Part shown: positions 1 to 64,000 of the stretch, one piece after another | Numbering within the stretch: position 1 is the stretch's first letter | Layout of the letters: each line of letters begins with the position of its first letter | NCBI RefSeq assembly: GCF_001761465.1 | Contig: NZ_CP017479.1 | Span: forward strand, 2,976,001 to 3,040,000 | Source: Flavobacterium gilvum | GTDB lineage: Bacteria > Bacteroidota > Bacteroidia > Flavobacteriales > Flavobacteriaceae | DNA: 64,000 bases | Direction: 5' to 3' | The notes under the pieces: generated by a model | What the model saw: the letters and a program-made list of their open reading frames with translations, nothing else | Told to the model about the DNA's origin: nothing | Database searches by the model: none | Program-made: the position numbers and the translations under genes

Positions 1-415
1 TAACCAATTCAGGACTCAATTTTTGAATAAAAAATTCTTTTAAAAATGCCTCCTGTTCTTTGCTTACATTATTTTCATTAATAATAAAGATATTTTCTGT
101 CTTTAATTTTTTCTCAATATTACTTAGAATTCGTAAACTTTCAGACTGTTGCTGAATAACAATTTCCGTAATATCCTTTATTAATTGTTGAGTTGTAACT
201 CCACCAAAATATTTTTCTCCCGAAATACCGCTTAAACTTAACCTTCTGATAGCAGCAAAACGTACTCTGAAAAACTCGTCTAAATTATTTGAAAAAATCC
301 CTAAAAACCTTAATCTGTCTAACAATGGCACTGAATCATCGCCTGCCTCTTGCAATACCCGAGCATTGAAAGCCAACCAGCTTTTTTCTCTATCAATATA
401 TTTCTGTTCAAACAC
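1..415 (-). CDS. ppk1: Polyphosphate kinase 1, N-terminal fragment
   Basis: Partial gene: the 5' end lies at 415 and the rest runs off the left edge, leaving about 138 residues. I translated it by eye from the reverse strand. It shows the PPK1 N-terminal domain: a REKSWLAFNARVLQEA segment near residues 9-24, then LLDRLRFLGIFSNNLDEFF, both hallmarks of the family. PPK1 makes polyphosphate from ATP. The start is a GTG at 415, because an in-frame TAA lies just upstream, at the sixA stop. The GTG begins only 6 bases after that stop, so ppk1 and sixA are very probably co-transcribed. The catalytic histidine is outside the window. Confidence 0.88.
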   Translation of the reverse strand, partial: MFEQKYIDREKSWLAFNARVLQEAGDDSVPLLDRLRFLGIFSNNLDEFFRVRFAAIRRLSLSGISGEKYFGGVTTQQLIKDITEIVIQQQSESLRILSNIEKKLKTENIFIINENNVSKEQEAFLKEFFIQKLSPELV

Positions 416-421
416 GTTTAT

Positions 422-907
422 TTATTTTAAGTCTTTGGGGAATAGTGTTTTTTTTGTTTTTCCTTTGTTAATATCGTCCCAACTTTCAGTTTCAAATTCT
501 ATGTGAACGAACCCGGCCGTTGGAACATTATCTATGTAAACATCCCCAAATTTATTAACAAAATTTGTAATAGCCTCGTTATGTCCGAATATAATTATAC
601 TATCATAACCATTACTATATGATTTAATAACTTTTTCCAACTTTCTTTCATCAAATGTGTACAACTCATCCTTATATATTATGCTTTCCAAAGGGAAATT
701 AATATTTTGGGCAAAAATCATCGCAGTTTCAATAGCTCTTTCGGCTGTACTACTCCAAATGCAAAACGTTTTTGGCAAGTATTTAATAGCATGAGAAGAA
801 ATAAGATGAGCACTTTGCATGCCTTGTGAAGTCAATGGTCTGTCTTTATCATGCAAAGGCGCTTCCCAACTAGACTTTGCATGTCGAATTAAAATTAAAT
901 TTTTCAT
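422..907 (-). CDS. sixA: SixA-type histidine phosphatase (RHG family)
   Basis: A 161-residue histidine phosphatase of the phosphoglycerate-mutase-like superfamily. The N-terminal RHAKSSW motif supplies the phospho-acceptor His9, and the second active-site histidine is His109 in the IFGHNEA segment. Length and the short alpha/beta layout fit the SixA subgroup, which in E. coli dephosphorylates histidine phosphotransfer domains; the substrate here is unknown. It lies directly upstream of ppk1, with 6 bases between stop and start. That pairing suggests a role linked to phosphate or polyphosphate metabolism. No signal peptide is visible, so it is cytoplasmic. Confidence 0.85.
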   Translation of the reverse strand: MKNLILIRHAKSSWEAPLHDKDRPLTSQGMQSAHLISSHAIKYLPKTFCIWSSTAERAIETAMIFAQNINFPLESIIYKDELYTFDERKLEKVIKSYSNGYDSIIIFGHNEAITNFVNKFGDVYIDNVPTAGFVHIEFETESWDDINKGKTKKTLFPKDLK

Positions 908-1951
908 ACATAAGAATTATTTAGTTTAAAAAACAAAAAAAATCCCATAACAAACAATAACAAATTAAAAACCAATTAATTAGTTATTCAAACAGGATTA
1001 GGAGGTATTATATAATTGAATAAAAAAATCTTTTTAAGAACATACAATTTACAAAAAAAGTTTAGAACTTTTTGCTTTTTTAAAATTGATGCGATAATAT
1101 ATTTTCAATTTCGATTCCAAAATTCAAATAATACAGGATTCAGTTCATGATAATATAGTGTTGACAGATCTTATAATTGACATTAAACTTCAAAATTTGT
1201 CTGCAAATAGTGTTTTACAAATATTTAACAACCTTGTTTTTTATTAATATTTAGCAGTATCACATTTTTTTAAATCAAAAAAAATAAAAAATGAACTATT
1301 CATACAATAAAGAGTCTTTTCTTAAAGACAATTAAATTTGGTAGCTCATTTTATAAATCCTTTTATTCCAAAAAAACACAGCACATTTCACAAAAAATAA
1401 ATTTTCCAAGGTATTTTACTTATGTTTTTGGCTCTTCAACGAGTATTTAGGCTATTCAAAGACAATCAGATTGATTTATAAACATTCTTTATAATTTTGG
1501 TTTACAGATAATTCAAACTTTTTTATTTCCTAGACAAAATACTAAAGCGAATTATCACTTAAGTTACATAATTTAAGTTTTTATAATATTTTTTTGATTA
1601 TTTCCCAAATGATAATCAAAATAAACCTACTACAAAGATTATTATTGACTGATTGCAGTTTCAATTTTGACAAAACAAAATTTTAATTTGAGTTCACTCC
1701 CAAATCTGAATCAAATTAAAATTAAAACCTACTTCAGATAAGTTATTAACTGAGCCTAATTTCAGTAAATAATTTTAGACAAAGAGAATTTTATTTTGAT
1801 CTCATTCCAAAATCTGAATCAAACTAAAAAATACATTAAGATTAAGTAAAATAACATTTTATGAACCTTTATTTTAATTATTCATTTAATAAAATAATAT
1901 AATATGCGGAACACTTCCAATAAGAAATCGTTAAATTAAAACAATAAGAAT
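908..1951. other. Long AT-rich intergenic region
   Basis: About 1.04 kb lies between the divergent sixA and a small plus-strand ORF. It is strongly AT-rich, has no coding frame I would defend, and shows no tRNA or rRNA. Its one clear structure is the set of three diverged stem-loop units at 1588-1830, listed separately. Promoters for sixA (minus) and the adhesin region (plus) must lie in or near it, but I see no convincing TTG/TAnnTTTG pair. Confidence 0.7.
1588..1830. repeat. Three diverged stem-loop repeat units
   Basis: Three units about 95-108 bp apart each contain an inverted repeat whose loop carries a TCCCAAAT-like core (1603-1610, 1698-1705, and the variant near 1806-1813). Unit 2 has perfect arms, TTTTAATTTGA and TCAAATTAAAA (1681-1721). 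Unit 1 pairs TTTTTGATTAT with ATAATCAAAA. Unit 3 pairs TTTTGAT with ATCAAAC-type sequence. Units 1 and 2 also share a following AAACCTACT segment, and units 2 and 3 share AAATCTGAATCAAA. Arm pairing is kept while sequence drifts, which suggests a selected structure or old tandem duplication. Function unknown. Confidence 0.6.
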
Positions 1952-2224
1952 ATGGAGCCTAAAACTACTTTAAACCTATTAAAATATTTTTTTTCAAATA
2001 ATATTCAAAAGACAATTCAGTTCTTACTTTCTTCTTTTGAAAAAAAAGCATGGTTGGATACTTCTAACTCTTCTCGTCTATTACCAGTAGTAACCAATCC
2101 TTCAATGATTTTTGCTAAAGCTGTTTTTAAAATAAATACCACAAAAACAATTCAGCTCGAAGAAATCAAAAGTGCACCTCCAGAGATGAAATATTATTAT
2201 GCATTACACATAGCTAATGTATAA
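1952..2224 (+). CDS. Small hypothetical protein
   Basis: A 90-residue frame that I do not recognise. Its composition is plausible for a real protein (mixed hydrophobic and charged, with an FFSNNIQKTIQFLLSSFEKKAW amphipathic-looking stretch interrupted here only by description at residues 13-34). There is no signal peptide or transmembrane segment. It starts with ATG after an A-rich AAACAATAAGAAT leader, normal for Bacteroidota. It stands alone between the AT-rich region and the adhesin gene, 237 bp before the adhesin start. It could be a small regulator, an orphan gene, or a chance frame. Confidence 0.35.
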   Translation: MEPKTTLNLLKYFFSNNIQKTIQFLLSSFEKKAWLDTSNSSRLLPVVTNPSMIFAKAVFKINTTKTIQLEEIKSAPPEMKYYYALHIANV

Positions 2225-2461
2225 AGCATAATCCGTAAATATTCTTCAATACTTTTTATTGTAAAGAACTAAAGCTAGACTATAAGTAAAGTGCCTTAAC
2301 ATGCAATTAAATATTGAATTATTGTCAATAATACTTTTACATTTTTAGATTGTGTAACTGTGTAAAAAAGACCTATATAATCACTAATAACTTTAAGAGA
2401 AAATTAAGTGAAACCCCACATTTTAAAGAGTTCATTACAAGTTTATTTAATAATAAATATC

Positions 2462-5400
2462 ATGAAAAAAATTACTTCTATTCGAATTATAGTTTTTTTA
2501 ATACTGCTGTTTTCTACAACGATTGGCCATTCACAGTCACCAATTATGGCAAATCTTACCCCATCAAATTCTCCTGCTTGTCCACCTGCCGGTTGTACAG
2601 CTAACGATGTAAAAATTGGGGAAGTCTATATTGCGGACGCTTCTGGCAACAGACTAACTACCTGTACTTCTGGAAATCCCATTTCGGGACAATATTTATG
2701 GGTACGAATAACAGATGCAAGTTCAAAATATGGTCTCTATATGCAATTCAATATGTATAGAGGAACTCAAGAGATTGACCAAAATGGAAATCAAATTTCT
2801 GATGGAAATATAAATAAAATTACAGTTGGAGATAATCGCCAAATAATAGCTGGAAATTACAGAATGATGCCATTACCATCATATACTTGTGGTGATTTTT
2901 TAACATTAAAAAATATTTATTTGTCATGGCAAACCCCTCCGGGTGGTCAAGCTACAACTGTAACTCCAGAATGTGCTACTACAAGTAAATGTTCCGCAGA
3001 AAATTTACCCAACACGATAATTGTTAATACTCCTTTGGCTGTTAGTTTTTCAACAGTAAATGAATGTACAAGTGGTGCTTATCAACAAGTAACATTCACT
3101 AATACTTCCACTGGTGGAGATGGCACCTTAACTTATTTATGGAATTTTGGTGATGGAGCAAATCCATCAACTTCGACAGCAAGTGGAAATTCATCAACAC
3201 CAATTATAGTAACTTATTTAACAGGTGGGACAAAAAACATCACTTTGACAATTACTGATGCAGATGGCGATACAGCTATGCAATCAGGAACCGTCTCAGT
3301 TGGAACCTGTTGTACAATCGCTATTAATTCTATATCAAAAACCAATATAACATGTAATGGAAATTCCGATGGTACTGTTACAGCAACTAAAACGGGAGGA
3401 ATTGGAACTTTTTCTTATGATTTATTGTTTTCACCAACTTCAGGAGGAACTTTTTCTGCAACCGGTTTACCAACAAATGGTGATTCAACCGGAATTTACA
3501 CGGGTCTAGGTGTAGGATTTTATAAAGTAATTGTATCTGAAGCTAACGGATGTAATCAAACAAGTAGTGAAGTTCAAATTACTCAGCCAAATGCTATAGT
3601 GGTAAGCAACGTATCACAATCTACTATTGGTTGTAAAGGAGGTAATGCTACAGTAACAATTACTGCCACTGGTGGAACTGGTGCTTTGTCTTATACTTTT
3701 GACGGTGTGACCAACTCTACAGGAATATTTACCCATAAAGCGGGTACTTCTTTAACTTATAGCGTAACAGATGCTAATAGCTGTGCGGCTGCGACAGGGA
3801 CTTTTACAATTGTTGAGCCAAATGCTATAGTGGTAAGCAACGTTTCACAATCTACTATTGGTTGTAAAGGAGGTAATGCCACAGTAACAATTACTGCCGC
3901 TGGTGGAACTGGTGCTTTGTCTTATACTTTTGACGGTGTGACCAACTCTACAGGAATATTTACCCATAAAGCGGGTACTTCTTTAGCTTATAGCGTAACA
4001 GATGCTAATAGCTGTGCGGCTGCGACAGGGACTTTTACTATTGTTGAACCAAATGCTATAGTGGTAAGCAACGTTTCACAATCTACTATTGGTTGTAAAG
4101 GAGGTAATGCCACAGTAACAATTACTGCCGCTGGTGGAACTGGTGCTTTGTCTTATACTTTTGACGGCGTGACCAACTCTACAGGAATATTTACCCATAA
4201 AGCGGGTACTTCTTTAGCTTATAGCGTAACAGATGCTAATAACTGTGCGGCTGCGACAGGGAATTTTACAATTGTTGAACCAAATGCTATAGTGGTAAGC
4301 AACGTTTCACAATCTACTATTGGTTGTAAAGGAGGTAATGCCACAGTAACAATTACTGCCGCTGGTGGAACTGGTGCTTTGTCTTATACTTTTGACGGTG
4401 TGACCAACTCTACAGGAATATTTACCCATAAAGCGGGGACTTCTTTAGCTTATAGCGTAACAGATGCTAATAACTGTGCGGCTGCGACAGGGACTTTTAC
4501 AATTGTTGAGCCAAATGCTATAGTAGTAAGCAACGTATCACAATCAGCTATTGGTTGTAAAGGAGGTAATGCCACAGTAACAATTACGGCCACTGGTGGA
4601 ACTGGTGCTTTGTCTTATACTTTTGATGGTGTGACCAACTCTACAGGAATATTTACCCATAAAGCGGGTACTTCTTTAACTTATAGCGTAACAGATGCTA
4701 ATAACTGTGCGGCAGCAACAGGGACTTTTACAATTGTTGAGCCAAATGCTATAGTGGTAAGCAACGTATCACAATCTACTATTGGTTGTAAAGGAGGTAA
4801 TGCCACAGTAACAATTACTGCCACTGGTGGAACTGGTGCTTTGTCTTATACTTTTGACGGCGTGACCAACTCTACAGGAATATTTACCCATAATGCGGGT
4901 ACTTCTTTAACTTATAGCGTAACAGATGCTAATAACTGTGCGGCTGCGACAGGGACTTTTACAATTGTTGAACCAAATGCTATAGTGGTAAGCAACGTTT
5001 CACAATCTACTATTGGTTGTAAAGGAGGTGATGCCACAGTAACAATTACGGCCACTGGTGGAACTGGTGCTTTGTCTTATACTTTTGACGGTGTGACCAA
5101 CTCTACAGGAATATTTACCCATAAAGCGGGTACTTCTTTAGCTTATAGCGTAACAGATGCTAATAACTGTGCGGCTGCGACAGGGAATTTTACAATTGTT
5201 GAGCCAAATGCTATAGTGGTAAGCAACGTTTCACAATCTACTATTGGTTGTAAAGGAGGTAATGCCACAGTAACAATTACGGCCACTGGTGGAACTGGTG
5301 CTTTGTCTTATACTTTTGACGGTGTGACCAACTCTACAGGAATATTTACCCATAAAGCGGGTACTTCTTTAGCTTATAGCGTAACAGATGCTAATAACTG

Positions 5401-8400
5401 TGCGGCAGCAACAGGGACTTTTACAATTGTTGAACCAAATGCTATAGTAGTAAGCAACGTTTCACAATCAACTATTGATTGTAAAGGAGGTGATGCCACA
5501 GTAACAATTACTGCCACTGGTGGAACTGGTGCTTTGTCTTATACTTTTGACGGCGTGACCAACTCTACAGGAATATTTACCCATAAAGCGGGGACTTCTT
5601 TAGCTTATAGCGTAACAGATGCTAATAACTGTGCGGCTGCAACAGGGACTTTTACAATTGTTGAGCCAAATGCTATAGTGGTAAGCAACGTATCACAATC
5701 TACTATTGGTTGTAAAGGAGGTGATGCCACAGTAACAATTACTGCCACTGGTGGAACTGGTGCTTTGTCTTATACTTTTGACGGCGTGACCAACTCTACA
5801 GGAATATTTACCCATAAAGCGGGGACTTCTTTGGCTTATAGTGTAACAGATGCTAATAATTGTGCGGCTGCGACAGGGACTTTTACAATTGTTGAGCCAA
5901 ATGTTATAGTAGTAAGCAACGTTTCACAATCAACTATTGATTGTAAAGGAGGTGATGCCACAGTAACAATTATTGCCACTGGTGGAACTGGTGCTTTGTC
6001 TTATACTTTTGACGGCGTGACCAACTCTACAGGAATATTTACCCATAAAGCGGGGACTTCTTTAGCTTATAGCGTAACAGATGCTAATAACTGTGCGGCT
6101 GCAACAGGGACTTTTACAATTGTTGAGCCAAATGCTATAGTGGTAAGCAACGTTTCACAATCTACTATTGGTTGTAAAGGAGGTGATGCCACAGTAACAA
6201 TTACGGCCACTGGTGGAACTGGTGCTTTGTCTTATACTTTTGACGGTGTGACCAACTCTACAGGAATATTTCCCCATAAAGCGGGGACTTCTTTGGCTTA
6301 TAGTGTAACAGATGCTAATAATTGTGCGGCTGCGACAGGGACTTTTACAATTGTTGAGCCAAATGTTTTATTAGCTACTGTTGTAAAAACAGATGTTATT
6401 TGTAATGGTCAAAACAACGGAACTATAACAATAACAAGCCCTACTGGAGGCTACGGAACTTATGAATATCGTCTTAATTCTGGAAATTGGCAAGAAAGTG
6501 GAAACTTTACAGGCTTAGCTCCTGCAATCTACAGTGTTCAAATTAGAGATGCTGCTAATACAGCCTGTGAAATAACATTAGGTAGCCAAACAATTTCTGA
6601 ACCTGCTACTTTAACTTGCTCAATTGAAAAAAACAAAGCGGTATCATCTAATGGCTTAAGTGATGGAGAAGCTACTGTTACACCTGTTGGTGGAAATGGG
6701 GGGTATATTTACTTATGGGATAACGGTGAAACAACAGCAAAAGCAACAAAACTTAATGAAGGGCTTCACACTGTAACTATAACAGATTCCAAAGGATGTA
6801 CCACAACTTGTAGTGAAACTATCACTCAACCTGAAGTGTTATCCTGTGAAGTCAAACAAGATTCTCCTGTTAAATGTTTTGGAGACAGCAATGGTACAGC
6901 GACTGTTACTCCTAAAGGAGGTAATTTTGGTTATACTTATTTATGGGACAATGGAGAAACTACTGCAAAAGCAATTGCTTTAAATGTAGGTTCACATACA
7001 GTAACGGTTACAGATCAATTAGGATATAAAACAACTTGTAACATAACAATCGAACAACCTGAAGCCGTTTTAAGTGCAACAGCAGTAATAATTAACAACA
7101 ATAACTGTACAGCATGTAATAATGGCACCATTAATATAACAGTTATGGGAGGAACAGCTCCATACACTTATTTATGGTCTAACGGCTCAATAACAGAAGA
7201 TATTTCTAACCTTTCAAATGGTTCTTATTCTGTTGAAATTACTGATAGTAGAGGCTGTAAAGTAAGCTATCCTTTTGTAATTAGCGAATCAAGTATTAAT
7301 GTTACTAAAGACGGTACTTATGTAGATAGCAACCAAGATGGCATAACCAATCTTGGAGATGTAGTAACTTACAATTTTGTTGTTAAAAATACAGGAACTG
7401 TAGATCTTACCAACGTAACTATTAGTGATAACAATGCAACAATCTCAGGTGGGCCAATTGCTTCACTTGCTGTTGGAGCAACTGATTCTACCACATTTAC
7501 AGGATCTCATGTAATCACTCAGGCAGAAATTAATGCCGGACTAATTTATAATTTAGCTAATGTTACAGCCAAAGATCCCGAAGAAAAAACTGTAACCGAC
7601 ACTTCTTCAGATCCTACACCTTGTACTTCTTGTCCAAAAGATTCAGAATGTCCAGATTGTACTATTACCCAACTTAATCAAACACCTGGATTAACTGTTA
7701 TTAAAACAGCAACGACAACTAGTTTTAGCAAAGTTGGAGATATAATTAATTATACTATAACAGTTAAAAACTCAGGTAACGTAACATTAAATAACATAAC
7801 AGTAAAAGACCCACTTACAGGATTAGATACACTTATTGCTATTTTGATTCCTGGTGCAACTTCAGATTACACTCAAAGTTATACTATAACTCAGGATGAT
7901 TTGAATAAAGGTTCTGTTACCAATGTTGCCAAAGCGGATGGATTTAAACCAAATGAAACTCCAATAAGCGCTACAGATGATGAGATTGTTAATGAAAAGG
8001 CAAATCCTATCGATGCTGTTAACGACAATGCAGGAACTGTTGTAGGTGTGAATGTAACTACGCCAAACGTAATCAACGTATTTACTAATGACACGCTAAA
8101 TGGATTGGCTGTAAATCCAGCCGATGTAAATTTAACAACTGTTACACCAAATCCGTTCTTAAAAATGAATGATGATGGCTCTATCGACGTATTGCCAAAC
8201 GCTCCTGCAGGTGTACAAACAATGGTTTATAAAATTTGTGAAAAATTAAATAACACCAATTGTGATTCTGCTACAGTAACTGTAAATATTGAAGCTCCAA
8301 GTATGACTGTAAACGGAGAAAGTATCTGTATCAATGATGTACCTTATTTCAGCTATACAACTTCAGCCAATAACTTCACTCCGTTAAATGGATTGACAAT

Positions 8401-11368
8401 AACATGGAAAGACAATAATGGTAATGTTGTTGCTACTATGACTAATTTACCATTAAATGGAAAAGTATTGTGGCCTGGTGCAGTTGTTGACGAAAAAGGT
8501 AACGGAATAGATTGGCCAGGATGGTTACTTGTGAATGGAAAATGGATTCAAGGTGCTGATGGTTTTGAAAATCTTAGACCAACTGCTTCATTAACCTTAA
8601 CAATGAATCCAAGTGAAACTATAGTGGTAAATTACCCTCCATCTGATCCTTTATGTACATCAAGACCAACATTTAGAATTGATGCTGTTGATGATAATGC
8701 AGGAACTATTGTAGGTGTTAATGTTACTACTCCAAATGTTATTAATGTTTTCAAAAATGATACATTAAACACAGACCCTGTAAATCCAGCTGATGTAACC
8801 TTGACAACAGTTACAGCAAATCCGTTCTTGCAATTGAACGCAGATGGTACAGTCGATGTATTGCCTAACGCTCCAGCGGGTATTCAGACAATGGTTTATC
8901 AAATTTGTGAAAAAGCTGATACTGGTAACTGTGACACTGCTACTGTAACAGTAAATATAGAGACTCCTACTATGACTGTAACCGGACAAAGTATTTGTAT
9001 CAATGATGTTCCTTACTTCAGTTATACATCTACTGCCAATAATTTCACTCCGCTAAACGGATTAACATTAACATGGAAAGACAATAATGGTAATGTTGTT
9101 GCCACCATGACTAATTTACCATTGAATGGAAAAGTATTGTGGCCAGGAGCAGTTGTTGACCAAAACGGAAACGGAATTGATTGGCCAGGTTGGTTATTGG
9201 TAAATGGAAAATGGATTCAAGGTGCTGATGGTTTTGAAAACCTAAGACCAACTGCATCTGTAACAATGACATTAAATCCAGATACAACTGTTATAGTAAA
9301 TTATCCACCATCTGATCCTTTATGTACCTCAAGACCAACATTCAAAATTGATGCGGTTGATGATACTGCCGGACCAATAGATGGTATCAATGGAGCTACA
9401 AATGTGCTTAATGTACTCAAAAACGATACTTTGAACACAGATCCTGTAAATCCTGCCGATATTACTTTGACCTTAGTAACACCAGATCCAACAGGACACA
9501 TAACAATGGCTCCAAATGGTTCCATTAATTTAAAAGATGGTACTCCAGCAGGTGTTTATACTTTAGTATATCAAATTTGTGAAAACGCCGATACTGGAAA
9601 TTGTGATACAGCCACCGTAACCATAAATGTTATTTGTAATGATAAAACAAAAATCTCTGGTGTAGTTTATAATTCTGATACAAATACTCCTTTGGCAAAT
9701 GTACCAGTAAATTTAATCCCTCAAGGTACAACACCTGGGCCAGTTCTCTTGCAAATTACCAATGCACAAGGACAGTACAACTTTACAGGAGTGGTTCCTG
9801 GTGATTACCTAGTTCAAGTGCAAGGTGCTCAATTAAATATTGTTTTTGGATTGTTTCCTGATACATCCAGTTTATTCTTTACCAAATTAGAAAACTGTAA
9901 ATATCAAGTACATGATTATCCATATAGCAAATCAGAAAGACCTGTATTACAAGGTTATGTTTGGTATGATGTAAACAACAATGGTATTGAAGATGAATGG
10001 TATGATGCCAATAACGATGGATTGGTTACTCAAAACATTCCTGATGCAAATGGAAATATAGATTATAGCAAATGGGAATGGATTGACCTCAATGGAGATG
10101 GAAGCTATAAAGGAACATTAAACGTTGGAGAATTAAATAAGGTAGGTTTTGGAAATGCTAAATCTCCAAATATATTTGTAACTGGTCCAAACGGATATAA
10201 CAAGCAAGTTATTATTGGTTTAGAAGGTGTTTGGAGAGATCGACCTGATACTGGATTATTTGGAGACTATAAAGTCGAACTAAAAATGGATGCAAACTTA
10301 GAAGCACAATCTTCTGCATTGGGTGCAACAGGTTTGGTTAAGGTTTTACCTGGTACAACCAAAATTGCAAATTCTGCCAAAACTGGCAAAGCAACAAGTT
10401 TTGAAGTTTGCGGACCTACATCCGGTAATCCATTAGCGACCACTTTGACAGTTAGTGATCCAACTGAATTAACTATGGATTTTGGTATTAGCTGTAAAAT
10501 GTATGCAGACATCGTAGCGACTCCAGATGTATTTAATATAACAAATTGTACACTCGACACTCAAGTTCGTAATGCATTAAGCAATGATTTATTAAATGGC
10601 TCACCATCCAGTATCACTAATTTTAATTTCAAATTATTATCTCCTGTAGTGTCACATATTAATATCGATGCTACTGGAAACATAGTATTTGAAAACGGAA
10701 TACCAGCAGGACAATACATATTCAACTATCAAGTGTGTGAAAAAGCAAATCCAACAAATTGTACTACATCAACTATTACAATTAATGTTACGCCATTAGC
10801 CGCAGTTACAGTGACTGGCACATCCTACTGTAATGCCGATACTACGCTTATTGATTTGAATACTTCATTGCCACAAGGAACACCAACAGGTACTTGGATT
10901 GACTCTAATAGCACAGGAGGTTTAAATGGTAATATGCTAAATGCTATAGGAATACCAATTGGCAAATACAAATATGAATATAAAATAGTCGGTGATTGTC
11001 CAAAAAGCATATTTTTAGAAATATCAGTAAACGATGATTGTAAAGTACTTCCTTGTAAGGCTCTTGTTGTACACAATGCTATATCTGCCAATGAAGATGG
11101 TAAAAATGATTATTTCCAAATCGACAATATAGAGGATAACGCCTGTTACAAAAATGTGAGAGTCGAAGTGTATAATCGTTGGGGAGTATTAGTTTTTGAG
11201 AGAGACAATTATAATAATGAAGGAAATGGATTCAGAGGAAAATCTGAAGGAAGAACTACTATTAGTAAAAACGAAGGATTACCAACAGGAACTTATTTCT
11301 ATATATTAAGCTATGATACAGATGGTGTTAAAGTTAAAAAAGATGGTTACCTCTATTTAGTAAAATAA
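2462..11368 (+). CDS. SprB-like giant repetitive surface adhesin, T9SS-secreted
   Basis: A 2968-residue secreted protein of the SprB gliding-adhesin type. I start it at 2462 rather than 18 codons earlier because this ATG begins a clean signal peptide (MKKITSIRII, hydrophobic core, ending near GHSQ). Order: a unique N-terminal region, a PKD-like domain around residues 195-280, one diverged SprB repeat, twelve near-identical 77-residue repeats (residues 377-1300), four diverged SprB-type repeats, and two DUF11-like domains. Then come two full copies and one partial copy of a 223-residue module, and a carboxypeptidase-regulatory-like domain. The last 90 or so residues are a gliding-motility-associated C-terminal domain (AISANEDGKNDYF, then VYNRWG), the type B signal for type IX secretion. 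In F. johnsoniae SprB is the mobile adhesin moved along the cell surface. The downstream porP/sprF-like gene fits the sprB-sprF arrangement. Confidence 0.9.
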   Translation: MKKITSIRIIVFLILLFSTTIGHSQSPIMANLTPSNSPACPPAGCTANDVKIGEVYIADASGNRLTTCTSGNPISGQYLWVRITDASSKYGLYMQFNMYRGTQEIDQNGNQISDGNINKITVGDNRQIIAGNYRMMPLPSYTCGDFLTLKNIYLSWQTPPGGQATTVTPECATTSKCSAENLPNTIIVNTPLAVSFSTVNECTSGAYQQVTFTNTSTGGDGTLTYLWNFGDGANPSTSTASGNSSTPIIVTYLTGGTKNITLTITDADGDTAMQSGTVSVGTCCTIAINSISKTNITCNGNSDGTVTATKTGGIGTFSYDLLFSPTSGGTFSATGLPTNGDSTGIYTGLGVGFYKVIVSEANGCNQTSSEVQITQPNAIVVSNVSQSTIGCKGGNATVTITATGGTGALSYTFDGVTNSTGIFTHKAGTSLTYSVTDANSCAAATGTFTIVEPNAIVVSNVSQSTIGCKGGNATVTITAAGGTGALSYTFDGVTNSTGIFTHKAGTSLAYSVTDANSCAAATGTFTIVEPNAIVVSNVSQSTIGCKGGNATVTITAAGGTGALSYTFDGVTNSTGIFTHKAGTSLAYSVTDANNCAAATGNFTIVEPNAIVVSNVSQSTIGCKGGNATVTITAAGGTGALSYTFDGVTNSTGIFTHKAGTSLAYSVTDANNCAAATGTFTIVEPNAIVVSNVSQSAIGCKGGNATVTITATGGTGALSYTFDGVTNSTGIFTHKAGTSLTYSVTDANNCAAATGTFTIVEPNAIVVSNVSQSTIGCKGGNATVTITATGGTGALSYTFDGVTNSTGIFTHNAGTSLTYSVTDANNCAAATGTFTIVEPNAIVVSNVSQSTIGCKGGDATVTITATGGTGALSYTFDGVTNSTGIFTHKAGTSLAYSVTDANNCAAATGNFTIVEPNAIVVSNVSQSTIGCKGGNATVTITATGGTGALSYTFDGVTNSTGIFTHKAGTSLAYSVTDANNCAAATGTFTIVEPNAIVVSNVSQSTIDCKGGDATVTITATGGTGALSYTFDGVTNSTGIFTHKAGTSLAYSVTDANNCAAATGTFTIVEPNAIVVSNVSQSTIGCKGGDATVTITATGGTGALSYTFDGVTNSTGIFTHKAGTSLAYSVTDANNCAAATGTFTIVEPNVIVVSNVSQSTIDCKGGDATVTIIATGGTGALSYTFDGVTNSTGIFTHKAGTSLAYSVTDANNCAAATGTFTIVEPNAIVVSNVSQSTIGCKGGDATVTITATGGTGALSYTFDGVTNSTGIFPHKAGTSLAYSVTDANNCAAATGTFTIVEPNVLLATVVKTDVICNGQNNGTITITSPTGGYGTYEYRLNSGNWQESGNFTGLAPAIYSVQIRDAANTACEITLGSQTISEPATLTCSIEKNKAVSSNGLSDGEATVTPVGGNGGYIYLWDNGETTAKATKLNEGLHTVTITDSKGCTTTCSETITQPEVLSCEVKQDSPVKCFGDSNGTATVTPKGGNFGYTYLWDNGETTAKAIALNVGSHTVTVTDQLGYKTTCNITIEQPEAVLSATAVIINNNNCTACNNGTINITVMGGTAPYTYLWSNGSITEDISNLSNGSYSVEITDSRGCKVSYPFVISESSINVTKDGTYVDSNQDGITNLGDVVTYNFVVKNTGTVDLTNVTISDNNATISGGPIASLAVGATDSTTFTGSHVITQAEINAGLIYNLANVTAKDPEEKTVTDTSSDPTPCTSCPKDSECPDCTITQLNQTPGLTVIKTATTTSFSKVGDIINYTITVKNSGNVTLNNITVKDPLTGLDTLIAILIPGATSDYTQSYTITQDDLNKGSVTNVAKADGFKPNETPISATDDEIVNEKANPIDAVNDNAGTVVGVNVTTPNVINVFTNDTLNGLAVNPADVNLTTVTPNPFLKMNDDGSIDVLPNAPAGVQTMVYKICEKLNNTNCDSATVTVNIEAPSMTVNGESICINDVPYFSYTTSANNFTPLNGLTITWKDNNGNVVATMTNLPLNGKVLWPGAVVDEKGNGIDWPGWLLVNGKWIQGADGFENLRPTASLTLTMNPSETIVVNYPPSDPLCTSRPTFRIDAVDDNAGTIVGVNVTTPNVINVFKNDTLNTDPVNPADVTLTTVTANPFLQLNADGTVDVLPNAPAGIQTMVYQICEKADTGNCDTATVTVNIETPTMTVTGQSICINDVPYFSYTSTANNFTPLNGLTLTWKDNNGNVVATMTNLPLNGKVLWPGAVVDQNGNGIDWPGWLLVNGKWIQGADGFENLRPTASVTMTLNPDTTVIVNYPPSDPLCTSRPTFKIDAVDDTAGPIDGINGATNVLNVLKNDTLNTDPVNPADITLTLVTPDPTGHITMAPNGSINLKDGTPAGVYTLVYQICENADTGNCDTATVTINVICNDKTKISGVVYNSDTNTPLANVPVNLIPQGTTPGPVLLQITNAQGQYNFTGVVPGDYLVQVQGAQLNIVFGLFPDTSSLFFTKLENCKYQVHDYPYSKSERPVLQGYVWYDVNNNGIEDEWYDANNDGLVTQNIPDANGNIDYSKWEWIDLNGDGSYKGTLNVGELNKVGFGNAKSPNIFVTGPNGYNKQVIIGLEGVWRDRPDTGLFGDYKVELKMDANLEAQSSALGATGLVKVLPGTTKIANSAKTGKATSFEVCGPTSGNPLATTLTVSDPTELTMDFGISCKMYADIVATPDVFNITNCTLDTQVRNALSNDLLNGSPSSITNFNFKLLSPVVSHINIDATGNIVFENGIPAGQYIFNYQVCEKANPTNCTTSTITINVTPLAAVTVTGTSYCNADTTLIDLNTSLPQGTPTGTWIDSNSTGGLNGNMLNAIGIPIGKYKYEYKIVGDCPKSIFLEISVNDDCKVLPCKALVVHNAISANEDGKNDYFQIDNIEDNACYKNVRVEVYNRWGVLVFERDNYNNEGNGFRGKSEGRTTISKNEGLPTGTYFYILSYDTDGVKVKKDGYLYLVK
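3590..6361 (+). repeat. Twelve tandem 231-bp repeats in the adhesin gene
   Basis: Twelve in-frame copies of exactly 231 bp (77 residues) start at 3590, 3821, 4052, 4283, 4514, 4745, 4976, 5207, 5438, 5669, 5900 and 6131. Each copy begins NAIVVSNVSQ, has one Cys in GCKGG or DCKGG and one in NNCAAA or NSCAAA, and ends FTIVEP. The copies differ at only a few residues. The near identity points to recent amplification or ongoing homogenisation by recombination. Confidence 0.97.
8009..9640 (+). repeat. 669-bp long repeats, two full copies and one partial
   Basis: A second repeat series lies in the adhesin gene. Copies begin with the Asp-Ala-Val-Asn/Asp-Asp segment at about 8009, 8678 and 9347, spaced exactly 669 bp (223 residues). 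The first two are full length and share a DWPGWLLVNGKWIQGADGF segment and a closing PPSDPLCTSRPTF. The third keeps only the first half, up to the NCDTATVTINV stretch. Codon-level differences are more numerous than in the 231-bp series, so this duplication is older. Confidence 0.85.
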
Positions 11369-11377
11369 ATAAAATTT

Positions 11378-11413
11378 AGAAATACTCTGAAGTTTATTTC
11401 TCAGAGTATTTCT
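11378..11413 (+). terminator. Hairpin between adhesin and porP/sprF-like gene
   Basis: Perfect 13-bp inverted repeat, AGAAATACTCTGA (11378-11390) and TCAGAGTATTTCT (11401-11413), with a 10-base loop, starting 9 bases after the adhesin stop. No long T-run follows, so it may be a leaky terminator or an mRNA processing or stability element between co-transcribed genes. Confidence 0.6.
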
Positions 11414-11506
11414 AACTATCTAATAATAATTAATGCCAATAAAAAAAATCCTCAAAACTACGCTATCTAAAAGATGGCCAATTTAAACCAACACAAATAG
11501 CTAACT

Positions 11507-12418
11507 ATGAAAACAAAATTATTTTCAATCGTTATGATGTTTACAGTCATTGTAGGTTATGCGCAACAAGATGCTCAATATACTCAATATATGTACAACA
11601 CGATAAATGTGAACCCTGCTTATGCCGGTTCCAGAGGTGCTTTAAGTTTCTTTGCTTTACATCGTACGCAATGGGTAGGCCTAGACGGTGCACCAATTAC
11701 AAATACATTTTCTGTAAACACACCTTTTAACAATAGTCGATTAGGACTTGGTGTTTCCATAGTAAATGATGAAATTGGTCCATCAACTTCCAATTCGATA
11801 TCTGCTGATTTATCATACAGCCTGCCGGTTTCCGAAACTTTCAAACTCTCTTTTGGGGTAAAAGGAACAGCAAATATTCTCAACATTGATATAACTAAAT
11901 TGAATCCGGGTGATCAGACAGACCCTCAGTTTCAGAATTTTAGTAACGAATTTTCTCCAAATATAGGTGCCGGTATCTATTTACATTCTGATAAAGCTTA
12001 TCTTGGATTTTCGGTCCCAAATATTTTAGAAGTTGATAAGTACAACGACAATGATGTCGCTATTTATAAAGAAAAAATGAATTTTTACGCAATTGGAGGT
12101 TATGTATTTGATTTAAGTCAATCAGTAAAATTCAAACCCGCATTTATGACCAAACTTGTTCAGGGATCTCCATTGCAGGTAGATGTTTCGACAAATTTTT
12201 TGATTAGCGACAAATTAGTGCTTGGTCTCGCTTATAGATGGAGCGCATCTGCGAGTGCGATGGCAGGTTTTCAAATATCTGATGCATTCTATGTAGGTTA
12301 TGGTTATGATTTTGAAACTACCGAGCTTGCAAATTATAACTCTGGTTCGCATGAGATATTCTTACGCTATGAACTATTCAAGAAAAACAGTAAAATGACA
12401 ACACCTAGATTTTTCTAA
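11507..12418 (+). CDS. PorP/SprF family outer-membrane protein
   Basis: A 303-residue member of the PorP/SprF family. It has a signal peptide (ending near VGYAQQ), then the family's opening DAQYTQYMYNTINVNPAYAG-type segment around residues 21-40, and a C-terminal half of alternating strands as expected for an outer-membrane beta-barrel. In F. johnsoniae, SprF is needed for surface exposure of SprB, and such proteins serve as partners for type B C-terminal-domain cargo. It follows the SprB-like adhesin by 138 bp on the same strand, so this is very likely its dedicated secretion or anchoring partner. The hairpin between the genes could set their relative expression. Confidence 0.9.
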   Translation: MKTKLFSIVMMFTVIVGYAQQDAQYTQYMYNTINVNPAYAGSRGALSFFALHRTQWVGLDGAPITNTFSVNTPFNNSRLGLGVSIVNDEIGPSTSNSISADLSYSLPVSETFKLSFGVKGTANILNIDITKLNPGDQTDPQFQNFSNEFSPNIGAGIYLHSDKAYLGFSVPNILEVDKYNDNDVAIYKEKMNFYAIGGYVFDLSQSVKFKPAFMTKLVQGSPLQVDVSTNFLISDKLVLGLAYRWSASASAMAGFQISDAFYVGYGYDFETTELANYNSGSHEIFLRYELFKKNSKMTTPRFF

Positions 12419-12515
12419 TGCGTCAAAAAGGATACTACTCTTTCTAAAGAATATTGAGGGATAAAATCTATATTTATAACAAAAAATTGTTGCCACTTTT
12501 TTTAAAATAAATATC

Positions 12516-13202
12516 ATGACAAATAAAATCCTCCTTTATACCATAATATTAAGTTTCATTTCTTTCAGTAGTTGGGCACAAAAAAAAAACAGTACCACTA
12601 ATGAAAAGAAACCAGCAGAAATAAAAATGCAATCGTCTATTGCAAATGGAAATAATCCTAATGCCGGAAAAAAAATAAAATATTATCATGTGGAAGAAAT
12701 TACTCCTTTAAAATTTGGCGGTTTCAAGACAACTTATGACGTCCGAGATCCTAAGTTAATCAGGACTTATGATTTAGGACCCAATAATAAAAGAACTATA
12801 ACACCGGTATATGAAGATGAAGTACAACCCGAACAAGTGCAACCATTAAAAGCAGATACGCTGAAAAAAATTGTGCCTTCTGCAGCAATAACAGTTTCAG
12901 ATAAGGCAAAAAGAAAAGATGCATACGCTTATATTGATATTATTAAGACTTATGAAAGAGTTTCAGACAAAGGATTTGAATCTGTTGACATGTTGAAGAA
13001 AGTAGGCGATTCTTATTTTTTTAATGACGAATTTGAAAAAGCTGAAAGTGTTTATACTAAACTATTTAATTTGACCAAAGAATTAGGCCCTGAATATTAC
13101 TATCGCTACTCTATTTCATTAAGAGCAATAGGTAAAAAAGAACTGGCTGATGAATATTTTAAAAAATTCAATGAATTATCCAGTAATCAAACTGGTAAAT
13201 AG
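12516..13202 (+). CDS. Secreted TPR-like protein, partial paralogue of the next gene
   Basis: A 228-residue exported protein with a signal peptide ending near SSWAQ. Residues about 25-125 are low-complexity and Lys/Pro-rich, and I recognise nothing there. Residues about 128-225 form a TPR-like unit (AYAYIDIIKTYERV, DSYFFNDEFEKAE, YYYRYSISLRA) that closely matches residues 25-125 of the PorE-like protein encoded next. It looks like a free-standing copy of that module, made by partial duplication. It lies between the PorP/SprF-like and PorE-like genes with gaps of 97 and 49 bp, so it probably belongs to the same surface-adhesin cassette. Its precise role is unknown. Confidence 0.75.
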   Translation: MTNKILLYTIILSFISFSSWAQKKNSTTNEKKPAEIKMQSSIANGNNPNAGKKIKYYHVEEITPLKFGGFKTTYDVRDPKLIRTYDLGPNNKRTITPVYEDEVQPEQVQPLKADTLKKIVPSAAITVSDKAKRKDAYAYIDIIKTYERVSDKGFESVDMLKKVGDSYFFNDEFEKAESVYTKLFNLTKELGPEYYYRYSISLRAIGKKELADEYFKKFNELSSNQTGK

Positions 13203-13251
13203 AAGCCAATATGATCAAAAAAGAAATTAAGGATATCTAAAAATAATTATT

Positions 13252-15201
13252 ATGAAAAACATTACAGTACTATCCCTAACGATACTCAATCTTTTTTCGT
13301 TTTGCTTTTATGCACAACAGGCAAAAGTATCGAGAGCAGACAAAAAATATGATAATTACGCCTATATTGACGCTATAAAAACGTATGAAAGAATGGCTGA
13401 AAAAGGATATCAGTCACCAGATATGTTTCAAAAATTAGGTAATGCATATTTCTTCAACGCTGAATATGATCAGGCGGCAAAATGGTATGATCAGTTATTT
13501 GCTTTAAAAACAGATGTTGATCCTGTGTACTATTATAGATATGCTTACTGCCTTAGATCTGCTGGCGATACCAAAAAAGCAGATGAAATGCTTAAAATTT
13601 ATAATGAGAAAACAGGAAATACAGCTAAGCCACAATCCGGCAAAACAGTAAATTATATGGATCAGATTAAAGCAAATTCTGGTCGATATAAAGTAAAAGA
13701 TGCAGGAATTAATTCCCCTTATTCTGATTATGGAAGTTCGTTCCGCAACGGAAACAAATTAGTTTTTACTTCGGCAAGAGATACCGGAAGCTTAGGACAA
13801 AGAAGACACAGTTGGACCGACCAATATTTTACGAATCTGTATGAATCAAACTTAACCGGAGATTCATTAATTCCTGCCAGTCCAGTCAAATTTGATAAAA
13901 GCGTAAAATCAAGATTTCATGAAGCCAGCGCAATATTTTCAAAAGATGGCAAAAAAATGTATTTCACAAGAAATAATTATTTGGAAGGAAAAAAAGGCAA
14001 AGACGGCAATAAAGTTACTTTGGTAAAAATTTACAAAGCTGAACTAGTGAATGATTCCTGGGATCATATTACAGAATTGCCTTTTAATAGCAACAATTAC
14101 AGCTGTGCCCACCCTGCGCTGAGTTCAGATGAAAAAACATTGTATTTTGCATCAGATATGCCTGGGACTATTGGCCAATCAGACCTTTACAAGGTTGCTA
14201 TCAACGATGATGGCTCTTTTGGAACCCCGCAAAATTTAGGAAACGTAATCAATACTTCCGGAAAAGAAACATTCCCATTTGTAACCAATGAAAATGAACT
14301 TTATTTTTCTTCAGATACACATCCCGGACTTGGGGGTCTCGACGTTTTTCTTGCCAGAATAAATCCTGATGGAACTTTTGATGAAGTCGAAAATGTGGGA
14401 GATGGTGTCAATTCTTCAAAAGATGATTTTGCCTACCTGATTGACACAAAAAGTAGAATTGGATTTTTCTCATCCAATAGAAGCGGCGGAAAAGGTTTCG
14501 ATGATATTTATCAATTTTTAGAAACCAGAAGGTTAAAACCAAAATGTAAACCTGAATTATATGGAGTTGTAACTGAATTGACTACCGGACAGGTTATGCC
14601 AAATTCTAAAGTTACTCTCTTTGACGAAATGCACAAAGCAATCGCAAATATGGATACAGACGACAAAGGATTTTACTCATTTACAAATCTGGAATTCAAA
14701 AAAACATATAGCGTAAGAGCTGAAAAAGAAGATTATAGCACAGCAGAAAAAACAGTAACACTTTCAACAGAAGAATGTAAAAACGAATTGAATATTGCTT
14801 TCGAAAAAGCATTGTGTAAAGTTGCTGTTGGTGATGATTTGGGTAAATGTTTCGGTATTAAGTGGATTTATTTTGACTTTGACAAAGCCATTATTACAAA
14901 AGTAGCAGAATTAGATTTAGCAAAAATATTAGATGTAATGGCTCAATATCCAAATATGAAAATCGACATCCGTTCCCATACCGATAGTCGAGGTTCAGAC
15001 AAATACAATGAAGCTTTATCAGAGAGAAGAGCAAAATCTACCAAAGATTGGTTAATTAAAAATGGTATTGCTCCAAATAGATTGAGCAGCAAAGGTTATG
15101 GAGAAACTAAATTAGTTAACCGCTGTTCTGATGGAGTACAATGTACAGAAGATGAACACCAGCAAAATAGACGTAGCGAATTTATTATCATGGCTCTATA
15201 A
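13252..15201 (+). CDS. PorE-like protein: TPR, WD40-like propeller, regulatory domain, OmpA
   Basis: A 649-residue envelope protein. It has a signal peptide (ending near FYAQQ), TPR-like repeats at about 25-125, PD40/WD40-like propeller blades at about 150-425 (for example ALSSDEKTLYFASD and GGLDVF), and a carboxypeptidase-regulatory-like domain at about 435-520. An OmpA C-terminal peptidoglycan-binding domain fills about 540-649 (YFDFDKA, HTDSRG, NRRSEF). This four-part order is that of P. gingivalis PorE, which ties the type IX machinery to peptidoglycan. As the last gene after the SprB-like and PorP/SprF-like genes, it probably anchors this adhesin's own export or attachment complex. A strong hairpin follows the stop. 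Confidence 0.85.
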   Translation: MKNITVLSLTILNLFSFCFYAQQAKVSRADKKYDNYAYIDAIKTYERMAEKGYQSPDMFQKLGNAYFFNAEYDQAAKWYDQLFALKTDVDPVYYYRYAYCLRSAGDTKKADEMLKIYNEKTGNTAKPQSGKTVNYMDQIKANSGRYKVKDAGINSPYSDYGSSFRNGNKLVFTSARDTGSLGQRRHSWTDQYFTNLYESNLTGDSLIPASPVKFDKSVKSRFHEASAIFSKDGKKMYFTRNNYLEGKKGKDGNKVTLVKIYKAELVNDSWDHITELPFNSNNYSCAHPALSSDEKTLYFASDMPGTIGQSDLYKVAINDDGSFGTPQNLGNVINTSGKETFPFVTNENELYFSSDTHPGLGGLDVFLARINPDGTFDEVENVGDGVNSSKDDFAYLIDTKSRIGFFSSNRSGGKGFDDIYQFLETRRLKPKCKPELYGVVTELTTGQVMPNSKVTLFDEMHKAIANMDTDDKGFYSFTNLEFKKTYSVRAEKEDYSTAEKTVTLSTEECKNELNIAFEKALCKVAVGDDLGKCFGIKWIYFDFDKAIITKVAELDLAKILDVMAQYPNMKIDIRSHTDSRGSDKYNEALSERRAKSTKDWLIKNGIAPNRLSSKGYGETKLVNRCSDGVQCTEDEHQQNRRSEFIIMAL

Positions 15202-15209
15202 TTAGAAAC

Positions 15210-15264
15210 AGCATTAAAAACAGAAAAACTACCGTAAAATGGTAGTTTTTCTGTTTTTAATGCT
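15210..15264. terminator. Bidirectional terminator, 24-bp perfect stem
   Basis: The arms at 15210-15233 and 15241-15264 are perfectly complementary over 24 bp, with a 7-base loop. Runs of A and T inside the stem supply a T-rich tail in both directions. It lies between the convergent PorE-like and CAP genes and should terminate both. Confidence 0.9.
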
Positions 15265-15275
15265 ATTTCAAAAGT

Positions 15276-15779
15276 TTATATCTTCACGAAGATATTTGTA
15301 TAATATTTTTTACCAGTAGTAGGATTCTCTCTAACTGAGATACCAAAATTAGTATAATCGCCTTCAATGTTTTTTCTGTGGCTTTCGCTAAGTAGCCAAG
15401 CATCAAAAGCACCTTTCGCACTATTGTAATTATAAGCTATGTTTTCACTCACCTGTTTTGCTTTCAAAACTTTTATGATATTTGTGGAACGAGCGTCAAA
15501 ATCGTCATGGTTTACAACGTTATTGGCTATCATATAATTATCATGCTCTTCAGATTTATAAGAAATATAGTTAATTTTTTCTAAACGATTTAAGCCTTTA
15601 CTTGCTCGGTAATCATTTATCAAAGCCATTGTTTCCAATTCAACGGGACTATATTCATAGTTCGTAACAAGTGCTGAGCTAGGAGAGTTATCTGTAGATG
15701 AACTATCATCAGCTGTACACGAAACCATAAAACTCAAAATTGCCACAAAGAAAGACAAACGAAGTATATTCGATTTCAT
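15276..15779 (-). CDS. CAP-domain (SCP/PR1-like) lipoprotein
   Basis: A 167-residue lipoprotein. The signal ends in a lipobox (MVSC, Cys21), followed by an Asp/Ser-rich linker, so it is anchored in the envelope. The rest is a bacterial CAP domain: LINDYRASKGLNRL near the start, the His of NVVNHDDF, the SENIAY motif, and the WLLSESHRKNI motif with the second conserved His. Bacterial CAP proteins have diverse and mostly unknown roles, so I give no specific function. It faces the PorE-like gene across the shared hairpin and is 163 bp from pdxH, probably an independent transcript. Confidence 0.82.
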   Translation of the reverse strand: MKSNILRLSFFVAILSFMVSCTADDSSSTDNSPSSALVTNYEYSPVELETMALINDYRASKGLNRLEKINYISYKSEEHDNYMIANNVVNHDDFDARSTNIIKVLKAKQVSENIAYNYNSAKGAFDAWLLSESHRKNIEGDYTNFGISVRENPTTGKKYYTNIFVKI

Positions 15780-15942
15780 ACTATTAGTAGTTTAAGTTTA
15801 AAGTAGAATGTGGGGCAAACTGCTTTAATGTTAATGGATTAGGTTATTAATCTGATATCAAATAAACTCACTAAACCATAAACTACCAAAAAAAATCGAT
15901 GAACTACATGTATTTTACAAAATAAAAAGATATATTCTTACA

Positions 15943-16587
15943 TTATGGCGCAAGACGAGAAATGCTCCAAGAATAATCTTCCTGAAGTTTATAACGTATT
16001 CTATCATGTAAACGATTAGGTCTTCCTTGCCAAAACTCTACTTCTAAGGGAGTTACCAAAAATCCTCCCCAATGTTTTGGACGCGGAATCTCTTTTCCTT
16101 CAAAATCTTTTTCCAATTGATTTAAATTTTCTTCAAGATAATTTCGAGAAGGAATAACTTCACTCTGGTTAGAAACAACCGCTCCAAGTTTGCTGCCGTC
16201 CGGTCTTGACTCAAAATAACCATCAGATATATTTTCAGAAGTTTTTTGGGCAATTCCTTTAATAATCACTTGGCGCTCCAAACTTTCCCAAAAAAAAGAA
16301 AGACATACATTTGGGTTATTGGCTATAGCCCTACCCTTTTCAGAATTATAATTGGTATAAAAAATAAAACCTTCTTCGTTAAACTTTTTCAGTAATACAA
16401 CACGTGACTTTGGAAAACCATCAATACCTATTGTAGAAACAGTCATGGCATTCACCTCACCTGCTCCATCAAAATTTTCTACTTCATGAAACCATCTATT
16501 AAAAAGGTTTATTGGATCATCAGGAATTGAAGATTCCAATAATTCACTCTTTTCATACGATTTTCTATAATTACTTAAATCACTCAT
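15943..16587 (-). CDS. pdxH: Pyridoxamine 5'-phosphate oxidase
   Basis: A 214-residue FMN enzyme that oxidises pyridoxine or pyridoxamine 5'-phosphate to pyridoxal 5'-phosphate, in the cytoplasm. Family landmarks are visible: the N-terminal DPINLFNRWF, the FMN-binding KSRVVLLK and GFIFYTNYNSEKG segments, CLSFFWESLERQV, and the C-terminal EFWQGRPNRLHDR followed by WSISRLAP. Length and both ends match the family, so it is complete. It lies 46 bp downstream of rnz and is probably co-transcribed with it. Confidence 0.95.
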   Translation of the reverse strand: MSDLSNYRKSYEKSELLESSIPDDPINLFNRWFHEVENFDGAGEVNAMTVSTIGIDGFPKSRVVLLKKFNEEGFIFYTNYNSEKGRAIANNPNVCLSFFWESLERQVIIKGIAQKTSENISDGYFESRPDGSKLGAVVSNQSEVIPSRNYLEENLNQLEKDFEGKEIPRPKHWGGFLVTPLEVEFWQGRPNRLHDRIRYKLQEDYSWSISRLAP

Positions 16588-16633
16588 TTTATTCTGATTA
16601 CTTATTATTTGGTTACTAAGATTCTAAGTAACT

Positions 16634-17545
16634 TTAAAAATTAAATTCAAAATTTTTACCATCATCCGCCAAATAAACTTCTTTAAAAATTGTTTCGGCT
16701 TCACTTTTAAACAAATCAATACTATCGTAACGAGTTGAATAATGCCCCAAAATTAATTGTTTTGCATTGGCTTTCAAGGCAATTCTGGCAGCTTCTTTGG
16801 CTGTAGAATGCATTGTTTTTTGTGCCAATGTTTCTTCAGATTGCAAAAACGTAGATTCGTGATACAAAACGCTCACATTTTCAATCAAAGGAATAATACC
16901 TTCATGATATTTTGTATCTGAACAAAATGCATAACTCAAAGCAGGAACAGGGTCTAAGGACAACTTATCGTTTGCAATAATACGACCATCGTCCAGAGTT
17001 ATATCTTTTCCGTTTTTTATGTTCTGAAAATAACAAGTCTCAATTTCATAATCCTTTACCGCATTAAAATCAAGTCTTCGTTCACCAACTTTTTCCTGAA
17101 ATAAAAAGCCATTGGTGTAAATGCGATGTTTTAACGGAATCGTTTTTACTATTACTTTATCATCTTCAAAAATAACTTCGCTCTCTTTTGATTCCAATTC
17201 ATGAAAAACCAATTGATAATTTGTCCACGAATTAGACAAACGCAATTGCAAATCAATTATTTCTTTCACACCTTTTGGTGCATAAATATGTAAATCGGTA
17301 GTGCGCCCCAAAAGGGCAAATGTAGAAATCAAACCAATCAATCCAAAAAAGTGGTCACCATGTAAATGAGAAATGAAGACATTATTGATTTTTGAAAATT
17401 TCAGTTTAATTTTTCGCAATTGCACTTGTGTCCCTTCCCCACAGTCAATCAAAAAAAGTCTGTTTTTTATTTCTAAAACCTGAGAAGTGGGATTGGTTAA
17501 TGTACGCGGAGTAGCGGCATAACAGCCTAATATGGTGAGTTTCAA
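16634..17545 (-). CDS. rnz: Ribonuclease Z (tRNA 3' processing)
   Basis: A 303-residue metallo-beta-lactamase-fold nuclease that trims tRNA precursors at the 3' end. The zinc motif HLHGDH sits at residues 60-65, preceded by the LIDCGEGTQ segment. Further ligands appear in the FCSDT, ESTF and GHYSTRY segments, and HSTAKEAA is the typical RNase Z histidine loop. Length is normal for the bacterial short form. Upstream lies the STAS-like gene, after a 116-bp gap full of GTTTAA words, and downstream lies pdxH. Confidence 0.95.
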   Translation of the reverse strand: MKLTILGCYAATPRTLTNPTSQVLEIKNRLFLIDCGEGTQVQLRKIKLKFSKINNVFISHLHGDHFFGLIGLISTFALLGRTTDLHIYAPKGVKEIIDLQLRLSNSWTNYQLVFHELESKESEVIFEDDKVIVKTIPLKHRIYTNGFLFQEKVGERRLDFNAVKDYEIETCYFQNIKNGKDITLDDGRIIANDKLSLDPVPALSYAFCSDTKYHEGIIPLIENVSVLYHESTFLQSEETLAQKTMHSTAKEAARIALKANAKQLILGHYSTRYDSIDLFKSEAETIFKEVYLADDGKNFEFNF

Positions 17546-17661
17546 TCTGTATATTTGTTTAAAGTTTAAATTGTTTAAGTTGGTTTAATGTTGTTTAACC
17601 CATTTTGGCGATTAAAGAAATTAAAGATTAAATCTTTAAACGATTAAACAATTTTAAACTT
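17546..17661. repeat. Cluster of GTTTAA words between STAS-like gene and rnz
   Basis: In 116 bp I count five GTTTAA words on the plus strand (17559-17600) and three in the opposite orientation (TTAAAC, 17637-17659), plus a palindromic AAAGATTAAATCTTT near the middle. The opposed sets could fold on each other. It may hold a promoter or mRNA structure for rnz, or simply be repeat-derived DNA. Confidence 0.45.
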
Positions 17662-17994
17662 TTAAAAACCCAAATCCCTTTCAATTTCGTCCATTTCAAT
17701 CAAATCCTGAGCTTCCAATTGTGTTGGTACAACTGTAATCGAAACAGGAACTTTATTATAATCAATATCCGGTGCTACAAAAACCAAAGACTTTTTTTCT
17801 TTTTTATGTTTTTTTACCAAATCCGAAAAAATTTTAATTGATTTTACGTCCACCGATTTATCGTGTGAAATATCCAATATAAGATTATGCTCTTTGAAGC
17901 TGTTATACTGACTATTAATTTTGTCCAAAAATTCAACAATATTCCCTTCAGTATCTTTGATTATAGTAGTATGTCCTTTTGTCGTAACTTTCAT
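17662..17994 (-). CDS. Small STAS-like protein
   Basis: A 110-residue protein. I start it at the ATG at 17994 (MKVTTKGHTTIIKD), because the longer frame would overlap the pyrB 3' end and gains an unlikely 21-residue extension. It looks like a single small alpha/beta domain with an LILDISH strand and an FVAPDIDY strand, in the manner of STAS/anti-sigma-factor-antagonist folds. There is no signal peptide. It lies 10 bp downstream of pyrB and upstream of rnz. The function is not known to me. The fold call rests on strand pattern alone. Confidence 0.7.
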   Translation of the reverse strand: MKVTTKGHTTIIKDTEGNIVEFLDKINSQYNSFKEHNLILDISHDKSVDVKSIKIFSDLVKKHKKEKKSLVFVAPDIDYNKVPVSITVVPTQLEAQDLIEMDEIERDLGF

Positions 17995-18004
17995 ATGCAA
18001 ATAT

Positions 18005-18931
18005 TTACTGAATTTTTGAAGCCAAAAGATAGATAACTGCCATTCTGATGGCAACCCCATTTTCTACCTGATTTAAAATCACCGATTGCTGCGAATCGGC
18101 CACATCACTTGTAATTTCTACACCACGATTTATAGGTCCGGGATGCATAATTACAATCTCTTTATTGAGCGAATCCAACAAAGTTTTATCTACTCCATAT
18201 TGCTGAGCGTATTCTCTTGTTGAAGGAAAAAAATTCACATCCATACGTTCATTTTGTACTCTCAACATATTTGCTACATCACACCATTCTAGCGCTTTAC
18301 GCAAATCCGATTCAACTGTTACTCCAAGTGATTCAATATATCTTGGAATCAAGGTTTTTGGTCCGCAAACCTTAACTTGGGCACCTTGCATTTGCAAAGC
18401 ATAAATATTGGAAAGTGCTACTCTTGAATGCAAAATATCACCGACAATAACCACTTTTTTTCCGGCAACATCTCCTAGTTTTTCTCTAATCGAATAACTG
18501 TCCAATAAAGCTTGTGTAGGATGTTCATGAGCTCCATCTCCAGCATTTACGATACTTGCCTTTACATTTTTTGATAAAAAATAAGCAGCACCCGGATTTG
18601 AATGTCGCATGACCACCATATCTACTTTCATCGAAAGTATATTATTGACTGTATCTATCAAAGTTTCTCCCTTCTTCACAGAAGACTGTGCAGCCGAAAA
18701 ACTGATAACATCTGCAGATAAACGTTTTTGAGCAAGTTCAAATGATAATTTTGTACGCGTACTGTTTTCAAAGAAAATATTGGCAATCGTAATATCCCGC
18801 AACGAAGGAACTTTCTTTATTGGGCGGTTGATTACTTCTTTAAAATGATCGGCGGTTTCAAAAATCAGGTTAATATCATTTTCATTAATATATTTAATCC
18901 CCAATAAATGATTTACACTTAATTCGCTCAT
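18005..18931 (-). CDS. pyrB: Aspartate carbamoyltransferase catalytic subunit
   Basis: A 308-residue enzyme for the second step of pyrimidine synthesis, joining carbamoyl phosphate and aspartate. The carbamoyl-phosphate loop STRTK is at residues 57-61 and continues LSFE. HPTQ is at 137-140, GDILHSRVA follows, and HPGPINRG closes the active site near residue 265. It is complete and of normal length. No regulatory subunit gene (pyrI) is adjacent. It follows pyrR by 96 bp on the same strand, which suggests a pyr transcription unit. Confidence 0.96.
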   Translation of the reverse strand: MSELSVNHLLGIKYINENDINLIFETADHFKEVINRPIKKVPSLRDITIANIFFENSTRTKLSFELAQKRLSADVISFSAAQSSVKKGETLIDTVNNILSMKVDMVVMRHSNPGAAYFLSKNVKASIVNAGDGAHEHPTQALLDSYSIREKLGDVAGKKVVIVGDILHSRVALSNIYALQMQGAQVKVCGPKTLIPRYIESLGVTVESDLRKALEWCDVANMLRVQNERMDVNFFPSTREYAQQYGVDKTLLDSLNKEIVIMHPGPINRGVEITSDVADSQQSVILNQVENGVAIRMAVIYLLASKIQ

Positions 18932-19027
18932 TGTTTTTTATTTTTTTGTTTGTGGTTTATGGCTTGCTGTTTATCGTTAAGGGAGAGAACAACAAACTAT
19001 AAACAATTAACTATAAACATTTATAAC
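18932..19027. repeat. GTTTATGG-type repeat between pyrR and pyrB
   Basis: This gap holds imperfect opposed copies of a GTTTATGG/CTATAAAC-type word, including ACTATAAACA twice (19003-19020). From general knowledge, similar words recur between genes in flavobacteria. They could form a weak stem in the pyrR-pyrB message. No stronger claim is possible. Confidence 0.35.
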
Positions 19028-19567
19028 TTAGTTAGTAACCATGTAAACTCCATCTTCTCCATCTTGCTCAACCCAGCACACTTTCACTTTTTCGCCATTG
19101 ATTGCATCAACCTGACGCCCACGATAATCGGGCTGAATTGGTAAATCTCTGCTAAAACGGCGATCAATCAATGCCAGTAATTCGATTCCCGAAGGTCTCC
19201 CAAAAGACTGAATAGCTGTCAAAGCCGCACGAATACTACGACCGGTGTACAGTACATCATCGATAAAAATTACTTTTTTATCTTCTACCAAAAAATCGAT
19301 TTGGGTTTTATTGGCTTCCAAAGGTTTATTGGTTCTGCGGAAATCATCTCTAAAAAAAGTGATATCCAAATACCCCAAAGAAACATCCGAAATATGATAT
19401 TCTTTTTCTAATAACTCTTTTAAACGCTCCGCCAAAAATGTCCCTCTAGGTTGAATCCCAATCAAAACAGTATCCGAAAAATCAAGGTGTTTCTCGATTA
19501 ACTGACAGGCCAAACGATGCAGAATGATATTGACTTCTTTTGAAGTGAGCAATACTTTTTGACTCAT
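19028..19567 (-). CDS. pyrR: PyrR-type phosphoribosyltransferase
   Basis: A 179-residue phosphoribosyltransferase of the PyrR family. The PRPP-binding loop VIFIDDVLYTGRS is at residues 99-111, preceded by GIQPRGTFLAERL. PyrR proteins of Bacillus bind pyr mRNA and also have uracil phosphoribosyltransferase activity. Location directly upstream of pyrB supports a pyrimidine role. I see no clear attenuator-type alternative hairpins upstream, so RNA-based regulation here is unproved. Confidence 0.9.
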   Translation of the reverse strand: MSQKVLLTSKEVNIILHRLACQLIEKHLDFSDTVLIGIQPRGTFLAERLKELLEKEYHISDVSLGYLDITFFRDDFRRTNKPLEANKTQIDFLVEDKKVIFIDDVLYTGRSIRAALTAIQSFGRPSGIELLALIDRRFSRDLPIQPDYRGRQVDAINGEKVKVCWVEQDGEDGVYMVTN

Positions 19568-19715
19568 AATGAAGTGTTGTGTATTTGAAATACAAATATA
19601 GGAATTATGAATTTATTTGTTGGGTAATTGAAGTTGGAAATATTTTTTTTGAATTGAAAGATAAATTCATATTTCAAAAAAAATGTTTTTTGGGTAAAAT
19701 ATAGCCTAAAACTTT

Positions 19716-20150
19716 TTAATATTTCGACCAATCTACCCAATTATCTGCCTCATAACGCCAAGAATCCTCATAAGCCTCTGGAACTCTTTTTCCGGAAAAC
19801 ACCATTAATACACTGTCTTTTTGAGTTGCTTTAATACAATTGGCATACCCCATTGGTAAGCAAATAATTTGACTTTCGGATTCGGAAAGATGAAAAATTT
19901 CAGCTTTCAAATCCTTCGAAGGATTATCCCAATCATCAATTTCAACAAAAGCCAATGTAAAAGCCCCTTTTACACACTGAAACCATTTCTTTTCGAATTG
20001 GTGTCCATGCCAGCCTCTAATCACATCAGTATCTAGATGATGGATAAAATAATACCGTTCCACTTCACCAAACCTAAAATGGTTCATGGAGCAAATTCTA
20101 CCACGATAATCATTAAAAATCTCGCCTTTAATTACTTCAATCTTACTCAT
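19716..20150 (-). CDS. WxcM/FdtA-like cupin (sugar 3,4-ketoisomerase family)
   Basis: A 144-residue single-domain cupin. The HGHQFEKKW segment carries the metal or active-site histidines expected in FdtA/QdtA-type dTDP-sugar 3,4-ketoisomerases. The N-terminal IFNDYRGRI and the LPMGYANCIKA turn resemble RmlC-type and WxcM-type cupins. Such enzymes build nucleotide sugars for surface polysaccharides. No other sugar-nucleotide genes lie beside it, and it is separate from its neighbours by 148 and 231 bp, so it looks like a stand-alone gene. The exact substrate is unknown. Confidence 0.72.
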   Translation of the reverse strand: MSKIEVIKGEIFNDYRGRICSMNHFRFGEVERYYFIHHLDTDVIRGWHGHQFEKKWFQCVKGAFTLAFVEIDDWDNPSKDLKAEIFHLSESESQIICLPMGYANCIKATQKDSVLMVFSGKRVPEAYEDSWRYEADNWVDWSKY

Positions 20151-20328
20151 ATCTTTTTAATACACCTATTAACAACATACCTAAAAAACAACCAAAGTAG
20201 TTTATTGTTTTACTTTAATTACTATATGTCAGATTTTATTTCAAAACAAAAATTATACCATAATCAATAGTTTTAGCCGCAGGTTTTTGAAATAAAACCT
20301 AACACAACGCCCTTATTAAAACCAAAAA

Positions 20329-20354
20329 AAACTCCCGCTTTTCGACGGGAGTTT
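20329..20354 (-). terminator. Intrinsic terminator downstream of the ABC-F gene
   Basis: AAACTCCCG (20329-20337) and CGGGAGTTT (20346-20354) form a 9-bp stem with an 8-base loop. On the minus strand it is followed by a run of six Ts. It starts 28 bases after the ABC-F stop. Confidence 0.88.
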
Positions 20355-20381
20355 CTATTATATAATCTTCTTTATCAACAA

Positions 20382-22109
<1,728 letters not shown>

Positions 22110-22118
22110 TTATCAACA

Positions 22119-22206
22119 TTCCTCCCGCTCTCCGTTGCAATCTTGTAAACCTCTCGTCTTTAGGGACGAGACGGTTTACAAGGATTTTCACTTCGATCGG
22201 GGCTAA
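22119..22206. repeat. Flavobacterial REP-like palindromic element
   Basis: An 88-bp element with flanks ATTCCTCCCGCTCTCCGTTG and CACTTCGATCGGGGCTAA. Its middle is a long hairpin: CTTGTAAACC (22142-22151) pairs with GGTTTACAAG (22173-22182), and CTCGTC (22153-22158) with GACGAG (22165-22170). From memory, the reverse-strand AGCCCCGAT...GAGCGGGA framework recurs between genes in Flavobacterium genomes with variable hairpin arms, so I call it a dispersed repeat. A small frame through it is probably not a gene. Confidence 0.65.
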
Positions 22207-22248
22207 AAAACGAATATTTTGCTTTTTTAGAAGTATCTCAAAAAAAGT

Positions 22249-22305
22249 AACCATTAAGAAATTAGGAAACATTTAGACTTAATGAAACTTAATTTCTTAA
22301 TGGTT
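22249..22305 (-). terminator. Terminator-like inverted repeat at the end of the glycan operon
   Basis: A perfect 16-bp inverted repeat, AACCATTAAGAAATTA (22249-22264) and its complement (22290-22305), with a 25-base loop. It begins 28 bases after the GH92 stop, and on the minus strand a run of six Ts follows. It is well placed to end the long operon. Confidence 0.72.
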
Positions 22306-22332
22306 TAAAATTTTAACCTTTATAATAACTTA

Positions 22333-24600
22333 CTATTTTTTCACTTCAATAGAATAAGGTCTATCTTTTATACTTGTTCCCCAACTTTTAGAAGGAGTCG
22401 CACCCATTGTAAAAATCAATTCACCACCTTTCATAATATCCGAATGAAGGATATAACTTTTAGTATAGTCTTTTCCGTTCAAAGTTGCTTTTTGTATATA
22501 AATATTTTTCGGACTATTGTTTACTGCTTTTACAGAAAAACTTTTGCCATTGGCCAAATTCAACACCGATTCATCCATTGATGGACTTCCAAAGACATAA
22601 ACCCCGTTGAAAGGATTCACAGAATACATTCCCATCGCGCTCCAAACATACCAAGCCGACATTTGTCCAACATCTTCATTTCCGCAAAGTCCATCTGGTT
22701 TATCACTGTATAAATTGTCAATAATGTAGCGTACTTTCTCAGCAGTTTTCCAAGGCTGACCCACAAAATTGTACATATACGTGATGTGGTGGCTTGGCTC
22801 GTTTCCGTGTGCGTATTGACCAATTAACCCTGTAATATCGTTGGAAGCTTCGGCTCCCATATCTCCTTTTGCAGTAAATAAATTATCCAGTTTATTGGTA
22901 AACTTTTTTTCTCCTCCCAACATAGCAATCAATCCTTCCACATCATGAGGTACCAACCAAGTGTACTGCCAAGCATTTCCTTCGGTAAAATCATCTTTCA
23001 TATGTGCCGATTTGAACGGATCAAATGGTGTTCTCCATTCTGTATCGCTCACTTTCCCACGGACAAAAGTTGTTGAAGCATCATAATATTTTTGATACGC
23101 TTTTGAACGTTTGAAGAAATAATTATAATCTTCGGTTTTCCCCATCTTCTTAGCCATCATAGCAATTGCGCCGTCTGCAATGGCATATTCCATTCCGATA
23201 GCTACTGATTCCTTCAATTTATCTGCAGGAATATACCCTAGTGTTTTTACATAATTCAATCCGCGATCATCCTGCATTGCTGTTGCTTTTACCGCTTCAA
23301 AAGCTAATTCTCCGTCAATTCCTTTTATTCCTTTCAAATAGGCATCGACTACAATTTGAATAGCACTATTTCCCGGCATACAATAGGTTTCATTCCCCAT
23401 CAAATGCCAAACCGGAAGATGCCCAGATTCCTTGTAAATCGCCAACATCGAATTAACAATATCCGAAACTCTTTCCTCTTGTGTTATTGTAAACAATGGA
23501 TTTGCACCACGATAAGTATCCCACAAAGAAAAAGTCGTCAAATTTGTAAAACCAGCCGATCTATGTACTTGTTTGTCCGTTCCATAATAATCACCATTGC
23601 TGTCGTTATAAATGGAGGGCGCAATCATCGTATGATAGAAAGCGGTATAGAACGTTTTCATTTTAGCATTATCATTTGTTTTTACCGCAATTTTGTTCAA
23701 TTCTTTGTTCCATTTTTCATCTGCTGTGGCGGCAACTTTTTCAAAATTCCAGCCAGGAATTTCTTTCTTGATGTTCATTAATGCATTTTCGGCACTCACC
23801 GCAGAAATCCCCACTTTGATTTTGATGACTTCGTCTTTTGAAGTAGAAAATTGAATTACCGCTTTGGCGCTGTCTCCCATAACCACTTTATTAATCATCT
23901 CTTTTGTATTATTGTACAATTGGATTTTCTTTGCGGGTTTTGACAAAATTGCTGTAAAATAAATACGTTGGTCCACAGCCCAGCCTTTTGAAAAACGATA
24001 CCCTTCGATCAAAGTGTCATTTTTTACACGGATATACGTATTGGCAGCTCTGTCCCAACCGATTCCCTCAACCAAATCCAAAATAATATGGGATTGATCC
24101 GAAGCCGGAAATGTATATTTTTGGAATCCTACTCTTTCAGAAGCCGTCATTTCGGCTTTTATTCCGTTCTTTTTCAAAATAACCGAATAATAGCCTGGTT
24201 TTGCAACTTCGTCCTTATGGTCAAATGAAGAAATATAACCATTCTCCATGTCTTTGGCAGTTCCTTTTTTCAAATTGATTTTACCAACAGCAGACATAAA
24301 TAGAACATCTCCAAGCTCTCCAATTCCTGTTCCGCTCAAATGTGTGTGCGAAAACCCAATAATTGTAGGATCTGAATAATGATATCCAGAACACCAATCC
24401 CAACCCTGTGAAATATTCACAGGACCCAGCTGAACGGCACCAAAAGGCACATTTGCCCCCATGAAAACGTGACCGTGGAATCCGGTTCCAATGAAAGGAT
24501 CTACATATTGTGTTAAATTTTGTTTGGCCGACTGACTGTGCATTTGCAAACAACAAAAAGCTGCCATTGTAATAAATGCGGATTTTAAATTTTTATTCAT
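22333..24600 (-). CDS. GH92 alpha-mannosidase (first copy)
   Basis: A 755-residue exported GH92 enzyme with a signal peptide ending near MHSQ. GH92 enzymes are calcium-dependent exo-alpha-mannosidases acting on high-mannose N-glycans and yeast mannan. Visible landmarks are VDPFIGTG at 33-40, the probable acid Glu540 in TEGNAWQYTW, the GNEPSHH loop at 599-605, and the probable base Asp643 in GNEDVGQMSAWY. Length is normal. It is the last gene of the operon, 30 bp after GH3 and before the T-tailed hairpin. The loop reads GNEP here but GNQP in the second GH92 of the cluster, so the two probably prefer different linkages. Periplasmic location is inferred. Confidence 0.93.
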   Translation of the reverse strand: MNKNLKSAFITMAAFCCLQMHSQSAKQNLTQYVDPFIGTGFHGHVFMGANVPFGAVQLGPVNISQGWDWCSGYHYSDPTIIGFSHTHLSGTGIGELGDVLFMSAVGKINLKKGTAKDMENGYISSFDHKDEVAKPGYYSVILKKNGIKAEMTASERVGFQKYTFPASDQSHIILDLVEGIGWDRAANTYIRVKNDTLIEGYRFSKGWAVDQRIYFTAILSKPAKKIQLYNNTKEMINKVVMGDSAKAVIQFSTSKDEVIKIKVGISAVSAENALMNIKKEIPGWNFEKVAATADEKWNKELNKIAVKTNDNAKMKTFYTAFYHTMIAPSIYNDSNGDYYGTDKQVHRSAGFTNLTTFSLWDTYRGANPLFTITQEERVSDIVNSMLAIYKESGHLPVWHLMGNETYCMPGNSAIQIVVDAYLKGIKGIDGELAFEAVKATAMQDDRGLNYVKTLGYIPADKLKESVAIGMEYAIADGAIAMMAKKMGKTEDYNYFFKRSKAYQKYYDASTTFVRGKVSDTEWRTPFDPFKSAHMKDDFTEGNAWQYTWLVPHDVEGLIAMLGGEKKFTNKLDNLFTAKGDMGAEASNDITGLIGQYAHGNEPSHHITYMYNFVGQPWKTAEKVRYIIDNLYSDKPDGLCGNEDVGQMSAWYVWSAMGMYSVNPFNGVYVFGSPSMDESVLNLANGKSFSVKAVNNSPKNIYIQKATLNGKDYTKSYILHSDIMKGGELIFTMGATPSKSWGTSIKDRPYSIEVKK

Positions 24601-24630
24601 TTTTATATTCTTTTCTCTTTATTCTTTTCT

Positions 24631-26811
24631 CTACTTCACAATCTCGAAACTCGCTTCCAATTGTGTATCTCTCGAATTCGAACCTATTTTTACAGTATAT
24701 TTTCCCTCATAAATTTGGAACTTTTTTTGAACTTCATCCCATTTTTGAAGCTCTTCCAACGGAATTTCCAAAGTAATATTTTGAGAATTCCTTTTGGTAA
24801 TAGACACTCGTTTAAATGCTTTTAGTTCTTTCAATGGCATTCTGTCCATTTTTGGATATTCAATGTACACCTGTGCCACTTCATCGGCATCATATTGTCC
24901 TGTGTTTTGAATTTTTATTTGCATCGAAATTTTGTTGGAAGTCTTTTTTACATTGTCGGGTTTTTGAAGCCAATTATAGTCAAAAGTAGTGTAACTCAAC
25001 CCAAAACCAAAAGGATACTGCACCTCTTTATTAAAATAACGATAAGTTCTGCCTCCCATCGCATAGTTGTTATAATCTGGCAAATCACTGAAGGATTTGT
25101 AGAACGTAATTGGTAAGTGTCCAGACGGAGAAACTTTACCAAAAATAAGATTGGCCAATGCAGTTCCTCCTTGTTCACCTGGATACCAAGCAAAAATTAT
25201 CGCATCCACATACGGTTCAATTGAAGAAACATCTACTGCTCCTCCGCCAGTAATCACTGCAACTATTGGAGATTTCGAACCTTTTCGCAGTGCTTTCATG
25301 TAGGCAATATGCGAAGCCGGTAATTCCATGTTTTTTCTATCACCTTTTCCATCGGCCAAGAAAGCATCACCTTCCTCACCTTCATAAACAGGATTGAATC
25401 CTATCACGGCAACGGTTAAATCAGACATTAATGAACCCCACATACCATTGAAACGTTGCGTATCGTTAAAGTCGCAGCCCATATCATATTCCACTCGTGT
25501 ATCTGGTGAAACTGCCCCAACAATTCCCTCTACAAAATTCACTGCTTTATCACTAATCCCGTGATAATTTCCCACCAAAGCATCAATTGATGCGGCATTA
25601 GGACCAACCACCATAATCGATTTGCATTTTTCTTTGTTTACTGGCAAAATGTTTGAGCCATTCACAAGACCATTTTTTAGCAAAACCATACTTTGTTCCG
25701 CCATTTTTCTACTTAGTCCAATGTGGTAAGAATTGGCAATACTGTCCACTCCATATTTTCTATAAGGATTGTCTTCGGGTTTATCATAGAATCCTAATTT
25801 GAATTGCGTGCGTAAAGAAGGCGCCAGTGCGTTGTCAATATCTTTTGTGGTTATTAATTTTTGTTCCAATGCTTTGATTGCGTCTTTTTGCAACAAATCA
25901 CTGCAATCCATATTCACACCGCCTTTGATTGCCGCCGCCGCAACAGCTACACTGTTTGGTAAAGCTTTGTGACTTTCGTAAATATCCTGTAATGCCCAAC
26001 AATCGGTTACGACATGACCTTTGAAACCCCATTCTTTGTGTAAAATATCTGTCAGCAACGTTTTTCCTGTACAACAAGGCTCCGAATTCACGCGGTTATA
26101 AGCACACATCACAGATTCAACATTGGCATCAACCAGTTTTTTGAAAGCATACAAGTAAGTTTCTCTCAAGTCCTTTTCATCGACGATTGCATTAAAAGAG
26201 TGACGACTGCTTTCGGGGCCACTATGTACGGCAAAATGTTTTGCACAAGCAGCCGTTTTCATGTATTTTGAGTTATCACCTTGCATTCCCTTTACAAAAG
26301 CAGTTCCCATCTTCCCAGTCAGGAAAGGATCTTCACCATAGGTTTCCTGACCTCTTCCCCAGCGAGGATCCCGAAAAATATTGATATTTGGTGACCAAAA
26401 ATTTAATCCCATATATTGCAAACGACGGTCTTTGGCAACAGCCATATTATTTTTGGCTCTAGCTTCGGTCGAAATAACCGTTGCAACTTCATGGAACAAT
26501 TCGTCATTGAAAGTAGCCGCCATTCCTATAGCCTGCGGGAAAACAGTTGCCCGTCCAGCTCTGGCAACACCATGCAAAGCCTCATTCCACCAATTATAGG
26601 CCGGAATTCCCAATCGCTCCACAGGTCGACTTTGAAAACCTATCAACGAAATTTTTTCCTGAACAGTAAGTTGTTTCAACAAATCTTCAACTCTTTTGTC
26701 AACAGGTAAATCCTGATTTTTGTATGCTGGTACTTTCTGTTGCGCAACAGTTATAACTGTATAAAAGCAAATTGACAGTACAATTGAAATCTTTTTCAAA
26801 TTTATTTTCAT
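24631..26811 (-). CDS. GH3 glycosidase, beta-xylosidase-like
   Basis: A 726-residue exported GH3 enzyme (signal peptide ending near VTVAQQ) with the two-domain GH3 core and a C-terminal fibronectin III-like domain. The nucleophile is Asp270 in VVTDCWAL. YNWWNEALHGVAR (72-84) and VMCAYNRVNSEPCC (234-247) are typical of the xylosidase/arabinofuranosidase branch of GH3, not the usual beta-glucosidase branch. In this setting, with mannosidases and PNGases, removal of the core beta-1,2-xylose of plant N-glycans is an attractive role but is inferred. It lies 112 bp from the GH120-like gene, with a candidate internal promoter in the gap. Confidence 0.9.
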   Translation of the reverse strand: MKINLKKISIVLSICFYTVITVAQQKVPAYKNQDLPVDKRVEDLLKQLTVQEKISLIGFQSRPVERLGIPAYNWWNEALHGVARAGRATVFPQAIGMAATFNDELFHEVATVISTEARAKNNMAVAKDRRLQYMGLNFWSPNINIFRDPRWGRGQETYGEDPFLTGKMGTAFVKGMQGDNSKYMKTAACAKHFAVHSGPESSRHSFNAIVDEKDLRETYLYAFKKLVDANVESVMCAYNRVNSEPCCTGKTLLTDILHKEWGFKGHVVTDCWALQDIYESHKALPNSVAVAAAAIKGGVNMDCSDLLQKDAIKALEQKLITTKDIDNALAPSLRTQFKLGFYDKPEDNPYRKYGVDSIANSYHIGLSRKMAEQSMVLLKNGLVNGSNILPVNKEKCKSIMVVGPNAASIDALVGNYHGISDKAVNFVEGIVGAVSPDTRVEYDMGCDFNDTQRFNGMWGSLMSDLTVAVIGFNPVYEGEEGDAFLADGKGDRKNMELPASHIAYMKALRKGSKSPIVAVITGGGAVDVSSIEPYVDAIIFAWYPGEQGGTALANLIFGKVSPSGHLPITFYKSFSDLPDYNNYAMGGRTYRYFNKEVQYPFGFGLSYTTFDYNWLQKPDNVKKTSNKISMQIKIQNTGQYDADEVAQVYIEYPKMDRMPLKELKAFKRVSITKRNSQNITLEIPLEELQKWDEVQKKFQIYEGKYTVKIGSNSRDTQLEASFEIVK

Positions 26812-26864
26812 TTTTCTTTTTGGAATTATTTATAATCACAAAGAATTCTTCACTCTATTTTTTT

Positions 26865-26896
26865 CAAAAATACTAAATCGTTTTACTTGATAACAA
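26865..26896 (-). promoter_or_regulatory. Candidate internal promoter before GH3
   Basis: On the minus strand TTG (26896-26894) is followed after 21 bases by TATTTTTG (26872-26865), matching the Bacteroidota TTG/TAnnTTTG promoter form. It would start about 46 bases before the GH3 ATG. AT-richness makes chance matches common. Confidence 0.4.
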
Positions 26897-26923
26897 TTTA
26901 ATTTGAAAATCAATAAACAACTT

Positions 26924-28825
26924 TTACCAAACTTGCAATTTCTCAATCCTATTTCCTTTCTTTTCAAAAGCTCCCGCGGAAGGATTGGAATCAGAACGCT
27001 TATTTCCCAAATAATCTGTATCAATTTTTAATGGCGTACCATCTGGGTTTTCAAATTTCCCTTTGGAAACAGTTGTTTTTCCTAACAAATCAGTAGTAAC
27101 CATCTTTGTATTCAAACCCGAATCACTAGCAACATTATAAGAAATAAAAACTTTATCTCCTTCCTCTGTCAAAGAAAACTTAGGATTCAGAGTTTTGTTT
27201 TCGATAAAATTAACTTCTTTAAAATAAGGAATTGCTCCTCCATAATAAATATTCCCGTCCACCGAAGCCGGTAATTTAGCTTTTTTGTAATCGTCCAATC
27301 CAAATTTTTGATCTGCCGGATAGCTTTCTCCCTTCAATTCTTTTTTAGTTAAAAAAATATTATTGTAAAAACGGTCGTCTCCGGGAACAATCTCCGATAA
27401 ACCTTTAATTTCCGTAGAATGTTCCAAATGATAAGGCGTGGATCTCGTTTGATTCAGCCCCAATTCAAATGTTCCGGCAATCAAATTATGAACAACTGCG
27501 CCTCCAGTAGACTGAAGATTAATTGCATTTTCAGAAAGTAAAAGATTATTATCAATCAAATATGGACCATGATCAACTTCGGCATAAATATCTTGCCAAG
27601 TGTTGTCATACATTAGGTTTCTTGAAATTCTTGTTCCTTGAGTCATCCAATCCAACCAAATTCCAGGACCATCAACCGAGTTAACACGATTATGAATAAT
27701 TTGCGTATCGATTGGCGCATGGAGTTTTATTCCGCCTAATTCGGCACCACCAAATTGCTTTTTTTGATGAATATTAAAAACATGATTGTTTTCAATTGTG
27801 CTAAAAACAGCTCCCATGCTCCCACAAATTCCTGCCTGTTCGCAGTTATAAATTTTATTGTTTCTTACAATATGTGAACCAATATTTTCTTTGTTCCAGC
27901 CATTTTTCAATACTTTAAAAATAACTTCTATATAATGAATATTACCATCATTAAAAACATTTCCCAAATCTTGAGTCCAAACGTTATGACCCGTTTTTCG
28001 CTCTTTTCCAAGTGTAATCCCCACGCATTTTGAATCGTGAATAATATTGTTTTCAATTATCCATCCTTTGTTCCAATGTGTGGCCACCATACCTACTTGC
28101 TCTGCCGTTGGAGCTCCCCATTGAGTTGCCGCCTGACTAAAATCAAATCCGCTGATGGTGATGTAATTGAGTCCTTCGCTTTCAGGGTAAAAACAGGTTT
28201 TACGGATGCTTACTTCTGTCAATTCTTTATTAGGGTTGCGTGTCTGGAAATTGGCCCAAATCGTTGTTGTTTGTTCGTTGCTTTCGGCATACCAACCATA
28301 AAGAGTACTAACTTTGTCTTTTACCTTTTCGTCTTCCACGGGATACTTTACCAATTCTATTTTATTTCTTTCAAAAAGTGATTTTCCCCCGATAAAGATA
28401 TCGCAGGTATGAATTTTAGCATTATTATTACACCAATCTCCGGCTACATAATCTTTGAAAGGATTGTAATCCCCGAAAAAAGAATTAGGAATCACAATTG
28501 TCCAAACTTCATCATCCACTTTTTTCCAGCCGGTCAAAACTTCAGAGCCTTTGATTTCGACTTTTTCTCCATCAGCGGCTTTGTAAATAATTCGTTTAGA
28601 ATCACTCTCTCCTCCATTTTTTGGATTGATTCTTTCACGATACGTCCCTGCATGTACAATCACAATATCACCCGCAACAGCAATTTGAGCTGCATGGTTA
28701 ATTGTCTTGAATGGTTTTAATATTGTTCCTTCATTTGTATCATTCCCTTTAACAGACACATGTATTTCTTTTGCCGAAAGGCTTACTGTCGCTAAAGCAA
28801 AAAACATTACTATTTTTTTTATCAT
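26924..28825 (-). CDS. GH120-like beta-xylosidase, parallel beta-helix
   Basis: A 633-residue exported protein (signal peptide ending near LSAKE) with a right-handed parallel beta-helix. The N-terminus (HVSVKGNDTNEGTILKPFKT, then the PNSFFGDYNP segment at 113-122) and the long WLDW...EVDHGP stretch match the GH120 family as I remember it; the type member is a bacterial beta-xylosidase. Candidate catalytic acids are Asp392 (WLDWM) and Glu416 (YAEVDHG). Beta-helix proteins also include lyases and GH141-type enzymes, so the family call is good but not certain. It sits between the DUF4838 gene (42 bp) and GH3 (112 bp). Confidence 0.78.
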   Translation of the reverse strand: MIKKIVMFFALATVSLSAKEIHVSVKGNDTNEGTILKPFKTINHAAQIAVAGDIVIVHAGTYRERINPKNGGESDSKRIIYKAADGEKVEIKGSEVLTGWKKVDDEVWTIVIPNSFFGDYNPFKDYVAGDWCNNNAKIHTCDIFIGGKSLFERNKIELVKYPVEDEKVKDKVSTLYGWYAESNEQTTTIWANFQTRNPNKELTEVSIRKTCFYPESEGLNYITISGFDFSQAATQWGAPTAEQVGMVATHWNKGWIIENNIIHDSKCVGITLGKERKTGHNVWTQDLGNVFNDGNIHYIEVIFKVLKNGWNKENIGSHIVRNNKIYNCEQAGICGSMGAVFSTIENNHVFNIHQKKQFGGAELGGIKLHAPIDTQIIHNRVNSVDGPGIWLDWMTQGTRISRNLMYDNTWQDIYAEVDHGPYLIDNNLLLSENAINLQSTGGAVVHNLIAGTFELGLNQTRSTPYHLEHSTEIKGLSEIVPGDDRFYNNIFLTKKELKGESYPADQKFGLDDYKKAKLPASVDGNIYYGGAIPYFKEVNFIENKTLNPKFSLTEEGDKVFISYNVASDSGLNTKMVTTDLLGKTTVSKGKFENPDGTPLKIDTDYLGNKRSDSNPSAGAFEKKGNRIEKLQVW

Positions 28826-28867
28826 TTTAGTTGATTTACAATTAATTACTAATGATTACTTAATCTT

Positions 28868-31117
28868 TTATTTCACTACAATTTCATCGATAAAAACCCA
28901 GGATTTTGAACCTGCTGAAGGATGCCATTGCGGTAATTGCTTTGTTCCTTTTACTTCAAATTTGACATAACGAATGTTTTTTTGCGGAGCATTAAATAAA
29001 AAAACTTTATTGACATCTGCTTTTTCCTGATTACCTTCGGTCTGAATATTTCCAACTTCGGTAAAATCTTTACCATTTTCCGAAACCAGACAACGAACAC
29101 CAGCCGGATGAAGTATCCAACTTTTGGCATCCCAAAGCGAGCTGATTTCTATTGTTTTTGCTTTGACAGTTTTCTCTAAATCGAGAGTTAAATCAAAATC
29201 AATTCCATCCCAGCCCAACCAATGCACTTTATAATTACTGTCACCTCTTACACCATTTGTCAAATAAGCCAAATCTCCTTTACTGTATTGTGGAGAAGGT
29301 GTTTGACTTGAAGTTACTTTTTTCTTAAATGAAAGATTTCCTTTTACCTGAACATCAATAAATCTTTTGGTGCTTTCGTAGTACGACTTCGGTGTCAATC
29401 CCGATTCATTTAAATGATCAATATTAGCTTGATTACAAACCGAATAGAAATCTTCTATCATTTGTACTTTTTCGGGAATTACTGTGTAATCACCATTTTT
29501 TTCGGTATACCAACCCCGTGGACCAAACATATCATTTTTACCTATTTCCATAATAGCAAACTGCAATGGTAATCGAGCCACTTTTACATGTAGTAACTGC
29601 GTTGCGTCGTTTTGGGCAGCTTTTTCGGCATTATCAAAAAAAGTATTGTATTCATTGATATTGTTCTGTGAAAGAAACGTATTCTGATGACTTGTTGGAT
29701 GTTCGTAAATATCCAGTCCATCCCCACTTTTCTTTAATTCACTTTCCAATTTTTCAATATATTTTTTTATCCAAGGAGATGCTTTACCATAATAACCCTC
29801 CAAAAATTCATTTGTAATCTGACTCACATCGGCATTTGGATTCCACAATAAACGGGAAAGCAAATACACCTTCAGTTCCGAGAATTCAGATCCCACCGAA
29901 GCATTGGCCTGTTGAAAATGAGCTGAAACATTATTTTTTACAAAAAATTGAATATTTGGCTGCAACACGTGTAAATTTGGAAAAGGACTCACAGAATTGG
30001 CAAAATCAATATCGTAATCCCACAAATAAATATGATTGCAGATTTTTCCCCACTCAATTATATCATTCTTAAATGATTCGCTCCCTTTGTCGTCTTCAAT
30101 AGCTTTGCTTCGATTCAATTCGATAGTACAAAGCATTACCTGAACATTTTTGGCAGGTTTCGTAATAAGAGGCGCTTTTCTCGAATATTCGTAAGCCAAA
30201 GTCGAGATAATTTTATCCGGAAATTGTTTGGCTACTTCATTTACAAAACGAATAATTGGCCCAGACGGACTTCCTTCTTCAGCGATAATTTTACTGCATT
30301 TTTCGCATTGGCAATACGAAAAATTATCATTCTGACTTACCGACCAATAGTTCTCATTTGACTGAAGAGCCATTTCTTTTTTCAGTTTTTCAATTGTCAA
30401 TTTCAAGACATCGGGATTTGACAAACACAACTGATCGATATTTCTTTTGCCATTCATTTCTGAGAAATATTCTGGATGCGTTTTGAAATATTCCTGCCAC
30501 GGAACCAATTTCCCAAAAGTATGCACATAATAGCCTTCGGCAAAAATTTCGTCAACACTATTAAGTCGATTCCAATCATAAAATTCCTGCCCCACTTTGT
30601 CAACGATGTAAACAATTCGGCAATCGTTTTTGGGTGCGTCTGTCAGATTAATTTCGGGTAAATTAATGTTTTTATTAAAAGGAATATCCTTGTAAGTTGC
30701 ACTGTAATTACGGCATCCCATGTACTTTTCCAGCAAAGTTACCACACCATAAATACATCCTTTTTTGGAACCGCCTTCAATAAAAAGCGATTCATTTTTT
30801 GTCTTTATCGAAAATCCATCTGGATTTTGTATGGCATTGGAAATATTGATATAAATTGCCTTTTTCCTTTTTACCAATTGATTTGAAATCGGAAGTCCAA
30901 AACCCGAAATTTGAGAAACGTATTTTTGCAAAAGCAAAGCTGCTTTCTTTTCCGATTCGGTTTCCTTTGACGAAATTACAATTACATAATCGCTTTTCCC
31001 ATTGGTTACAAGAGGAATAGTTTTACTATAAGAATTAAACTGAAAAGGAAACAACAGCAAACAGAATAATACTTTCAAACTATTTACTGACTTAAATTGG
31101 TTACTACTATTTTTCAT
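28868..31117 (-). CDS. DUF4838 protein, putative glycosidase
   Basis: A 749-residue exported protein. I start at 31117 (MKNSSNQFKSVNS), which gives a signal peptide ending near NSYSK; an upstream in-frame Met 13 codons earlier seems less likely. Residues about 25-135 resemble the N-terminal non-catalytic domain of alpha-glucuronidases (GH67/GH115-like). The centre is DUF4838, with an internal CQCEKCSK cysteine cluster. The last 140 residues look like a discoidin-type (F5/8) carbohydrate-binding module ending WVFIDEIVVK. DUF4838 proteins have no activity I can name with confidence. Its operon neighbours suggest a glycosidase acting on N-glycans or linked plant glycans. Confidence 0.75.
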   Translation of the reverse strand: MKNSSNQFKSVNSLKVLFCLLLFPFQFNSYSKTIPLVTNGKSDYVIVISSKETESEKKAALLLQKYVSQISGFGLPISNQLVKRKKAIYINISNAIQNPDGFSIKTKNESLFIEGGSKKGCIYGVVTLLEKYMGCRNYSATYKDIPFNKNINLPEINLTDAPKNDCRIVYIVDKVGQEFYDWNRLNSVDEIFAEGYYVHTFGKLVPWQEYFKTHPEYFSEMNGKRNIDQLCLSNPDVLKLTIEKLKKEMALQSNENYWSVSQNDNFSYCQCEKCSKIIAEEGSPSGPIIRFVNEVAKQFPDKIISTLAYEYSRKAPLITKPAKNVQVMLCTIELNRSKAIEDDKGSESFKNDIIEWGKICNHIYLWDYDIDFANSVSPFPNLHVLQPNIQFFVKNNVSAHFQQANASVGSEFSELKVYLLSRLLWNPNADVSQITNEFLEGYYGKASPWIKKYIEKLESELKKSGDGLDIYEHPTSHQNTFLSQNNINEYNTFFDNAEKAAQNDATQLLHVKVARLPLQFAIMEIGKNDMFGPRGWYTEKNGDYTVIPEKVQMIEDFYSVCNQANIDHLNESGLTPKSYYESTKRFIDVQVKGNLSFKKKVTSSQTPSPQYSKGDLAYLTNGVRGDSNYKVHWLGWDGIDFDLTLDLEKTVKAKTIEISSLWDAKSWILHPAGVRCLVSENGKDFTEVGNIQTEGNQEKADVNKVFLFNAPQKNIRYVKFEVKGTKQLPQWHPSAGSKSWVFIDEIVVK

Positions 31118-31190
31118 TTGGTTTAGGTTAGCAAAAAAACATAAAGATGAAGCCAATTACAACATAAATTAGCTTCATCTTAATTTTATT

Positions 31191-32483
31191 CTATTTATTC
31201 AAATTTTCGAACATTACAATTGCTGTGTACAAAACGCCAGCTTCGCCTCTGAAAGTTCCGGAACCTCTAGGCTCATTTTTTATGGAATACCATTCGTAGA
31301 AACCATTATTGTCTTTTACACGTTTCAGCATCGGCTGTATTTCTCTGTAGGCTTCTTCTACATAACCATATTTTATTAACTGTTGGATAGTTCTTCCACC
31401 AAACCATGTCCAATCTCCACCGTTTTGATAACTATAGACCGGATTCATAATTTTGTTTACGAAATAACCGTTTGGATAAGGAGGATAAAGAGTTAAACCA
31501 ATAGAAGACGCTCCAGCTTCTTTAACCCTTTTTACCATTTCGTCCAATGAGGCTTTCACCTCTTTTTTGCTCAACAATCCAGCTTCCATAGCAACGGTTG
31601 TTCCTCCGAAATAGAAAATATTATTTTCGTCAAAATCAGATGGAAAAGGGGAACCATTCAAATACAAGTGCGGAATAAACTTTTGCTTCTTTGCATCCCA
31701 AAGATAGGTTCGACAATTTTTGGCAACATCATTTCTGATTTTTCCCCATTTATTTTTAGTTGAAGGAATCATTTCAATCATATTATCTAACGCAATAATA
31801 AACATTGCATTGTCATAAATATCGCAGGCAATGTGCGTGTTTCCATCAACATCTACTCCGTAACCAGGTTCTGGTTGCACATCGCCCCAGTCGGCGGTAG
31901 TTGCACCGGTTATCAAGCCGTATTTTTTGGTAAATCGATGAGCCATCAGGAAATCCATTGCCCATTCCAATCTTTGTGAAACAGTTTTATCACCAACTTT
32001 TTCATTCAAAATTGATTTATCGCCTGTCAGTTTTATGTATTTATAAACCGCTTGAACCAATGAAGTTTCTTGATCGGTTTCTACCGTATTTTTATGAGCA
32101 GCGTATCTTGGTTCTAATTTAGAATATGAAAAATCCTTTTCTCCTTTTCCAATTTTTTCTTTTGGCGTATAGCCATCAATGATATTTCCATCCTCACCCT
32201 GCATTCTGAAAAACACCAAAAGATTTTCTTTTATTTCTTCTTTTTTGGTGACTTGTGCAGCCAATTCGATAAAGGTATTATAATCTCGAATCCAAACTTC
32301 ACGGTAACCGTCACCTGCATTTACACCTGTTTTCATTACCGCCAAAGCCTTGTTTTTGACAAAAGGCATATAGGAATCGTTTTTAATTTTGTCAGCTAAA
32401 TTTTTATCAATAGTAGCTTTTTGCTGAGCCGAAGCGGTCAGGGCAAATGTAAGTGCTACTATTGACAATGCTATTTTTTTCAT
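31191..32483 (-). CDS. Six-hairpin (alpha/alpha)6 glycosidase-like protein
   Basis: A 430-residue exported protein (signal peptide ending near TASAQQ) that looks like an (alpha/alpha)6 barrel. Acidic motifs VWIRDYN, TADWGDVQ and GGDWTWFGGR are typical of six-hairpin glycosidases such as the GH63/GH37/amylo-1,6-glucosidase group. I cannot assign a GH family. The closing EPRGSGTFRGEAGVLY segment could be the substrate-binding lid. It lies 15 bp after GH92 and 73 bp before DUF4838, so it is certainly part of the operon and probably trims glycans in the periplasm. Confidence 0.7.
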   Translation of the reverse strand: MKKIALSIVALTFALTASAQQKATIDKNLADKIKNDSYMPFVKNKALAVMKTGVNAGDGYREVWIRDYNTFIELAAQVTKKEEIKENLLVFFRMQGEDGNIIDGYTPKEKIGKGEKDFSYSKLEPRYAAHKNTVETDQETSLVQAVYKYIKLTGDKSILNEKVGDKTVSQRLEWAMDFLMAHRFTKKYGLITGATTADWGDVQPEPGYGVDVDGNTHIACDIYDNAMFIIALDNMIEMIPSTKNKWGKIRNDVAKNCRTYLWDAKKQKFIPHLYLNGSPFPSDFDENNIFYFGGTTVAMEAGLLSKKEVKASLDEMVKRVKEAGASSIGLTLYPPYPNGYFVNKIMNPVYSYQNGGDWTWFGGRTIQQLIKYGYVEEAYREIQPMLKRVKDNNGFYEWYSIKNEPRGSGTFRGEAGVLYTAIVMFENLNK

Positions 32484-32498
32484 TTTATTTAATTTAAA

Positions 32499-34880
32499 TT
32501 ATTTGCTAGTACTCATTGATGGTGGAGGTGTTTTTACACCCCAATTTGTATTAGGATTTGCTCCCATATCAAAAATTAGAGTTCCGCCGTCGGTTAATTT
32601 TTTACGATCAATCCAAGCATTTTCTATTTTTTCTCCATTAAAAGAAGCCGATTGGATATACATGTTTTGCTTCGAATTGTTTTTGGTTTCTATTACTAAT
32701 TCATCGCCTTTATAATATTTTTTATCCAATTTAATGGTTACTTTATCAAATAATGGACTTCCAAATTGAAACGTCGGATTCATGGCTGCATGTCCTTGTA
32801 CATCAAACAATCCCATGGAAACCATTACAAACCAGGCTCCCAATTGCCCTTGATCTTCGTCTTGTCCAAAACCGTAACCGTGAAGTGGTTCTGTACCATA
32901 GAATTCATCACAAATCGTGCGAGACCATTTTTGCGTCAGCCAAGGTTTTCCAGAATAATTAAACAAGAAAGAATGATGCAAACAAGGTTGATTCCCGTGG
33001 TTGTACAACATTTCCAATCCAGAGAAACTATCTATATTTTTTCCGCCGCCAAAAGTTGATTTTTGACTTTCGTTAAAAGTATTTTCTAAACGTTTATTAA
33101 ACAAATCTATACCTAAAACTTTAATCAAACCAGCAGGATCTTGCGGCACATACCATGTGTATTGATAAGCATTACCTTCCTGAAATCCTCTCCAAGCCTG
33201 CATTGGGTTAAAATTCTCAACAAATTTGCCATCTTGGTAACGTGGTCGGATGAATTTGGTTTCTGGATCAAAAATATTTTTCCAATTTCCAGCCTGTTTC
33301 ATTAATTTTTCATAATCTGCTTTTTTGCCCAAAGCTTTTGCAAATTGAGAAACTCCATAAGAAGTATAGGCAAATTCAACTGTATGTGATGACCCAAAAT
33401 TAAACTTCCAACCATTGGATATAATAGTATCTCTTGATGGAATATATCCGTCTTTTACAAAGTAAGACAAATCATATTTTCCTGAACCATAAGGACGATT
33501 GCTGTATCCGGTTTCATTCTTATAAGCAATATTATAAGCCTCTTCTACATTAAAATCACGAATACCGCAGTTATAAGTCGCCGCAATCATTAAACCAAAA
33601 CAGTTTGTCTGAACTCCGTTAGAATGTGCTCCTGCGGCCACGCCATCATGTAACCAACCTGTTTCTTTTGCAAAATCAAGATTTGATTGAATGTATTGGC
33701 TCAAATAATCTGGGTAAGCCAATGCCCAAAGTTGTCCGAGATTCCAAAATCCTCCCCAAATTCCGTCGGTATTATAATGGTTGTACTTCGGTTTTCCATT
33801 TTCGTCCAATGGAATGTGACCTATTTTCCCATCGTGTCTAGGATAACTTCCATCGACATCACTCGCTAATCCGCGCCCCAAAAGTGCGTGATACAAACCG
33901 GTATAGAATTTTACTTTGTTGATACTGTCTTTGGTTTCAACTTTGATTCGACCTAATTTTTCGTTCCATTGTTCGTGAGCTGCTACTTTTACAGCATCAA
34001 AACTCTGACCTTCTGCTTCGGTTTTCAAATTCAGTTTTGCGTTTTCGATACTTGTATAAGAAAGCCCAACCTGCATTTCGATAACTTCTCCTTTTTTGGT
34101 AGCAAAATTCACGTACATTCCGTTCCCGATTCCTTTGGTTTCCGATTGATTATCAAATGTTTTATCTTCAACGAATGAACCGTAAGATTCTGGTGTTTTG
34201 TTCATTTGAATAACAAAATACATTTTCACGCGTTTGTCTGGATCACAAAATTTTAGATATTCCGGATAAGTTTCTATGGTTCCTTCCAAAGTATTTTTGC
34301 CCGAAAGTTTCATCGTAGCTTCAGTCACGCCACTACTTTCCCCTTGACGGTGCCCAATATCGAAAATAATACGAGATTCCTTCGATTCTGGAAAAGTGTA
34401 ACGATGAAAACCTACTCTTTCGGTAGCTGTCAACTCGGCTTTGATTCCATATTCTTTTAAAAAAACAGAATAATAACCTGGTTCGGCATGTTCGTCTTTT
34501 TTATCAAAAGTAGAACGGTAACCGGTTTCTGGTTTTTCTAAAGTTCCTGGCGTAGTCTGCAATTTTCCTGTTACCGGCATTGCCACCAAACCGCCAATTT
34601 GAAATTCATGAAAATGTCCAAAACCCTCAATAGAAAGATGACGGTCATCATAACCGCAAGGTTCCCAACTCCCTACGCTTCCGTAAGCATTGGTGTGCGG
34701 AGCTAATTTTGCCATTCCAAAAGGAACAGAGGCCGGTGTGTAAAAAAACCAACGTCCATGTACCGAACCAATTTGTGGATCGACCCATGAAGCAGGATTG
34801 AAATCATCCTTTTTCTTTGAACAGGATAAAATTGAAATGGCCATAGCCATCAGGAACAGTTTTTTTGATATTTGTTTCAT
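32499..34880 (-). CDS. GH92 alpha-mannosidase (second copy), lipoprotein
   Basis: A 793-residue GH92 enzyme. Unlike the first copy it has a lipobox (ILSCSKKK), so it should be membrane-anchored. WVDPQIGSVHG opens the domain. EGNAYQYTWYVPQD carries the probable acid, HGNQPCLHH forms the substrate loop, and GQDEDQGQLGAWFV carries the probable base. The loop has Gln where the first copy has Glu. Insertions around residues 80-110 and 430-480 make it longer. It lies between GH38 (32 bp) and the six-hairpin enzyme (15 bp). The two copies probably remove differently linked mannoses. Confidence 0.92.
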   Translation of the reverse strand: MKQISKKLFLMAMAISILSCSKKKDDFNPASWVDPQIGSVHGRWFFYTPASVPFGMAKLAPHTNAYGSVGSWEPCGYDDRHLSIEGFGHFHEFQIGGLVAMPVTGKLQTTPGTLEKPETGYRSTFDKKDEHAEPGYYSVFLKEYGIKAELTATERVGFHRYTFPESKESRIIFDIGHRQGESSGVTEATMKLSGKNTLEGTIETYPEYLKFCDPDKRVKMYFVIQMNKTPESYGSFVEDKTFDNQSETKGIGNGMYVNFATKKGEVIEMQVGLSYTSIENAKLNLKTEAEGQSFDAVKVAAHEQWNEKLGRIKVETKDSINKVKFYTGLYHALLGRGLASDVDGSYPRHDGKIGHIPLDENGKPKYNHYNTDGIWGGFWNLGQLWALAYPDYLSQYIQSNLDFAKETGWLHDGVAAGAHSNGVQTNCFGLMIAATYNCGIRDFNVEEAYNIAYKNETGYSNRPYGSGKYDLSYFVKDGYIPSRDTIISNGWKFNFGSSHTVEFAYTSYGVSQFAKALGKKADYEKLMKQAGNWKNIFDPETKFIRPRYQDGKFVENFNPMQAWRGFQEGNAYQYTWYVPQDPAGLIKVLGIDLFNKRLENTFNESQKSTFGGGKNIDSFSGLEMLYNHGNQPCLHHSFLFNYSGKPWLTQKWSRTICDEFYGTEPLHGYGFGQDEDQGQLGAWFVMVSMGLFDVQGHAAMNPTFQFGSPLFDKVTIKLDKKYYKGDELVIETKNNSKQNMYIQSASFNGEKIENAWIDRKKLTDGGTLIFDMGANPNTNWGVKTPPPSMSTSK

Positions 34881-34912
34881 ATTTGTTTTTCCTATTTAAA
34901 AGATAACTTTAA

Positions 34913-37900
34913 TTATTTTTTCAACAAAAACTCCGAAACTCCGCTTCCAACCATTTTAATTTCGGATGAATTTGATTTTTCGGCTCCGCTCGTCACGTCA
35001 ATTATTGATTTTGGTTGCAAAGATTTCCATATGAATTTGGTTTGTTGTTCCGATTTTTCAGGATTGAACAAACGCATTAATATTGAGCCATCTTCGTTTG
35101 GTGTCAAACTTGTTACCACAATTTTTGAATTGGTCAGTTCAAATAGATTTGATGGCAATTTTACATCTTCCTTGATTACAATCCCAATCAAAGGCTGAGT
35201 GAATTCTGCAGCTTCTTTTTCTCTATAAGCATCATTTACGGCTGAATATGGACGTAGCGCATATTTGAAGTTTGCAACACCCTCTTGATCTGCTTTATAA
35301 TTGGTATGCCAATAATTATTCATCACATAACTGAACCAAGTCGAAGTTGGATTTGATGTTTGTTTCCATTCTTTATGACCTGGCGCAACCACTTTTCTTT
35401 CATCAATCATGCTATTTGGCTCTACCAGAGGAGATTCTAACAACATCCATTGCACACCTTTAGTCCCATCAGATACATCCATCCATCTTTTTCCGTAGAG
35501 ATAATCCATATTAGATCCCGGCAATTGGTCTTTCAAAAATTCAATAGAACCGTATCCGGCATCAAGAGTGGTTTTGGTAAATTGTCCATTAAAAGGATAC
35601 CCAAAATGAACTCCTTCTTTTTCGCGAATAGCTTTTTTGTCCAAAACATTATGAATCAACACTTCATCGCTTCCACTGTAGAGCGAAATAATACGTTCCA
35701 ATTTATTGGCACCCGGAGCATCTGAAGTGATAGAAACTGTCGTCATTACAGGTCCTTTCTCAATAAATTTCACTTGAACATTTCCATTACTTTGTGCATC
35801 TTCTGGATTCAGTCCGGCCACATACCAATAACTGTTCAATCCTTGTTTTTTGAAATCACCGGCATAGTTAAAATCCGAAACGGTTTTAAGATTTGTTATA
35901 CTTCCGTTGTTTTTGTCCCAACTGAATTCAATTTGCCCGTTTGACAATGAATTTTCTCCCAAAACAAATTTACTAGTCAAAGCTGGTGCTGTTTTATTTG
36001 TAATTTCAAAAGTAGCAGTTCCAAAAGCGGGTACATCTTTGGCAATAAATGCATATTTTCCGTTACTTAATTTTTGCAACGGCAAAATATTTCCTTTTTC
36101 ATCTTTCACCGATTTCCCCTCAATTGCCGATTCTACAATAACCAAGCCAGTTCTATTCCACGAACAAGTATTGAATACTGCAATTTTCTTAGATTGTGAA
36201 TTACTTAGACTTTCAAATAAATTTTTCTCCAGAGCATTTATCTGTGCGTCACCATCGAGCATGTACTGTCTTTTAATTCTCCATTGTTCTGTTACAAAGG
36301 GAACATCCGGCTCTGTAGTACTATTGTGTGCTCCCCAAGTATGCTCATGAAACAATAGGATATTTCTCCATGCCTCGTAAAAATTATGTTGGTCGTATTT
36401 TTTAGAATCCAACATTGTATAAAGCGTAGTCAATTGTTGAAGTCTCAAACTGTTTTTTCTGGTTATACCTTCTTCTTCAGCAGACGAAATGGCTCCGTCT
36501 TCCCAATAAGGTGTCATATCACCTTTTACAGTTGGAATTTTATCCCCGTATTTTTTCTCGAACGCTTCAAATAAGTTTTCTGTAGTATTCAAAACCAGTT
36601 TTGGAGAAGCATATTTCTCATTCCAGTTTTTGACAAAATCAGAAATATTGGGTTCAATCGGTCCATTATCGGCAACGATATTAAAACGCCACTGCACCAT
36701 ATCATAAGGATAATTATTTGCAGTGAGTTCATTTAGATAATCTGCAATTTTTTTAGCACCTCTTTCATATATATCACCTGGTTTCATACCATGCCAAGAA
36801 GAATACCCTTTGGCTCCAGCCCAAAACAACACTTTTTCCTGCCCCGAAGGTGATGTCCACCAAACTGGTTTATCTCCCCAATTTTTAAGAAAATGCCCTG
36901 CTCTATCACCCAAATATGGATGATCTAACCCCATGAAATTCGAGCCAATTGAGAAATATTTCACACCTCCTTTTGAAAGCGCCGTTACGGTTGACCATGC
37001 AAATCCAGGAATATCCGAAATCATTGCACCATTTATTTTGAAACCAAATTCTTTACGCAATTTGTTTGCATATTCTGTATAATGAAACATTTCCTCAGGC
37101 TCGCTCATACCAGTAAGCAAATTTGCATACAAAGCCGAAAGGAAAATATCCCCGTTTTTTACAGCTGCAACAAACTTCTCTTTTTGGGCAGGTGTGGCAA
37201 CTTTCAGAAAATTTTCAACAGCCCAGAGTGATTCTACATTCCACTTAAATTTTGCTTCTGCTGGATATGATTTTGTTTTCTCAATCATTTCGAGTGCATC
37301 GACAATATTTTTGTTATGGATTTTTATAACATCAGGCTGAATATGAGAATAACCGATGTCTGTATGAGCATGATGAATTAAGTGAAGTTCTCTGTAAACA
37401 ACTGGCTTAACAACAAAATAATCGTTGATATAAGTTTTATTTGCAATCGAAGCTTGTACTTTTACTTTTTCCTCTTTTGCAACAGCGGTAATTGGAACAT
37501 CAAAATAATTTATTCCGTTTTTAATGTTGTAACTATAATTTTCTTTGTCATTGATTTTTACTTTTACGTTTTCATCTTTTCCAAAATGTAAAACTGTCAG
37601 AGCAATAGATTGTGTACCATTTTTTAGAAGGAAAGGCATTGGAAGCACTTTTACATTTTCCACGAATGGGAATTTGAAAGTCATAAACCAGTCATTGCTG
37701 TTTTGTTTTTGTCCAATAATTTTCACACGTACCGTTTGCCCGGCTTTTACTTTGCTGGAAGGAATACGCAAGAAAGCATATCCCTGTGAATCATTTGCCC
37801 CATCCAATTTAGTTTGTTCAAACACCAAAGCCGATCCATCATCTGCTTTAAAAATCCAGTTTGGTTTTTGATTTTTTGGTAAAGTTGTAAAAGTCAGAAT

Positions 37901-38257
37901 CTTTTTGTCATTAACATACAAATCATAATTTCTGTCTCCACCGCTTGTTGCCGAAGAGTGACCTGCTACCCATCCGAAATAAACATATTCTCCTTTGCTA
38001 TCTTTTGGCACTGGCGCTGTTTCCCATTCGATAGTTTTATTTCCATCGGTATTTCTTGTCAAAAGAGCAACTGTCGCATAATCCTGAAACGCCGAATTAT
38101 AGGTAATATTTTCTCCGCTGATTTCTTTGGAGAAGCCATTAATCCAATTAATTTTTCCAAAAAAAGGAACTTCATTTTGCCCCAAAACCGATTGTGCTGT
38201 CAAAAAAATCAAAAGGACAATTGATAATTGGCTTGTGCTTCGTTTTTTTAAATTCAT
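34913..38257 (-). CDS. GH38 alpha-mannosidase, exported
   Basis: A 1114-residue exported protein (signal peptide ending near SVLGQ). Residues 28-285 form a beta-rich N-terminal extension. The GH38 catalytic domain then begins with the zinc motif HHAHTD (295-300), and the probable nucleophile is Asp415 in ISDIPGF. Glu- and His-rich stretches such as LFHEHTWGAH follow, and the C-terminal third is beta-sandwich. GH38 enzymes release mannose from N-glycans and are relatives of Golgi mannosidase II. It lies next to GH92 in the operon (32 bp), 55 bp from the YncE/phosphatase gene. Confidence 0.9.
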   Translation of the reverse strand: MNLKKRSTSQLSIVLLIFLTAQSVLGQNEVPFFGKINWINGFSKEISGENITYNSAFQDYATVALLTRNTDGNKTIEWETAPVPKDSKGEYVYFGWVAGHSSATSGGDRNYDLYVNDKKILTFTTLPKNQKPNWIFKADDGSALVFEQTKLDGANDSQGYAFLRIPSSKVKAGQTVRVKIIGQKQNSNDWFMTFKFPFVENVKVLPMPFLLKNGTQSIALTVLHFGKDENVKVKINDKENYSYNIKNGINYFDVPITAVAKEEKVKVQASIANKTYINDYFVVKPVVYRELHLIHHAHTDIGYSHIQPDVIKIHNKNIVDALEMIEKTKSYPAEAKFKWNVESLWAVENFLKVATPAQKEKFVAAVKNGDIFLSALYANLLTGMSEPEEMFHYTEYANKLRKEFGFKINGAMISDIPGFAWSTVTALSKGGVKYFSIGSNFMGLDHPYLGDRAGHFLKNWGDKPVWWTSPSGQEKVLFWAGAKGYSSWHGMKPGDIYERGAKKIADYLNELTANNYPYDMVQWRFNIVADNGPIEPNISDFVKNWNEKYASPKLVLNTTENLFEAFEKKYGDKIPTVKGDMTPYWEDGAISSAEEEGITRKNSLRLQQLTTLYTMLDSKKYDQHNFYEAWRNILLFHEHTWGAHNSTTEPDVPFVTEQWRIKRQYMLDGDAQINALEKNLFESLSNSQSKKIAVFNTCSWNRTGLVIVESAIEGKSVKDEKGNILPLQKLSNGKYAFIAKDVPAFGTATFEITNKTAPALTSKFVLGENSLSNGQIEFSWDKNNGSITNLKTVSDFNYAGDFKKQGLNSYWYVAGLNPEDAQSNGNVQVKFIEKGPVMTTVSITSDAPGANKLERIISLYSGSDEVLIHNVLDKKAIREKEGVHFGYPFNGQFTKTTLDAGYGSIEFLKDQLPGSNMDYLYGKRWMDVSDGTKGVQWMLLESPLVEPNSMIDERKVVAPGHKEWKQTSNPTSTWFSYVMNNYWHTNYKADQEGVANFKYALRPYSAVNDAYREKEAAEFTQPLIGIVIKEDVKLPSNLFELTNSKIVVTSLTPNEDGSILMRLFNPEKSEQQTKFIWKSLQPKSIIDVTSGAEKSNSSEIKMVGSGVSEFLLKK

Positions 38258-38312
38258 GATCTTTATTTTTATTCTAATTAATTATTAAAAAAATGGTATT
38301 AACTATTTGGTA

Positions 38313-40751
38313 TTAGTCATCATCATCCTTTCTCTCACTCAGTCTAACAAAAGCGGCACGTCTTGGTCCGGGAAATGCAACCGCATCTCCTTTTATTGCA
38401 TGCCAAAGCAGTTCTGTAAATTCTAAATCGGGAACAGCATCGACTTTGGAAAAATCAAAAGTTTCCGATTTTTGCTGCCATTTATTCATGGCAACATTTA
38501 CTTCTTTTAAATCTATATTGGAAGGCACCGATTTGAATGGTGAAAAATCCGGAACGTGCGTAAAGCTATTCCACAACGGAGTCGAACCTGCATCGTGCTG
38601 TGACAAAGGAGCTAATCCTAGAATCAACTCAATCGTACGCAAAAATGAAGTCGAAGAATACATGGTATGATCTACAAAATTTCGTTTTACATACGGCCCA
38701 GCCAAAAAAGCAGTGCTTCTATGAGCATCTACGTGGTCGGTTCCGCTTTGGGCATCATCTTCAACAATCAAAACCAGACATTCGTTCCAAATAGGACTTT
38801 TGCTCAAATATTCAACAAGAAGACCGGTTGCCAAATCATTGTCGGCAACATGCGCATTTGGAGTCGGACGCCCTTTTCGTAAACCTTCGGTATGATCATT
38901 TGGAAAACGAACAGTATTAAATTGTGGAACTTTTTTAATAGCTACCAACGAATCAAAATCTTTTTTCCATTGCTCGAATCGGTTTACATCTTTTTCGGCC
39001 AATTCATCCCAAGAATTAAAAGTTTTGCAATAGTTATTCTGCAAAACTGAAATAGTAGGTTTTTTGGCAATTATAAATTCTCCATAACTTCTATACGAAA
39101 TGTTTGCTCGTTTGCAAGCATCCCAGATATATCCTGCTTTGTTGTTTGCAATCGCTCTTCGTCCTTCACCTGGATAATCCCAAGCTCGGCCGTAACAGGT
39201 AGGCCACATTTTTTCCAGATAATCGGTAGCATAAGCGCCAAGTGTCCACGCATGACCATCGGCACTAACTTCGGCATCAACATAAAAATTATCCAAAAGC
39301 ACAAAATCTTTTGCCAATTTATGCTGATTTGGAGTTACTTTTTCTCCAAACATTACCAGGGAAGGATCGCCGTTTCCTTCTTTTACATCACCCATAACTT
39401 GGTCATAAGTGCGGTTTTCTTTGATGACATAAAACACATATTTAATAGGACTTACATCGCCAACTTTCATTGGGACAGGGTTTCCTACATCATTATGTGC
39501 TTTTAATTCTTTTTCTTTAGAATAAGGAGAATTTTGGTAGACCATTTTTGTATAAGCTGCCAATAAATCTTTTGAAGGCTGGTCGATAATGCTTAATGCA
39601 CCTTTAAATAATTCTCCAATTGAATGTACTGATTTTGGTTTTGATGCGTCTTCTTGTCTATATTTTAAGTCATATCCTTGTGTATAAGGCGTTGGTGCCT
39701 GAAAGTTTGTCAACGGAACAAACCCTTTTGCATTGGTTACAAATATCTTTTTGTTTACAATCTTCACATTAGTTGGATACCACCCCGTGGGAACAAACCC
39801 TAGTGATTTACTTTTCCCGGGTTGGCTAACATCAAAAACGGCGAGACAATTATTGTCGGCATTAGCGATGTAAAGTTGTTTCTCGTTACCACTAAAAGCA
39901 AGCGAATTTGTGGTTGAACCGGCTGGTGCATCGGGATACAAAGCTGCATTAAGAGTCTCAACAACCTTGCGTGTTTTTCTTTCGATGACAGAAACGGAAT
40001 TATCATTGGAATTGGCTACAAAAATAAAATCACCTTTTTTTGTAAGCAGTATTTCATTTGGATGACTACCTACTCCTATCGAAGCTGCAAATTCTTCTTT
40101 GGCGGTATCATAAATCAATAATTTTTCGCATCCCCAACAACTCACATACAATTCTTTCAAATCAGGAGACAAAACGCAGGTAAAACCTTCTCCTCCCAAA
40201 GGAAGTTGCTTTTTTATTTTTTTGGTTTTGAGATCAACCACATAAAGTGAGTTATTATCCTTGGTCACCACATAAAGTAACTGATTCTTCTCGTCGATAT
40301 CAAAGCCAGCAGGCGAAATTCTATTCGGCCATTTTTTGCCTAAAGTAATCGTATCGTTAAGTTTGAGTTTGTTCCCAATTAAATCGTAGCGCAAAATAAC
40401 ATTGTCGTTTCCTCCCGAAGCATAAAGTTTTTTATCATTTGAACTAAATTTCAGTCCATACCAACTGGACGGAATAATGATGCTGTCGATTTGTCGTTCC
40501 GATTTTGTGTCTATAAGTTGAATATAATGTTTTCCTAATCCGTTGTTGGTTACGGCAATTCTCTTTTTGGATGTACTAACAGCAATATTCAAAGGTAAAT
40601 CACCTAATGGCAATGATCTTCCCACATTTGTAATTGACCATCCATTAGGCAATAACACCGTCTTTGTCTCTTTTTGTGAATGGCTTTGCGCCAATAAACC
40701 AAAAGAGCAAAACAGAGAGATAAAAGCCAATATACTAAATCGATTTACCAT
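38313..40751 (-). CDS. YncE-like propeller fused to alkaline-phosphatase-like domain
   Basis: An 812-residue exported protein (signal peptide ending near LLAQS). Residues about 35-355 are a YVTN/YncE-type beta-propeller, with blades such as NQLLYVVTKDNNSLYVVDL and KGDFIFVANSNDNSVSVIE. Residues about 425-760 form an alkaline-phosphatase-like phosphoesterase domain: VIKENRTYDQVMGD at the start, DAEVSADGHAW, and the late VEDDAQSGTDHVDAHR metal site. The fusion is known in Bacteroidota but its substrate is not. A phosphatase within an N-glycan operon suggests phosphorylated mannose glycans as a target; that is inference. The gap upstream (127 bp) holds a GC-rich hairpin. Confidence 0.82.
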   Translation of the reverse strand: MVNRFSILAFISLFCSFGLLAQSHSQKETKTVLLPNGWSITNVGRSLPLGDLPLNIAVSTSKKRIAVTNNGLGKHYIQLIDTKSERQIDSIIIPSSWYGLKFSSNDKKLYASGGNDNVILRYDLIGNKLKLNDTITLGKKWPNRISPAGFDIDEKNQLLYVVTKDNNSLYVVDLKTKKIKKQLPLGGEGFTCVLSPDLKELYVSCWGCEKLLIYDTAKEEFAASIGVGSHPNEILLTKKGDFIFVANSNDNSVSVIERKTRKVVETLNAALYPDAPAGSTTNSLAFSGNEKQLYIANADNNCLAVFDVSQPGKSKSLGFVPTGWYPTNVKIVNKKIFVTNAKGFVPLTNFQAPTPYTQGYDLKYRQEDASKPKSVHSIGELFKGALSIIDQPSKDLLAAYTKMVYQNSPYSKEKELKAHNDVGNPVPMKVGDVSPIKYVFYVIKENRTYDQVMGDVKEGNGDPSLVMFGEKVTPNQHKLAKDFVLLDNFYVDAEVSADGHAWTLGAYATDYLEKMWPTCYGRAWDYPGEGRRAIANNKAGYIWDACKRANISYRSYGEFIIAKKPTISVLQNNYCKTFNSWDELAEKDVNRFEQWKKDFDSLVAIKKVPQFNTVRFPNDHTEGLRKGRPTPNAHVADNDLATGLLVEYLSKSPIWNECLVLIVEDDAQSGTDHVDAHRSTAFLAGPYVKRNFVDHTMYSSTSFLRTIELILGLAPLSQHDAGSTPLWNSFTHVPDFSPFKSVPSNIDLKEVNVAMNKWQQKSETFDFSKVDAVPDLEFTELLWHAIKGDAVAFPGPRRAAFVRLSERKDDDD

Positions 40752-40824
40752 TATTTAATTTTTTGAACTAAAACATTTTTCATATCAAATAGATATATAA
40801 ACTAGCATTCTTATTCATCCTCAC

Positions 40825-40843
40825 CCCTCTCCAATGGAGAGGG
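40825..40843. repeat. CCCTCTCC-GGAGAGGG palindromic element
   Basis: CCCTCTCC (40825-40832) and GGAGAGGG (40836-40843) form an 8-bp GC-rich stem with a 3-base loop, within TCACCCCTCTCC. Similar elements are common between genes in this phylum. There is no T-run after it on the minus strand, so it could be a pause or mRNA-stability element dividing the operon. Confidence 0.6.
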
Positions 40844-40878
40844 AGTAAAGATTGAATTATTTTATTTATTTGTAGGCA

Positions 40879-41694
40879 TTATTTACAATACCTTTCTTTC
40901 AGTAAATGTAACATATATATGTTGATGTCCCATTGACTGGCAATCGGCATATTTGTAAAGGGCAGATGAATCATATATGGAGCTGGTCCAAATTCTGTAG
41001 TGATCGTCAATACCTCTTTATTATTATCCTGATAATCTTTAACAATCGTATCCCACCATTTCAAGTGCGCTTCCAATTCGTTTTTGAATTCTGGCAGTCG
41101 CGGATCAATTACCTGTGCGCTTTGCGAATGTCCAACCCTTGAGTGCAGATGTCCGACTTTTTTGCAAGCCAAAGCAAGCGCATCCTCTTGATCCTCTAGC
41201 AAACTTTCGGATACATTGCACCAATGTGAAAAATCGGCCGTAATTTTTAAATCGGGTAACTTTTTCAAAAAGTCATAACCGATATGTGCTGCAAACAACG
41301 CTTTATTGCGATGCGTTTCATGACAAATGGGAATACCTGTTTCTTGGGAAATTCCATTTGCAACAGCAAACAATTCGGCATTCTGTTCAAAACTGAAATA
41401 ATCCTTCCCAGTTTGCGCGTTAATTTTTACCGGCTTTGCTGAGGCGAGGATATTCAACTCCTTAATGTAATTGGCTTTATGCGTTTCAAAATCTTTTTCA
41501 AAAGATTGATAGTATTGACCAATCAACTTTAATCCATTATTTTGCAGCGCATCCAAAATCACTTTTTGTTCCTCTTTTGATTCTGGAACCGGAGCTTCAA
41601 CACCGTCATAACCCGCCTCCTGCACTTTTTGGCAAAAATTATTCCAATCTACATTTTCTGATCCCCATCTCGGATAATAAAATTGAATTTTCAT
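40879..41694 (-). CDS. Sugar phosphate isomerase/epimerase-like TIM barrel
   Basis: A 271-residue xylose-isomerase-like TIM barrel (AP-endonuclease 2 superfamily). Candidate metal ligands are in VPESKEE, CHETHRN, DFSHWCN, HLHSRVGH and TTEFGP. There is no signal peptide, so it is cytoplasmic. The substrate cannot be inferred from sequence alone. It starts 9 bp after the sugar porter stop, which ties it tightly to sugar uptake, and it probably converts an imported sugar or sugar acid. It could isomerise or epimerise a minor product such as fucose, xylose or mannose derivatives. Confidence 0.75.
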   Translation of the reverse strand: MKIQFYYPRWGSENVDWNNFCQKVQEAGYDGVEAPVPESKEEQKVILDALQNNGLKLIGQYYQSFEKDFETHKANYIKELNILASAKPVKINAQTGKDYFSFEQNAELFAVANGISQETGIPICHETHRNKALFAAHIGYDFLKKLPDLKITADFSHWCNVSESLLEDQEDALALACKKVGHLHSRVGHSQSAQVIDPRLPEFKNELEAHLKWWDTIVKDYQDNNKEVLTITTEFGPAPYMIHLPFTNMPIASQWDINIYMLHLLKERYCK

Positions 41695-41703
41695 AATTTT
41701 TGA

Positions 41704-43140
41704 TTATTCAATTTCTTCTGAAACTTCCATTTTAACTGCCAATTCTTTTCCTGAATTCGAATCAGTATTCCATTCTTTTTCAATTTCTTCCAAACTTTTT
41801 CCTTTGGTTTCAAATAAATTCTTTTTGGCATATAAAAAAGAAAGAATACAAAAGAAAGCGAAAATGAAGAATGTGGCTGCAATCCCCAATCCATCTCGCA
41901 TTAAGGGAAACAACATACCCACAATCCAATCTGAAATCCACATGGTCATGATACACATTGACAACGCTGTTCCTCTAATATGCGTAGGAAATATTTCTGT
42001 TGAAATCACAAATTTTAATGGTCCTAAAGAAAAAGCGAAGAACAAAAGGAACAAAATGATACTAAATAGCATGAAATAACCTGTTATACCTACTACAAAA
42101 CAATAACCTGTTAAGGCTAATGCAAATGCTGCACATATTGACCCATAAATATACAATGGTCTGCGACCCCAAGTATCTACTTTTGAAATGGCAATAAAGG
42201 TAAAGAGAACATTTGCTCCCCCTAATATTACCTGATAAAATAAGGCGTCGCTTGTAACAATTCCAGCTTGTTTTAAAATGGTAGGTCCGTAATAAATCAC
42301 TCCGTTAATTCCGCTGAATTGAGACAATGCAGTAAGTACCACTGCCAAAGTCAATAATTTACGCAAAGGCAAACGCAAAAGTTCTCCAATACCACCCGAT
42401 TTTTGGCCTGACATTTCTTTAATAGAATTCAGTTCCAAACGAGCAGTTTCTGCTCCACTTACTTTTGTAAGAATATCTAAGGCTTCCTCATTTCTGCCAT
42501 ATTGTACTAACCAGCGTGGGCTTTCAGGAACTATTAACAATAACAAACAAAATGCCATTGCCGGAATAACCCCCACAATAAACATTCCTCTCCAAACATT
42601 TTCAACAAACAACCAATGTACTAAACCTTGACCTTCTCCTGCATTTGCGCTAGCATATCTCTGTAAAAATAAATTACTGATATAAGCCACCAAAATTCCT
42701 ACGGTAATGGCAAGTTGATAAAAAACGACCAATTGGCCTCTTCTATTTGAAGGCGCAATCTCAGAAATATAAAGTGGCGAAACATTTGAAGCCACACCTA
42801 TAGCTATACCTGCGAGCACACGGTAAAAAATCAACATCGAATAAACCTCTGAAAATGAGAATCCAACAGCACTGATTAAAAACAATATTGCTGAAATAAA
42901 TAATACTTTTCTTCGACCTATTTTGTCACTAAGGTAGCCAGAAAAACCAACACCAACAATACAACCCAATAAAGCGCAGGATACAAATAATCCTTCCTGA
43001 GCAGATGATAAAGCATATTGTAATTTCAATGGTTCGATAATCCCGCTCACTACGGCCATATCAAAACCGAATAAAAAGCCTCCCAAAGCTGCGATAAGCG
43101 TTATGAGAGAAATAAAATAATTGTTTTCTTTTGTTTTCAT
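41704..43140 (-). CDS. MFS sugar porter (XylE/GLUT-like)
   Basis: A 478-residue inner-membrane protein with about 12 hydrophobic spans and the sugar-porter signatures: GFDMAVVSG in span 1, DKIGRRK in loop 2-3, VPESPRWL before the central loop, QFSGINGVIYYGP in span 7, and DTWGRRPLY in loop 8-9. It should import a hexose or pentose with protons. Its position between the ROK-mannose-phosphate-isomerase gene and the TIM-barrel gene suggests mannose as the main cargo, but the sequence alone does not fix it. Confidence 0.9.
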   Translation of the reverse strand: MKTKENNYFISLITLIAALGGFLFGFDMAVVSGIIEPLKLQYALSSAQEGLFVSCALLGCIVGVGFSGYLSDKIGRRKVLFISAILFLISAVGFSFSEVYSMLIFYRVLAGIAIGVASNVSPLYISEIAPSNRRGQLVVFYQLAITVGILVAYISNLFLQRYASANAGEGQGLVHWLFVENVWRGMFIVGVIPAMAFCLLLLIVPESPRWLVQYGRNEEALDILTKVSGAETARLELNSIKEMSGQKSGGIGELLRLPLRKLLTLAVVLTALSQFSGINGVIYYGPTILKQAGIVTSDALFYQVILGGANVLFTFIAISKVDTWGRRPLYIYGSICAAFALALTGYCFVVGITGYFMLFSIILFLLFFAFSLGPLKFVISTEIFPTHIRGTALSMCIMTMWISDWIVGMLFPLMRDGLGIAATFFIFAFFCILSFLYAKKNLFETKGKSLEEIEKEWNTDSNSGKELAVKMEVSEEIE

Positions 43141-43196
43141 AAAATAATTTTTTGGTTAAATGTGGTAGTTATTTAATAGATTAATTAGGTTTAAGT

Positions 43197-45863
43197 TTAA
43201 CACCAGCTGTCTTTGACATACGAAACCACAACAAAGGCTTTTTTGTCTCCTTTATGATTGATTTTGTATTTTGGAACGTTTGCCGGAATCACAAAAGTTT
43301 CAGCATATTTGAATGTTTGCGAGTTTTCCCCTGCAGTTACATCGGCTATTTCACCTTCAACAAGCATACAAATATGGCATTGTCCAAGAGTTTCGATTTC
43401 GATTTCTCCTGTAAATTCATAACGATCAACGGCATAAAAATGTTCTGCATGAGTTGATAAACTCATTTTTCTTCCGTTTGAAAATTCTTGAGCTACTGTT
43501 TGTTTAGAAATAAATTCATCTTGAACTCTATCTCCTTTTCTATCAAAATAAACATTGTTCAATCCATGCTCAACATTTATAGGACGTGGTTTTCCATCCA
43601 ATCCCGGACGAACCCAGTCGTACATTTTGAAAGTAAAAATATATGGTGTACTACTGATTTCCAAAACCATATTATTGATTCCCGAAGCGTGAATGGTCCC
43701 ATTTGGAATCAAAAACAAATCGTGTTTTTTGGCTCCAATTTTTTGTACGTAATTTTCAATTTCAATCGGCTCGCCAGTCGCTTGTGATTCTCTTAAAACA
43801 TTTTCAAATTCTTTTGGATTGATATCCTCTTGAAAACCTAAATACACATTAGCATCATCTGCACAATCCAAAATATAATAGGTTTCGTCCTGTGTAAATG
43901 GTTCACCAAAATTCTCTTTGATATATTCTGGACGAGGATGACATTGCACCGAAAGATTTCCTCCATCAAAAGTGTCAAGATAGTCAAAACGAATTGGGAA
44001 ATCATTCCCGAAACGTGCAGCCGCTTTTCCTAATACTTTTTTGTTATCACGGAACATCAAAAAGTCAAAAGACACCTCCAATAAATTATTATTTCCTTCA
44101 AAAATAATTCCGTTTTCTGGAGTTATTAATTCAAAAGACCAAGCATAATTCACTTCTTCTTGATTCAAATCTTCGAAATGCTCTTTCATCCAATTTCCTC
44201 CCCAAACACCGGCCTCAAACCAAGGACGAGCACGTAACGGACTTTCCAACATTAAATCCAATGCTTTTCTAAAATCACTTCCCTGCATCCAGGTAATCTC
44301 ATCAATACGCTGCTCATCTACAATCAAATCAATTTTTGACAGCAAATTCTCTTTGTGTGCATTCAAAACCAACCAATCGATAAAGAAAAGTCGTTTATAA
44401 ATTTGTGAATACGCCAAAGTTTCTTTAGACCCAATATTTTTGACAGCACAGGCTCTCATTCGGTATTGAATCTCGTTTTTTGGAACATCGACATAAATCA
44501 ATTGACCTTCCCAATTGGCCAAAGAAGCTCCAGTACCGTAAACAATGCAGACATCGGCGGCTGTATCTGGCTGAAGCATATTCAATTTTTGACTATCAAA
44601 GAAATCCGAAAGTTCACCCGAATATCTTTTTCCAAAAACCAAATCATCACCGTTCATATTCGGTTTGATCATTTCGTCAATTTCACTAGACGGTTTCAAA
44701 CAAGAATCAATATCGTACCAAAGCACATTAATATTTTTTTGGCTTAAAGCCAAATTCAAATGATTTCTGAAGTTTTCCCAAATCACACCACCAAAACCGT
44801 CGATGACAACAGTTTTTTGTTTAGCAATTTCATTTGCCAGAGAATCAAATCCCACAAAAACATCAGAATTGGTGTGGAAAGATGGGAATATATTATAATC
44901 AGAATTGTTTTTTACAACCGCATTTACCGGCAATAAAGCTTGACTCGTTTTTCTTTTGGACAGAATTGTGTTTTCCATTTGTAATTTATTTTTCTTATCT
45001 GCAATAATTGTCGCTCCTATCAGAATACTTTGCTCAGCATCCTCACAAAAAACGATGTTAACTTTTATTTTTAATGTATTTAATTTTTGTTCCAAAGCTG
45101 GCAAGAACAAATCTTTGGCTTTTGAGATATTGCCACCTATGACAAGTTCTTCGCAACCGAACTTTTCAAACCAAGGGAAAAGAAAATCTCCCATATTGGC
45201 TCCAAAATTTCTGAAAACAGCATTGGAAACATCAGTATTTAAATCTGCAATGGCTTTTACAGATTCTATGCTTTCTCCAGAAAGGCGTTTATATTCACCC
45301 AATAGCCATCGGGTAGAAAACCAATCATCGGCAATTGATCCCAAGAAAGGTTGATCATAAAACATTCCGTTTTTAGGCGCATCAGGATGGTTGTCTACCA
45401 AATCCCCATCAGCCATTAAAGCTGAACCAAAACCTGTACCAAGAGTTAGAAAAACAGTTCTTTTACTTTTCAGTTGATGACGAAAATAAGCCCCTTCGGC
45501 AAAGCAATGCGCATCATTTGCAAATACAAATGGAACCGCATTCAAACCTGTGAAATTTTTCAGTGCCTGTTGAATATGAACACCAAAAGTCGGTTCAAAT
45601 TTTCCTCCCACACCAATAATTTCACTCACACCTTTATCATAATTAAAAGGTCCCGGAAAAGCTATTCCAACAGCGTCAACAGTATCTTTTTCGTCTAAAA
45701 CTTCTTTTATGCAGTTGCCAATCGAAGAAATAATTGCAACTGGATTAGCATTCGCATTAATTTCTTTTCTCAATACGGCTTGAGGTTTTCCATTAAGGTT
45801 ATTATGGTCGATAACGCTAACAGTTACATGACTCCCACCTACATCAATACCTATTTTTTTCAT
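43197..45863 (-). CDS. ROK sugar kinase fused to class I mannose-6-phosphate isomerase
   Basis: An 888-residue cytoplasmic fusion. Residues 1-290 are a ROK kinase: GIDVGGSHVTVSV near the start, AFPGPFN, ANDAHCFAEG and TLGTGFGSAL; the usual ROK zinc motif is absent. Residues about 346-500 form a domain resembling P-loop uridine-kinase folds, but its loop reads DGFGGVIWENF, without GKS/T. Residues about 560-888 are a class I phosphomannose isomerase, with zinc ligands His642 (QCHP), Glu660 (DETYYI) and His725 (PNGTIHA). The two activities would be mannose to mannose 6-phosphate and then to fructose 6-phosphate. The junction (residues 290-296, KKNKLQM) reads like an intergenic leader. It lies 33 bp after PNGase and 56 bp before the sugar porter. 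Confidence 0.88.
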   Translation of the reverse strand: MKKIGIDVGGSHVTVSVIDHNNLNGKPQAVLRKEINANANPVAIISSIGNCIKEVLDEKDTVDAVGIAFPGPFNYDKGVSEIIGVGGKFEPTFGVHIQQALKNFTGLNAVPFVFANDAHCFAEGAYFRHQLKSKRTVFLTLGTGFGSALMADGDLVDNHPDAPKNGMFYDQPFLGSIADDWFSTRWLLGEYKRLSGESIESVKAIADLNTDVSNAVFRNFGANMGDFLFPWFEKFGCEELVIGGNISKAKDLFLPALEQKLNTLKIKVNIVFCEDAEQSILIGATIIADKKNKLQMENTILSKRKTSQALLPVNAVVKNNSDYNIFPSFHTNSDVFVGFDSLANEIAKQKTVVIDGFGGVIWENFRNHLNLALSQKNINVLWYDIDSCLKPSSEIDEMIKPNMNGDDLVFGKRYSGELSDFFDSQKLNMLQPDTAADVCIVYGTGASLANWEGQLIYVDVPKNEIQYRMRACAVKNIGSKETLAYSQIYKRLFFIDWLVLNAHKENLLSKIDLIVDEQRIDEITWMQGSDFRKALDLMLESPLRARPWFEAGVWGGNWMKEHFEDLNQEEVNYAWSFELITPENGIIFEGNNNLLEVSFDFLMFRDNKKVLGKAAARFGNDFPIRFDYLDTFDGGNLSVQCHPRPEYIKENFGEPFTQDETYYILDCADDANVYLGFQEDINPKEFENVLRESQATGEPIEIENYVQKIGAKKHDLFLIPNGTIHASGINNMVLEISSTPYIFTFKMYDWVRPGLDGKPRPINVEHGLNNVYFDRKGDRVQDEFISKQTVAQEFSNGRKMSLSTHAEHFYAVDRYEFTGEIEIETLGQCHICMLVEGEIADVTAGENSQTFKYAETFVIPANVPKYKINHKGDKKAFVVVSYVKDSWC

Positions 45864-45896
45864 ATTTTAAGTTGTGCTTTATTTTCTACAAATAAA

Positions 45897-47807
45897 TTAT
45901 TGTTTAGCAACCTTATTTAAACGGACTTTAAACTTACTGACACCATCCATTAAAACTTCAAAAATAATGCGACCACTAGGCATACTGTCCATAGAAAAAG
46001 GGAATAAACCGTTCTTAACCGAGGAATAATCATGCTGTTCATAAATTACACCATCAATAGTAATCAAAACTGTCATTTTACTGGTTTTATTGGATACAAC
46101 ACTCAATTCTGTTTTATCTGAAACGACTCTAGGGAAAACCGAAAAGGCATATTTTCCTGGTAGTCCATCTTCTTTAAAATTTGAAGAAGCAGTGAAACAC
46201 AATCTTTCGCTATTTCCAAAATCACTTTCGAATGCATGGATTATGTTGCCTTTTAAATCAAACAATCTCAAATATCCATCACCTTGTCTTCTATTGGACC
46301 AAAATTCCAATCCGTCACCAGCTTTATCAGTAATACCCAATTCATATTTTCCTTCTTTCAAGTTAATGGTATCTTTGTAAACCTTATTGGCTTCGACATT
46401 AGAAGGTAGTTTGCGGAATATAGTATCTCCTTTTTTATCAATTAAAAAGACAGTATTATCTTTAGGGTTATTATTAGTTAGATATTGAAGGATGAAACGG
46501 GTTGGCAATACATTTGGAGATTCGAATGACGTCGTAATTTCATTATCTCCCATCCAGCCGTCTTTTGTACCATTTGGATTAGAGAGTGAAACCGTATAAC
46601 TATTTTTTCCTTCTTTGGATTTTATTTCTCCCGGAATTATAATTTCTGCAGTTTGATTAAATTCTAAATTTCCTTTCCAACGATAAGTTTCTTTTGGAAA
46701 TCCATCAGTACCATAAGTCACAACAACAGAGCGAAGATTTTCGGAACCCAAATTTCGAATAACAAAATGAGGATTAAAGCTAGCCGGATTAAGTCGACTA
46801 TACTGTTGCTCATTATTAGGGACAATAACCCTGTCGATGGCAACATCATTTTTTTGCACAGGAGCAGAATATTGAAACAAATAAGATGCAATATTTTCGA
46901 CTGCCTGAATATTTGCCGTTGCTGTATAAGGCTCCATTTCCAGCGAAATGCTATGTTTTCCTGCAGTAGTTTTCAAATCAATAATATCAGGAAGTTGCAA
47001 CTCTCCAGGACACCAATAAGCGCGATCAGTAACCCAAGTTCCACCCTGTGGATAGAGTGGATTTCCGCCACAATCTTTCCACATATTGCGATGATCAATC
47101 GTTTTTCCGTCAAATTTCAATTCTCGCCAACGTGAACAAAATTCGCTGCAGCCTTTTGGTCTATCAGCACCGTGTCCCGTATGTTGAATTCGAATACGAT
47201 TATACTTGGCTTCAGGTACAGATTCATAAGAGATGGGAAGTAAATTATCCTCAATTTTTTCTTTAGGATCACCGTATTTATATGCTGCATTCCAGAGAGG
47301 TACAATGCCTAGAGATTTCTGTACTGGTGGACCAGAAACAATTTCAAAATCAATAGTCAATGCCCAACCAACTGTTTTGTTCTCATATCCTGTATGGATA
47401 TAATCGACTTGAACACTGTCTCTAAGAAAAGGAGAAAAATCCGTAACATCTACTTTCCAAGTCCAGTTCCAGCCATTGTTGTAAATGCTTCCATAAGGAG
47501 TAAGCATTCGACCCAACTCATATTCTACCCATTTCCCTTTTGCATCTTTTTTTCGTAATTTAATGTGATCCAAATAATCCCAATGTGCGGCAAACAAACT
47601 ATCTGGACGTCCTAATGTCACATTCATCATAACCTTTCGGATAGACTCTTTTTCGGATGGAAAAACACCCATCTTACTATACGTTTTTGTGCCCGTTGTC
47701 ACATCACAAATAATGGTTGTTTTGTCGTGTGTCACTACGTGTTTGACGACTGGTTTTTGTGCAAAACAGCCTATCGAAACAGCAAATAATAATAAATATC
47801 GTATCAT
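45897..47807 (-). CDS. PNGase F-like amidase with C-terminal sorting domain
   Basis: A 636-residue exported protein (signal peptide ending near CFAQK) with a PNGase F-type domain in residues about 20-310. It keeps counterparts of the PNGase F catalytic acids: Asp77 in AHWDYLDH (for Asp60) and Glu222 in GCSEFCSRW (for Glu206). The cysteine-rich DCGGNP and DRAYWCPGEL segments also match. Residues about 330-550 are beta-rich. The last 80 resemble a type A type IX secretion signal (SVFPRVVSDKTELSV, then a GRIIF...KVRL end). It should cut asparagine-linked glycans from proteins at the cell surface. It is the second gene of the operon, 26 bp after gntR. Confidence 0.88.
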   Translation of the reverse strand: MIRYLLLFAVSIGCFAQKPVVKHVVTHDKTTIICDVTTGTKTYSKMGVFPSEKESIRKVMMNVTLGRPDSLFAAHWDYLDHIKLRKKDAKGKWVEYELGRMLTPYGSIYNNGWNWTWKVDVTDFSPFLRDSVQVDYIHTGYENKTVGWALTIDFEIVSGPPVQKSLGIVPLWNAAYKYGDPKEKIEDNLLPISYESVPEAKYNRIRIQHTGHGADRPKGCSEFCSRWRELKFDGKTIDHRNMWKDCGGNPLYPQGGTWVTDRAYWCPGELQLPDIIDLKTTAGKHSISLEMEPYTATANIQAVENIASYLFQYSAPVQKNDVAIDRVIVPNNEQQYSRLNPASFNPHFVIRNLGSENLRSVVVTYGTDGFPKETYRWKGNLEFNQTAEIIIPGEIKSKEGKNSYTVSLSNPNGTKDGWMGDNEITTSFESPNVLPTRFILQYLTNNNPKDNTVFLIDKKGDTIFRKLPSNVEANKVYKDTINLKEGKYELGITDKAGDGLEFWSNRRQGDGYLRLFDLKGNIIHAFESDFGNSERLCFTASSNFKEDGLPGKYAFSVFPRVVSDKTELSVVSNKTSKMTVLITIDGVIYEQHDYSSVKNGLFPFSMDSMPSGRIIFEVLMDGVSKFKVRLNKVAKQ

Positions 47808-47833
47808 AAAAATTTAAGTCTTTATTTTTCGCT

Positions 47834-48586
47834 TCAAATTGTACGTTTAATTTCTATCGTATAGGTAAACCAATCATTGCGGTAATAACAAATATTATAT
47901 TCAATTGGTTTTCTAGCTGTGTCGAGAACCACACGCCTTCTTTCGAGTACGGGTTGGTCTTTTTCGATTTTCAAATGCCCCGCAATTCGTTTACTGGCTG
48001 CAATCGCTTTGAGTTCTTCCTGAGAATACACGGGAACCACATTAAATTTGTTACCTAATATTTCGTATAGAGGGATTTCAAAATTTTCATCAGCCGAGAT
48101 ACCAATTCTAGGATGAAAATACGATTCGAAATACACCATCGGGCTATCGTCAATGCTTCGGGTTCTTTGCAAGAGCAACACTTCATCACCTTCTTTAAGT
48201 TGCAAATGTTTGGCTACTTTGGCGGACGCCAAAACCATTTCGGCTTTCAACGAAAGATTTTTGAATTCCAATCCCATATCTTCCATTTCATGAGTAAAAC
48301 TCATCCAATTGTTTAAATTGGTTGTAATCCTGTTTTGAGAAACACGGGTTCCAGAACCTTTCTTTCGCACCAAAAGATTTTCGTTTACCAAAATAGCAAT
48401 TGCCTGACGAAGTGTGTTTCTGGAAATACCCCAGCGCTTAGCCAAATCAACTTCTTTTGGAAACAATTCGCCATCTTTAAAGTCGGGATGTTTAATCAAT
48501 TCACGCAATAATTCTTCCACTTGCTTATGCAATGGAATCTTGCTGTCATGATCCAGTAGCGGTAATTTGTTCAAATGTTCATACAT
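47834..48586 (-). CDS. GntR family regulator with UTRA ligand-binding domain
   Basis: A 250-residue regulator. Residues about 15-85 are a winged helix of the GntR type (PLHKQVEELLRELI, FPKEVDLAKRWGISRNTLRQAI, VRKKGSGTRV). Residues about 100-245 form a UTRA sensor domain, which binds a sugar or sugar phosphate in known members. It heads the minus-strand operon and faces the second PNGase gene, so it probably represses both directions until a glycan-derived sugar phosphate binds. Mannose 6-phosphate, made by the fusion protein, is a natural guess for the ligand. That is inference. This control differs from the hybrid two-component systems and ECF sigma factors usual in Bacteroidota loci. Confidence 0.9.
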   Translation of the reverse strand: MYEHLNKLPLLDHDSKIPLHKQVEELLRELIKHPDFKDGELFPKEVDLAKRWGISRNTLRQAIAILVNENLLVRKKGSGTRVSQNRITTNLNNWMSFTHEMEDMGLEFKNLSLKAEMVLASAKVAKHLQLKEGDEVLLLQRTRSIDDSPMVYFESYFHPRIGISADENFEIPLYEILGNKFNVVPVYSQEELKAIAASKRIAGHLKIEKDQPVLERRRVVLDTARKPIEYNICYYRNDWFTYTIEIKRTI

Positions 48587-48876
48587 ATCACAAAAATAGT
48601 TTTTTTATCTAATGAAAAAAAATATTTAACAAAAATACAACCAATTGATTTTTAACAGTATTTAACAAATTTCAATTTAAACTAAAACGTTATAGCATTA
48701 TCAATTGATTTTCAGCAAATAAGAAATAAAAGACATCTTTTTGATGAAATAAAACTAATATGTTCATACTTAGATTTGAAAAATAATTATATTTGTTTTT
48801 TCGATAAAACGATTTAGCAAATAAATCCAAATTTTAACCAATTCCCCTTCCAAAACCACTTTAATAAAACTTTATA
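48587..48876. promoter_or_regulatory. Divergent control region, gntR and second PNGase gene
   Basis: Between the two divergent genes I see a repeated CAATTGATTTT at 48642-48652 and 48702-48712 and a repeated TATTTAACAAA at 48623-48633 and 48659-48669. For the minus strand, TATTTTTG lies at 48637-48630, about 44 bases before the gntR ATG. For the plus strand, TATATTTG lies at 48788-48795. The matching upstream TTG boxes are weak. The repeated words are the best operator candidates for the GntR protein. Confidence 0.5.
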
Positions 48877-50550
48877 ATGAAAAAACATTTAATCACCTTA
48901 TTAACATTTTGCACGGTCACTTTGATCTTTGCCCAAAAAATGCCAAAAGCCATTAAAGTAACCTACCAAAGGACATCTAACGGAAAAATTGCCGAAAATC
49001 AAGATCCCATGTTTTTATTTGCTTCTTCGGATTTGAGTTTGATAACAACCAATAAAATCCTGCAGCAAAAAGCAAATTTCCCATTCGAACAAACTTTTGT
49101 AAACTTTAATACACAAACCATTTCCCAATGGGCACAAATGAAAAATGGGAAATCAATTCTAAGCAATGACAATGAAGCTTTGCGAAAACAAAAATTTGAA
49201 TTCAGTAATGAGACCAAAAAAATTCTGAATTACAACTGCAAAAAAGCAGTCACATCTGTAAATTCCAATAAAATTGAAATTTGGTACACCACCGAATTAG
49301 GATTAAAAGGTGGTCCAAGCGTTTTGGGACAAAATTTAGGTTTGGTTCTCGAAACCATCCGCAACGGAAACGCTACTGTCACAGCCACCAAAATTGAGAA
49401 TTTAAAAGCTACTCCTTCCCTTTTGTCCATTCCTTCAATACAAACTGTTGACCAATTGACTTATAAAGACCTGCTCTGGAAAAGCCGTTTTGTTAATATT
49501 CCTGTTTTCAGTAAAGAACAAATTCATTTTGTTTCTGATGCCAAATCAAATGACAGTATTCTTCGATTTGCAAGCGGAACTGTAATTGTTAGAAAAATAA
49601 AATTCCCCGAAATAAAAAGAGGAAGTTCTATTTATGCCGATGTAACCGAACAATCAAACGGTGATGCGTACGACAGAACCGGTACCGTTTTTATGATCCC
49701 AACAGATAAAAAAATGTCATTTCTAGACGGATTAAAAAACGGTGTTAAAACATTACCTGCTTACGAAAATGGGAACGGCAAGAAATACCAAGGTGTAGTT
49801 TCAACCGATGAATATACTCCATTGCTGGAAATGATGCGCTTTTTTACCCCTTTTGGAGTAAAGCAATTCAATTATTTACAACTAAAAAATAAAGTGTGGC
49901 AAGATAGTGTAATCTATCGTCAGGATATTTCGCTGTTGCAACCCAAATTAAGCAATCAGGAAGTTTATATCGGAATGTTTATAGGTAATTATGATGCAGG
50001 CGGACACAAAGCGAGTTTAAACATAACCATACATCAAGGTGAAGACAATAATCCAAAAGCAGATTTTATTCTGCCACTTTTCAACACTTTAAATGTAATG
50101 GAGATGGCGGGACAGGAATACTCTACGATGTTTGACAACGAGAAAGGACTCGAAATGACATTTGAAGTACCGCAAGGATATAAGAATTTCAAATTAAGCT
50201 ACACGACAACCGGACACGGCGGTTGGGAAAATGGTGATGAATTTTTGCAGAAAAAAAATACCATTTTGATAGACAACAAAGAAATTTTTGGATTCACGCC
50301 ATGGCGTACCGATTGTGGTTCGTATAGATTGAGTAATCCTGCTTCGGGAAATTTTGGCAACGGATTATCTTCCTCAGACGAAAGCAGATCAAACTGGTGT
50401 CCGGGAACAACAACAAATCCCAACCTGATTGACCTTGGTAATCTTTCACCCGGAAAACATACCATTCGCATTTCTATTCCGCTAGGAAAACAAGAAGGAA
50501 ACAGCAGCAGTGCATGGAATGTTTCTGGATTTTTGATTGGAGAAAAATAG
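48877..50550 (+). CDS. PNGase F-type amidase with GLPGLI-like N-terminal domain
   Basis: A 557-residue exported protein (signal peptide ending near IFAQK). Residues about 25-185 resemble the GLPGLI family: LNYNCKKAV, EIWYTTEL and the LGQNLGLVLE end. Residues about 205-557 form a PNGase F-type double sandwich, with Asp266 in DAYDRTGTVF and Glu455 in GDEFLQKKNT at the positions of the catalytic acids. The TDCGSY and SNWCPG segments also match. Elizabethkingia has a second PNGase F type with an extra N-terminal domain, reported to accept core alpha-1,3-fucose; this protein has similar architecture. It is transcribed away from gntR and followed by GH29 after 62 bp. Confidence 0.82.
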   Translation: MKKHLITLLTFCTVTLIFAQKMPKAIKVTYQRTSNGKIAENQDPMFLFASSDLSLITTNKILQQKANFPFEQTFVNFNTQTISQWAQMKNGKSILSNDNEALRKQKFEFSNETKKILNYNCKKAVTSVNSNKIEIWYTTELGLKGGPSVLGQNLGLVLETIRNGNATVTATKIENLKATPSLLSIPSIQTVDQLTYKDLLWKSRFVNIPVFSKEQIHFVSDAKSNDSILRFASGTVIVRKIKFPEIKRGSSIYADVTEQSNGDAYDRTGTVFMIPTDKKMSFLDGLKNGVKTLPAYENGNGKKYQGVVSTDEYTPLLEMMRFFTPFGVKQFNYLQLKNKVWQDSVIYRQDISLLQPKLSNQEVYIGMFIGNYDAGGHKASLNITIHQGEDNNPKADFILPLFNTLNVMEMAGQEYSTMFDNEKGLEMTFEVPQGYKNFKLSYTTTGHGGWENGDEFLQKKNTILIDNKEIFGFTPWRTDCGSYRLSNPASGNFGNGLSSSDESRSNWCPGTTTNPNLIDLGNLSPGKHTIRISIPLGKQEGNSSSAWNVSGFLIGEK

Positions 50551-50612
50551 GATATAAAAACTTAAATATCAGTAATTAATATAAACTCATAACAAATAAA
50601 ACTTTAACTTAA

Positions 50613-51944
50613 ATGAAAAAAATTGCACTTAGTCTACTATTATGTTCCATGCTTTCGACAGGCATACAGGCACAAACATATACGCCAACTGAGGGAAACC
50701 TGAAAAACAGAACAGAATTCCAGAATGATAAATTTGGTATGTTTATTCACTTTGGCCCATATAGTGTTTTGGGTAACGGCGAATGGATTATGACCAATCA
50801 AAACATCAAAGTAACCGAGTACGGGAGATTGATAAATGTGTTCAACCCACAGGATTTTGATGCCAAAAAATGGGTTGGAATCGCCAAATCTGCAGGAATG
50901 AAATACATCACTTTCACAACACGCCACCACGATGGATTTAGCAATTTTGACACCAAATTATCTGATTGGAAAATTACAAACACCCATTTTAAAAGAGATT
51001 TATTAAAAGAATTGGCTGACGAATGTCATAAACAAGGCATCAAATTATTCTGCTATTATTCACTTTTGGACTGGACAAGAACCGATTATCAATACGAAAC
51101 CGGTAAAACAGGAAAAGGAACAGGCAGAACTCAAAAAAGCGATTGGGAAAGCTACATCCGTTTTATGAAAGGTCAGTTGACCGAATTGTTAACCAATTAT
51201 GGAGAAATTGGCGGAATCTGGTTTGATGGACATTGGGATCAATTGGACAATGACACCGACAAAAAATTACAGTCAAAAGTAAACTGGCATTATGATGAAA
51301 TCTACAAATTGATTCACTCACTTCAACCCAATTGTTTAATTTCAAACAATCACCACCTTACACCACTTCCAGGAGAAGATTTTCAAGCATTTGAAAAGGA
51401 TTTACCAGGCGGAAACACATCTGGTTTTGGTGGACAATCCGTTTCTCAACTGCCTTTGGAAACCTGCGAAACAATGAACAATTCATGGGGTTTCAACATC
51501 AATGACAGAAAATACAAATCGACCAAAGATTTATTACATTATTTAATCAATGCGGCGAGTTTGAATGCCAATTTCCTTTTGAATGTTGGCCCAATGGCTG
51601 ACGGAACAATTCAACCAGAGTTTGTACAAACTTTGAAAGAAATGGGAACTTGGATGGATAAAAACGGAAGTAGTATTTACGGAACCAGAGGTGGCGTAAT
51701 GAAAACCCAAGATTGGGGAGTATTTACTGCCAAAGACAAAACTTGGTTTGCACATATTATCAACACTCCAAAACAGCCAGGTTATATTTTTATTCCTGAA
51801 ATGAAACAAAAAATCAAAAAATGTTATTTGATGGAAAATAAAAAGGAACTGAAATTCAAACAACTGCCAGAAGGAACTTTTGTGTATTTGGATGGCGTAC
51901 AAATAGATCCTATCGATACGATAATTCAAATGGAAATACAATAA
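50613..51944 (+). CDS. GH29 alpha-L-fucosidase
   Basis: A 443-residue exported GH29 enzyme with a signal peptide ending near GIQAQ. The catalytic TIM barrel shows FGMFIHFGPYS (41-51), FTTRHHDGFSNFDTK (101-115), and the nucleophile Asp205 in GGIWFDGHWDQ. A short beta-sandwich closes the protein. GH29 removes alpha-linked fucose; location beside two PNGases suggests core alpha-1,3- or alpha-1,6-fucose of N-glycans. It follows the second PNGase by 62 bp and ends in a strong terminator, so the two form a small plus-strand unit. Confidence 0.93.
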   Translation: MKKIALSLLLCSMLSTGIQAQTYTPTEGNLKNRTEFQNDKFGMFIHFGPYSVLGNGEWIMTNQNIKVTEYGRLINVFNPQDFDAKKWVGIAKSAGMKYITFTTRHHDGFSNFDTKLSDWKITNTHFKRDLLKELADECHKQGIKLFCYYSLLDWTRTDYQYETGKTGKGTGRTQKSDWESYIRFMKGQLTELLTNYGEIGGIWFDGHWDQLDNDTDKKLQSKVNWHYDEIYKLIHSLQPNCLISNNHHLTPLPGEDFQAFEKDLPGGNTSGFGGQSVSQLPLETCETMNNSWGFNINDRKYKSTKDLLHYLINAASLNANFLLNVGPMADGTIQPEFVQTLKEMGTWMDKNGSSIYGTRGGVMKTQDWGVFTAKDKTWFAHIINTPKQPGYIFIPEMKQKIKKCYLMENKKELKFKQLPEGTFVYLDGVQIDPIDTIIQMEIQ

Positions 51945-51951
51945 ATTTGAT

Positions 51952-51990
51952 GTCCCATAAGGATTTAGAAACTTATGGGACTTTTTTTTT
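51952..51990 (+). terminator. Intrinsic terminator after GH29
   Basis: GTCCCATAA (51952-51960) pairs with TTATGGGAC (51973-51981) across a 12-base loop, followed by nine Ts (51982-51990). Confidence 0.92.
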
Positions 51991-52010
51991 AAAATTAATT
52001 CTCAAAATAG

Positions 52011-52979
52011 ATGTTCAAAAAAATCTTTTTTCTCTGTGCCTTAGCTTTGGTAGTTACTGAAAATAGCAATGCACAATCAACATTTTCTTCCGAAAAATTC
52101 ATGAAACACGACCGTTATTTGGCTTCAGATAAATTGGAAGGTCGTCTTGCCGGAACAAAAGGTAACAACGAAGCTGCAGCTTATATCAAAAAACATTTCA
52201 AGAAATTCGGTTTAAAAAAATTCAACAACGATTATTATCAGCCGTTCAAAATTTTTATAAAACCCAATATCAACAAAATGAAATCGGATAGCGTAAATAC
52301 GCAAAATGTTGTTGGCTATATCGAAGGTTCTGATGAAAACCTGAAAAAGGAATTCATCGTGATTGGTGCGCATTACGATCACTGGGGATGGGGAGGAAAA
52401 GGATCCGGAAGCAAGAAAAAAGACACGTTGGCAATCCATAACGGAGCCGATGATAACGCTTCGGGGGTTTCGGCATTGTTGTCTATTTTAGAAGAATTTC
52501 AGAGCAAAAAGATTAAAACCAAGAGAAGCATTATTTTCATCTCTTTCAGTGGTGAAGAAGAAGGATTATTGGGTTCAAAATATTTTGTACATCACCTACC
52601 AGTTGATAAAAACGCTGTAAAAGTAATGATTAACATGGATATGGTTGGGCGATTGAATGATAAAAAAGAACTCTATATGGGAGGTGCAGGAACTTTTCCT
52701 AACGGTGTTGAGTTGATGAAAAAATTAGGTGAAGGCAGCGGATTGAATCCGATTGTGTTTGCTGGAGATGTGGGAGGTTCTGACCACGTTACATTTTATA
52801 AAAATAACATATCGGCTGTTGGATTACACACTGGCGGACATCCGCAATACCACACACCCGAAGACGATTCTGATTTGATAAACAGCCAAGGAGCAGTTTT
52901 GGTTTGCCAATATATTTACAATGCTTTGACTGCTATTGCTAACTATGAACAACCGTTAATTTTTATCAATCAAAATTAA
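52011..52979 (+). CDS. M28 family metallo-aminopeptidase
   Basis: A 322-residue exported M28 peptidase with a signal peptide ending near SNAQS. The double-zinc site is visible: GAHYDHWG (first ligands), GADDNASGVSALL (bridging Asp), SFSGEEEGLLGS (catalytic and metal-binding Glu pair), NMDMVGR and the late YHTPEDD. Such enzymes remove amino acids from peptides. It starts 20 bp after the GH29 terminator tail and on the same strand, so it has its own promoter or relies on read-through. It would suit the peptide part of deglycosylated glycoproteins, which is an inference. Confidence 0.9.
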   Translation: MFKKIFFLCALALVVTENSNAQSTFSSEKFMKHDRYLASDKLEGRLAGTKGNNEAAAYIKKHFKKFGLKKFNNDYYQPFKIFIKPNINKMKSDSVNTQNVVGYIEGSDENLKKEFIVIGAHYDHWGWGGKGSGSKKKDTLAIHNGADDNASGVSALLSILEEFQSKKIKTKRSIIFISFSGEEEGLLGSKYFVHHLPVDKNAVKVMINMDMVGRLNDKKELYMGGAGTFPNGVELMKKLGEGSGLNPIVFAGDVGGSDHVTFYKNNISAVGLHTGGHPQYHTPEDDSDLINSQGAVLVCQYIYNALTAIANYEQPLIFINQN

Positions 52980-53006
52980 ATTTTAGCCCATATTTATTTA
53001 ATAAAG

Positions 53007-53054
53007 AAATCGGCAAATCTGCGGTATAATTAACCTCAGATTCGCCGATTTTTT
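53007..53054. terminator. Shared terminator between M28 and SusD genes
   Basis: Arms 53007-53025 and 53033-53051 pair over 19 positions with two mismatches, followed by Ts. It lies between convergent genes and can serve both. Its core (AATCTGCGG, CAGATTCG) resembles the hairpin at 58410-58462. Confidence 0.82.
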
Positions 53055-53076
53055 GTAAAATGAAGAATATAATTTT

Positions 53077-54630
53077 TTATTTATCCCACCATATTCTAGT
53101 TACAAAAAGGTCTGGTCCCTGTTGTGCAACTGCAGCGTTATAATTGGCTGTGTTCAATGTACGTTCAGAATCTTTATATATCAAACGTCTCGGAATTTGA
53201 CCATTTGAAACATTTCCCGGATAATTAACCGGTACTAAATTTGGATAACCAGTTCTTCTATAATCTGCATAAGCTTCAAGTCCGTTGAATAGGAAAAACG
53301 CAATCCATTTTTGAGTAATAATTTGCTGAATCTTTTGAGCTGTTGTTCCTATTGAGAATGGATTTGCCAATAGATATGTTGAAATTTCAGCATTTGTAAT
53401 AATTGGCACTTTACCATTTCCAGTCCCGTATACAGCTAACATTTGCATTGCAGCCGTAACTCCACTGTCATAATAAGTCTTAGCATTACCTGAATCCCAT
53501 CCTCTTACAGCTGCTTCGGCTTTTAATAATTGTGTTTCTGCATAACTTATTCTAATATCCGGAGCATCCTCACGAGCGATAGTCAAACGATTTGGAAAAG
53601 AATAATCTTGTTTGCCTGTGAAATTTGGATAGGTTTTGATTGTTTCATCGGTATATCCATTTGGCATTCCTTTTTGATGAGTCGGATCGACATCATAATT
53701 ATTATTTGAAATTACGATATTCGAAAGCACTCTCATTCTTGGATCTTGGGTGCTTTTTAACAAATCTATAAATGTTTTACTGATTTTTTCTCCTTTTTGA
53801 GGATCATCAACAGTACCATCCGTTAGGAAATTATAAATAACTGGATTAACTGTAAATTGAGAACCGCTTTTATGCAAGCAAACCATGTTATCACTATTTG
53901 ATGCAAATACACCTCCAGCAATTGCTTTTTTAACATATTTTTCTGCATTTACAGCATCAGCTTTTGAAATACGCATTCCTAAACGTAACATTAAAGAATA
54001 TGTAAATTTCCTCCAATTTGTAACATTACCGCCATAAAGCACATCAGCATTACCATAGAAAGGTTTACTTTCATTAAAAGCAAGTGCCGATTCATCAAGC
54101 TCTTTCAACATATCCATATAGATATCTTGCTGTCTGTCGTACTTCGGACTCCAAATCCCATCAAGATATCCTTTTCCTGCCTGAGAATAAGGAATATCGC
54201 CATATAAATCGGTGATTTGATGAAACATATACACTTTAATTACTCTAGCGGCACTAATTTTATTAACATTCTCAGGAGTATTAGGTATTACTGATAGTAA
54301 ATGTGTAATTTCTTTAATTCCGTTCTCATATTCCTGAAAAAAACCACCTGATGTATTATCTTCATACAGATATTTATCTCCATGAAATTGATTTGTTCTA
54401 AGTGATGCCAAATGTTGCATAGCCAAACTAACAAACTGAATATCTGCCTGATAATGTGAATACTGAAATCCTCTCATCAACACTTCATTGTTAGTAAACA
54501 TCGAATTGATATCTGCCTGTGTATAAGCATTTGGGTTCTGATTCATTTCTTCAAATCCTCTATCACAGGAAGTCAGTGAAAAAACACATCCTATACCAAT
54601 GCCAATATATTTTTTGAATTTGTTTTTCAT
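53077..54630 (-). CDS. SusD/RagB-like lipoprotein, pair 1
   Basis: A 517-residue SusD-like glycan-binding lipoprotein of the PF12771-type group. The signal ends in a lipobox (LTSC, Cys22), followed by DRGFEEMNQNPNAY, the usual SusD opening. DLYGDIPYSQAGKG and WRKFTYSLMLRLGMRIS are family landmarks, and ISYAETQLLKAEA marks the TPR-like scaffold. It should sit on the outer membrane as the lid of the SusC transporter encoded just upstream (16 bp gap). The sequence does not tell the ligand. Location beside N-glycan enzymes suggests N-glycans or glycopeptides. Confidence 0.93.
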   Translation of the reverse strand: MKNKFKKYIGIGIGCVFSLTSCDRGFEEMNQNPNAYTQADINSMFTNNEVLMRGFQYSHYQADIQFVSLAMQHLASLRTNQFHGDKYLYEDNTSGGFFQEYENGIKEITHLLSVIPNTPENVNKISAARVIKVYMFHQITDLYGDIPYSQAGKGYLDGIWSPKYDRQQDIYMDMLKELDESALAFNESKPFYGNADVLYGGNVTNWRKFTYSLMLRLGMRISKADAVNAEKYVKKAIAGGVFASNSDNMVCLHKSGSQFTVNPVIYNFLTDGTVDDPQKGEKISKTFIDLLKSTQDPRMRVLSNIVISNNNYDVDPTHQKGMPNGYTDETIKTYPNFTGKQDYSFPNRLTIAREDAPDIRISYAETQLLKAEAAVRGWDSGNAKTYYDSGVTAAMQMLAVYGTGNGKVPIITNAEISTYLLANPFSIGTTAQKIQQIITQKWIAFFLFNGLEAYADYRRTGYPNLVPVNYPGNVSNGQIPRRLIYKDSERTLNTANYNAAVAQQGPDLFVTRIWWDK

Positions 54631-54646
54631 CTTTGCTTTTCTTTAA

Positions 54647-57600
54647 TTAAAACTTAATATTAAGATTTATCCCAACGCTCTTCGTTCTCGGCAAAGTAGA
54701 TTGCTCATATCCCTGAGCATTACCACTATTTGAGTTTGATTCAGGATCAATATTGGGTGTGTCTTTGTAAATCACCCATAAATTATGTGCTACAAGTGCC
54801 AATGACAGCCCTTCTATACCAAATTTGCTTAATTTTTCTTTATCAAATTTATATTCTAAAGAAACAGATCTCAATTTTACAAAATCGGAAGAATAAACAA
54901 ATACATTTGAATTTGCATCTTTGAAAGAAGATCTCCAATAATCAAATGCACTAATGTTTTTATTTATTGGATTCCCAGCATTATCAACACCACTAACATT
55001 GATACCTCCTTCTCTTCCTTGCAAAGTCATTGCTTGCAATCCATATCGCACAGATAAAAAGTTTGTATCCGAAAAAATATCTCCTCCTAGCTGAGCATCA
55101 ATTAGAGTTGAAAGTCTCCAATTTTTATATGTAAAATCATTAGTTAATCCCATTCTGTATGGTGCAACTCCATCTCCTGCGTGAACTAATTCCCCTTTCT
55201 GCATATATCCATCATTAGTCAATACTAAGTTTCCTTTTGCATCTTTTAAAGGTTCGTAAGCTTTAATAATTCCAAAAGGCTGACCTTCTTCAAGATAAAT
55301 ACCTCCTACTCCTCCCAAATTTGTCAAAATTTGAGAATTTAGTTCATCAGAAACTTTAACTACCTTACTTATATTATAAGACAAATTGTAATTTACATCC
55401 CATTTGAAATTTTCTTTTTTAATTGGAATACCCCCTATTTGTAATTCAATACCTTTATTACTAATTTCTCCAACATTAATTTTAGTGTTTGCATAACCAG
55501 ACGTAGTTGATAAACTCGCATTGGCAATATCATTTGTGGTAGTTTTACTATACCAAGTAAAGTCCAAATTTAATCTATTGTTAAAGAAAGTATTTTCGGT
55601 ACCAAACTCAATCGTTTGCACATTATACGGTTTTAAGGCCGGATTTGGAATTGTACCTTGCTCAACCTCTGTAATAGGCAAACCATTAAAACCATCCCCT
55701 ATAGGTCGATACGTTAAACTCAATGCATATGGTTCTGGTGCAGCTCCACCAACATTACCAATCGCAGCTCTTAATTTGCTATAGCTCCAAAATTCAGGTA
55801 ACTTTACTACTTCAGACACTACAAAACTGGAACTAACGGAAGGGTAAAAAATATGGTTATTTGAAGTACTCAAAGTAGAAAACCAATCATTACGCCCTGT
55901 AAGCGATAAGAAAAGAAAGTTTTTATATCCCACGTCACCAGAAAAATAAACAGAATTAACTTCAGTATTCGATTCAAAAATTGTCGTTTTCTGGTTATCT
56001 TTAGTATTAGCATAAAAATATTGGTAAGGAATTATAAAATTAGATCCACCAGAACTTGTTTCTTTATAGTAATTGTGTTGACGGTTGGCTCCGACAAATG
56101 CATTAACGTCAAAATCCCCAAAAGTCTTTTTATATCCTAAAATACCTTCCAAGTTATATTCAGATCTTGTATTAATAAGGTTATCGAATCTTCCGTTAGG
56201 GCCATCAACTGCTCCAGTTGGTTCAATTCGTGTGGCATCAAATCCTGTATAATCTTCACCAATTTTTACTTTAGCATAAAAATCTTCTGATATATTATAA
56301 GTTGTTGCAGCCGACAAAATGAATCTATTTTTAGAATCAAAGTTTTTAAAATACTGTGTGACAAAATAAGGATTGTTAATGCCTCCCCAACCTTGAGTAT
56401 AAGGATATTCATTTCCATTTTCATCAACGACAGGATCAGACATCCATAAAATATCAATACTATTTGATAAGAAGTTCATAGCCTTATTGACATTTCCAAA
56501 ACCTCCCCCAATAAGTGGTCTGTTATTACCATCTTCTCTAATGTATTGTCCACTTGCCTCAATAGAAATTTTATCGTTTGGTTTTGCGCTCAGCGACAAT
56601 GCATAGTTGTTTCTCTTATAAGTATTTTCAGGGGTAATACCATCATTATAAACATTACCGATTGAGAAACGGAAATTAGCTTTCTCACTTCCGCCACTGA
56701 ATGCAATTGTGTTCGAATTTGTAAATCCAGTTTGATAAAATTTTTGAATTTGATTTGGTCTTGCTACGTAATCGTGCATTTCACCGTCTATAGAAAGCGT
56801 TGGAAGCCCATCAAATTTTGGTCCCCAAGCCAAAACATAATCACCACGCAATGTTGCAAGATCAGTAAACTTTTGACCTCTGGAACCTTGCCCGTATTGA
56901 TATTGCCATTCTAAATCATTCTGAACCATATCTAAAGAAACACCAGAACTAAATTCAACACCAAGCCCTTTTGAAGCAGTACCTTTTTTGGTTGTAATCA
57001 AAATTACCCCATTAGATCCTCTGTATCCATATAATGCCGATGCAGAACTACCTTTCATCACAGACATAGTGGCTATATCGTCAGGATTCAAAGAACTCAT
57101 CCCATCACCCATATCTGTAGAACTACCTGGACTTTTGAATCCGCTATTATCAACGGGGATACCGTCGATTACGTACAAAGGTTGGTTATTTCCAGAAGCC
57201 GAAGTGTTTCCTCTAATTACCACTCTGGTAGATCCCCCAACACCTGTTGCTGGAGTAGTAACGTTCACACCGGCAACGCGGCCAGAAAGAGCACTCCCTA
57301 GATTGACCACTTTATCCTTATTAATATCTTCATTTTTCAAACCTCCAACGGCGTAACCTAAACTTCTTTTTTGTTTTTTAACGCCTAAAGATGTTACTAC
57401 CACTTCTGTCAATTCCTGAGTTAAAGTCTGCATTTGAACTTGTAAATTATCCGCTGCAGCTGCTTCTGTCGATTTATAACCTACTGAAGTGAAGACAACA
57501 GTATCACCAGGTTTGACAGATAATCTAAACATTCCGTTCTCATCTGTAATTGAACCCGATGTCCCTCCCTTTACTTTTACGGTTGCCCCCAAAACAGGCC

Positions 57601-57712
57601 GTCCTTTCTCATCCGAAACCACTCCGGAAATTGTCTTATTTTGTGCATTCGCACCATGAAAGCACAATACTATTAGAAAAACTAACAGGAATTCATTCAT
57701 AAGTTTTCTCAT
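54647..57712 (-). CDS. SusC/RagA-like TonB-dependent transporter, pair 1
   Basis: A 1021-residue outer-membrane transporter. Order: signal peptide (ending near GANAQN), carboxypeptidase-regulatory-like domain at about 25-95 (ISGVVSDEKGRPVLGATVKV), TonB box region VTSLGVKKQKRSLGYAV, plug domain at about 115-235 (VVIRGNTSASGNNQPLYVIDG), then a 22-strand barrel ending NLNIKF. It forms an operon with susD (16 bp). About 760 bp of non-coding DNA with two perfect palindromes lies upstream. No ECF sigma or anti-sigma gene is adjacent. Confidence 0.94.
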   Translation of the reverse strand: MRKLMNEFLLVFLIVLCFHGANAQNKTISGVVSDEKGRPVLGATVKVKGGTSGSITDENGMFRLSVKPGDTVVFTSVGYKSTEAAAADNLQVQMQTLTQELTEVVVTSLGVKKQKRSLGYAVGGLKNEDINKDKVVNLGSALSGRVAGVNVTTPATGVGGSTRVVIRGNTSASGNNQPLYVIDGIPVDNSGFKSPGSSTDMGDGMSSLNPDDIATMSVMKGSSASALYGYRGSNGVILITTKKGTASKGLGVEFSSGVSLDMVQNDLEWQYQYGQGSRGQKFTDLATLRGDYVLAWGPKFDGLPTLSIDGEMHDYVARPNQIQKFYQTGFTNSNTIAFSGGSEKANFRFSIGNVYNDGITPENTYKRNNYALSLSAKPNDKISIEASGQYIREDGNNRPLIGGGFGNVNKAMNFLSNSIDILWMSDPVVDENGNEYPYTQGWGGINNPYFVTQYFKNFDSKNRFILSAATTYNISEDFYAKVKIGEDYTGFDATRIEPTGAVDGPNGRFDNLINTRSEYNLEGILGYKKTFGDFDVNAFVGANRQHNYYKETSSGGSNFIIPYQYFYANTKDNQKTTIFESNTEVNSVYFSGDVGYKNFLFLSLTGRNDWFSTLSTSNNHIFYPSVSSSFVVSEVVKLPEFWSYSKLRAAIGNVGGAAPEPYALSLTYRPIGDGFNGLPITEVEQGTIPNPALKPYNVQTIEFGTENTFFNNRLNLDFTWYSKTTTNDIANASLSTTSGYANTKINVGEISNKGIELQIGGIPIKKENFKWDVNYNLSYNISKVVKVSDELNSQILTNLGGVGGIYLEEGQPFGIIKAYEPLKDAKGNLVLTNDGYMQKGELVHAGDGVAPYRMGLTNDFTYKNWRLSTLIDAQLGGDIFSDTNFLSVRYGLQAMTLQGREGGINVSGVDNAGNPINKNISAFDYWRSSFKDANSNVFVYSSDFVKLRSVSLEYKFDKEKLSKFGIEGLSLALVAHNLWVIYKDTPNIDPESNSNSGNAQGYEQSTLPRTKSVGINLNIKF

Positions 57713-57913
57713 AATTATTATTGTTATGTTTTTAAATTACATATTGCGTTATTTTAAATTACATTAACACAAAGTCAGTTAATTTATATTAACAACTTCA
57801 TTAGGGATTTTCTTCATAATTTTAGTAGTGACTAATTTCCCAAATTAATATTTCTATATTTCTTTTACCATAAGCGATTATTTTTTTAAATCCCTGAGTT
57901 ATTTATAAATATT

Positions 57914-57929
57914 ACTATATCGATATAGT
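57914..57929. promoter_or_regulatory. Perfect 16-bp palindrome upstream of susC
   Basis: ACTATATCGATATAGT is a perfect 16-bp palindrome, 202 bp upstream of the susC start. A symmetric site this long suggests binding of a dimeric regulator. I found no second exact copy in the window. Confidence 0.5.
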
Positions 57930-57968
57930 CATTTTTATTAAAAAAAGGGAATAATCCTTAAACTGATT

Positions 57969-57983
57969 GCCTAATAATTAGGC
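57969..57983. promoter_or_regulatory. 15-base palindrome upstream of susC
   Basis: GCCTAATAATTAGGC has two perfect 7-base arms around one A. It lies 40 bp from the 16-bp palindrome. It may be an operator, or part of the longer TTAGGCT/AGCCTAA inverted repeat that spans to 58020. Confidence 0.45.
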
Positions 57984-58409
57984 TCCTCTTTATTTGAATA
58001 ATCACAACTATTATTAGCCTAAAGAATCAATAAACTCACCTATTGATTTTCTATCTACTCAATTGGCATTCCTTAAAAACGAACTCCAATTTCTAGCTTA
58101 GAACCAAATTAAATTGTTAAAAAAAACAATAATAACAATTATATTTTTTACAAAATTTAAGTTAAACCGCCTATTAATAAAACAACGATTTAAGAAATAA
58201 ATTATTAATATAAAGCTACTTACATCAAAAATAATCATATTTTACTATTAAAAAAAACAAAATAGCTTCTTTTTTTTCTTTTTTTAAAATTAATGTGCTT
58301 TTAAACCTACTTATTACGGAACAGAACAATCTACCGAATATTTAATAATTGCATCCCAGATTGAGGAATCTGTACTTTAATTTTGCTGTTTAATCGTTGA
58401 CTTGTTATA

Positions 58410-58462
58410 AAAAAAATCTGCGAATCAGCGGTGAATATAACCGTAGATTCGCAGATTTTTTT
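58410..58462. terminator. Terminator downstream of the GH-D gene
   Basis: Arms 58410-58432 and 58440-58462 pair over 23 positions with one mismatch and one G-U, around a 7-base loop. Runs of A and T at the ends supply a T-tail on the minus strand. It starts 15 bases after the gene's stop. Confidence 0.85.
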
Positions 58463-58476
58463 AACAAGAAATGAGT

Positions 58477-60879
58477 TTATTTTTTAAACAAAACAGACCA
58501 TTTTACTTCTTTGGTTGTTGGATTATTTAATACCAAAACTTTCAAAGCATCACTATCAGGGTGATTTTCCCATTTATATGAAGCAGCATCAGTGTCGATT
58601 TTTACATTTTTCCAATTGTTGGTTGCAATAACAATTTTGAAAGGCTCACCCTCAACAACTGTAACTTTTCCAGAAAGTATTTTGTTGTTTTTGTTCCAAT
58701 TCAATTCTTTTACATCCATCCATCCTTGTAAAATATGACGATTGGTCGAAAGTAATTGCGGATCCGATTCCACTTTTTTGATAGCATACATGGTACATTC
58801 CAAACTATTCAATTCTGAACTCAAAGTTGCATTTCCTTCTACTTTTCCAATAAATTTATTTTTCCAGAAATCATAAACGTAAAAATCAGTGTCAGGATTT
58901 AATTGCAACCCTCCTTCAACCATTGATTTATTTAATGATACAGAAATCACTTCTTTATTGTTTCCGCTGTTGAACAATGTAACGGCATGCCAATTCGGTG
59001 TTAATTCCAAATCATAGACTCTTGGATGTTTTTGCCCTAAAAAAGCATCAACAGGTCTTGGACTCTTGATTCCATCATACATTGGATAAATTCTTGAAAT
59101 ATCATGAACCATTTCGGGTGTCAACATACTGAAAGGTGTAGCCAATTCAAGTCTTCCGCTGGTCAATGCCAACATCGTTACCAAAGATTGCCTAACCCCT
59201 TCACTGTGTGTATGAATAGCTTTACTATCTGGATAATAATAAAAAACAGAACGTAATTTATACCATCTCAATCCTCCTGTTGTAACATACTGCGGTTCAA
59301 AAGCATTGGTATCCCAAGCGGTACGTTGAATATCGACAATCCCAGCTGTTACATCAAGTGTAGGACGCTCACTTTCACCCAATGCGCGTTCGTGCAAACG
59401 CCCTTCCGGACCCAAGCCTTCACGAGCCAATTGAAACAATTGACGGTAAGCCGATGTTGTTGTAGCCTGTTTGTCTTCAAATCCCCCTTGTGGATTCCAA
59501 GCAGTTTCTGGATAGTCGAATTTGATTCCCACCATGCCGTCTTTTCTCAGGCGCTTCCACATTGTCAATACATAATCCTGAAAACCTTTATCAGTATAAT
59601 CATAACGCACATTTGGTTGATGATGACGATGATACAAATGCAATTGGCTAATGTCATTATTCAACATCCAATCCGGATGAGCCAAAGCAAAATCATCTGA
59701 TGGCATGCTCGATTGAAAATAAGTTAAAGGAACTCCGTTGCGCTCTTTCACCGCTGCGCACCATTTTGCAAATGTATCATAAGGTGCTGTCAAATGCCCA
59801 AATTTACTCCAGTGCTCATCATCCCACCATCCTTGTTCTGTGTTCCCATCAGTATAACAATACGAATCGGGCTCCACACGAACGGCAACTTTGGTATATT
59901 TGCCCAGACCACATTTGTTGGCATTGTCTAATTCTTCAATCAATGCCGTTGTATTATTAATATCTTTTCCCCCGCTCAAATTTCCAACAGCCCAACCACA
60001 TAAAGTTGGGAAATCATAAACATTGGGTTTTGCATTATTCGCTTTGCGTAAAGCCAATCCGTAATTTTCCAATGCAATAAAAGGATTACTCTCTCCTACC
60101 TCCAAACAATAAGTATCTGGTGCCCAATATTCTTCATTTACTTTTACCAAACGCCCAACTGGATCATTCATCAATAGGTTAATTGTTGATTTCTCTTTTT
60201 TATAAATGGTATTAGCATAAAAGTTTTGGTATTTCAGGCCGCCCCAAACCAATGTTTGACGCTTTCCGTTTACAACGGCTGTAAGCATCATACTATTTGT
60301 AGATTCTCTATCAACATTTTCCAACACCTCTGGCATTGTTACACCGGCAGCACCATTTAATGTTTGTAACGATGTAATCTCCGAGTTAGGGAATATTTTG
60401 GCATCCGAAAATAATTCTGCTTTCATCAAACGACAATCATAAGTCATCGTGTTTTTCATTCCAACCTGATATTCCAAAACGGATTGGTTATCCAAAAGTG
60501 TGAGCGCAAAACGATATTCGGGAAGCACTTTTGTCCCACCTGTAAAAAACAATTCCAGGCGTTTTCCTTTCTTATTATCTAATTGAACTTCTTTTTGTTC
60601 ATAACGAATCTTTAGTTTACCAATGCGGTTATTTCCATAAACAAAAGGAGAATTCCAATTATCTACGGAGAAACGTGCGTTTTGAAAAATGACAAGATTC
60701 GAAATTTTATCTGTTAAAGTGTAATTACCTTTTTTAAGATTAATAGACACCGAAAGTTTGTTGTTTCCGAGCTCAAGCACCGAATCTTTCAATATGACTT
60801 GAGTCTCTATCTTTTGACTTTTGGATTGAGCCAATCCAAATAAAGGAATCAGTAATAATCCTAATATAATTTTTCTCAT
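58477..60879 (-). CDS. Clan GH-D-like TIM-barrel glycosidase (GH36/GH27-like)
   Basis: An 800-residue exported protein (signal peptide ending near GLAQSK). The first 270 residues form a beta-sandwich as in GH36 and relatives. A TIM barrel follows at about 290-640, with the probable nucleophile Asp455 in GIKFDYPETAW, and a C-terminal beta domain. Melibiase-type alpha-galactosidases and relatives such as GH97 and GH31 share this look, so the exact family and substrate are uncertain. It lies 113 bp downstream of susD pair 2, beyond a weak hairpin, so it is probably in the same locus. It may process a galactose-containing glycan taken up by that SusCD pair. Confidence 0.7.
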   Translation of the reverse strand: MRKIILGLLLIPLFGLAQSKSQKIETQVILKDSVLELGNNKLSVSINLKKGNYTLTDKISNLVIFQNARFSVDNWNSPFVYGNNRIGKLKIRYEQKEVQLDNKKGKRLELFFTGGTKVLPEYRFALTLLDNQSVLEYQVGMKNTMTYDCRLMKAELFSDAKIFPNSEITSLQTLNGAAGVTMPEVLENVDRESTNSMMLTAVVNGKRQTLVWGGLKYQNFYANTIYKKEKSTINLLMNDPVGRLVKVNEEYWAPDTYCLEVGESNPFIALENYGLALRKANNAKPNVYDFPTLCGWAVGNLSGGKDINNTTALIEELDNANKCGLGKYTKVAVRVEPDSYCYTDGNTEQGWWDDEHWSKFGHLTAPYDTFAKWCAAVKERNGVPLTYFQSSMPSDDFALAHPDWMLNNDISQLHLYHRHHQPNVRYDYTDKGFQDYVLTMWKRLRKDGMVGIKFDYPETAWNPQGGFEDKQATTTSAYRQLFQLAREGLGPEGRLHERALGESERPTLDVTAGIVDIQRTAWDTNAFEPQYVTTGGLRWYKLRSVFYYYPDSKAIHTHSEGVRQSLVTMLALTSGRLELATPFSMLTPEMVHDISRIYPMYDGIKSPRPVDAFLGQKHPRVYDLELTPNWHAVTLFNSGNNKEVISVSLNKSMVEGGLQLNPDTDFYVYDFWKNKFIGKVEGNATLSSELNSLECTMYAIKKVESDPQLLSTNRHILQGWMDVKELNWNKNNKILSGKVTVVEGEPFKIVIATNNWKNVKIDTDAASYKWENHPDSDALKVLVLNNPTTKEVKWSVLFKK

Positions 60880-60916
60880 CTGATTTATTTTATATTTTTA
60901 TAAACTGTAAATATAA

Positions 60917-60957
60917 AGAAAACCCCGACTTCAAGAAAATTCTTGAGCCAGGGTTTG
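60917..60957 (-). terminator. Weak hairpin between susD pair 2 and the GH-D gene
   Basis: TCAAGAA (60931-60937) pairs with TTCTTGA (60940-60946), and outside it AAACCC (60920-60925) pairs with GGGTTT (60951-60956). T-rich sequence follows on the minus strand. It could reduce read-through into the GH-D gene. Confidence 0.5.
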
Positions 60958-60992
60958 CCATTACTAACTAAAAATATTAACTAAAAAATCAA

Positions 60993-62594
60993 TTAATTTA
61001 AATCCCAGAAGATTTTTGTATTCAAATTATCTTTAGCACTTACTTTAGCATAGTTGTCGCCATTGTAAGTTTTTTCAGAACCTGGATATGTCCATCTTAC
61101 CGGTGGAGTTGTTTGAGCATTACCATTATCAGGTAAGAAATTCATAACTGGCAAGTTTGTTCTTCTTTGTTCTGTCCAGCTATCTTCAGGTTGAACAACG
61201 TTGAAGTGAATATATCTTTGGAAACCAATCAAAGCCATTCTCGCTGCAGGTGTTGTAGCCAACGCAAAGTTTACTGCAGGCATAGCAATATAAGCATCGA
61301 CTTCAGCAGCTGTAGGAACAGTAGCAGGCAAGAAACCTGTATCATTTGATCGTTTAGCAATTTCTACATAAAAATCAACCGATTGTCTGATAGCTGTTTC
61401 ATAAGCTGTTTTTGCAGCAGCTATATTACCAGTTCTCACATAATATTCAGCAACAATTAAGTTCATTTCAGGAGCATTGATTAATGTACCAGGGAACCAT
61501 TTATTACGGCTTAAAGCTGAACGGTTGTATATTGCAATTACAGCATCTTGATTCATCAATTTATCTTGGTTAACAGAATTATCCATTTGATCAAGACCGA
61601 TATAAACTCCATTTGCTTTTGTTCCTGGTTCAAACAACCAAGGTTTACGTGGGTCGTTGTTAGTATTCATGTGGTCAATCATCAATTTTGGAGCTGCATT
61701 ATTGTTCCAAGATTCTAAACCATCTTTAAACCCTTCAGAACTCAATATTGTTCCACCACCACTATCCTTAGTATCTTGATTGTAAACTTTGAATTCGATA
61801 TTATCTGCATTAGTGGCAACATAATTTCCACCAGAGATAATCTCAGCCATTTCAGTGGTTGCTCTTGCTTGGAAAGCTGGAACTGCAGAAACTCTGTTCA
61901 ACATTCTTAAACGTAAAGAATTACAGTATTTTTTCCATTTTGTTAAATTCCCTTTGTTGATCAAATCTTGGTTTTTAAATTCCAAATCAACTTTAGGAGT
62001 AAGCGTAATAGTGTTCAACTCAGTTGAAAACGCTTTCAAATCATCCAACATTTTGGTATAAATTGCCTCTTGGCTGTCATATTTTGCATTTGCACTAGCG
62101 TAATTTCCACCGGTCATACTAATTTTTCCAGCTTCAGAGAAAGGAATATCTCCAAAATTATCAACCATTTTTTCAGCATGCTCATACAAATAAATAGTTG
62201 AAGCAATAGTATAGATTCTGTTTGCCGTTTGCTCTGAAGCAGGTAAAGCAGCCATCACTCTTTCTAATTCTCTATATTGTGCAAGGAACCCATAAAATCT
62301 ACCCCATCTGTCAAGAGAAGCAGCCCCTACAACATATCTACCTGATATATTAGTAAATCCGTGCGCCTGAGTATAGCTTAGGGAAGTTTGTCTAATTACG
62401 GTAAAATAGTTCCAATACGCCGGAATCACATCTTCCCAGTTTCTTTTCATAAAACCAGCAAACTGTTTGGGAACAGTGGTTGTTTCAACTGTAGCCGGAT
62501 TTTTGTAGGCATCCTCAAAATCAGATTGCGAACAAGAAGCAAATAAACTTGCAACAGTCGCTATTGATATATAAATTAATTTTCTCATGTTCAA
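60993..62594 (-). CDS. SusD/RagB-like lipoprotein, pair 2
   Basis: A 533-residue SusD-like lipoprotein of the PF12771 group. The lipobox is LFASC, followed by SQSDFEDAYKNP, an acidic stretch like the surface-export signals of this phylum. MVDNFGDIPFSEAGKI and KWKKYCNSLRLRMLNRVS match the family. A second Met two codons in (62588) is an equally possible start. It pairs with the truncated susC 24 bp upstream. Sequence identity with SusD pair 1 looks low outside family motifs, so the two pairs probably bind different ligands. Confidence 0.92.
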   Translation of the reverse strand: MNMRKLIYISIATVASLFASCSQSDFEDAYKNPATVETTTVPKQFAGFMKRNWEDVIPAYWNYFTVIRQTSLSYTQAHGFTNISGRYVVGAASLDRWGRFYGFLAQYRELERVMAALPASEQTANRIYTIASTIYLYEHAEKMVDNFGDIPFSEAGKISMTGGNYASANAKYDSQEAIYTKMLDDLKAFSTELNTITLTPKVDLEFKNQDLINKGNLTKWKKYCNSLRLRMLNRVSAVPAFQARATTEMAEIISGGNYVATNADNIEFKVYNQDTKDSGGGTILSSEGFKDGLESWNNNAAPKLMIDHMNTNNDPRKPWLFEPGTKANGVYIGLDQMDNSVNQDKLMNQDAVIAIYNRSALSRNKWFPGTLINAPEMNLIVAEYYVRTGNIAAAKTAYETAIRQSVDFYVEIAKRSNDTGFLPATVPTAAEVDAYIAMPAVNFALATTPAARMALIGFQRYIHFNVVQPEDSWTEQRRTNLPVMNFLPDNGNAQTTPPVRWTYPGSEKTYNGDNYAKVSAKDNLNTKIFWDLN

Positions 62595-62618
62595 TTTTTT
62601 AAATTATGCTTTATTAAA

Positions 62619-64000
62619 TTAGAAAGAAACTCTCAACATACCTCCAAAAGTTCTTGTAGATGGAGTCAATCCTGCATTGTTTACGTTTTGAGACCATCTT
62701 GATCCAGCCGTAGTTGCCTCAGCATCCATATCTTTAACTGTTCTGTAGAAATAAAACAAGTTACGTCCGAAAACTGAAAAACTTATTTTAGAGGCTCCAA
62801 TTCTATTAGCTATTGAAGTAGGTAAAGCATACGCTAATGACAACTCTCTTAATTTGATGTAATCATTTCTTTGGATATAATCTTTGTAAATTGAGTTACT
62901 TCCGTATTTAGGGCCTCCCCAGTTGTAAGAGTAGTTATAGTATCTTTCTTGTGGAATTACATTTTTGTTTACTGAACCATCAGCAAGTACTCCATCCATT
63001 AACATACCATCATTAAATACTCTTTCTCCATTTGGACCAGCAGTAGTTCCAACAGGTACTTGATACCCCACTTGGTTTTTATCTTGGTAATAAGACAGAC
63101 CTCCATGCTCAGTATCCATAGCTCCTAAACTCTTTTCAGTCAAACCACGGCTTGTTAACCAACTGATTCCAGATGGCATAACATAACCTCCATAAGAATA
63201 ATCAATATTTACGTCTAAAGTAAAAGCTTTATAAGTAAATGAATTTATTAACCCTCCAATTCCACTAGGCATTGCAGTACCATATTTTTCCCATTTGTCA
63301 CCATCCAATTGGTAAGTACCGTCATCACCAACGATTTGTTTTCCGTTAGCATCTACTCTGATTGGGTGAGCATAAAGACCTCCCATTGATTCACCTACAA
63401 CAGATTTTAACTGTGCACCATCCTCGTAGTCTGCATGCAATAACTCAGTGGCACCATTGGCTAATTTCACAATTTTGTTAATGTTTTTAGCCCAGTTCAA
63501 AGTAACGTCCCAAGAAAAATCCTGAGTTCTAATAGGAGAACCTGTTAAAGCAATCTCAAAACCTTGATTACTCAACTCCCCTACGTTGGCCAAGATAGAT
63601 GTTGCCCCTGTAGTTGGCGCCAAAGACATATCTAAAATTTGATCTTTAATTTTTGCATTATAGTAAGAGAAATCCAATCCTAATCTTCTGTCTAAGAATT
63701 TAGTTTCGAAACCTACCTCAATTTCATTTTTCATCTCTGGTTTGATTCCCTCATTTCCATAACTAGACGATGAATTTGTAATCAATATAGGGCTAGTAGT
63801 TCCTTGAGTACCAAGTGTAGATTGATTAAAAGCAACGTTAGCACGGTATGGATCAGGGTAATTACCCACTTTACCCCAAGAACCACGAATTTTTGCATAA
63901 TTGATTACTTCCGGCAATTTAACAGCATCTGATAATATGAAAGAGGTGTTAATTGAAGGATAAATAAACGAATTGTTATTTGGGTTCATTGTAGAAGTAC
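62619..64000 (-). CDS. SusC-like TonB-dependent transporter, pair 2 (partial)
   Basis: The 3' part of a susC gene; the 5' part lies beyond the right edge. About 460 residues of outer-membrane barrel are visible, including the VINYAKIRGSWGKVGN strand, the GFETKFLDRRLGLDFSYYNAK strand pair typical of SusC, and a C-terminal strand ending TFGGMLRVSF. The plug, regulatory domain and signal peptide are missing from the window. It lies 24 bp upstream of its susD. Confidence 0.93.
   Translation of the reverse strand, partial: TSTMNPNNNSFIYPSINTSFILSDAVKLPEVINYAKIRGSWGKVGNYPDPYRANVAFNQSTLGTQGTTSPILITNSSSSYGNEGIKPEMKNEIEVGFETKFLDRRLGLDFSYYNAKIKDQILDMSLAPTTGATSILANVGELSNQGFEIALTGSPIRTQDFSWDVTLNWAKNINKIVKLANGATELLHADYEDGAQLKSVVGESMGGLYAHPIRVDANGKQIVGDDGTYQLDGDKWEKYGTAMPSGIGGLINSFTYKAFTLDVNIDYSYGGYVMPSGISWLTSRGLTEKSLGAMDTEHGGLSYYQDKNQVGYQVPVGTTAGPNGERVFNDGMLMDGVLADGSVNKNVIPQERYYNYSYNWGGPKYGSNSIYKDYIQRNDYIKLRELSLAYALPTSIANRIGASKISFSVFGRNLFYFYRTVKDMDAEATTAGSRWSQNVNNAGLTPSTRTFGGMLRVSF

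Follow-up and report, generated by a model that had tools for sequence, protein, structure and literature searches.

The window analyzed here is a stretch of 64,000 nucleotides of Flavobacterium gilvum (NZ_CP017479.1), in which a preliminary description had placed a locus for the utilization of plant-type N-glycans at positions 22333–57712. All the genes named in it were recovered with Pfam where it had put them (strands are given below as + or −). Two of them belong to the PNGase F superfamily. The gene at 48877–50550 (+) codes for an orthologue of PNGase F-II (Pfam and PDB match) that combines an N-terminal bowl-like (NBL) domain (PF22252, 224.6 bits) with the catalytic domains and matches the Elizabethkingia PNGase F-II (4R4X) over its full length with 657 bits. 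At the position of Glu118 of PNGase F it has a glycine, Gly370 (in FIGNYD), a correspondence that was counted along alignments and agrees with the published Gly380 only under an assumed numbering offset. A glycine at this position has been described as deciding the acceptance of core alpha-1,3-fucose (PMC9522356), and the protein is predicted to be a type II (group 2) PNGase that admits this residue. The second gene (PNG_A, 45897–47807, −; Pfam) codes for a protein with C-terminal modules that matches PNGase F with 69 bits. It has the aromatic-Asp-aromatic motif (W76-D77-Y78) and the catalytic Glu (E222) by which we assigned it to the superfamily; in the 13 sequences compared, W76, Y78 and E222 never vary and D77 almost never does (a further relative, L033, was left out for its ambiguous letters). 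The residue opposite Glu118 would be Thr139, adjacent to an insertion of three residues in a stretch where the alignment is ambiguous. By eye, the C-terminus resembles a T9SS sorting domain.

Among the exo-glycosidases identified with Pfam, GH92a (22333–24600, −) has as closest solved relatives 6f91 (643 bits), 6f8z (632) and 7zgm (601), and GH92b (32499–34880, −) has a lipobox recognized by eye. With regard to the beta-1,2-xylose pocket that would mark a GH92 alpha-1,3-mannosidase for plant N-glycans, the match considered was 7zgm, which scored below the other two. The GH38-type alpha-mannosidase (34913–38257, −) is 1114 aa long (GH38 N-domain 36.8 bits, cut-off 25). The GH3 (24631–26811, −) is of the beta-xylosidase type by similarity, falling under the NCBIfam equivalog cut-offs, and the best PDB matches of the GH29 alpha-L-fucosidase (50613–51944, +) were 9eu1, 9eu4 and 9eu2. 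The specificities given for GH3, GH29 and GH92 are family-level assignments. An M28 peptidase gene follows at 52011–52979 (+).

Other genes appear to be accessory. The beta-helix protein at 26924–28825 (−) has a GH120 insertion domain (Pfam) and is absent from all ten Flavobacterium loci compared below; it is therefore weak evidence for N-glycan xylose. The role of a second N-glycan xylosidase that had been given to it is weakened further by its occurrence in only 2 of the 80 loci that carry the 430-aa gene described below and by two GH120-like paralogues that lie elsewhere in the genome alongside two GH43 genes. Four genes had been overlooked. The protein encoded at 28868–31156 (−) combines DUF4838 (357 bits) with GH20b and F5/8C domains (Pfam). 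DUF4838 is labeled GH163 in one table (PMC9870897), an entry on which the equation of the two rests, and a GH163 of Bacteroides thetaiotaomicron is described as cleaving GlcNAc-beta-1,2-Man (PMC10154615). The other three are the 430-aa gene (31191–32483), which belongs to the conserved core, a gene for a beta-propeller and phosphoesterase-domain protein (38313–40751, −; Pfam) and one for a sugar isomerase-like TIM barrel (40879–41694, −; AP_endonuc_2, below the Pfam cut-off) that is also present in two other loci (L088 and L118).

For sugar uptake and metabolism there are an MFS sugar porter (41704–43140, −; Pfam) and a ROK sugar kinase fused to a mannose-6-phosphate isomerase (ManA; 43197–45863, −; Pfam, the ManA part by a PDB match of 65.7 bits). 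Two SusCD pairs are found. The one that had been noticed comprises a SusD-type protein (53077–54630, −; Pfam, lipobox by eye) and a SusC-type TonB-dependent transporter (54647–57712, −; Pfam), and was classed as accessory. The other lies beyond the previously delimited segment and consists of SusD2 (60993–62594, −) and SusC2, whose C-terminal part occupies 62619–63989 (−) and whose full gene (L009:2619–5945) runs past the end of the window.

Extent and conservation of the locus

The end that had been set at 57712 is wrong, as the locus continues past this point and past the end of the window. Beyond it, the same island contains GH20, GH29, GH2, GH38, GH92 and GH110 genes and a third PNGase. 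The GH20 gene (C1:3053297–3055546) and the third PNGase (about C1:3055590–3056780) lie together 13–17 kb beyond the window end, and the GH110-type gene (L010:15188–17005) is in the right part of the island. The remark that the window has no GH18 or GH20 holds: the genome has two GH18 and eight GH20 places, none of them inside the window.

Comparison with the syntenic loci of ten named Flavobacterium genomes showed a core common to all of them: the PNGase F-II (83–87% identity), GH29, M28, SusC2/SusD2, the kinase-isomerase fusion, the sugar porter, GH92b and the 430-aa protein. GH3, GH92a and the GntR regulator were present in nine and the GH38 in seven. Outside the common core are the GH163-type gene (one genome, A45), GH120, PNG_A, the phosphoesterase gene and the SusCD pair at 53077–57712, the last four with no match among the ten relatives, and, on the right side, GH92c, GH38b, GH110 and GH20 (1/10). 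In most relatives the PNGase F-II gene stands alone, which counts against this reading of the locus: within about 9 kb of it, 20 of the 21 neighborhoods examined showed no related CAZyme of the island.

A SusCD pair, a glycan-releasing enzyme, exo-glycosidases and a regulator occur together here, the combination by which we recognize an N-glycan utilization locus in Bacteroidota. We consider it probable (roughly 70%) that 22333–57712 is the left part of a larger Flavobacterium N-glycan utilization locus, directed at glycoproteins with a plant-type core, i.e., with core alpha-1,3-fucose and beta-1,2-xylose. Besides the PNGase F-II orthologue and the core synteny, this reading draws on the wealth of N-glycan families in the island beyond the window, on the mannose genes (ROK/ManA, GH92, GH38) that accompany the 430-aa gene across the Bacteroidota, and on the clustering of the palindrome described below. 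The use of N-glycans with an alpha-1,3-fucosylated core, as first suggested, is supported because the PNGase F-II orthologue has Gly370 and because GH29 and M28 (10/10 syntenic loci) and GH3 (9/10) are kept with it. The arrangement in a single locus under GntR was not supported: the locus extends further, its conserved SusCD genes are those of the following pair, and the sequence that the promoters have in common resembles a LacI operator.

A palindrome common to the promoters

The GntR/UTRA regulator gene (47834–48586, −; Pfam) is the first of a leftward run of 26 kb. In the island, nine promoter regions carry a CG-centered palindrome, CTAAAwCGwTwTAG, which recurs at similar positions in the relatives. 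In the window, putative LacI-type operator sites are located 62 bp upstream of GH3 (26873–26885; 38–40 bp upstream in the relatives, n = 6), at the annotated start of the phosphoesterase gene, which the site overlaps (40735–40747), twice in the divergent GntR/PNGase F-II promoter region (48682–48694 and 48805–48817), and about 203 bp upstream of SusC (57914–57928, with one mismatch to the 15-mer). The window has 11 matches against 2.5 expected; three of its eight distinct places are off the promoters of this locus (two inside GH92 genes and one at 19706), and of the island sites, one sits inside a GH20 gene. Genome-wide, 9 of 14 matches fall inside the 112-kb island (0.36 expected), and over the ten genomes 45 of 112 distinct sites were within 30 kb of the PNGase F-II gene (1.3 expected), a clustering that none of 300 permuted motifs equaled. 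Only the placement is unusual, since the totals per genome were below those of a reversed control in F. gilvum and in six of the ten relatives, and above them in four.

Such CG-centered palindromes are typical of LacI-family operators. Besides being common to the operons, the palindrome is found near a gene with a LacI Pfam domain (L009:6320–7333), of which the genome has a second copy 91% identical; the site precedes a LacI gene by 56–59 bp in F. gilvum and seven relatives (142 bp in A45). In F. saccharophilum DSM 1811, which has the core, the stretches examined showed no LacI gene. Joint control by a LacI-type regulator at this sequence is therefore, judging from the site and its distribution, probably a better explanation than control by GntR. 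A role of GntR as sole master regulator, with the palindrome as its own operator, would fit the two sites in the GntR promoter region and the place of this gene at the head of the run. However, we regard it as unlikely, given the sites before the LacI genes, the family to which such palindromes typically belong, and the palindrome beside a LacI/ManA/SusCD locus in four of the genomes, where 15–16 kb examined in each revealed no GntR homologue (an AraC-type gene is present at that of L203). The SusD and SusC proteins of this second locus are 46–48% and 51% identical, respectively, to those at 53077–57712. The palindrome is also carried by a second CAZyme region of the F. gilvum genome, and thus predicts this region and the LacI/ManA/SusCD locus of the four relatives as further members of the regulon.

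The stand-alone GH94-like protein

The gene at 31191–32483 (−) codes for an unassigned, stand-alone (alpha/alpha)6 protein of 430 aa in which Pfam detected a GH94 catalytic domain (40 bits, cut-off 27). In GH94 phosphorylases an N-terminal beta-sandwich precedes the barrel, and phosphate is bound by a His. The 430-aa protein differs from them in lacking this N-terminal domain, its alignments with known barrels covering residues 29–430, and in its recurrent setting among mannose genes. When its profile was set against that of a GH94 protein from another locus (L187), only residues 136–207 aligned, with a probability of 35%. When both were aligned by hand, in a region that no automatic alignment covers, NGGDWTW stood against NGNVYCH, with Trp360 falling opposite the His. 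Identity to the barrels of GH94, alkaline/neutral invertase, GH116, GH63 mannosylglycerate hydrolase and rhamnosidase was 13–17%. The family is distributed through the Bacteroidota, and 61 of 80 loci have it near GH92, GH38 or kinase-isomerase genes.

We predict that this protein is a mannoside hydrolase, which is clear and can be assayed. According to what is described in PMC9522356, an enzyme that removes the remaining alpha-1,6-mannose from the trimmed core had not been reported so far. It might be speculated that the 430-aa protein represents a new family, spread over the Bacteroidota, of inverting (alpha/alpha)6 mannoside hydrolases belonging to mannose modules, that it would remove this residue here, and that the island and the second CAZyme region make up a single regulon under LacI for glycans of this type; taken as a whole, we hold this proposal to be doubtful.

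Substrate, proposed pathway and related systems

Whether the core comes from plants or from an invertebrate or algal source is not decided by the sequence. That the same machinery serves an animal diet is an improbable reading to which several observations would nevertheless be suited. Among the relatives that carry the 430-aa gene are F. cutihirudinis, Pseudarcicella hirudinis and Sphingobacterium lumbrici, names that we take to point to leeches and earthworms, and S. lumbrici has both PNG_A (61%) and PNGase F-II (53%). Group 2 and type II PNGases are described as active also on an insect glycoprotein (PMC9522356), and the GH110-type gene of the island makes it a poor fit to a plain plant N-glycan. 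The xylosidase-type GH3 kept in nine of the ten Flavobacterium loci argues in the opposite direction. A locus for alpha-mannan or xylomannan (yeast mannan, glucuronoxylomannan or an algal mannose-rich polymer), with the PNGases as passengers, is far less probable still. GH92, GH38, GH3 and GH120 would suit a polymer bearing mannose and xylose; outside the ten Flavobacterium genomes, none of the 70 loci carrying the 430-aa gene had a PNGase within the flank and 44 had GH92 or GH38; and mannose-rich loci of marine Flavobacteriia have been interpreted as serving alpha-mannan or N-glycoproteins (PMC6298971). However, PNGase F-II, GH29 and M28 are present in 10/10 Flavobacterium loci, the island has a further PNGase, and neither GH76 nor GH125 was seen among the subset of island proteins scanned with Pfam.

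Gene content, the ten-species core, the PNGase residue and the common palindrome are read from the sequence; for the utilization of N-glycans with a plant-type core we infer the following steps. Glycopeptides would enter through SusC2/SusD2, PNGase F-II would release the glycan from Asn, probably joined extracellularly by PNG_A, and the peptide would be trimmed by M28. Antennary GlcNAc would be removed by the GH163-type and GH20 enzymes, alpha-mannose by GH92a, GH92b and GH38, and then beta-1,2-xylose by GH3 and core fucose by GH29. The 430-aa enzyme may take a remaining mannose, and GH2 and GH20 enzymes from genes further right would finish the core. Mannose imported by the sugar porter would be converted to fructose-6-phosphate by the ROK-ManA fusion. 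The operons would be under joint control, probably of the LacI-type regulator, and GntR would act locally as an additional switch.

Plant N-glycans are common in the diet and known allergens (PMC9522356), and the bacterial routes described for them are mainly those of gut Bacteroides and Xanthomonas. In Bacteroides (Phocaeicola) massiliensis a type II PNGase, GH92, GH3 and GH29 act in sequence on them (PMC9522356). The F. gilvum locus resembles this system in its type II PNGase with NBL domain and glycine, its GH92, GH3 and GH29 and its SusCD; the B. massiliensis genes are spread over three loci, whereas here there is one larger island, with a kinase-isomerase fusion, sugar porter, M28, 430-aa GH94-like enzyme, DUF4838 and common palindrome as differences (the Bacteroides loci being compared by description; PMC9522356). 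The suggestion that the arrangement may be new needs care: the gene grouping as such was already known, because more extensive loci with SusCD, GH29, GH3, GH130 and GH92 around group 2 PNGases have been reported in B. helcogenes and B. vulgatus (PMC9522356). A locus common to at least ten Flavobacterium species and probably jointly controlled would place most of the pathway together.

Other systems share parts of it. The Elizabethkingia PNGase F-II (4R4X, 4R4Z) conserves the deciding glycine and comes from another species and genomic setting. The N-glycan cluster of Xanthomonas campestris, alike by description, has a GH92 that attacks the core alpha-1,3-mannose in plant N-glycans and a GH29 that attacks the core alpha-1,3-fucose (PMC10154615). 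The Gpd system of Capnocytophaga canimorsus is also a SusCD-type N-glycan locus outside Bacteroides, but it differs in its endo-beta-N-acetylglucosaminidase, its host glycoprotein substrates and its surface lipoproteins, and the five gpd genes as described include no PNGase (PMC3128124). GH92-rich, mannose-rich loci of North Sea Flavobacteriia have been suggested to target N-glycosylated glycoproteins; they come from marine isolates, and PNGase is not mentioned in what is described of them (PMC6298971). Most of the six genes treated in another study were called orphans, and in Runella zeae the PNGase probably shares an operon with fucosidases, a mannosidase, GH18 and an asparaginase (PMC12381499). 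The PNGaseL of F. akiainvivens in the same study is a member of the PNGase F superfamily with a small C-terminal module and a T9SS signal, features that, by description, PNG_A seems to have as well (PMC12381499).

Gene content and extent of the locus

The best reading of the sequence is that the N-glycan locus is real and extended, with a core common to part of the genus. The genome is a single contig of 4,402,594 bases, of which the window covers 2976001-3040000, and scans with Pfam and NCBIfam bore out every gene named in the preliminary description. From GntR (47834-48586) leftwards to GH92a (22333-24600), 13 genes lie on one strand with gaps of 9-127 bases; PNGase F-II (48877-50550), GH29 and M28 are divergent from this run, and SusC/SusD (53077-57712) are convergent with M28. 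The Pfam matches add four proteins that had been overlooked: a DUF4838/GH20b/F5-8C protein, a 430-aa protein (31191-32483) that matches GH94 at 40 bits, a phosphoesterase with a beta-propeller, and a protein resembling an isomerase. DUF4838 carries the label GH163 in one table (PMC9870897). The reported absence of GH18 and GH20 from the window holds, and elsewhere in the genome they occur at two and eight places, respectively.

The end assigned to the locus at 57712 was too early, because island genes continue past the window to ca. 3,110,500. The genes scanned there, which are part of those present, are, in order, SusC2 (the SusD2/SusC2 pair starts at 60993), LacI, a third SusCD pair, a second LacI (91% identical to the first), GH3, GH20, a third PNGase and a GH92. 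These are followed by a DUF5703/GH95-like gene, a GH3 with PA14, GH38, GH29, GH2, GH110, SDR and GH29 and, further on, by a GH2 that carries a mannosidase Ig domain, a GH92 and others. Plain plant N-glycans hardly explain the GH110-type (GLAA-B) gene of the island (stretch L010, 15188-17005).

The grouping had been described as possibly new. According to PMC9522356, grouped plant N-glycan genes are already known from Bacteroides, and the grouping is thus not new as such. What is new here is the putative operator palindrome that would tie many operons together and the 430-aa unassigned enzyme.

Several other elements were seen in the window. A Flavo-1 RNA (RF01705; 22117-22208, minus strand, 70 bits) is located directly downstream of GH92a. 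An 800-aa protein adjoining SusD2 (58477-60879, minus strand) had no Pfam or PDB match; across 41% of its length it shares ca. 25% identity with a protein from a second CAZyme region whose Melibiase match is below threshold, and it is possibly a clan GH-D type enzyme. At the other end, a 2986-aa ORF (2408-11368, plus strand) precedes genes encoding one protein of PorP/SprF type and one of the OmpA family (11507-15201, plus strand); such a gene order is often associated with type IX secretion.

PNGases and core fucose

The plant-type core appears to be the best substrate for the locus. By alignment, the position that decides the acceptance of core alpha-1,3-fucose (Glu118 in PNGase F; Gly admits the fucose) is Gly370 in PNGase F-II and Gly189 in the third PNGase, which lies shortly beyond the end of the window. 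PNG_A (45897-47807) has Thr139 there, with an adjacent insertion that makes this part of the alignment uncertain. With this uncertainty for PNG_A, the alignments used placed a blocking acid at this position in none of the three. PNGase F-II aligns over its full length with the PNGase F-II structure 4R4X (657 bits) and also matches 7zgn (438 bits), the enzyme of B. massiliensis (PMC12381499). PNG_A keeps W76-D77-Y78 and Glu222, and by eye its C-terminus resembles a T9SS sorting domain. Distant relatives of PNG_A (27-29% identity) are spread over many other families of the order; at 1e-15, matches were found in 42 of 150 genomes and 22 of 35 genera, some within open frames of more than 1100 aa.

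Conservation among relatives

PNGase F-II was found at 50% identity or more, nearly full length, in 33 of the 150 relatives (own genome included). Among the 21 neighbourhoods examined (20 of the 32 other genomes at this level plus G060, at 43%), only that of G060 had further island CAZymes within ca. 9 kb. In another relative, G017, the contig with PNGase F-II also has homologues of GH29, GH29b, GH2 and PNG_A (70-77%), at a distance of 60-75 kb. The 430-aa protein was found at 1e-20 only in the own genome among the 150, in two copies, and at 1e-10 in 5 of the 395 genomes of a phylum sample, own included. It has at least 469 relatives in named genomes, of which the best 80 loci were taken; the closest of the matches listed (91%) is in Flavobacterium sp. 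A45.

Ten of these 80 loci belong to Flavobacterium and share one common arrangement. We recounted their genes at 55% identity or more over all stretches obtained, so that absences may reflect stretch limits or contig ends. PNGase F-II, GH29, M28, SusC2, SusD2, ROK-ManA, the sugar porter, GH92b (32499-34880) and the 430-aa protein were present in all ten, and GntR, GH3 and GH92a in nine, the exception being A45, whose locus spans two contigs. LacI and GH29b were found in eight, the long GH38 and GH3PA14 in seven, GH2 in six, PNG1 in four (and in a fifth on a different contig) and GH29c in three; GH163, the isomerase-like gene and GH20 were each found in A45 only. None of the stretches contained GH120, PNG_A, the phosphoesterase, the SusCD pair at 53077-57712, GH92c, GH38b, GH110 or the third SusCD at this identity. 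When the whole genomes of the ten Flavobacterium, S. lumbrici and Pedobacter nyackensis were searched, PNGase F-II was found in all 12 and PNG_A in S. lumbrici only (61%).

A candidate operator palindrome

The gap between GntR and PNGase F-II, aligned for ten genomes including the own, contains conserved blocks that follow the pattern CTAAAwCGwTwTAG. When one mismatch was allowed, the 15-mer had 11 matches in the window vs. 2.5 expected, a count reached by none of 100 shuffles; they correspond to eight distinct places, five at locus promoters, two inside GH92 genes and one at 19706. A slightly looser pattern gave 11 distinct sites over a 150-kb stretch, one inside a GH20 gene and the others covering nine promoter regions: two sites between GntR and PNGase F-II, one at the phosphoesterase start, and one each before GH3, SusC, SusC2, SusC3, LacI2, GH29c and a 731-aa gene starting at 3,110,477. 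The strict 13-mer had 14 matches in the genome: nine in the island (0.36 expected), three in the second CAZyme region and two elsewhere. None of 300 column-permuted motifs reached the nine (mean 0.2, largest 5). Against this stand the genome totals, in which the reversed control pattern had 16 matches vs. 14 for the motif.

In the ten Flavobacterium loci a looser pattern matched 52 times, 42 of them within 450 bp upstream of an island gene; of the other ten, two were inside genes. The spacing was similar among relatives: 223-244 bp before SusC2 in eight (own 269), 57-59 bp before LacI in seven and 142 in A45 (own 56), and 38-40 bp before GH3 in six (own 62). Of the 112 distinct 13-mer sites in these ten genomes, 45 were no more than 30 kb from PNGase F-II, where an even spread would give 1.3, and none of 300 column-permuted motifs reached the count of 40 in the stretches of the relatives (mean 0.6, largest 14). 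Here, too, the genome totals count against the motif: the reversed control had more matches than the motif in six of ten relatives and fewer in four. The candidate operator travels with LacI genes, since four of these genomes (stretches L203-L206) have two more sites around a paralogue of LacI (60-61%), which is accompanied by ManA-like and SusCD genes; SusC there is 51% identical to that of the window. The locus of L203, the only one scanned with Pfam, also has a GH97 and an AraC-type gene.

The second CAZyme region of the own genome (3452001-3512000; stretches L048-L050) contains a GH123-like gene, GH43, two GH120-like genes, GH38, a GH20-like gene and the second GH94-like copy, together with six proteins of 730-780 aa in one run that had no Pfam match. 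A copy of the palindrome is located there ca. 430 bp upstream of SusC.
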